DNA of 23,630 nucleotides from a virus. Below, piece by piece: positions 1 through 23,630 of this stretch; within the stretch, counting starts at the first letter, position 1; the number at the start of each line of letters is the position of its first letter. The notes below the pieces were generated by a model that saw only the letters and a list, made by a program, of their open reading frames with translations, did no database searches and was not told the DNA's origin. Position numbers and translations under genes: made by a program. Location: positions 1 to 23,630 of the IMG/VR virus record IMGVR_UViG_3300035659_001804; one strand, 5' to 3'.

Positions 1-2385
1 ATCATGAACTACCAGAGGTCGGAGCTCACGATCTTCCGCGGAGGATCCGGCTCCGGTGCGAACCTCTCGAACCTCCGCTCCTCCTACGAGAAGCTCTCGG
101 CCGGATCCTATACGTCCGGCCCTCTTTCCTTCATGAAGGGGAACGATCAGTTCGCCGGCGCCATGAAGTCCGGCGGTGCGACCCGCAACGCGGCAAAGAT
201 GGTCGTCATGGACATGGACCATCCCGACGTCCTCGAGACCAGGGACGGCCGCCCTGGCTTCGTCCGGTGCAAGGCCTCCGAGGAGAAACTCGCTCACGAT
301 CTCGTTGCTGTCGGGTATAGCGCGAACTACGACGACCCGAACGGCGCTTACAAGCGCGTTGCGTACCAGAACGCCAACCACTCGGTCTCAATCCCCGACG
401 CTTTCATGCAGGCCGTGATCGACGACGGAACCTGGCAGACCAAGGAGCGCGTCAGCGGGAAGGTCGTGCACAACTACAAGGCTCGCGAGCTATGGACGGA
501 GATCGCCCGAGCTGCCTGGTCGTGCGGCGATCCTGGTGTCCAGTTCAACGACACCATGAACAAGTGGCACACGACGCCCAAGAACGGGAAGATCCGTGCG
601 TCGAACCCGTGCTCCGAGTTCCTCCACGTCGACAACACCGCCTGCAATCTCTGCGCGATCAACCTGACGAAGTTCTTCGACGGCCGCAAGTTCTCGTACG
701 ACAGGTTCCATCAGGCGACCCGCATCTTCAGTACGGCCCAGATGGCGATAGTCGGAAAGGCCGACTATCCGACCAAGGAGATCTCCGAGAACTCCACCAG
801 GCTTCGCCCCATAGGGACGAACTACGGGGACCTCGGCGCTCTCCTGATGAAGCTCGGGTACGGCTACGACTCGGACGAGGGTCGCGCCGTCGCCGCCCGC
901 ATGGCCTCGCTCATGACCGGGATCGTCTACGTGACGTCCGCCAAGCTCGCCGCCAGGGTCGGCGCGTTCGCGGACTACGACAAGAACCGCGACGACATGC
1001 TCCGCGTCATGCGGATGCACAAGGAGGCCGACTCCTCCATCAACCAGCGTTGGAACCAGTCGAAGGACCCTGTCGACGACGACGTCGCCTCGCGTTCCGC
1101 GGATGTCTGGAGCGAGGTCATCGCTCTCGGCGAGAAGTACGGGTACAGCATCTCTCAGGCCACTCTGCAGGCCCCGCTCGGCACCATCTCGTTCCTCATG
1201 GGGATGAACACGACCGGCATCGAGCCAGCATTCTCCCTCGTCTCGTACAAGTCGCTCGTCGGCGGCGGATCCATGAAGCTCGTGAACTCGAGCGTCCGGG
1301 ACGCCCTTCGCGGCCTCGGGTACGCCGAAGACGCCATGGACTCCATCTGCAAGCACGTCGAGGACACCGACTCTATCGACGGGGCTCCCGGCCTCAAGTC
1401 CGAGCACCTCCCGGTCTTCGACTGCGCGATGCCGTCCGGGACGTCGAACCGGTACCTCACCCCGATGGCCCACATCAAGATGATGGCGGCAATCCAGCCC
1501 CTCATCACGTGCGCCCAGAGCAAGACTGTCAACCTCCCGAAGACCGTCACCCATGAGGAGATCGCCGACATATACCAGGAGAGCTGGCGTCTCGGCCTGA
1601 AGTGCGTCGCCCTCTACCGCGACGGCTGTAAGGCCTCGCAGCCGCTCTCCACGAAGGCGTCCTCCGCCACGCCCGTCCCTCCGGCCATCGTCCCCCTCTT
1701 CCAGGATGAGACTGTCTCCATCGGCCACGCTGAGTCCAAGTCAAAGTCCAAGCCCGTCGCTTTCTCGAGGCGGGAGAAGCTTCCCGCCGACGTCACCGGT
1801 TGGCGCCACAAGTTCCTGATCGACGGCTACAAGGGCTACATCGTCGTCAACGAGTACCCCGACGGCCGCCCGGGCGAGGTCTTCCTCAAGCTCGGAAAGC
1901 CCGGAAGCACCATATCCGGCCTCGTGGACGCGTTCACGCAGATGATGTCGATCGGCCTTCAGTACGGGATTCCGCTCCCGAAGCTGATTGCGAGCTTCAT
2001 CGACACGCGCTTCGAGCCCGCCGGGATGACGAACAACCCGCGCATCCGGTTCGCCAAGAGTATCTTCGACTATCTTTTCAAGGTTCTCGACGACCGGTAT
2101 TACGGGGGAGAGCACTCCGGCCTCGCGGACAGGTTCAAGCAGCTTGACGCCCAGAAGGACATCCAGGAAGGCATCACGAAGGACGCGGACTCCGGTCCTC
2201 AGTCTTCGGCTCCTCCGGTCGGCCCAGAGTTCTCCCATATGTCCGACACGGAGGTGGAGATCCACACGTCCGTCAGGGTGAAGAGCCTCGACGCCCCGCC
2301 GTGCAGCCGGTGCGGCTCCATCACCCAGCGGAACGGGTCGTGCTATCTCTGCACGTCCTGCGGGAACACGACCGGCTGCAGCTGA
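1..2385 (+). CDS. nrdJ: Class II (adenosylcobalamin-dependent) ribonucleotide reductase, 5'-truncated by window edge
   Basis: Reduces ribonucleotides to deoxyribonucleotides using a B12-generated thiyl radical, supplying dNTPs for phage replication. The frame is open from base 1. The first ATG (4) is unlikely to be the true start because the family's FRGGSGSGANLSNLRSS block, normally internal, begins only about 11 residues in, so the N-terminal region and the first redox cysteine lie upstream. Numbering from the ATG at 4: the finger-loop motif NPCSEF has C203 (expected radical cysteine) and E205. C214 follows 11 residues later, the spacing seen between the radical and redox cysteines of Thermotoga NrdJ. 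Residues ~595-700 match the TSCPD domain (HKFLIDGYKGYIVVNEYPDG, GSTISGLVDAF, TRFEPAGMTNNP). The C-terminus is a Zn-ribbon-like tail (C767, C770, C780, C783, C786, C792) ending TGCS, typical of the family. Family assignment is very secure; the length is a minimum. Confidence 0.95.
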   Translation: MMNYQRSELTIFRGGSGSGANLSNLRSSYEKLSAGSYTSGPLSFMKGNDQFAGAMKSGGATRNAAKMVVMDMDHPDVLETRDGRPGFVRCKASEEKLAHDLVAVGYSANYDDPNGAYKRVAYQNANHSVSIPDAFMQAVIDDGTWQTKERVSGKVVHNYKARELWTEIARAAWSCGDPGVQFNDTMNKWHTTPKNGKIRASNPCSEFLHVDNTACNLCAINLTKFFDGRKFSYDRFHQATRIFSTAQMAIVGKADYPTKEISENSTRLRPIGTNYGDLGALLMKLGYGYDSDEGRAVAARMASLMTGIVYVTSAKLAARVGAFADYDKNRDDMLRVMRMHKEADSSINQRWNQSKDPVDDDVASRSADVWSEVIALGEKYGYSISQATLQAPLGTISFLMGMNTTGIEPAFSLVSYKSLVGGGSMKLVNSSVRDALRGLGYAEDAMDSICKHVEDTDSIDGAPGLKSEHLPVFDCAMPSGTSNRYLTPMAHIKMMAAIQPLITCAQSKTVNLPKTVTHEEIADIYQESWRLGLKCVALYRDGCKASQPLSTKASSATPVPPAIVPLFQDETVSIGHAESKSKSKPVAFSRREKLPADVTGWRHKFLIDGYKGYIVVNEYPDGRPGEVFLKLGKPGSTISGLVDAFTQMMSIGLQYGIPLPKLIASFIDTRFEPAGMTNNPRIRFAKSIFDYLFKVLDDRYYGGEHSGLADRFKQLDAQKDIQEGITKDADSGPQSSAPPVGPEFSHMSDTEVEIHTSVRVKSLDAPPCSRCGSITQRNGSCYLCTSCGNTTGCS

Positions 2386-2398
2386 CGGTGTACCGTCA
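2383..2398. repeat. Inverted repeat over nrdJ stop and next promoter box
   Basis: TGACGGT and ACCGTCA form perfect 7-base arms around a GT centre. The repeat contains the TGA stop of the reductase gene and the TGTACCGT box in front of the next gene. It has no T-tract, so it is not a normal intrinsic terminator. It could be an operator-like site or coincidence. Confidence 0.5.
2389..2396 (+). promoter_or_regulatory. TGTACCGT -10-type box, leaderless start
   Basis: TANNNT hexamer TACCGT preceded by TG, with five bases between it and the ATG at 2402. There is no strong Shine-Dalgarno sequence. Transcription is inferred to begin at or beside the ATG. It belongs to a series of nine such boxes in the window. 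Confidence 0.6.
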
Positions 2399-2401
2399 GG
2401 G

Positions 2402-2728
2402 ATGACGGAGCACGACTGGAAGTTCGAGGAGCGCGGCACCGACCCCAGGAGCAGCTCCGGTAAGCCCGGGGAGTGGCACCGCTGCTCCGGGTGCCGGAAG
2501 CGCGTCTTCTTCCCGGACGGGTGGTCCGACTTCCAGAAGCGCCTCACCGTGGCCATGGCATGGATGGACGACGTCAGCGAGTTCAGCAAGGAGGAGCTAG
2601 CCGACAGGACCATCCCCGCCGGCGCCCCCGGGACGGGGCACGGCTTCGACAAGGGCTACCACGGGGTTCTGGCCGACGACTGCGACAAGGCCAGGGACCT
2701 CGAGGCCGAGCTCGTCATGGCGAGCTGA
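2402..2728 (+). CDS. Small Cys-containing phage protein of unknown function
   Basis: A 108-residue protein I do not recognise. The N-terminus reads MTEHDW, followed about 20 residues later by EWHRCSGCRKR. The His-x-Cys-x2-Cys could form half of a metal site, with a further Cys near the C-terminus (DDCDKA). The HDW...W-x-C-x2-C layout recurs in the minus-strand protein at 19861-20133, so the two may be distant relatives, but they are otherwise dissimilar. The ATG at 2402 is chosen because a TGTACCGT box ends five bases before it. No signal peptide or membrane segment is visible. It starts 16 bases after the reductase stop. Confidence 0.75.
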   Translation: MTEHDWKFEERGTDPRSSSGKPGEWHRCSGCRKRVFFPDGWSDFQKRLTVAMAWMDDVSEFSKEELADRTIPAGAPGTGHGFDKGYHGVLADDCDKARDLEAELVMAS

Positions 2729-2731
2729 CCC

Positions 2732-2739
2732 CGTACTGT
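2732..2739 (+). promoter_or_regulatory. CGTACTGT -10-type box, leaderless start
   Basis: Hexamer TACTGT ends six bases before the ATG at 2746. It directly follows the TGA of the preceding gene, with no Shine-Dalgarno between. Confidence 0.55.
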
Positions 2740-2745
2740 CCGGCC

Positions 2746-2985
2746 ATGGACTACGACAACGCCCGGGATAGGAACCTCTATGGGTACGACGCCGGGAACA
2801 TCATCGACGGCGAGGTTGTGCTGGACGGGGCCACCGGCGAGTATGTGGTCGTGGACGACGACGGGAAGGCCTTCTCCACGCAGGAGCTCCTCAAGTCCCT
2901 GGCCGGCAAGAAGGTGCGCCTCACGTGTATCTCGTTCGACGCGATCGAGGCCATCGAGAAGATGGTCGTGAAGACCGAGGGCTAG
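2746..2985 (+). CDS. Small hypothetical protein (79 aa)
   Basis: A 79-residue acidic protein starting MDYDNARDRN. It has alternating short strands (DGEVVLDGATGEYVVVDDDG), then LLKSLAGKKVRLTCISFDA and an amphipathic C-terminal helix (IEAIEKMVVK). I do not recognise a family; the pattern suggests a small alpha/beta fold. The start is fixed by a box ending six bases upstream and by the short gap to the previous gene. Its TAG stop shares bases with the TAG stop of the ligase gene on the other strand, through the palindrome CTAG at 2982-2985, so the two genes converge with no intergenic space. Confidence 0.75.
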   Translation: MDYDNARDRNLYGYDAGNIIDGEVVLDGATGEYVVVDDDGKAFSTQELLKSLAGKKVRLTCISFDAIEAIEKMVVKTEG

Positions 2986-4091
2986 GCAGCGTCCAGGTTC
3001 TTCTCGATGTACGGGATGACGTCGTTCCTCCTCGAGACCAGGACCCTGCACCCTCTGGTGAGGGCGAGCTCTCGGAACAGGGAGATGTTGTGCAGGGATA
3101 CGCTCGTGACGGTCACCCCGCCGATGTCCACGGGCTCGATGGAAGCCACCGGGGTGATGCGGCCCGAAGGTCCGACCTGCCACCTCACGTCAACGACCCT
3201 GGACTCGCCCATCGCGGCGTCGAACTTCCACGCAATCTGCCCGCGCGGCCGCATGTTTAGATCCCCCATCTCCTCGAGGACCTTGAGGTTGTTGACCGTG
3301 ACCACCATCCCGTCTATCTCGTACGGGACGGCGTCCCTCGACGCCGTGGTGCTGGCGAAGACCTTCTTCACGTCCCCGGCGTCCCCGCACGCTGTCCCCT
3401 CCGGGACCCTGAAGCCGTGGTTGGACAGCCATTTCATCGCGAAGAACAACGTCTTCGGCAGGTCCTCCGGGACGCTCATCCAGTACGCCAGGAACTCGAG
3501 GTCCCTGCAGGCCTCCCCGCCGCCCTTCTTCTCCCGGACCTTGGCCGCGGCCGTGTTCCTCGGGTTCGCATACTCCGCCGCGTACTTCTCGGCGAAGACG
3601 GACTTCAACATGACGATCTCCCCGCGGACGGTCAGGTCGACCGGGACGGATAGCCTCTTCGGGACCGACGGTACCTTCGACACGTTCGCCGTGACGTCCT
3701 CCCCTACCTTCCCGTCCCCTCGCGTCACGCACCTCGTAAGCTTCCCGGCCTTGTAGACGAGCTCCATCGACGACCCGTCGATCTTGTGCGTGATGTACAG
3801 AGTCTCGGCCCCCGCTCCGGCGGCCCTGGCCGACCACTCGTCGAACTCGGCCTCCGTGTTCGCCTTGGAGAGCGACCCCATCGGGATCTCGTGCCGGACC
3901 TTCTCCCAGACGGAGAACTGTGGCGCCGGCGCCCCGACGGCCACCACCTCGTCGTCGTCGGGGGCGAGCTTGGAGAGCTCGTCCTTCAGGGCGTCATACT
4001 CTTGGTCCGAGATCGCCGGCGCTAGGTTATAGTACCCCTCTCGGGCTGCCCTGAGCCTCTCACGCAGCTCTAAGATCCTCTCTACGCTCAT
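2982..4091 (-). CDS. ligA: NAD+-dependent DNA ligase, catalytic (N-terminal) subunit of a split LigA
   Basis: Seals nicks using NAD+. Numbering from the ATG at 4091 (369 aa): residues 1-40 are the NMN-binding domain Ia (GYYNLAPAISDQEYDAL). The adenylation domain carries the nucleophile K103 in KIDGSS, TRGDG (123-127), VRGE (155-158), NPRN (176-179), YEIDG (257-261) and IAWKF with K289. The OB fold follows (VGPSGRITPVASIEPVDIGG, then VSLHN). The protein stops after NDVIPYIEK, where bacterial LigA continues into Zn finger, HhH and BRCT. Those parts are encoded by the separate gene at 4720-5538 on the other strand. An upstream in-frame TTG at 4118 exists, but a CGTACGTT box ends five bases before the ATG at 4091, and the resulting N-terminus fits the family length. 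It converges on the preceding + gene with overlapping stops. Confidence 0.95.
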   Translation of the reverse strand: MSVERILELRERLRAAREGYYNLAPAISDQEYDALKDELSKLAPDDDEVVAVGAPAPQFSVWEKVRHEIPMGSLSKANTEAEFDEWSARAAGAGAETLYITHKIDGSSMELVYKAGKLTRCVTRGDGKVGEDVTANVSKVPSVPKRLSVPVDLTVRGEIVMLKSVFAEKYAAEYANPRNTAAAKVREKKGGGEACRDLEFLAYWMSVPEDLPKTLFFAMKWLSNHGFRVPEGTACGDAGDVKKVFASTTASRDAVPYEIDGMVVTVNNLKVLEEMGDLNMRPRGQIAWKFDAAMGESRVVDVRWQVGPSGRITPVASIEPVDIGGVTVTSVSLHNISLFRELALTRGCRVLVSRRNDVIPYIEKNLDAA

Positions 4092-4093
4092 CC

Positions 4094-4101
4094 CGTAACG
4101 T
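4094..4101 (+). promoter_or_regulatory. Possible divergent -10 box for the 4168 gene
   Basis: CGTAACGT on the + strand contains TAACGT and almost coincides with the minus-strand box of the ligase gene. If used, it would give a leader of about 60 bases before the Shine-Dalgarno-led gene at 4168. Weak evidence. Confidence 0.3.
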
Positions 4102-4104
4102 ACG
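4097..4104 (-). promoter_or_regulatory. CGTACGTT -10-type box for the ligase catalytic subunit
   Basis: Read on the minus strand, TACGTT ends five bases before the ATG at 4091, the same geometry as the + strand boxes. It decides the start of the ligase gene against the upstream TTG. Confidence 0.6.
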
Positions 4105-4167
4105 CTTGAGCTCTTCAATCCCTCATAGGCCCTTTGTCACCGGCCCGGTAGAGGTCCAGGAGCCATC

Positions 4168-4683
4168 ATGTCTAGCAATCCCCTCTCGTCAGACGTAGTT
4201 CCCTCCTCCGGAAGGAGGACGAGGTTCTCGCGCGTCGCCGCCGAGGTCCAGCAGTTCATGGCCTCGAGGGTCTCCGCGTCCGACAAGGACGCGGAATGGC
4301 AGAGGGTCCACTCCTACATCGCCGACGTCCTGAAGGATGCGCACGTCCTGTACGCCAAGCTCGCCAGGCTCGAGGGTGACTTCGCCGGCGAGGAGTCCTC
4401 GAACCTCGAGCGTATCTCCGAGGCCGTCCTGACCATCGGTGAGGAGCTCTCTGCCTTCTCGAAGGCCTTCTACGAGGGCAAGTACGACATGCAGGACAGG
4501 ACGTTCACCTACGGAGATGAGGGCGGCGGGGGAGGACAGGGAGAAGAGATGCTCCCCTCCACCCCCGAGTTCCCCGGGCCCGCGGGCGAAGAAGAGGCCG
4601 GAGAGCTCGAAGAGGGTGCCGGCGAGGAAGAGGAAGAGGCAGGCGAGGAAGAGGAAGAGGTCGGGGAGAAGGAAGAGGAGTAA
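4168..4683 (+). CDS. Acidic-tailed hypothetical phage protein
   Basis: A 171-residue protein in two parts. Residues ~15-110 look helical (RFSRVAAEVQQFMASRV, SYIADVLKDAHVLYAKLARL, RISEAVLTIGEELSAFSKAF), followed by a GGGGG linker. The last ~45 residues are almost entirely Glu/Gly/Ala, with tandem GEEEEEA-type heptads encoded by 21-base repeats. Such tails can mimic nucleic acid or contact basic proteins, but no function can be assigned. The start has a good AGGAG five bases before the ATG, unlike the box-led genes. It sits between the two halves of the split ligase, which could be meaningful or accidental. Confidence 0.75.
   Translation: MSSNPLSSDVVPSSGRRTRFSRVAAEVQQFMASRVSASDKDAEWQRVHSYIADVLKDAHVLYAKLARLEGDFAGEESSNLERISEAVLTIGEELSAFSKAFYEGKYDMQDRTFTYGDEGGGGGQGEEMLPSTPEFPGPAGEEEAGELEEGAGEEEEEAGEEEEEVGEKEEE
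4621..4680 (+). repeat. 21-base tandem repeat encoding Glu-rich tail
   Basis: Units begin at 4621, 4642 and 4663. The first two differ only in the last codon (GCA versus GTC) and the third is degenerate and shorter. They encode GEEEEEA, GEEEEEV and GEKEEE and form part of a long homopurine-rich stretch on the + strand. Confidence 0.8.
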
Positions 4684-4699
4684 CCGAAAGTCTTCGTCC

Positions 4700-4719
4700 G
4701 GTCCGTGTAAACTCGGACC
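4700..4719 (+). repeat. Perfect inverted repeat framing a TGTAAACT box
   Basis: Six-base arms GGTCCG (4700-4705) and CGGACC (4714-4719) exactly flank the eight-base promoter box at 4706-4713. The right arm ends on the base before the ATG at 4720. It could be an operator or an RNA hairpin with the box as its loop. Confidence 0.6.
4706..4713 (+). promoter_or_regulatory. TGTAAACT -10-type box, leaderless start
   Basis: TAAACT ends six bases before the ATG at 4720. There is no Shine-Dalgarno sequence between, so the ligase C-terminal subunit is inferred to have its own leaderless transcript. Confidence 0.65.
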
Positions 4720-5538
4720 ATGGAAGGCCTTCAGGAGCTCTTTCCCGTCCCCGACTGCTGCCCCGTCTGCGGAGGCCCCGCCTCCGAGGAGGGAGACTTT
4801 CTATACTGCCGCAGCCGGTCGTGCCCCGTCCAGCTCTCCGGCTCCGTCCGTGTCTGGATTAAGAGGCTCGGCCTTCTTCACTGGGGTGACGCCCTCGTGG
4901 ACCGGCTTACCGATCCTGACGACCCTAGGGTCGCCTCCGTAGCCGACCTCTACAGGCTCTCCGTGGAGGACATAGCCGCGTGTTCTTCTGGGACGAAGTT
5001 CGCCCAGAAATGCCACGACGTTCTCCATGCCAGCAAGTCAGTGACCCTCGAGCTCCTGATAGCGTCCCTCAACATCCCGAACCTCGCCGTCGCGACCGCC
5101 ACCGACATCGTCCAGGCCGGTTTCGACACAGTCGATAAGGTCCTTTCCATGACGAACGACGACCTTCTGAAGGTCCCGAACGTCGGGGAAGTGACCGCAC
5201 GCCAGGTCCTTGAGGGCCTCGAGTCACGCAGGCAGTCGATCCTGGACCTGGCCGCTGTCCTTGACGTCAAAGGGCCGGCCCTCGGGCCGATGTCCGGAAA
5301 GTCCTTCTGTATCACCGGGTCGACCTCAAGGCCGAGGAAGGCCATCGAGAAGATGATAATGGACTCCGGCGGAGTTTCGAAGGGGTCCGTCGGAGCCGGC
5401 ACCAGCTTCCTCGTTACGAACGATCCGGACACCGGCTCTTCGAAGATGAAGAGCGCCAAGAAGCACGGTGTCGATGTAATATCCGAGGCGGACCTCTACC
5501 GTATGATGGACCTTGGCGCTCCGAGGAGCGACCCCTAA
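4720..5538 (+). CDS. ligB: NAD+-dependent DNA ligase, Zn-finger/HhH/BRCT (C-terminal) subunit of a split LigA
   Basis: A 272-residue protein matching the C-terminal third of bacterial LigA. A four-cysteine Zn finger lies at the N-terminus (C14, C17, C30, C35, with CPVQL after the last pair). A helix-hairpin-helix region follows (~70-175; NLAVATATDIVQAGF, LLKVPNVGEVTARQVLEGL). A BRCT domain occupies ~191-264 (GKSFCITGSTSRPRKAIEKM, GGVSKGSVGAGTSFLVTND, DVISEADLYRMM). It has no adenylation domain, so it should work with the product of 2982-4091, clamping DNA around the nick. The symbol follows the subunit A/B usage I recall for phage T5; it is unrelated to E. coli LigB. It has its own box-led start, and the RecD2-like gene follows 21 bases downstream. 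Confidence 0.92.
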   Translation: MEGLQELFPVPDCCPVCGGPASEEGDFLYCRSRSCPVQLSGSVRVWIKRLGLLHWGDALVDRLTDPDDPRVASVADLYRLSVEDIAACSSGTKFAQKCHDVLHASKSVTLELLIASLNIPNLAVATATDIVQAGFDTVDKVLSMTNDDLLKVPNVGEVTARQVLEGLESRRQSILDLAAVLDVKGPALGPMSGKSFCITGSTSRPRKAIEKMIMDSGGVSKGSVGAGTSFLVTNDPDTGSSKMKSAKKHGVDVISEADLYRMMDLGAPRSDP

Positions 5539-5559
5539 TCAACTAGGCCCCTGCGGACT

Positions 5560-7848
5560 ATGGACGAAATTACCGCTAAAATTTCCGGGATCGTTTTCTC
5601 TAACCGGAGCACGGGCTTCTATGTGCTGCGTGCCGTGCAGGACGGCTCTTCTGGCAGTCTGACCGTGCGCGGGAGCTTCCCTGGTGTGGCCGTGAACATC
5701 GGCCTGAAGGCGAAGTTCGTCGGGAAGTTCGAGGAGCACCCGACCTACGGCCGGCAGCTGGCGGCCGCCAGCTGCGAGATCCTTCCTGAGAAGGGCAGGA
5801 ACGGCATCATCGCCTACCTTCAGGCCAATGTTCCGTCCATCGGACCCATCACCGCCTCCCGCCTCTATGAGGCCCTCGGGGACCAGCTCGTCGAGGTCCT
5901 GGACAAGGAGCCGGAGAAGATACGGGAGCTCAGCTTCCTTCAGGAGCGCCAGGCTGACGCCATCATCAACGAGTGGGCCCAGGCGTCCGAGAACCGGACC
6001 ACCGCGATATTCCTGACCGACCTGGGCCTGAGTTCCTTCCAGGTGAAGAGCGTCATCACGAAGCTCGGTGTGAAGGAGGCCAGGGACGCCATCCGGGCCG
6101 ATCCTTACTGCCTTCACAGGTGCGAAGGCGTCGGCTTCCCTACCGCCGACTCCGCCTCCAGGAAGCTCGGGATAGGGGTGGACGATCCGAGGCGCGTAAG
6201 GGCTATGGTCGAGTTCGCCATGTCCGAGCTCTCCGCTTCGGAGGGCCATATGTACTGCACCTCCCGCCAGATTCTGGACTACGTCTCGAAGCGGATGTTC
6301 AGGGTTCACTCTCTCGATCCGTTCACCCACGGCGAGTACATGTCGGACTCGCACTTCTTCACTGCACTTTCTGAGCTTCAGAAGTCCGACGCCGTAGTCT
6401 CCGACGGGACGCACATATACCTTCATCGCAACTGGTGGAACGAGTCGCAGTCGGCTGACTGCCTTTCCAAGTTCGTCTCCCAGGAGCCCAGGGAGTTCGG
6501 CGACCTTGAGGCCGTCCTCGAGGAGTTCGAGAAGAAGCACGGTTTGGCCCTGTCCGACGAACAGCGTCAGTCATTCTTCATGATGGGGAAGTCCAGGGTA
6601 TGCGTCGTGTCGGGCTTCCCCGGGACCGGGAAGACGCTCCTCATATCGGCCTTCGTCCATCTGTTCGAGAAGTTCAACCTGCACTACGTGCTGATGTCCC
6701 CGACCGGCATCGCCTCAAAGCGTCTTTCGCAGGTGACCGGGCGCCCTGCTTCCACGATCCACAGATCCCTCGGATATGGCCGTGACGGCTCTTGGACCAA
6801 CAACGCTGGCAACAAGTTCTTCTGCGATGCGGTCATCGTGGACGAGATGTCGATGGTGGACGGCTCTACCTTCTTCCATCTTGTCTCGTCCCTGCCTCCG
6901 ACGACCATCGTCATCATGGTTGGGGACTCCGCGCAGCTCCCGTCGGTCGGCGCCGGGTATGTTCTGAACAACCTGATGAGGTGCCCCGACGTCCCCCATG
7001 TGGCCCTCACCCGCATCTACCGGCAGGAGAAGACCTCGGACATCGTCTCCGTGGCTCACTCCATCCTTCGCGGGGACGCCGTCGACACCCGCTTCAACAA
7101 GGACTCCGAGTTCATCTTTCTCTCCTACCCGAAGGATCAGGTCGTCGAGGAGATCTCCAAGATGGCCTCGATGCTCAAGTCCAAGGAGAAGATCTTCCAG
7201 GTCATCGCCCCCATGTACGACGGCGACCTTGGCGTGAACAACCTGAACAGGACTCTCAGGGACGTCCTGAACCCGGACTATTCGTCCGGGAAGTCCGGGA
7301 AGCTGAAGAGCGGGAGCGTCGACCTCTACGAGGGCGACCGGGTCATGGTAATCCGGAACGACTATGACCGCATGATCTTCAACGGGGAGGTCGGGAAGAT
7401 TCAGCGGATCTCGGTGAAGCAGGACGAGGTCGAGGTGAAGATCTTCGACTGGTTCGACAACGAGTCCCCGGTCCCGAGGTATGTGGACAAGGTTTTCACC
7501 TTCAAGGTCGAGGAGGCTCGGAACGTCCTCAAGGTCGCCTACGCCTGCACCGCCCATAAGGTTCAGGGTCAGGAGTTCGACTATGTCCTTCTTCCGATGA
7601 CCATGCAGTACGGCATCATGCTCTACCGGAACCTCATATACACGGCCCTCACGCGCGCCAAGAAGAAGGTGTTCGTCTTCGGAGACCCGCGGGCGTTTTC
7701 GTTCGCAATCATGAACGACCGTGAGACCGTCCGGAACTCCCGCCTGAAGGAGCTCGTCCACGAGTTCGTCCATCCGGCCGACTCCGGGGTCCTCGCTTCC
7801 CCGGACGTATCTGATCTGCCCGACGAGGTGACTGAGGATGTGGCATGA
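5560..7848 (+). CDS. recD2: RecD2-like superfamily 1B DNA helicase
   Basis: ATP-driven 5'-3' DNA helicase, 762 aa, close to the usual RecD2 length. Residues 1-80 match the RecD2 N-terminal OB-like region (GIVFSNRSTGFYVLRAVQDG, VGKFEEHPTYGRQL). Helix-hairpin-helix repeats follow (VPSIGPITASRLYEALGDQL). The motor has Walker A GFPGTGKT (352-359), Walker B/DEAD-like DEMSMVD (428-434), GDSAQLPSVGAG (motif III), TAHKVQGQE (664-672, motif V) and YTALTRAKK with R699 (motif VI). The ATG at 5560 is used; I see neither a clear Shine-Dalgarno nor a box there, so it may be co-transcribed with the ligase subunit. A standalone RecD2 without RecBC suggests a role in replication or repair. Confidence 0.95.
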   Translation: MDEITAKISGIVFSNRSTGFYVLRAVQDGSSGSLTVRGSFPGVAVNIGLKAKFVGKFEEHPTYGRQLAAASCEILPEKGRNGIIAYLQANVPSIGPITASRLYEALGDQLVEVLDKEPEKIRELSFLQERQADAIINEWAQASENRTTAIFLTDLGLSSFQVKSVITKLGVKEARDAIRADPYCLHRCEGVGFPTADSASRKLGIGVDDPRRVRAMVEFAMSELSASEGHMYCTSRQILDYVSKRMFRVHSLDPFTHGEYMSDSHFFTALSELQKSDAVVSDGTHIYLHRNWWNESQSADCLSKFVSQEPREFGDLEAVLEEFEKKHGLALSDEQRQSFFMMGKSRVCVVSGFPGTGKTLLISAFVHLFEKFNLHYVLMSPTGIASKRLSQVTGRPASTIHRSLGYGRDGSWTNNAGNKFFCDAVIVDEMSMVDGSTFFHLVSSLPPTTIVIMVGDSAQLPSVGAGYVLNNLMRCPDVPHVALTRIYRQEKTSDIVSVAHSILRGDAVDTRFNKDSEFIFLSYPKDQVVEEISKMASMLKSKEKIFQVIAPMYDGDLGVNNLNRTLRDVLNPDYSSGKSGKLKSGSVDLYEGDRVMVIRNDYDRMIFNGEVGKIQRISVKQDEVEVKIFDWFDNESPVPRYVDKVFTFKVEEARNVLKVAYACTAHKVQGQEFDYVLLPMTMQYGIMLYRNLIYTALTRAKKKVFVFGDPRAFSFAIMNDRETVRNSRLKELVHEFVHPADSGVLASPDVSDLPDEVTEDVA

Positions 7849-7856
7849 GGCTCGAG

Positions 7857-7864
7857 CGTAAGCT
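7857..7864 (+). promoter_or_regulatory. CGTAAGCT -10-type box, leaderless start
   Basis: TAAGCT ends six bases before the ATG at 7871. It lies in the 22-base gap after the helicase gene, with no Shine-Dalgarno. Confidence 0.6.
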
Positions 7865-7870
7865 CTCCCC

Positions 7871-8317
7871 ATGAGTCGAAAGTTCCGCATGACTGTCGAG
7901 GTGGAGGCGCCCGACGACGTCACGGACGCGCAGATGATGATGCGCGTGAAAGAGCGCGTTGGCCATTCCTCTACCCGCCGCAAAATCTTGGTGAGGAAGG
8001 TGACGGTCGAGGACTCGTCGCCCGTCGCCGGCGTCCAGGCGGCCTTCATTTACGACAGCGGTGGCCATTCCCCCTGCCATGCGGTCGTCAAGAAGAAGAA
8101 CGGCCCCTGGAGCGAGAATCGCTTCGGATTCTGCGGCGTGGAGCCCGTCATCGGGCCCGTCGGCAGCATCGACAGTCCTGACGGCGGCCTCTGCCACACG
8201 TGCGCAAAGTTCGTGTCCAAGGGAGACGATGGGAACTGGTACGTCAGGAAGGACGTTCCCATCCCGGGCCCGAAGGTCCGTGCCAGCCTCGACTGCGGAG
8301 GCTGCTTCGACGACTGA
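7871..8317 (+). CDS. Hypothetical Cys-rich protein (148 aa)
   Basis: Unrecognised protein. The N-terminal ~50 residues form a basic segment with KFRMTVEVEAPDDVTDAQMMMRVKERV. The C-terminal part contains spaced Cys/His pairs: SPCH, GFCG, LCHTCAKF and LDCGGCFDD. The two Cys-x2-Cys pairs (CHTC and CGGC) about 35-40 residues apart could bind zinc. The phrase DGGLCHTCAKFVSKGDDGNWYV resembles the cysteine-plus-aromatic layout of small treble-clef or ribbon modules, but I cannot assign a family. The start is set by the box ending six bases upstream. It lies between the helicase and the SIMPL gene. Confidence 0.75.
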   Translation: MSRKFRMTVEVEAPDDVTDAQMMMRVKERVGHSSTRRKILVRKVTVEDSSPVAGVQAAFIYDSGGHSPCHAVVKKKNGPWSENRFGFCGVEPVIGPVGSIDSPDGGLCHTCAKFVSKGDDGNWYVRKDVPIPGPKVRASLDCGGCFDD

Positions 8318-8323
8318 GGCCCG

Positions 8324-8341
8324 GCCGGTGTACCCTCCGGC
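8324..8341 (+). repeat. Inverted repeat framing a TGTACCCT box
   Basis: Five-base arms GCCGG (8324-8328) and CCGGC (8337-8341) exactly flank the box at 8329-8336 and end just before the ATG at 8342. Same arrangement as at 4700-4719, with different arm sequence. Confidence 0.5.
8329..8336 (+). promoter_or_regulatory. TGTACCCT -10-type box, leaderless start
   Basis: TACCCT ends five bases before the ATG at 8342. No Shine-Dalgarno. Confidence 0.6.
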
Positions 8342-9007
8342 ATGCGACACTTCCACGAACCGAGGACCATCGAAGTCAGGGCTGCCGGGATCGCGGACAC
8401 CGTGTTCCGCTCGACGTCCTTCAGGGCCAGTGTGAACACCAAGGGCGCCACCGGTCCGGAGGCCAAGGACAAGGCCAAGGAGCGCGTCGACCTCATATGG
8501 GGCGTCGTCCGCGATTTCTCCGAGCGCGCTGGCGTCGACAAGGACCATATCAGGACGACCTTCTCCGTCGACGCCGACCATCAGCACACCGGCTCCGAGT
8601 ACAAGTTCGTCGGATACAAGGCTATGTACACGATGTCCTTTACGGCCAAGAACGTCTCCGAGGCCACCGCGCTCCACGACGCGATCACGAGCATCGTCGG
8701 CGTCGAGAGCCCCACGCCCGTTTTCAACGTGGATGAGAGCATCGAGGTCCACCACAAGGCCTTCTCCGACGCCTTCGACAAGGCCAAGAAGATGTTCTCC
8801 AACCAGTGCGCCTCCGCCGGCCTGTCCGCCGACTCGTACGAGGTCGTCTCCTGGGATATCGACGAAGAGCGCCAGGTCAGCGGAAAGACTCTCTCGGCCT
8901 CGAACTCTCATCAGGCCCTGTCCGGCGTCAGCATGGAGCCGGGAAAGGCGTCCTTCGGCCTGACTGTCTCGTTCCAGTACGCGCTCAAGGGCGAGCCCGC
9001 GGTGTAA
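8342..9007 (+). CDS. SIMPL (DUF541) domain protein, cytoplasmic
   Basis: A 221-residue protein whose pattern fits the SIMPL/DUF541 family: an N-terminal strand (TIEVRAAGIADTVF), then RASVNTKGATGPEAKDKAKERVDLIWGVV, HIRTTFSVDA, the YKFVGYKAMYTMSFTAKNVSEATAL block and a C-terminal EVVSWDIDEE strand. Bacterial relatives are mostly exported or membrane-anchored and oligomeric; this one has no signal peptide or membrane helix, so it should be cytoplasmic. Its role in a phage is unknown. Its TAA stop lies inside the promoter box of the following nuclease gene. Family call is by motif reading, moderately sure. Confidence 0.75.
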   Translation: MRHFHEPRTIEVRAAGIADTVFRSTSFRASVNTKGATGPEAKDKAKERVDLIWGVVRDFSERAGVDKDHIRTTFSVDADHQHTGSEYKFVGYKAMYTMSFTAKNVSEATALHDAITSIVGVESPTPVFNVDESIEVHHKAFSDAFDKAKKMFSNQCASAGLSADSYEVVSWDIDEERQVSGKTLSASNSHQALSGVSMEPGKASFGLTVSFQYALKGEPAV

Positions 9008-9010
9008 AAT
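9003..9010 (+). promoter_or_regulatory. TGTAAAAT -10-type box overlapping a stop codon
   Basis: TAAAAT, the closest of the set to a textbook -10, ends six bases before the ATG at 9017. Its TAA is the stop codon of the SIMPL gene. Confidence 0.65.
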
Positions 9011-9016
9011 GCCCGC

Positions 9017-10006
9017 ATGTCCGAAATTCGCCTCTTGACCTCCTCCGACGAGCACCTCGCAGATCTCGCCCCGGGCTTCAGGAAGGACGACTACCGGGCC
9101 TCGATTCTCCAGAAGATCGAGTGGCAGGGCGACATGGCCAGGCGGTTCAAGGCCGACGCCGTCCTCCGCGGCGGCGACTTCTTCCACGTGAAGGCCGCGA
9201 ACAAGACGACCATGCGGACCATGGCGATGGCCGCCCGCATCCACCGCAAGTACCCCTGTCCGACGTTCGCCATGCCCGGGAACCACGACATGTCGAACAA
9301 CGACCCCGACTCAGTCCCCGGGCAGCCCCTTGGCGTCATGTTCGAGTCCGGCGTGTTCAAGCCCATGCGCGACGAAACGTTCGTCTCCGGGAGCATGAAG
9401 CTCCGCGTCGTCGGCGTCCCGTACACGACCGACATCGACGTGGACGGCATACACGACCTCGTCAGGAAGAAGGACGAGACGTACACGGTCGCGTTCGTTC
9501 ACGCCCTCGCAGCCATGGCCCCGGAGGAGCGCATCCAATCGTTCTTCAACGAGCGCGTCTTCGACTACCGTGACCTCGTGTTCGACGGATGCCCCGACGT
9601 CTATGTGTTCGGCCACTATCACAAGGATCAGGGGGTCGTCGAGCACCTAGGCGTCAAGTTCGTGAACCTCGGAGCCATATCCAGGGGGGCCCTTACGTTC
9701 GAGAACATGGACCGTAAGCCCAAGGTCTCTCTGATCAAGGCCGACTCTACGGGCATCTACGTCGAAGAGCATGTCGTCCCTCACGAGGACGCCTCCCAGG
9801 TTTTTGACCTGGACAGGAAGAAGCGCCTGGACGAGGAACGAAGGTCCTTGGACGACTTCATATCTCAGCTCCGGAGCAATGCCGACATGGCGTCCGAGTC
9901 CTCCATGGAGGCTCGCAAGAAGGAGCTCGACGGATATCCTGACGATCTCAGAAAGCTAGCCCTGTCCACCCTCGAGGCCGCCGAGGCCGGAGTCCTCGAC
10001 GAGTAG
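9017..10006 (+). CDS. sbcD: SbcD/Mre11-like metallophosphoesterase nuclease
   Basis: A 329-residue two-metal nuclease for DNA-end or hairpin processing, normally partnered with SbcC/Rad50. The metal-site motifs are complete: DEH (D11, H13), GGD (D54), GNHD (N89, H90, D91), H162 in FVHA, and GHYH (H200, H202). A C-terminal capping region (~250-329; DLDRKKRLDEERRSLDDFISQL) is helical and would bind the partner ATPase. The partner here may be the Rad50-like half-ATPase at 12540-13187. The start is fixed by the TGTAAAAT box six bases upstream. The next gene begins 11 bases after its stop. Confidence 0.93.
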   Translation: MSEIRLLTSSDEHLADLAPGFRKDDYRASILQKIEWQGDMARRFKADAVLRGGDFFHVKAANKTTMRTMAMAARIHRKYPCPTFAMPGNHDMSNNDPDSVPGQPLGVMFESGVFKPMRDETFVSGSMKLRVVGVPYTTDIDVDGIHDLVRKKDETYTVAFVHALAAMAPEERIQSFFNERVFDYRDLVFDGCPDVYVFGHYHKDQGVVEHLGVKFVNLGAISRGALTFENMDRKPKVSLIKADSTGIYVEEHVVPHEDASQVFDLDRKKRLDEERRSLDDFISQLRSNADMASESSMEARKKELDGYPDDLRKLALSTLEAAEAGVLDE

Positions 10007-10009
10007 AGT
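10002..10009 (+). promoter_or_regulatory. Weak -10-like box before the Cas4-like gene
   Basis: AGTAGAGT contains TAGAGT, which overlaps the SbcD stop and ends eight bases before the ATG at 10018. It lacks the usual TG/CG and its spacing is off by two, so it is only a possible member of the series. Confidence 0.3.
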
Positions 10010-10017
10010 CCGACCTG

Positions 10018-10866
10018 ATGTCCTACGATATCTACCTGAGCTACTCCGGACGTAAGTCCTACCTGGTGTGCCCCCTCCAGTACAAGTATAGGTACATCCT
10101 CAAGGACAAGAGCCGCGGAGACCCGCGCGGGTCCATCTTCGGGTCCGCCATCGGACGCGTGTTCCAATGGTTCTACGACAGGAAGCTGTGGGCGGAGCCT
10201 GACCCGGTCGCCGCCTGCCTCGCAGTCGTTGACGACGCACTGGACTCCGTCCTTCGTGAGGAGAAGCTCGATCCTTCGACAGATCCGGGGTTCCGCATGA
10301 TGACCCGCCAGGACATGCTCCTTTACATCCCGCCGGGCGTCGAAACCATCAGGAAGCTCGGGCTCCTCACGGTCAACAGCCGCGCCGAGGTTGACCTGAC
10401 CGTCCTGTACGGGAACGACAAATATGGGATGTCCATAAAACTTGGGGGCCGCGCCGACTTCATCCATAGTCCGGACATGCGGGACGTCTCCATCGTCGAC
10501 GGGAAGGCGAGCAAACACAGGGAGAAGTATGTCGACGCCGAACAGCTTATCTGGTACGCCGTACAGCACTACATCAAATACCGGGTGGCCCCGACCAAGA
10601 TCGGGTTTCTCTTCTGGTCATTCCCTGACGACCCGATCAAGTGGGTCGCATACGACAGCCAGGCGATGCGGGCCTCCGTCGACCAGACCTTCGACGTAGC
10701 CAAGAAGATCCAGCTGAAGTCTTTCGACGCCACCCCTTCCGGCGAGTGCCACCGTTGCAGCTACAAGGACAAGTGCGAGGAAGGCCGGAAGCACATAGCC
10801 CACCGTCGCAAGGAGACTGGGGGCGGATATATCGAGAACTCGATGTTCGACCTTGAAGGATTCTGA
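10018..10866 (+). CDS. PD-(D/E)XK nuclease, Cas4/RecB-like with Fe-S cysteines
   Basis: A 282-residue exonuclease-type protein. It opens with the family's LSYSGRKSYLVCPLQYKYRY block carrying C18. The catalytic core shows GRADFI followed by IVDGKAS (D161-x-K163) and the downstream YVDAEQLIWYA helix. Near the C-terminus a Cys-x2-Cys-x5-Cys (C244, C247, C253) follows. One N-terminal and three C-terminal cysteines are the Cas4/AddB arrangement for a 4Fe-4S cluster. No cas genes or repeats are nearby, so a recombination or replication role beside SbcD is more likely than CRISPR adaptation. The gene has no Shine-Dalgarno. Confidence 0.88.
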   Translation: MSYDIYLSYSGRKSYLVCPLQYKYRYILKDKSRGDPRGSIFGSAIGRVFQWFYDRKLWAEPDPVAACLAVVDDALDSVLREEKLDPSTDPGFRMMTRQDMLLYIPPGVETIRKLGLLTVNSRAEVDLTVLYGNDKYGMSIKLGGRADFIHSPDMRDVSIVDGKASKHREKYVDAEQLIWYAVQHYIKYRVAPTKIGFLFWSFPDDPIKWVAYDSQAMRASVDQTFDVAKKIQLKSFDATPSGECHRCSYKDKCEEGRKHIAHRRKETGGGYIENSMFDLEGF

Positions 10867-10889
10867 TGTAAGCTGGCCCTGAGAGGAGG
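10867..10889 (+). promoter_or_regulatory. TGTAAGCT box with short leader and perfect AGGAGG
   Basis: TGTAAGCT (10867-10874) is the same box type, but here the ATG is 21 bases further on and a perfect AGGAGG (10884-10889) sits six bases before it. This is the leadered counterpart of the leaderless starts and probably heads the long overlapping run to 15728. Confidence 0.6.
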
Positions 10890-10895
10890 ACGACC

Positions 10896-11189
10896 ATGGT
10901 GGCAGACGACAAGGGGATCGAGGACGTCGATGTTCGGTTCAAGACCCTTCTGAAGCGCAAAGAGACGGTCCAGCAGAGCAAGGTCCAGGTGGAGGCCGAG
11001 CTGTCGGCTCGAAAGAGGGCGTTGAAGGAAGCGATGGAGGCCTGCAAGAAGGCCGGGTACGACCCGGACAACCTTCAGGACGAGATCTCCCGGGCCAAGG
11101 AGGTCCTCGCGATAAAGCTCGACAACTTCTCGGCAGACATAGACGCCGCCGAGGCCGCGATGCGTCCGATGCTCAAGGAGATCGGCTGA
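10896..11189 (+). CDS. Small coiled-coil protein (97 aa)
   Basis: Mostly charged heptad-like helix with no recognised domain: RFKTLLKRKETVQQSKVQVE, then AELSARKRALKEAMEACKKA, a break at GYDPDNLQDE, and a second helix ending in AAMRPMLKEIG. Two antiparallel helices with a turn would resemble a short coiled-coil hairpin like those of SMC/Rad50 arms, but no hook CxxC is present. Perfect AGGAGG six bases before the ATG. It leads the run that also contains the clamp-like and Rad50-like genes, so a DNA-processing role is possible but unproven. Confidence 0.75.
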   Translation: MVADDKGIEDVDVRFKTLLKRKETVQQSKVQVEAELSARKRALKEAMEACKKAGYDPDNLQDEISRAKEVLAIKLDNFSADIDAAEAAMRPMLKEIG

Positions 11190-11191
11190 TC

Positions 11192-11425
11192 TTGGACTTC
11201 CTGGAGTGCGACGAGTGCCGTGTCAAGGCGGGTAGCCCCATCCTGTGCGCTGACTGCCTTGCCCGGCGATCTGAGCTCGGCCGTACCGGCCACTGTCGTC
11301 CTCCCCGCGACGTGTCCCCCGAGCTCGTCCGAGCCGCCCAGGAGCATGACAGGAGGATGGCGGAGCCGTGGGACCCGCCTCCTGGCTTCTCGATAGAGCT
11401 CATTGAATCGCCGAGGCCCGAGTAA
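11192..11425 (+). CDS. Small zinc-ribbon-like protein (77 aa), TTG start
   Basis: Starts at TTG 11192, two bases after the previous stop, with AAGGAG about 11 bases upstream. The N-terminus contains two Cys-x2-Cys pairs (CDEC and CADC) 9 residues apart, consistent with a single zinc ribbon, followed by a Pro/Arg-rich tail (RPPRDVSPELVRAAQEHD, WDPPPGF). Function unknown; small zinc-binding proteins in phage replication clusters often regulate or bridge partners, but nothing here shows that. Its TAA overlaps the ATG of the clamp-like gene (TAATG). Confidence 0.7.
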   Translation: MDFLECDECRVKAGSPILCADCLARRSELGRTGHCRPPRDVSPELVRAAQEHDRRMAEPWDPPPGFSIELIESPRPE

Positions 11426-12543
11426 TGCCGACTTTTTCTTTCTCCCCGGACGCCCTCAGGAAGGGCTTTGCTGTCGCCAAGATCGTGAAGCCCATGACCG
11501 GGGACTTCGTCCTGAAGATATCCGACGGTTCGCTCTCCATCCTGTCCTCCGACAGGCGCCGGTTTGCGCGGGCTGAGGTCGTACCCGCTTCCTCCGACGC
11601 CCCGGACGGCTTTTCTTCCGACGAATACTTCCTTCCGGCCGACCGTCAGGCCTTCTTCGACTCGAACCTGGACTCAGTCTCCCTCGTGACTGGAGAGAAG
11701 GGCCTGACGGTCAGGACCGAGGGGTCCGGCCAGTCAAGGCAGGCCTCCGTCAGGAAGCGCGCGGACCTCTCCAGGAGGCCCCCTATGCCCTCACGCCCTC
11801 ATATCTCCGGGTCCACTCTCCGGGCTTCCGGGTTCGAAGAGCTCATCAGGCAGGTCTCGTGCTCCGCGCTCGTAAAGGAGACGAAGACGGACGAGGACAT
11901 GAGGGTGAACCAGGTTCACTTTTATCCTGACGAGTCTTGCGCTGTCGCCAACGCCCGGTTTTATGCCTCTGTGGCCACGATGCCTGGGCTCTCTCTCGAT
12001 CTCTCCGTGGTCAGTGCGGACCTCCCGCTCATCCGGTCTTTCTGCGCCCGGCTGGGCGACTCGGACGTCGTGGTCGGAAGGGACAAATCGCACCTGTTCA
12101 TCTCCGATCCGGCGACCGGATCGTGCGTCTCCTTTAGCAGGGTTTCCTCCGTCAAGCCTCCTCTGCACCTTGCCCCGGAGGCCGGGTATCAGGTCATCAT
12201 GTCCGTCGACAGGGACCAATTCGTCAAGAGCCTCACCTGGTGTGCGATGGCCGTGGAGGGGACCCAGAGAATCTCCTTCCGTGCGTCCGGTGAAAAGATG
12301 GACCTTCTGAACGGCTCCCAGGAGGTGTCGAGCCTTCCCGTGTCCTTCGTTGCCGGCGCTGAACTGTCCGCCGACTTTCCTGTGAAGACCCTGGGCGGGA
12401 TAGTTAAGTACCTCGGTGACGGCCGCGCTCTCCTGAAGTACGGGAACCCGAAGTTCCCGGACGTCCTGGAAATCGCCGAGGAGTCCGCCGACGGCTCCGT
12501 GCGCGCCCGGCATTTCGTCAGCAGCATGAAGGAGCGCAAGTGA
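11425..12543 (+). CDS. dnaN: Sliding-clamp-like protein (DnaN/beta fold)
   Basis: At 372 aa it matches the length of bacterial beta clamps, whose dimer encircles DNA to hold the polymerase. The call rests on overall pattern: an N-terminal PTFSFSPDALRKGFAVAKIV helix-strand start, a middle-domain block (VNQVHFYPDESCAVANARFY, then LPLIRSFCARLGDSDVVVGR) and a third domain starting IMSVDRDQFVKSLTWC. The C-terminal end is HFVSSMKERK rather than the classical MPMR/L. A DnaX-type loader is encoded 3 kb downstream, which supports the assignment. It overlaps the next gene by GTGA. Symbol given with reserve; it could be another DNA-polymerase accessory protein. Confidence 0.62.
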   Translation: MPTFSFSPDALRKGFAVAKIVKPMTGDFVLKISDGSLSILSSDRRRFARAEVVPASSDAPDGFSSDEYFLPADRQAFFDSNLDSVSLVTGEKGLTVRTEGSGQSRQASVRKRADLSRRPPMPSRPHISGSTLRASGFEELIRQVSCSALVKETKTDEDMRVNQVHFYPDESCAVANARFYASVATMPGLSLDLSVVSADLPLIRSFCARLGDSDVVVGRDKSHLFISDPATGSCVSFSRVSSVKPPLHLAPEAGYQVIMSVDRDQFVKSLTWCAMAVEGTQRISFRASGEKMDLLNGSQEVSSLPVSFVAGAELSADFPVKTLGGIVKYLGDGRALLKYGNPKFPDVLEIAEESADGSVRARHFVSSMKERK

Positions 12544-13187
12544 ACACCCTCCTTGAGAAAAGGCTGTCCGACGTTCGCGACGGGGTCCAGCACCTCACCT
12601 CGTACAGGAGCGTCCTGCAGGCACAGATCGACTCTCTCGAGTCCGACGAAAAGAAGCTCCGCTACAGGTCCGACCTTCACCAAAAGTGCTCTGAGGTCTT
12701 CAAGACCTGGCTTGAGGACTCGATGAAGAAGAACGTTGACTCGATGGCCGAGCTGGCCACCACCGGCCTCCGGCACGTGGTCTACGATCAGGAGCTGACC
12801 TTCAAGATCAAGCAGGAACCCAAGTACAACCGTCTCTCCATGCGATTCGTCCTCGAAGAGGACGGCAACGAGGGCGATCCTCTCTCTTCTTACGGTGGAG
12901 GTACGGCCGTGATAATCTCCCTCGTCCTTCGCATCGCCGTGATGGCGAGGATGAAGATGGCGAACCTTCTTCTCCTCGACGAGTCAATGGTGGCTCTCGC
13001 CAACGCGTACGTCCCCCTCGCCGCTTCCTTCATGCGCCAGCTGTCCGAACAGACGGGCGTGAACATACTCATGGTCACGCACAACCCTGAGTTCCTGAAC
13101 CACGCTCACGTAGCGTACGAGGGCCATAAGGACGGGAGCTTGAAGCTGAAGAGGCTCAGAGTGAGCCACAGCGACGACCAGTCCTGA
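12540..13187 (+). CDS. Rad50/SbcC-like ATPase, C-terminal half only
   Basis: A 215-residue protein with the C-terminal ABC half of Rad50/SbcC/SMC: a short coiled coil (~1-70), the signature loop SYGGG (117-121), Walker B LLLLDE (D147, E148) and an H-loop VTHN (H181). No Walker A (P-loop) or Q-loop is present in it or in any neighbouring gene, so it cannot bind ATP in the normal way alone. It may pair with an N-terminal half encoded elsewhere, or act as a regulator of the SbcD-like nuclease. GTG start overlapping the clamp stop (GTGA), with AAGGAG five bases upstream, indicates translational coupling. Confidence 0.85.
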   Translation: MNTLLEKRLSDVRDGVQHLTSYRSVLQAQIDSLESDEKKLRYRSDLHQKCSEVFKTWLEDSMKKNVDSMAELATTGLRHVVYDQELTFKIKQEPKYNRLSMRFVLEEDGNEGDPLSSYGGGTAVIISLVLRIAVMARMKMANLLLLDESMVALANAYVPLAASFMRQLSEQTGVNILMVTHNPEFLNHAHVAYEGHKDGSLKLKRLRVSHSDDQS

Positions 13188-13205
13188 CGCAGAACCAGGA
13201 TCCTC

Positions 13206-13817
13206 GTGAAGACCAGGGAAGACATAGAGAAGCGCCTTCGGAAGCTCAGGGAAAGGTATGCTCGCAAGTATGTGGAGGCCTCCCAGCAGAGGATCCACGT
13301 GAACTGCGTTCACAACTATGAGCACATGCCGTCCCCCGTTCCTACCGCCCCCGTGCCCAAAGTGCGGGCCGAGGGCAAGATGGTCCCCAGCCGCCGGGTC
13401 TCACTCGTCGTCCTCAACGAGGACAAGCCGATATGCCTTTGCATGTACGGGTCCGGAGACCCGTCCGGCTGGAACGGCGACATATGTGACAGCGATGAAG
13501 TGGCGAGGGCCTGCAAGGTTTTCACCCCGTCGGTCGACCTCGATCAGGCCAAGCAGGACTTCCTTGAGCTCATGGCGGACGACGAGTACGTCTTCAACAA
13601 CTACAGGGACGTGGCAACCCTCCAGTGGGTTCTCGGCGAGCGCGTGCATGAGCTGCCTCTCACCCTCCTCGAGCGGTTTGGCTTCTGGATTCGGGCCAAG
13701 CTCTTTAGACCCTCAAAGCCGACGCACCTCCTCCCGCCCGAGTCTCTTTCGAAGGACCTGTGGGGTAGTCCGTCACCCAACACTCCGCCTGAGACCGGGC
13801 AGGACGGTGAACCGTGA
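13206..13817 (+). CDS. Hypothetical phage protein with spaced cysteine motif
   Basis: A 203-residue protein with a GTG start and AGGA about six bases upstream. Residues 1-25 are a basic helix (EDIEKRLRKLRERYARKYVE). A Cys-containing region then follows: VNCVHNYEH, CLCMYGSGDPSGWNGDICD and ARACKVFTP. The four spaced cysteines (NC, CLC, IC, AC) suggest a metal or Fe-S site. A DFLELMADDEYVFNNYRDVATLQWVLGE helical segment follows, and a Pro-rich tail ends the protein. No family assigned. It sits directly after the Rad50-like half and overlaps the next gene by GTGA. Confidence 0.7.
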   Translation: MKTREDIEKRLRKLRERYARKYVEASQQRIHVNCVHNYEHMPSPVPTAPVPKVRAEGKMVPSRRVSLVVLNEDKPICLCMYGSGDPSGWNGDICDSDEVARACKVFTPSVDLDQAKQDFLELMADDEYVFNNYRDVATLQWVLGERVHELPLTLLERFGFWIRAKLFRPSKPTHLLPPESLSKDLWGSPSPNTPPETGQDGEP

Positions 13818-14407
13818 TTCTCCTGAAGATCCTCGACCACGACCTCCACAGGTCTAAGAAGGGTCTGGACGCCGTCCCCCTCTGGATGGAGACCCCCGCG
13901 AAGAAGGGCTTCCTTCCTGCCGTGGTGAGCTCGAGTCGCAGCAACAAGTTTCTCGTCTCCAGGAAGCTGACGAAGGACGACAGGATCCGTTCCGGAGTCT
14001 TCACCCACGACTCCGACAGGATTGACGACGTTATCGGCGATATGGCATCCGCGGCCTACGCTCTCTCCCTGACAGAGAAGTGGCCGAACGTCTTCTCCGG
14101 GAAGACGGCGGCGACCAAGGCCTTTGCCTACGTGCAGAGTGCCGCCGGCGTCAGCTCCCAGCCGCACGCATGCCTCGTCCCTGACTCATGGACCCCTGAG
14201 GCCCTGTCCAAGTCCATGGGCGGGGACACCGACTCCGGCGTGTACAGGAAGATCTGTAGGGTCTATCCGTGCAAGGTCTCCTTCCCGGTATTCCTCTCGA
14301 GGCCGGACTTCGTCGGGATGTACACTCAGTTCGTCGGCGGCAGGTCCAGCATCGTTCTTCATAACGTGAAGAACGGGTTTGCGTTCTGCCCGCCCGCCGG
14401 GGGCTGA
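13814..14407 (+). CDS. Hypothetical protein (197 aa)
   Basis: I do not recognise it. GTG start overlapping the previous TGA. The N-terminus reads ILLKILDHDLHRSKKGLDAV. The middle contains a helical stretch (DDVIGDMASAAYALSLTEKW), and the C-terminal half has a hydrophobic segment (VYPCKVSFPVFLSRPDFVGM) and ends VKNGFAFCPPAGG. No signal peptide or membrane helix. The TGA stop shares its A with the ATG of the primase gene, so it is probably co-translated with primase; a replication role is an inference from position only. Confidence 0.7.
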   Translation: MILLKILDHDLHRSKKGLDAVPLWMETPAKKGFLPAVVSSSRSNKFLVSRKLTKDDRIRSGVFTHDSDRIDDVIGDMASAAYALSLTEKWPNVFSGKTAATKAFAYVQSAAGVSSQPHACLVPDSWTPEALSKSMGGDTDSGVYRKICRVYPCKVSFPVFLSRPDFVGMYTQFVGGRSSIVLHNVKNGFAFCPPAGG

Positions 14408-15204
14408 TGTTCGTAGAGCAGTTTCTTGACTGGGCGCACGCCGGTCTCCTGGAGAGCGAAGAAGCTCAGGCGTACCTCTCGGGGAGGGGCGTGTCCAAGG
14501 ACCAGTGGGCCCGGCATCGTCTCGGTTATGTGGCCGGGGACTTCGACGTCGACCCGCAGTCGCATCCCGGCCATTCCGACGACTGCTCTGACAAAGAGAA
14601 GAGGGCTTTCTGGTGTGACGCGTGCCGTTATAGGCAGTGGTCCTCCGTTTGGGAGGAGATTGAGGGCGTCGGCAGAGACCGTGTTGTGGGCCGAAAGATT
14701 CTCGGCTGCGTTGTGTTCCCCCTGACCTCGTACTCCGGATCTGTTGTCGGGTTCCAGGTCAGGTCCATAGCCGAGAAGTCCTACGATACCTTCGTCCTTC
14801 AGCGCCGCCCTGAGGGTTATTTCTTCGGATCGCAGATGAACTTCCGCGAGATATGGGCCTCCAAGGAGGTCGTCCTCGTGGAGGGACCTGGCGATCACCT
14901 GATCATGGAGCGCCTCGCTACGCCGAATGTTCTCGCCCTCACTACGTCCGGCCTGAGCAAGTCCCAGATGCAGTTTGTGCGCCGCTTCGCCCGTAGGGTC
15001 ATCATGTGTTTGGACATGGATGAGGCCGGGAGGAGGGGAGTGAAGTCGTTCTTGGAGAGGAACGGATCCGGGTTCGATGTCGTCGACGTAAGATATCCTC
15101 GCATCGGGCCTAAGGACAAAGATCCTGGCGACTACTGGAAGAGGGTCGGGGACGAGGCCTTCACCCGATACTTCAACAAGGCTCTCGAGCGGAGGAACGC
15201 ATGA
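14407..15204 (+). CDS. DnaG-type TOPRIM primase, short and lacking the N-terminal zinc domain
   Basis: Likely makes RNA primers for replication. At 265 aa it is less than half the length of bacterial DnaG. An N-terminal DnaG-like block (AYLSGRGVSKDQWARHRLGY) is followed by an insertion with H53, H56, C60, C70 and C73 that might bind metal in place of the missing CHC2 zinc finger. A core stretch (FPLTSYSGSVVGFQVRSIAE, then SYDTFVLQ) leads to the TOPRIM domain: VEGPGD (E159, D163) and CLDMDEAG (D203, D205). No helicase-binding domain is present. It overlaps neighbours on both sides (TGATG and ATGA). A TOPRIM protein of another function is less likely given this core. Confidence 0.82.
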   Translation: MFVEQFLDWAHAGLLESEEAQAYLSGRGVSKDQWARHRLGYVAGDFDVDPQSHPGHSDDCSDKEKRAFWCDACRYRQWSSVWEEIEGVGRDRVVGRKILGCVVFPLTSYSGSVVGFQVRSIAEKSYDTFVLQRRPEGYFFGSQMNFREIWASKEVVLVEGPGDHLIMERLATPNVLALTTSGLSKSQMQFVRRFARRVIMCLDMDEAGRRGVKSFLERNGSGFDVVDVRYPRIGPKDKDPGDYWKRVGDEAFTRYFNKALERRNA

Positions 15205-15728
15205 CGACTGTTCACATTAGCAATGGCAAGAAGATCAACGACGCGGTCGCGGACAAGAAGCAGCGGGCGGAGCCCGACCCGCTCATCATCGCGGACTTCG
15301 ACACTGCCAAGACCATCGCCGAGAAGCTCATTCCGAAGCACCATTCCGAGATCGCCTCCGCCAATATCGTCTATCTCTGTCGCAACAAGTCTCAGAAGCA
15401 GGGCGGGATTCCCGTCCCCGGGACTGTGAAGAAGGCTTCCCCTCTCGAGCGCCATCTTGGCGGTCACTACTTCGACGGGGAAGACGACGAGCCCGATTTC
15501 ATCATGACCGTCGCCCTGGACGTGTGGAACGAGCTCCAGCCCACCCAGCGGACCGCCCTCGTGGACCATCTTCTCACCAGGTGTACTGGGGAGGAAGACG
15601 AGAAGTCCGGTGAGATGAAGTACAGCATTCGTCCTCCGCAAGTCCAGGAGTTCGCCGAAGTCGCTGAGCGCAATGGTAGGTGGAACGACGGGCTCGCCGA
15701 GCTCGGGGACTGCCTGAAAGGCAAGTAG
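15201..15728 (+). CDS. Phage metallopeptidase-fold protein with degenerate active site
   Basis: A 175-residue protein that follows the phage putative-metallopeptidase pattern: HHSEIASANIVYLCRNKSQK, DDEPDFIMTVALDVWNELQP, then TQRTALVDHLLTRC and VQEFAEVAERNGRWNDGL. The catalytic HExxH expected after ALVD is HLLTR, keeping only the first His. The third zinc ligand in the usual HDVEEF is replaced by PQVQEF. It is therefore probably not a peptidase but a fold kept for another role. Good GGAGG five bases before the ATG, which overlaps the primase stop. Symbol left empty. Confidence 0.75.
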   Translation: MTTVHISNGKKINDAVADKKQRAEPDPLIIADFDTAKTIAEKLIPKHHSEIASANIVYLCRNKSQKQGGIPVPGTVKKASPLERHLGGHYFDGEDDEPDFIMTVALDVWNELQPTQRTALVDHLLTRCTGEEDEKSGEMKYSIRPPQVQEFAEVAERNGRWNDGLAELGDCLKGK

Positions 15729-15738
15729 ACCTCTCGGC

Positions 15739-15746
15739 TGTAACAT
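15739..15746 (+). promoter_or_regulatory. TGTAACAT -10-type box for the clamp loader
   Basis: TAACAT ends six bases before the ATG at 15753. This selects 15753 over the in-frame GTG at 15750. Confidence 0.6.
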
Positions 15747-15752
15747 CCTGTG

Positions 15753-17171
15753 ATGCCGAACTTCGATCTGAAGTACCGTCCGCGCCGTCTTTCCGACATA
15801 GTCGGTAACCAGGCGGTGGTGCGCTTGCTTCTGAAGCTCGCCTCCGGGGGGCGCCTTGCGGACCGCTCTATCATGTTCGGTGGTCCGAAGGGGTGCGGGA
15901 AGACGTCACTCGCCAGGATAGTCGCCAGAGCTGTGGTCTGTGACGACCTCAGGGACGGCGAGCCGTGCGGGGAATGCGCCTCATGCACGTCCGTGACGCA
16001 CGAGTCGTCTGACTCGTTCGAAGAGTTCGACGCCGCAACCCAGGGGACGGTCGACCACATGCGGTCGATAGTGGACGGTCTTGAATACGGGAATCTGAGC
16101 GGCAAGCCATTTGTTTTCGTTATGGACGAGGCCCACCGTCTCTCCAAGCAGGCCCAGGACGCCCTTCTGAAGTCCGTCGAAGACAGGCGTCTGGTCGTCA
16201 TTCTCTGTACTACGGAGCCAAGCAAGATCCAGGGTGCCATCAGGTCCAGGGTCACGGAGTTCCCTGTGGTTGCCCCGTCCGAGGCTGAGATCGTCGCGAG
16301 GATGGACTACGTGTGCCGGTTGGAGGGCGTCCAGTGCGATCCTGAGGCTCTTGGCTTCATCGCTCGCTCTCTCGAGATGTGTCCGAGGAACTGCCTCACC
16401 ACTCTCGAGCTCCTCGCGCCGTCGATTACCCTCGACGCCGTAAAGGCCCATTTCAGGTATGCGAGCCTCGAGACTCTGGCCTCGATTCTCTCTCGAATCG
16501 ACTCTGACCCGTCCCTGGCACTCGATGACCTCGATGCCCTGATGGGTTCAGAAGGTCCGGTATGGGTGCGTGACAATATAGTTCTGGCCATATCTAGCGC
16601 TTTGAGGACGAGCGTCGGAGCCCGGGCTACCTTCCCCTTCGGAAGCGCTTTCTATCAGTCTCGCGGCAGGAGATGGGCGGATCTGGCCAGAATTCTCGGA
16701 TCGATGGACAAGCCCATGGCTTCCTCCATTGAGGCTGCCCTGATTGCTGATCACCCGTCGGCGAATGTCTTTCCGTCCTTCGCCCCAACCCTGGCGGCAG
16801 CCCCGGCGGCAGCCCCGGCGGCAGCCCCGGCGGCAGCTTCCACCATCATTCCGGCTTCCACCATCATTCCGGCTTCCGTTGTCATCCCGGTTTCCACCAT
16901 AACCCCGATCACTCCCGCCGTCACCACTCCCGTCGCCAGGATCCCCTCCCCGCAGGTACACGCTCCCCCGCTCGAGGTCGACGGGATCAAGTTCACTAGA
17001 GAAGAGAGTCTTACGACGCTTGACTCAAGAATTGAGATGACGCCGCGAACACAGCCTCCTTCGTCTGCCCAGGGTCCGTCTGCAGAGGTAGAGTTGGACT
17101 CGTCGAGGATTCCGATCCCGGATAAGGAGTTTGCTCGTGGCTTTGTCCAAAGGTTCAAAAAAGCGCACTAA
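15753..17171 (+). CDS. dnaX: DnaX-type clamp loader ATPase (gamma/tau-like)
   Basis: AAA+ ATPase that opens and loads the sliding clamp. Numbering from the ATG at 15753 (472 aa): LKYRPRRLSDIVGN at the N-terminus, Walker A GPKGCGKT (44-51), a zinc module C63, C72, C75, C78, Walker B VFVMDEAH (D125, E126), and sensor/arginine-finger segment CTTEPSKIQGAIRSR. After the ~335-residue loader core comes an Ala/Pro/Ile-rich linker built from two DNA repeat types, then a short basic tail (EFARGFVQRFKKAH). This resembles the gamma/tau layout with a low-complexity linker in place of domains IV-V. The box-led ATG at 15753 is preferred to GTG 15750. The 3' end overlaps the NusG-like gene by 35 bases and carries an A6G run. 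Confidence 0.93.
   Translation: MPNFDLKYRPRRLSDIVGNQAVVRLLLKLASGGRLADRSIMFGGPKGCGKTSLARIVARAVVCDDLRDGEPCGECASCTSVTHESSDSFEEFDAATQGTVDHMRSIVDGLEYGNLSGKPFVFVMDEAHRLSKQAQDALLKSVEDRRLVVILCTTEPSKIQGAIRSRVTEFPVVAPSEAEIVARMDYVCRLEGVQCDPEALGFIARSLEMCPRNCLTTLELLAPSITLDAVKAHFRYASLETLASILSRIDSDPSLALDDLDALMGSEGPVWVRDNIVLAISSALRTSVGARATFPFGSAFYQSRGRRWADLARILGSMDKPMASSIEAALIADHPSANVFPSFAPTLAAAPAAAPAAAPAAASTIIPASTIIPASVVIPVSTITPITPAVTTPVARIPSPQVHAPPLEVDGIKFTREESLTTLDSRIEMTPRTQPPSSAQGPSAEVELDSSRIPIPDKEFARGFVQRFKKAH
16793..16837 (+). repeat. 12-base tandem repeat in dnaX linker
   Basis: Three full copies of GGCGGCAGCCCC plus a 9-base partial copy, encoding repeated Ala-Ala-Ala-Pro. In-frame, so copy-number change would only alter linker length. 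Confidence 0.85.
16837..16907 (+). repeat. 18-base tandem repeat in dnaX linker
   Basis: Two identical copies of CTTCCACCATCATTCCGG (16837-16854, 16855-16872) followed by two diverged copies, encoding STIIPA, STIIPA, SVVIPV, STITPI. It directly abuts the 12-base array. Confidence 0.85.
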
Positions 17172-17736
17172 GGCCGCCAAGGGCGCTCCCCCTCCGGTCC
17201 TCGTTCTTTCCACAAAGTGGGTCGTAGTCCAGCTTACGCAGCTGGGTGAGAGGGAGAAGAATATCAGCCTGATCGTCCGGGCCGTCCATCAGATACTGAA
17301 GCGGCGCGAGCTCGAGGTCTTCGTCCCGGCCATATCCCAGAAGGGCTTGGACGACTCGCTCACCACGTGGTACTCGGACGGATACGTGTTCGTCAGGTTC
17401 TCCGACGGGATTGTCTACAACTCTCTTCAGGAGACAACCTACTTCTCCACAGTTCTTTCAAAGTCCGCGTTCGTGGACGGCGCCAGGAAGACCATATACT
17501 CTCTCCTCGACGACAAAGACCTTGATCCAATGCGTGTGGGCATGAAGGTCATGAAGATCGGCGGCTTCTCCGAGGACAACCGGGTGAAGGTCGTGAAGGG
17601 GAGCTACAAGAACCTGACCGGGAAGATCTCGTGCGTGTACGATGGCGGCGAGGTCGTCCAGGTCTGCCTTAGCCTCAGGTCGAAGCCCATGTTCATGGAC
17701 TTTCCCGCGTCGTATCTCGAGAAGGTGGACCTGTGA
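17137..17736 (+). CDS. NusG-like protein with KOW domain
   Basis: Probable transcription elongation/antitermination factor of the NusG/RfaH family. A basic N-terminal tail (KGSKKRTKAAKG) precedes an NGN-like domain (KWVVVQLTQLGEREKNISLI, LEVFVPAIS, GYVFVRFSDG) and a C-terminal KOW motif (RVKVVKGSYKNLTGKI, from residue ~149). GTG 17137 is chosen because AAGGAG lies seven bases upstream; an in-frame TTG at 17131 would be too close. It starts inside the last 35 bases of dnaX and its GTGA overlaps the next gene. It may bind host RNA polymerase to favour phage transcripts. Family call is by pattern; the NGN part is divergent. Confidence 0.75.
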   Translation: MALSKGSKKRTKAAKGAPPPVLVLSTKWVVVQLTQLGEREKNISLIVRAVHQILKRRELEVFVPAISQKGLDDSLTTWYSDGYVFVRFSDGIVYNSLQETTYFSTVLSKSAFVDGARKTIYSLLDDKDLDPMRVGMKVMKIGGFSEDNRVKVVKGSYKNLTGKISCVYDGGEVVQVCLSLRSKPMFMDFPASYLEKVDL

Positions 17737-17933
17737 AGATGACCGCCGAGCAGATCTTGAAGCTCACTCCAGAACAGCGCAATGAGCTTGCGGCCAGCAT
17801 GGTCGCCCCCATGCGGTGCGGCGGGTGCACCTATGACGAGCAGGGGCGCAGGCTCTATATGCACGGCGGGAAGTGGATGCTCGAGGACGGACCCGAGTAT
17901 CAAGAGCTCCTTAGAAGGCACGGCTGGACATGA
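17733..17933 (+). CDS. Small hypothetical protein (66 aa)
   Basis: Starts at GTG 17733 overlapping the preceding TGA, with AGGTGG four bases upstream; an ATG two codons later (17739) is the alternative. The helix TAEQILKLTPEQRNELAASMV is followed by RCGGCTYDEQGRRLYMHGGKW, in which one Cys-x2-Cys sits before a short hairpin, and a final helix EYQELLRRHGWT. No function known. It is wedged between the NusG-like gene and the 5' nuclease gene, overlapping both (its own TGA overlaps the ATG at 17930). Confidence 0.7.
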   Translation: MKMTAEQILKLTPEQRNELAASMVAPMRCGGCTYDEQGRRLYMHGGKWMLEDGPEYQELLRRHGWT

Positions 17934-18937
17934 GGTCCGTCGGAGGGTCGGAGATCCGCAGGAACGTCCTCGTGGACGGGAACAACCTTCTCCACAGGGC
18001 TTACTATGTCTTCGTGGAGAATAGGCTCAAGGAGGGGAAGCCGATCCTGTGCAGCCCGTCCGGATTTCCGACGGGGATAGCCTACGGGTTCCTTTCCATG
18101 CTCTCGTCCTGGCTCTACGACATCCAGTCCCCCACGTCCGTCTCGGTCTTCTTCGACGGGACCCCGGCGCGGCGGCTAGCCATGGACCCCGGGTATAAGG
18201 CCGGCAGGGACGCTCATGGAATCAAGATGTCCCCGTCCGACGACATGCCGCTCATGACCCTCAGGGACGGGAGGACCGTTCGCGGCGAGATGGACCTGCT
18301 CTCCCACATCATCCGCATGCTCGGGTTCGACGTCTACCACGATCCGCGGGAGGAGGCCGACGACCTGATAGCCAGCTTTGTCCACTCCAGGCCCGGGGAG
18401 GTCCACATCATCGTCTCCTCCGACAAGGATTTCTTCCAGCTCGTCGACGATCGCGTCGTCCTCTACAGGCCCGGCCACGACGGCTTCTTTGACGCTGAGC
18501 GCGTCGGTGACCACATGGAGAAGCTCTACAAGGTCCGCGTTCTCCCGTCCCAGATACGCATGTTCAAGAGCCTGACCGGCGACTCGTCCGATTCTATCCC
18601 GGGCGTCCCCCGGATCCGGAAGAAGCTTGCCGCAGCCCTTTGCTCCCACCCGGACGTCTCATCCTTGTACGCCTCCGGCCTCCCTGGTCTCTCGAAGGCC
18701 GAGCGGGAGGCCACTGTGTCCCTGAGGGACCGGGTTGCCTTGAACTTCGACCTCGTCGGCCTCGACTCGAGTCTGGACGTCGAGGCCTGCAGGAGGCCCG
18801 GCTCCGAGGACGTCTCTGCGGCCAAGGACCTGTGCCGGGAGGACCTCGGAATGAAGTCGATTGACTTCTCGGGCTTCAAAATCGGACCCCGCTCCGCCAC
18901 CCCCGTCCCGGTAGAAAGTTGGCTCCTCGACATCTGA
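17930..18937 (+). CDS. FEN-type 5'-3' exonuclease (PolA N-terminal/T5 D15-like)
   Basis: A 335-residue structure-specific 5' nuclease that removes RNA primers and flaps. The acidic metal-binding residues are in place: LVDGNN (D16), FFDG (D76), EEADDL (E142, D144, D145), SSDKD (D165, D167) and GDSSDSIPGVP (D218, D221), the last forming the start of the H3TH DNA-binding motif. The YKAGRDAH and RRLAM arch residues are also visible. It stands alone, without a polymerase domain, as in phages T5 and T4. ATG overlaps the previous TGA (ATGA). It ends 143 bases before the sigma-like gene. Confidence 0.94.
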   Translation: MRSVGGSEIRRNVLVDGNNLLHRAYYVFVENRLKEGKPILCSPSGFPTGIAYGFLSMLSSWLYDIQSPTSVSVFFDGTPARRLAMDPGYKAGRDAHGIKMSPSDDMPLMTLRDGRTVRGEMDLLSHIIRMLGFDVYHDPREEADDLIASFVHSRPGEVHIIVSSDKDFFQLVDDRVVLYRPGHDGFFDAERVGDHMEKLYKVRVLPSQIRMFKSLTGDSSDSIPGVPRIRKKLAAALCSHPDVSSLYASGLPGLSKAEREATVSLRDRVALNFDLVGLDSSLDVEACRRPGSEDVSAAKDLCREDLGMKSIDFSGFKIGPRSATPVPVESWLLDI

Positions 18938-18944
18938 CTGGTAG

Positions 18945-18952
18945 TGTTAACT
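18945..18952 (+). promoter_or_regulatory. TGTTAACT, possible promoter box of the sigma-like gene
   Basis: One mismatch from TGTANNNT. It would start transcription near 18959 and give a leader of about 122 bases before the gene at 19081, unlike the leaderless genes. Confidence 0.4.
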
Positions 18953-18958
18953 CGACGG

Positions 18959-19080
18959 ACCTCCGGCCATACTGAGTCCTCCGTAGAGACCGATACCGAA
19001 ACGGATACGCACCCGGCTCTGAGCCCATACGTATACGCATACGGAACACTTTCGCGCGGGAACGCGCTGGCCGGAGGCAG
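18959..19080 (+). promoter_or_regulatory. Structured 5' leader with sequestered Shine-Dalgarno
   Basis: Bases 18960-18969 (CCTCCGGCCA) are the exact reverse complement of 19068-19077 (TGGCCGGAGG), which contains the GGAGG ribosome site of the gene at 19081. A second stem TCCGTA (18980-18985) with TACGGA (19040-19045) nests inside. A GCGCG-GGAA-CGCGC hairpin with a GNRA loop (19054-19067) abuts the outer stem. If it folds so in RNA, the ribosome site would be hidden, suggesting switch-like control. The only gene-free stretch over 100 bases in the window. Confidence 0.55.
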
Positions 19081-19857
19081 ATGTCTATATCTCACATCCT
19101 CATTCAGGATCCGTCGTCACTTTCGTCCAGGTTCAGCAACGAGAATCGTCTCGGCTATGACCCGGATTCCGAACAGGACCTGGAGGACCTGATCGAGAAC
19201 CGTCTCGCTCCGGACGCCGAAGAGGAGCTGAACGCCGACGGCCAGTCCCTCGACTTCGGGTCCATCGAGCACTATCTGGATCGCATCCCGCCACGCGAGG
19301 CTGACCTCATACGCCTCTACCACCACGACAAAATGAAGCAGGAGCAGATAGCCAAGCTGTTCCGCATCACGCAGGCGGCCGTCTCGTACAGGCTGCACCG
19401 CGGCATCAAGCGCATCCAGTTTCTGAGGACAATCCCGGAGCTCGACCAGGAGCAGTTCGACCTGGAGCTCGGCCCGAAGTTCTCGGATCAAGACCGTGAG
19501 ATCCTGTGGAGGATGTATGAGACCACCTGTCAGTCGGAGATAGCCAAGCAGATGAACCTGACGCAGGGACGCGTCCGCCACAGGTTCTTCCGGGCGCTCC
19601 AGAAGGTGAAGGACCTCATCGCCGAGGAGGCGAAGGAGCTCCTGGTCCGAGCTCATATGCTCCGGAAGCAGGGCAGGGACTCCCAGGAGGTCGAGAGGGC
19701 GGAGAAGGACCTCGAGGATTCGATCGAGAATTCGAGGTACGGAAAGTACTACACCGTGTTCTTCGCCATCTCGGACAAGCACTTCAACATCCTTCACGAA
19801 GTCTCGCTCCCTCAGTTCCGGGACCGCGGGGACGCTCAGATACTCCCGATCGAGTGA
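19081..19857 (+). CDS. Protein with two sigma-70 region 4-like HTH motifs
   Basis: A 258-residue protein with two similar DNA-binding units. The first runs PPREADLIRLYHHDKMKQEQ IAKLFRITQAAVSYRLHRG (about 70-112), the second FSDQDREILWRMYETTCQSE IAKQMNLTQGRVRHRFFRA (about 134-176). Each has the sigma region 4 layout of a conserved acidic helix followed by an HTH. There is no region 2, so it cannot recognise -10 boxes or open promoters as a full sigma factor. It may contact -35 DNA, act as an activator, or interfere with host sigma. A C-terminal acidic coiled region follows. GGAGG lies four bases before the ATG, in a structured leader. It stops three bases before the convergent minus-strand gene. 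Confidence 0.82.
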   Translation: MSISHILIQDPSSLSSRFSNENRLGYDPDSEQDLEDLIENRLAPDAEEELNADGQSLDFGSIEHYLDRIPPREADLIRLYHHDKMKQEQIAKLFRITQAAVSYRLHRGIKRIQFLRTIPELDQEQFDLELGPKFSDQDREILWRMYETTCQSEIAKQMNLTQGRVRHRFFRALQKVKDLIAEEAKELLVRAHMLRKQGRDSQEVERAEKDLEDSIENSRYGKYYTVFFAISDKHFNILHEVSLPQFRDRGDAQILPIE

Positions 19858-19860
19858 CCT

Positions 19861-20133
19861 CTATGACTCCATGACCTGCCAGGTCACGTACTCGTCGCAC
19901 AGAAGGTTCTTCATTCCGGCGTAGACCTTTTTGTACACGGACGGCCTGCGGCTCGAACTCTCCGATGCGCCGCACCTCCTGCACCTCCAGGATCTCACGA
20001 GCCTGTCTTGGGCCACCTCGAACGGAAGTCCGTGGTCATACGGGTATATCTTCCCGGACGGCACGTCCTTCCATCCGTGCTCCCAGTCGTGGGCCTCTCT
20101 CCTGGGGCCGGCGGTCCTACTCCGGGGCAACAA
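19861..20133 (-). CDS. Small zinc-ribbon-like protein (about 90 aa)
   Basis: Hypothetical. A TTG at 20133 (or TTG 20130) overlaps the upstream minus-strand gene by about 17 bases; no ATG is available, and GTG near residue 24 is a shorter alternative. The sequence contains AHDWEHGWKDVPSGKIYPYD, then SWRCRRCGASESSSRRPSVY with a Cys-x2-Cys, and ends NLLCDEYVTWQVMES. The HDW...W-x-C-x2-C layout echoes the gene at 2402. The start is uncertain, but the conserved-looking N-terminal HDW supports a start upstream of it. Convergent with the sigma-like gene, three bases apart and without a terminator. Confidence 0.65.
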   Translation of the reverse strand: MLPRSRTAGPRREAHDWEHGWKDVPSGKIYPYDHGLPFEVAQDRLVRSWRCRRCGASESSSRRPSVYKKVYAGMKNLLCDEYVTWQVMES

Positions 20134-20638
20134 CGTCCTCGGACTCCAGCAGGACCGTCTCCTTGACCAGCCTGCATCCGATGACCTTCAGCGTCTCCCC
20201 GAAAATCTTCGTCGCCCCGGCGAACCTCCTGGCCCTGTCGGCCAGCATCGTGAGCTCCTTCGCCGTCGGCCTTCTGCTAAGGAAGATCGCCACCGAGTTG
20301 TAGGCCGGATGTTTTGGACATGACGACGCAAAATAGAGGGTGCCCCCCGCGCCGTTGCTCTCATATCCGGGCGTCGGGGCTAGGTCCATCGGGGCGCGCA
20401 TAATGCCGTCGTCCCCCGGGTCGCTGACCCGTTCCTCAACCAGGTTCTCGAAGGGGTCCTTGCCCTTGAAGTCCTTCATGTACATCTTCTTGTACGGGCC
20501 TCCGCGGTGGTCCCCGTACTCGTCGCACTGCCCGACTATGTAGCTGCTCATCTCCCGCTCGAAGTTTCCGGCGTACGAGTCCGTGTCCACCACGAACGAC
20601 CACTTCGGATCCCCGCCCTCCCAATCCCATAGCGCCAT
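20117..20638 (-). CDS. Hypothetical phage protein (173 aa)
   Basis: Begins MALWDWEGGDPKWSFVVDTD and continues SYAGNFEREMSSYIVGQCDE, a D-T-D-x-Y-A-G-N-F-E-R pattern that I believe recurs in hypothetical proteins of large phages, though I cannot name a family. The C-terminal half contains a strand-helix stretch (NSVAIFLSRRPTAKELTMLADRARRFAG) and ends in KVIGCRLVKETVLLESED. The acidic DTD could be a metal or nucleotide site. ATG 20638 has a box TGTACCCT ending five bases upstream on the minus strand. It reads toward the zinc-ribbon gene in a two-gene unit opposite to the rest of this region. Confidence 0.78.
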   Translation of the reverse strand: MALWDWEGGDPKWSFVVDTDSYAGNFEREMSSYIVGQCDEYGDHRGGPYKKMYMKDFKGKDPFENLVEERVSDPGDDGIMRAPMDLAPTPGYESNGAGGTLYFASSCPKHPAYNSVAIFLSRRPTAKELTMLADRARRFAGATKIFGETLKVIGCRLVKETVLLESEDVVAPE

Positions 20639-20643
20639 GGTCC

Positions 20644-20651
20644 AGGGTACA
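20644..20651 (-). promoter_or_regulatory. TGTACCCT -10-type box on the minus strand
   Basis: Read on the minus strand, TACCCT ends five bases before the ATG at 20638. A + strand TACACT (20648-20653) overlaps it and could serve the divergent gene at 20690. Confidence 0.6.
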
Positions 20652-20689
20652 CTTCCGTCCTAGGTTGGGCTTCTTTTCGCCGCCCGTCC

Positions 20690-21601
20690 GTGATGGGCAG
20701 CCATGTAGCCGCAGGCGGTTTTACGTTCGACAAGATTTCCGTCGGCGGAACTTGGTACTGGACTGTGCGCGCGACGAACGTCCAGAGCTCGTCCCAGGTC
20801 TACCAGGTGGCCGACATCATATCCCCGTTTGGCAAGCTCGGGGCCGTCGACGTCCCGATCCCCGGGGACATCGTGCTCGAGATGGCGAGCTGCATATCTC
20901 AGCTCCAGCAGCAGCTCGCCCCGCTCCTCGCCCTGGTTGGCGCGACTCCGACCGTCTACAGCGTCACTCTCACTGAGGGCGACCCGTCCTCGCTCGTCGC
21001 GGCCGTCCCGTTCCAGAACGTCGGGGCTTTCGGATCCTTCCTGACGGTCGTTTCGACCCCCGACTCACCGTGGCTTTCGGCCAGCCCGTCGACCGTAGCC
21101 GGCCTGAACAAGAACGATCAGGGCCAGGTTACCGTCCAGATAAACCCGGCTCTTCTTCTGGCTTCCGGATCTCCTTACTCCGGCCATGTGAACCTTCAGG
21201 ACAACCGGACTCCCCCTACGGTCATCCCGATCACCGTGAACGTCGTCGTCCTCCCGAGGCCTTCGATCGCCGTTTCCCCGTCCACGGTCCCCCTGTCGTA
21301 CACGATCACCGGGGCTATTCCGGGCGGCGCCGTCGCCATCACCGTCTCGAACTCGGGCCCTCCGAACTCGAGCCTTTCCTTCTCGGCCTCGAAGGTCAAC
21401 AACAACAGTCCGTGGCTTTCGTTCGTCCCCGTCGGCGGAGGCCCTCTAGCGCCGGCCGGGAGCGCCATACTGACCTTCTCCGTCGTTCCGGCGGGCGTCC
21501 CCCTCATACCCGGCGTCTACTCCGAGATCGTCATGATCTCCTCCCCGAACGCATCCAACGGTCCGGTGTCCATCCCGGTGACCCTGACCGTAAACCCATA
21601 G
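20690..21601 (+). CDS. Probable virion protein with BACON/Ig-like repeats
   Basis: A 303-residue protein starting at GTG 20690 or ATG 20693; no clear Shine-Dalgarno decides. Residues 1-85 form a non-repeated head (GGTWYWTVRATNV, PIPGDIVLEMASCISQLQQQ). Two beta-rich repeats of about 100 residues follow. Each shows S-P-W-L-S, a V-T-V/I-L-T-F strand, a G-x-Y-S/G turn and an I-P-V/I-T-L/V-N-V end, as in viral BACON and related Ig-like domains, which in phage decorate capsids or tails and bind surface glycans. No enzyme motif. It marks the switch from replication to structural-type genes. Host-surface binding is inference. Confidence 0.75.
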   Translation: MMGSHVAAGGFTFDKISVGGTWYWTVRATNVQSSSQVYQVADIISPFGKLGAVDVPIPGDIVLEMASCISQLQQQLAPLLALVGATPTVYSVTLTEGDPSSLVAAVPFQNVGAFGSFLTVVSTPDSPWLSASPSTVAGLNKNDQGQVTVQINPALLLASGSPYSGHVNLQDNRTPPTVIPITVNVVVLPRPSIAVSPSTVPLSYTITGAIPGGAVAITVSNSGPPNSSLSFSASKVNNNSPWLSFVPVGGGPLAPAGSAILTFSVVPAGVPLIPGVYSEIVMISSPNASNGPVSIPVTLTVNP

Positions 21602-21635
21602 GCTCTCTATCGGGTCCCGTGGCAAAGGGTGAGAC

Positions 21636-21899
21636 ATGCCTGGACCCAAGATTGAAGATATTCGGTTTTCGTCGAGCTCCGTCGACGACTTCTTCCAGGA
21701 AGGGAAGTTCAGGCAGGCTGTTGCCACGACCGGACGTGTCCGCGTCGCGAGCCTCCACCAGCTTGCAGGCTTCCAGCTTTTGGCGGAGGACCGGCTCGTC
21801 CATCTCTCCCAGAAGGACTTCTGGAAGCTCGGCCAGGACGACGAAGGGTTCTTCATCGAACGCCTGGTCGACGACGACAGTGGACCTGTGAAGGGCTGA
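21636..21899 (+). CDS. Small conserved-looking phage protein (87 aa)
   Basis: Starts ATG 21636 with an AAAGGGTGAG purine stretch shortly upstream. Sequence: PGPKIEDIRFSSSSVDDFFQ, then a compact domain VRVASLHQLAGFQLLAEDRL VHLSQKDFWKL and GFFIERLVDDDSGPVKG. The LVH-x-SxxDxWxL...IERLxDDxxxPxK pattern is one I associate with small proteins near structural genes of large phages, but I have no functional name. Two bases separate it from the next gene, which suggests one operon with it. Confidence 0.72.
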   Translation: MPGPKIEDIRFSSSSVDDFFQEGKFRQAVATTGRVRVASLHQLAGFQLLAEDRLVHLSQKDFWKLGQDDEGFFIERLVDDDSGPVKG

Positions 21900-21901
21900 A
21901 C

Positions 21902-23188
21902 ATGGACGACAGGGACCTCGACAAGATCGCCGCCCGCGTCGCCTCCGGACGCCTGAGGACTGCCGGCAAGATCGAGTTCGTCAAGGACACCGGCCCGATA
22001 CGGCGCGACATACGCGTCAAGGGCTTCGAGTGGACTCCGGACTCCGCACGGAACCTTGCCAAGATCCTCTGGGCCGCCCAGAGGTCGCACAGCTATGCGC
22101 TCGCGGCCTACAGGCTCTTCTCCAAGATGCCGTCCTCCCAGTTCAGTCCGGACGGTCTCTTGGGCGGTCGCGGATACATTCAGTCCGTCAAGGAGATGCG
22201 GAACGGTCTCGGATCCATCGTCGAGACTCTCTCGTCGTTCACCGACACGGTCCACGATGAAGTGAACGCGGACCACTGGTCTGCGAGCGGCGCCGAGGAT
22301 CAGGTCTCCGACATCGTCGACGGCGCTGAGGACGTCAAGCAGAACCCGGAAGCCTTCGTGGAGAGCGAATTCCGCGCGGATAGCGGCGAGGACGGCTTCA
22401 ACGAGCCCGTCCAGAACCCCGATCCGGAGGACTTCAACCCTCTCGTCGAGGACGACGAGTCCGAGGACGACGAGTCCGAGGACGACGAGTCCGAAGACGA
22501 AAACGAAGAGGCCCAACACCAATTCGCCTCCTACACCGACACCGCGATCGTCGAAGAGAAGATCCGCCGGCGTAAGGAAAAGGAACCTGCGGGCGGCGAC
22601 GTCGGGTCTCAGCTCCCGGGCGGGACCGGGGATCAAGAGCAGGGGAAGACCGTCCCCGAGATGGTCATGAACACGACGACCCCTGCGGGAGGAAACTACG
22701 CCTCCGCCGTCGGCCGTATCCTTCGCAGGCACAAGGCCAGGTCTCGGACCGCCGACGCGTCCCTTCCGACCGGCGGGCTCACCCCCAGGGTCGACCACAT
22801 CGGTCCGGCCGAGGGGAACGAAGCCGGGCACTTCAATGACGAGAACGTGTGGCCGTCGGACGATCCGACCGGGGAGGGCCTTTCGAGCGGTACGAACGAG
22901 TCCAAGCAGCTCCTCGAGGACTGGACCGTGGACGGCGTGACGGGATACGACAACCCGACCGACGGGGACTCGAGCGTCCTGAAGATCTCCTCGAGAGTCG
23001 CCGCCGGGCAGACCTATTCATGGCTCCCCGGGTGCTCCAACGACAAGAACCTCGACTACTATGCCCGCGGGCTCACCGCAGAGGACGTCGACTGGATGAA
23101 GGCTCATGCCGCCCCCGAGCCCCCTCCCGGCCTCGGTCCGCAGCAGGCCAAGCGCGACACGACATTTCTCTGGGACGCCGACTTCTGA
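21902..23188 (+). CDS. Large hypothetical phage protein, probably structural, with acidic repeat
   Basis: A 428-residue protein. The N-terminus MDDRDLDKIAARVASGRLRT is followed by GKIEFVKDTGPIRRDIRVKG. A helical domain (about 42-135: SARNLAKILWAAQRSHSYAL, LLGGRGYIQSVKEMRNGLGS, ETLSSFTDTVHDEVNADHW) follows, then an acidic tract with DDESE repeats (about 184-203) and a long polar, low-complexity C-terminal half rich in Gly, Asp and Thr. The GRGYIQ...MR...DT-x-x-D-E block looks like a conserved phage core; the tail resembles disordered virion or scaffold-type segments. No enzyme motif. Function unknown. The TGA shares its A with the next ATG. Confidence 0.75.
   Translation: MDDRDLDKIAARVASGRLRTAGKIEFVKDTGPIRRDIRVKGFEWTPDSARNLAKILWAAQRSHSYALAAYRLFSKMPSSQFSPDGLLGGRGYIQSVKEMRNGLGSIVETLSSFTDTVHDEVNADHWSASGAEDQVSDIVDGAEDVKQNPEAFVESEFRADSGEDGFNEPVQNPDPEDFNPLVEDDESEDDESEDDESEDENEEAQHQFASYTDTAIVEEKIRRRKEKEPAGGDVGSQLPGGTGDQEQGKTVPEMVMNTTTPAGGNYASAVGRILRRHKARSRTADASLPTGGLTPRVDHIGPAEGNEAGHFNDENVWPSDDPTGEGLSSGTNESKQLLEDWTVDGVTGYDNPTDGDSSVLKISSRVAAGQTYSWLPGCSNDKNLDYYARGLTAEDVDWMKAHAAPEPPPGLGPQQAKRDTTFLWDADF
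22451..22495 (+). repeat. 15-base tandem repeat encoding Asp/Glu/Ser
   Basis: Three copies of GACGACGAGTCCGAG, the last with one change at its final base, encoding DDESE in phase. Part of an acidic, probably disordered region. Confidence 0.9.
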
Positions 23189-23630
23189 TGCCCGCCGCCC
23201 TCCCTACGGACAACGCCGTCGACAAGGCCGTGGACACCTTCGGCATCGGCACGTACGACTCCCAGAGCGACGCCTCCGGGAACCACGGGGAGGACTCCAA
23301 CGTCAAGGAGCCCGCAGGGAAGAACCTGCCCGACGGCGGCCCTCCGGACGTCTTCAGCCCCGACAGGCTCCTGAGCTATCCGGACGATCCCGACATGAGG
23401 ACAGGCTCCTGGTGGACCGGCGTGTTCGCGGCGGCGGCCCTTCCGGGAGAGTCCGATCGCGACGTCACCCACGCTCATCCCGACATGTCCTCTCTTGACT
23501 CTCGCGTCAGATCCGTCTCTAAGGGCGGCCGTGCGGACAAGTCCGCCCTGTCGGAGCTCCCGTCGGACTCCGGGAACCCCTCCGCCCGCTCTGACTACTA
23601 CGACAAGACGGTCACCGGCGGGACTGGCGA
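23188..23630 (+). CDS. Hypothetical phage protein, 3' end beyond the window
   Basis: Open from ATG 23188 to the window end, 147 codons visible. The ATG shares its A with the TGA of the preceding gene (TGATG). The visible part is polar and low in hydrophobic residues, rich in Asp, Gly, Ser and Pro: PTDNAVDKAVDTFGIGTYDS, then KNLPDGGPPDVFSPDRLLSY and GSWWTGVFAAAALPGESDRD. No motif recognised. Base composition and phasing match the preceding gene, with which it is likely translated; probably another virion-associated or scaffold-like protein. Confidence 0.65.
   Translation, partial: MPAALPTDNAVDKAVDTFGIGTYDSQSDASGNHGEDSNVKEPAGKNLPDGGPPDVFSPDRLLSYPDDPDMRTGSWWTGVFAAAALPGESDRDVTHAHPDMSSLDSRVRSVSKGGRADKSALSELPSDSGNPSARSDYYDKTVTGGTG

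Follow-up and report, generated by a model that had tools for sequence, protein, structure and literature searches.

Start-adjacent GTANNNT boxes as probable leaderless promoters in an uncultured family of jumbo phages

Nine genes in a viral sequence of 23,630 bases, a complete IMG/VR record referred to here as the window, begin with an ATG that is closely preceded by a box resembling a bacterial -10 element. This raises the question of whether such boxes are promoters of leaderless messages and, if so, which factor reads them. The window holds part of a replication/nucleotide module, whose products are an NrdJ-like ribonucleotide reductase, an NAD-dependent DNA ligase, an HHH+BRCT protein, a RecD2-like helicase, an SbcD-like nuclease, a PD-(D/E)XK nuclease, a primase-like Toprim protein, a clamp-loader-like AAA+ ATPase, a 5'-3' exonuclease and a double sigma region-4 protein. 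The ligase has adenylation and OB domains (Pfam DNA_ligase_aden, 3.5e-53), and the HHH+BRCT gene (4720-5538; Pfam BRCT, 5.6e-13) is apparently the second part of a split LigA.

All nine boxes were found at the coordinates, on the strands and with the spacings given in the initial annotation, each ending 5 or 6 nt before an ATG and each with TG or CG in front of TANNNT (Table 1). A copy at 10867, which had been described as lying further from its start and accompanied by AGGAGG, is also real and possibly represents leadered use of the same box. Upstream of the SbcD gene, the TAA stop codon of the preceding gene falls within the box. The claim that box and spacing coincide beyond chance was borne out. 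Both strands of the window together contain 46 GTANNNT strings and 618 ATGs; GTANNNT ends 5–6 nt upstream of exactly 9 of these ATGs, and all 9 are gene starts (9 of 25 starts; binomial P = 8e-19, Fisher 6e-14). Other GTANNNT-to-ATG spacings occur 0–2 times each.

Table 1. Boxes and sigma-related features of the window
Feature	Position	Strand	Bases before TANNNT	Description	Boxed orthologues
Box TGTACCGT	2389..2396	+	TG	5 nt before ATG 2402; same box in L002	
Box CGTACTGT	2732..2739	+	CG	6 nt before ATG 2746	11/18
Box CGTACGTT	4097..4104	-	CG	5 nt before ATG 4091, ligase gene 2982-4091	14/19
Box TGTAAACT	4706..4713	+	TG	6 nt before ATG 4720, HHH + BRCT gene	18/20
Box CGTAAGCT	7857..7864	+	CG	6 nt before ATG 7871; gene seen only in window and L002	
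Box TGTACCCT	8329..8336	+	TG	5 nt before ATG 8342, SIMPL/DUF541-domain gene	
Box TGTAAAAT	9003..9010	+	TG	6 nt before ATG 9017, SbcD/Mre11-like metallophosphoesterase	17/25
Box TGTAAGCT	10867..10874	+		21 nt before ATG 10896, AGGAGG between	
Box TGTAACAT	15739..15746	+	TG	6 nt before ATG 15753, clamp-loader-like AAA+ gene (DNA_pol3_delta2)	8/25
Box TGTACCCT	20644..20651	-	TG	5 nt before ATG 20638, gene 20117-20638	
Structured leader of double sigma region-4 gene	18955..19080	+		fold -47.8 kcal/mol, z -2.3	
258-aa double sigma-70 region-4-like helix-turn-helix protein	19081..19857	+		Pfam Sigma70_r4 8.2e-17, two stretches	

A search of IMG/VR with the SbcD protein of the window returned 27 relatives (55–100% identity) on contigs of up to 436 kb, with GC contents of 34–66% (34–65% at the locus itself); these matches identify the window as part of a genome from an uncultured family of jumbo phages. 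One relative (L002/G001) is a 35-kb contig near-identical to the window. Six whole or large contigs were scanned, with gene starts assigned by a simple script that was blind to the upstream region. GTANNNT at 5–6 nt was found before 10–16% of the genes, about one gene in eight: G003 (393 kb), 40/267; G004 (274 kb), 40/288; G015 (363 kb), 37/329; G022 (240 kb), 31/190; G023 (first 400 kb), 33/273; and G027 (377 kb), 34/326, where the contigs of G004 and G022 may be incomplete. Pooled over the 1673 starts, 215 boxes were observed against 14.7 expected. The initial annotation had made its proposal depend on enrichment outside the window; in the relatives, enrichment was present in every large genome at 5–6 nt only, with 0–6 occurrences at each other spacing. 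Counted without use of the gene caller, there were 68 boxes at spacing 5 and 58 at spacing 6, together 126 where about 10 would be expected at two positions; the reversed string, taken as control, gave a flat profile.

The box is thus real, but where the first description gave TGTANNNT or TANNNT, the conserved core proves to be GTANNNT. GTAnnnT was by far the most enriched pattern at the 1673 starts, and substitution of its G, T or A ended the enrichment: the ATA/CTA/TTA, GAA/GCA and GTC/GTG/GTT variants occurred at or under expectation at 5–6 nt, and HTANNNT showed no peak there in the six relatives. GGAnnnT was in excess (30 versus 15 expected), probably through Shine-Dalgarno sites. The requirement for the final T is less strict (GTAnnnG, 32 versus 10 expected; GTAnnnA, 23 versus 8), the T before GTANNNT is a preference only, and most relatives also favour G just before the last T. 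The G is an invariant core base and adjoins TA directly in 89–100% across relatives. In AT-rich relatives (34–43% GC), 48/296 genes are boxed; G precedes 48 of the 56 TANNNT at 5–6 nt, and the middle of the box is not TAA-like.

Boxed genes also differ from the others in their surroundings. The remark that their starts mostly lack a Shine-Dalgarno sequence holds in the six relatives, where one was found at 0–9% of boxed genes versus 28–42% of the others, and their start codons are ATG or GTG, never TTG. Since boxed genes rarely overlap the upstream neighbour (2% versus 20% of other genes, P 2e-9) and are more often in divergent orientation (OR 2.4, P 1e-7), they behave, as far as gene arrangement indicates, as heads of transcription units. 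The box is kept gene by gene at orthologues of 41–80% identity, despite divergence in sequence and GC content. Orthologues of some other window genes lack it nearly or fully, namely those of the gene at 4168 (0/17), the RecD-like gene (1/23) and the gene at 11425 (0/26). In G003, boxed genes are scattered over the genome and encode DNA polymerase A, an SNF2-type helicase, an AAA ATPase, DnaJ, ligase, endolysin, a tail-fibre-like protein and a PurZ-like enzyme.

These features agree with the earlier proposal of leaderless promoters, except that the boxes are not classical extended -10 elements. In an extended -10 (TGnTANNNT) the G stands one base away from TA, but here it adjoins TA; the canonical position has a G in only 16–32% and shows no enrichment of it. 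The proposal that no -35 element is shared was upheld, as none of the six relatives has a common position upstream of the box. Because the boxes are fixed in place, have no -35 or Shine-Dalgarno sequence, stand at the heads of units and are conserved at orthologues, they are very probably leaderless -10-only promoters of this jumbo-phage family. In the mechanism that we propose, the polymerase would melt the DNA at TA...T and start transcription 5–7 nt downstream of the box, at the A of the ATG or next to it; a start at the AUG is what the box geometry and the experimentally supported TANNNT leaderless promoters of bacteria would lead one to expect (PMC12340547, PMC3160421). About 10–16% of the phage genes, including replication, repair, endolysin and tail-fibre genes, would then give leaderless mRNAs. 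The enzyme would most likely be the host core polymerase, since the search for a phage RNAP beta subunit was negative (PF00562; none in 13 large relatives, present in 14/14 control genomes).

One result counts against the promoter reading. Enrichment is confined to start-adjacent positions, which would not be predicted of a promoter that also serves leadered genes, and GTANNNT further upstream in sense orientation showed no general enrichment, so that leadered use was not seen that way. The same absence of the box away from starts would suit a translation-initiation signal in the mRNA, as would its occupation of the Shine-Dalgarno position and the near mutual exclusion of the two elements. GUANNNU is, however, not complementary to the anti-Shine-Dalgarno CCUCC, and a ribosome signal needs neither few upstream overlaps nor divergent orientation; we regard a purely translational role as improbable. 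Starts called by eye can be biased, and the pattern might have been chance or an artefact of choosing gene starts, but this explanation is refuted by the P value over all window ATGs, by the repetition in independent genomes with automatically assigned starts and by the conservation at orthologues.

Several proteins of the family are candidates for reading the box. A Sigma70_r4 match is present in 26 of 27 family records, with strong double region-4 profile matches throughout, and the window's own double region-4 protein is a candidate transcription factor of the box system. Its own gene is unboxed, as are all 19 orthologues. In its leader, the predicted closing stem CCUCCGGCCA/UGGCCGGAGG covers the Shine-Dalgarno sequence; a direct stem search in relatives detected stems of other sequence that are still complementary, and RNAalifold on a MAFFT alignment of this leader predicted no pairs, probably because the stem arms were misaligned. 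The second candidate, a protein of about 500 aa, was present in each of the seven large or medium-sized relatives that were scanned. It has a sigma region 4 according to Pfam (2.9e-7), an insert rich in cysteines and a C-terminal part like DnaA domain IV. A region 2 is only weakly indicated: Pfam detected none, and Foldseek gave E >0.1. The structural model of a third protein, of about 220 aa, matched ECF sigma factors with E. coli sigma-E first (Foldseek probability 0.91, E 0.05); this protein was not detected in G004 and G022, which are boxed contigs and possibly incomplete. Comparison of the ~500-aa and ECF-like families by hhalign was not significant, and a PDB sequence search with the two sigma-like alignments found nothing significant. 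As the structural models of the sigma-like proteins are of moderate confidence (pLDDT 65 and 72), we assign the ~500-aa and ECF-like proteins to sigma factors tentatively. Full sigma70 proteins are present in some family members.

The searches yielded no positive sign of an actinobacterial or Deinococcus host. WhiB, an actinobacterial marker, was not found in 17 relatives, and the SbcD alignment had no relatives among GTDB genomes. NrdJ matched 15 loci (33–46% identity) in Myxococcota/Deltaproteobacteria, Ignavibacteria, Omnitrophota, Planctomycetota and archaeal MAGs; it was rejected as a host clue, with matches scattered over phyla and no other window gene nearby.

Two accounts of box recognition have to be weighed. 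The box could be the vegetative leaderless -10 of the host (TANNNT class, Actinobacteria or Deinococcus-Thermus) read by host sigma-A, with the phage following its host and using its sigma-like proteins at other promoters; the host's ordinary -10 could itself be GTANNNT. The geometry is the same as that of known leaderless TANNNT promoters (PMC3160421), a -10 motif alone is enough as a promoter in D. radiodurans (PMC12340547), and the Thermus phage phiYS40 has leaderless middle/late mRNAs (PMC3594737). On the other hand, G precedes TA in only 8 of 21 leaderless-type control boxes at spacing 5–7 (D. deserti, Thermus, Streptomyces and Rhodococcus plasmids, a small set with none known as host) versus about 94% in the phages at 5–6, which suggests that the invariant G may be a phage-side requirement. 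The persistence of this G and of an unconstrained NNN at 34–43% GC, as well as the lack of WhiB, also disfavours recognition by host sigma-A, to which we give somewhat less than an even chance. Alternatively, a phage sigma-like factor may read the box, as gp55 does at the -35-less late promoters of T4, and the double region-4 protein may take the part of gp33, mimicking sigma4 on the beta flap. A precedent exists in T4 gp55 and gp33, which form a split sigma acting at late promoters without a -35 (PMC2988020). The family has double region-4, ~500-aa, ECF-like and sometimes full sigma70 proteins to draw on, and the box core does not vary with genome GC. Weighing on the other side, the ~500-aa protein is only weakly region-2-like, the ECF-like protein was not detected in every boxed genome, and boxes stand at replication and lysis genes alike, so that no temporal class is evident. 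Recognition by a phage factor has, in our estimate, a nearly even chance of being correct. Since the G is kept in AT-rich and GC-rich members alike, we suggest, with less assurance than for the promoter itself, that its recognition against TA may be set or helped by phage sigma-like proteins and not by the host housekeeping sigma alone. A bolder version, possible but doubtful, is that a phage sigma of a new type reprograms host RNA polymerase to GTANNNT and makes a regulon of about one-eighth of the genome leaderless, whatever the promoter rules or GC content of the host. Such a factor might be the ~500-aa protein, with its sigma region 4, its putative zinc-binding insert and a C-terminal end similar to DnaA domain IV; the ECF-like and double region-4 proteins acting jointly are another candidate.

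Among the closest known arrangements is that of the TA-led leaderless genes, in which TANNNT precedes the start codon by about 12 bp (PMC3160421). Those of Actinobacteria and Deinococcus-Thermus share with the phage family TANNNT at a fixed short distance, the lack of a Shine-Dalgarno sequence and mostly the lack of a -35 (PMC3160421, PMC12340547), whereas the family differs in its invariant G before TA, its 5–6 nt to the ATG and a core kept from 34 to 66% GC. Independence from a -35 is also a property of extended -10 promoters; the G of TGn in that class is not enriched in the family. Among Thermus phages, phiYS40 has leaderless middle and late messages (PMC3594737), and P23-45 has extended -10 middle/late promoters, with gp39 displacing sigma4 (PMC7403470). 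These phages likewise have promoters without a -35, but they are unrelated to the jumbo-phage family, whose box is GTANNNT rather than TGnTANNNT. The conserved sequence of T4 late promoters is a different one, rich in AT, and the family, with its GTANNNT core, does not carry the T4 late consensus octamer. The T4 late system (gp55/gp33/gp45) resembles the present one in its sole -10-like element and possibly in having phage-encoded sigma-like and sigma4-mimic proteins on host RNAP, and leaderless placement is not a feature of it as described (PMC2988020). The ECF-like and double region-4 proteins of the family are possible counterparts of a gp55-like region-2 sigma and a flap-binding sigma4 mimic, with a hypothetical role at the box. 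The jumbo phages phiKZ and AR9 also have short start-proximal promoter motifs, the late motif of AR9 being AACA-6N-TA/G; unlike the present family, in which no RNAP beta was found, they encode multisubunit RNAPs, and the motif differs (PMC5312081). The open-access literature on leaderless promoters in jumbo phages yielded only this AR9 work. A -10-adjacent leaderless arrangement is already known from some bacteria and Thermus phages; what appears to be undescribed so far is its combination with a fixed G and with several sigma-like proteins of the phage.

GTANNNT provides a promoter signature that can be tested by sequence across whole genomes in a family of very large, uncultured phages; it fixes gene starts in this family and points to the sigma-like proteins as possible readers. 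If a phage factor does impose a leaderless regulon, jumbo phages lacking an RNA polymerase of their own would have a distinct way of taking over the host, and promoter choice as a bypass of Shine-Dalgarno-dependent translation could be put to the test. A distant 485-kb phage, LR745208, has a double region-4 homologue and no match to the ~500-aa protein, and in its genome GTA, without the T, ends 8 nt before starts in 18 cases versus a background of about 3, which is a related but shifted signal.

The leader of the gene for the sigma-like protein with two region-4-like domains (the double region-4 gene) is a candidate cis-regulatory RNA. In its predicted fold, the Shine-Dalgarno sequence of the gene is masked by a long closing stem. 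The stem arms in the equivalent leaders of relatives are 9–11 bp long and differ in sequence yet remain complementary, and in 8 of the 14 leaders at most 2 of 200 shuffles gave stem arms as good. Several of the relatives' leaders have AUACNNAUAC repeats in common, and no matching family was found in Rfam.

The NAD-dependent DNA ligase appears to be split into two separate genes on opposite strands, both of which carry the GTANNNT box and are kept across relatives.

Positions of the features
Feature	Sequence	Position	Strand
Ligase part 1 (adenylation, OB)	window	2982–4091	-
Ligase part 2 (HHH, BRCT)	window	4720–5538	+
Double region-4 gene leader	window	18955–19080	
Equivalent leaders	L004, L006, L007, L009, L026, L028, L118		
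PurZ-like adenylosuccinate synthetase	G003	295640–296851	
~500-aa family protein (homologues in alignment A3)	L059	11400–12902	

The PurZ-like enzyme, with homologues in five other relatives (G004, G015, G021, G022 and G027), has WGSSGKGK where PurA has WGDEGKGK, suggesting that 2-aminoadenine (Z) may replace adenine in these phages. In that case Z would also be present in the TA of the GTANNNT box. The same G003 jumbo-phage contig also encodes about 44 tRNAs, two of them predicted selenocysteine tRNAs, and a tmRNA (17900–67500; L045–L048).

The ~500-aa protein, in which a sigma region 4 is combined with an insert rich in cysteine and with a C-terminus that resembles DnaA domain IV, is carried by 18 viral contigs and was not found in the named phage collection.

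In the distant 485-kb phage LR745208 (L155, L181–L184), many starts are preceded by GTA(A), ending 8 nt before the start, and others have repeated AAAAGTT...CCGTACCGATA(A/G)GGG-like stretches upstream.
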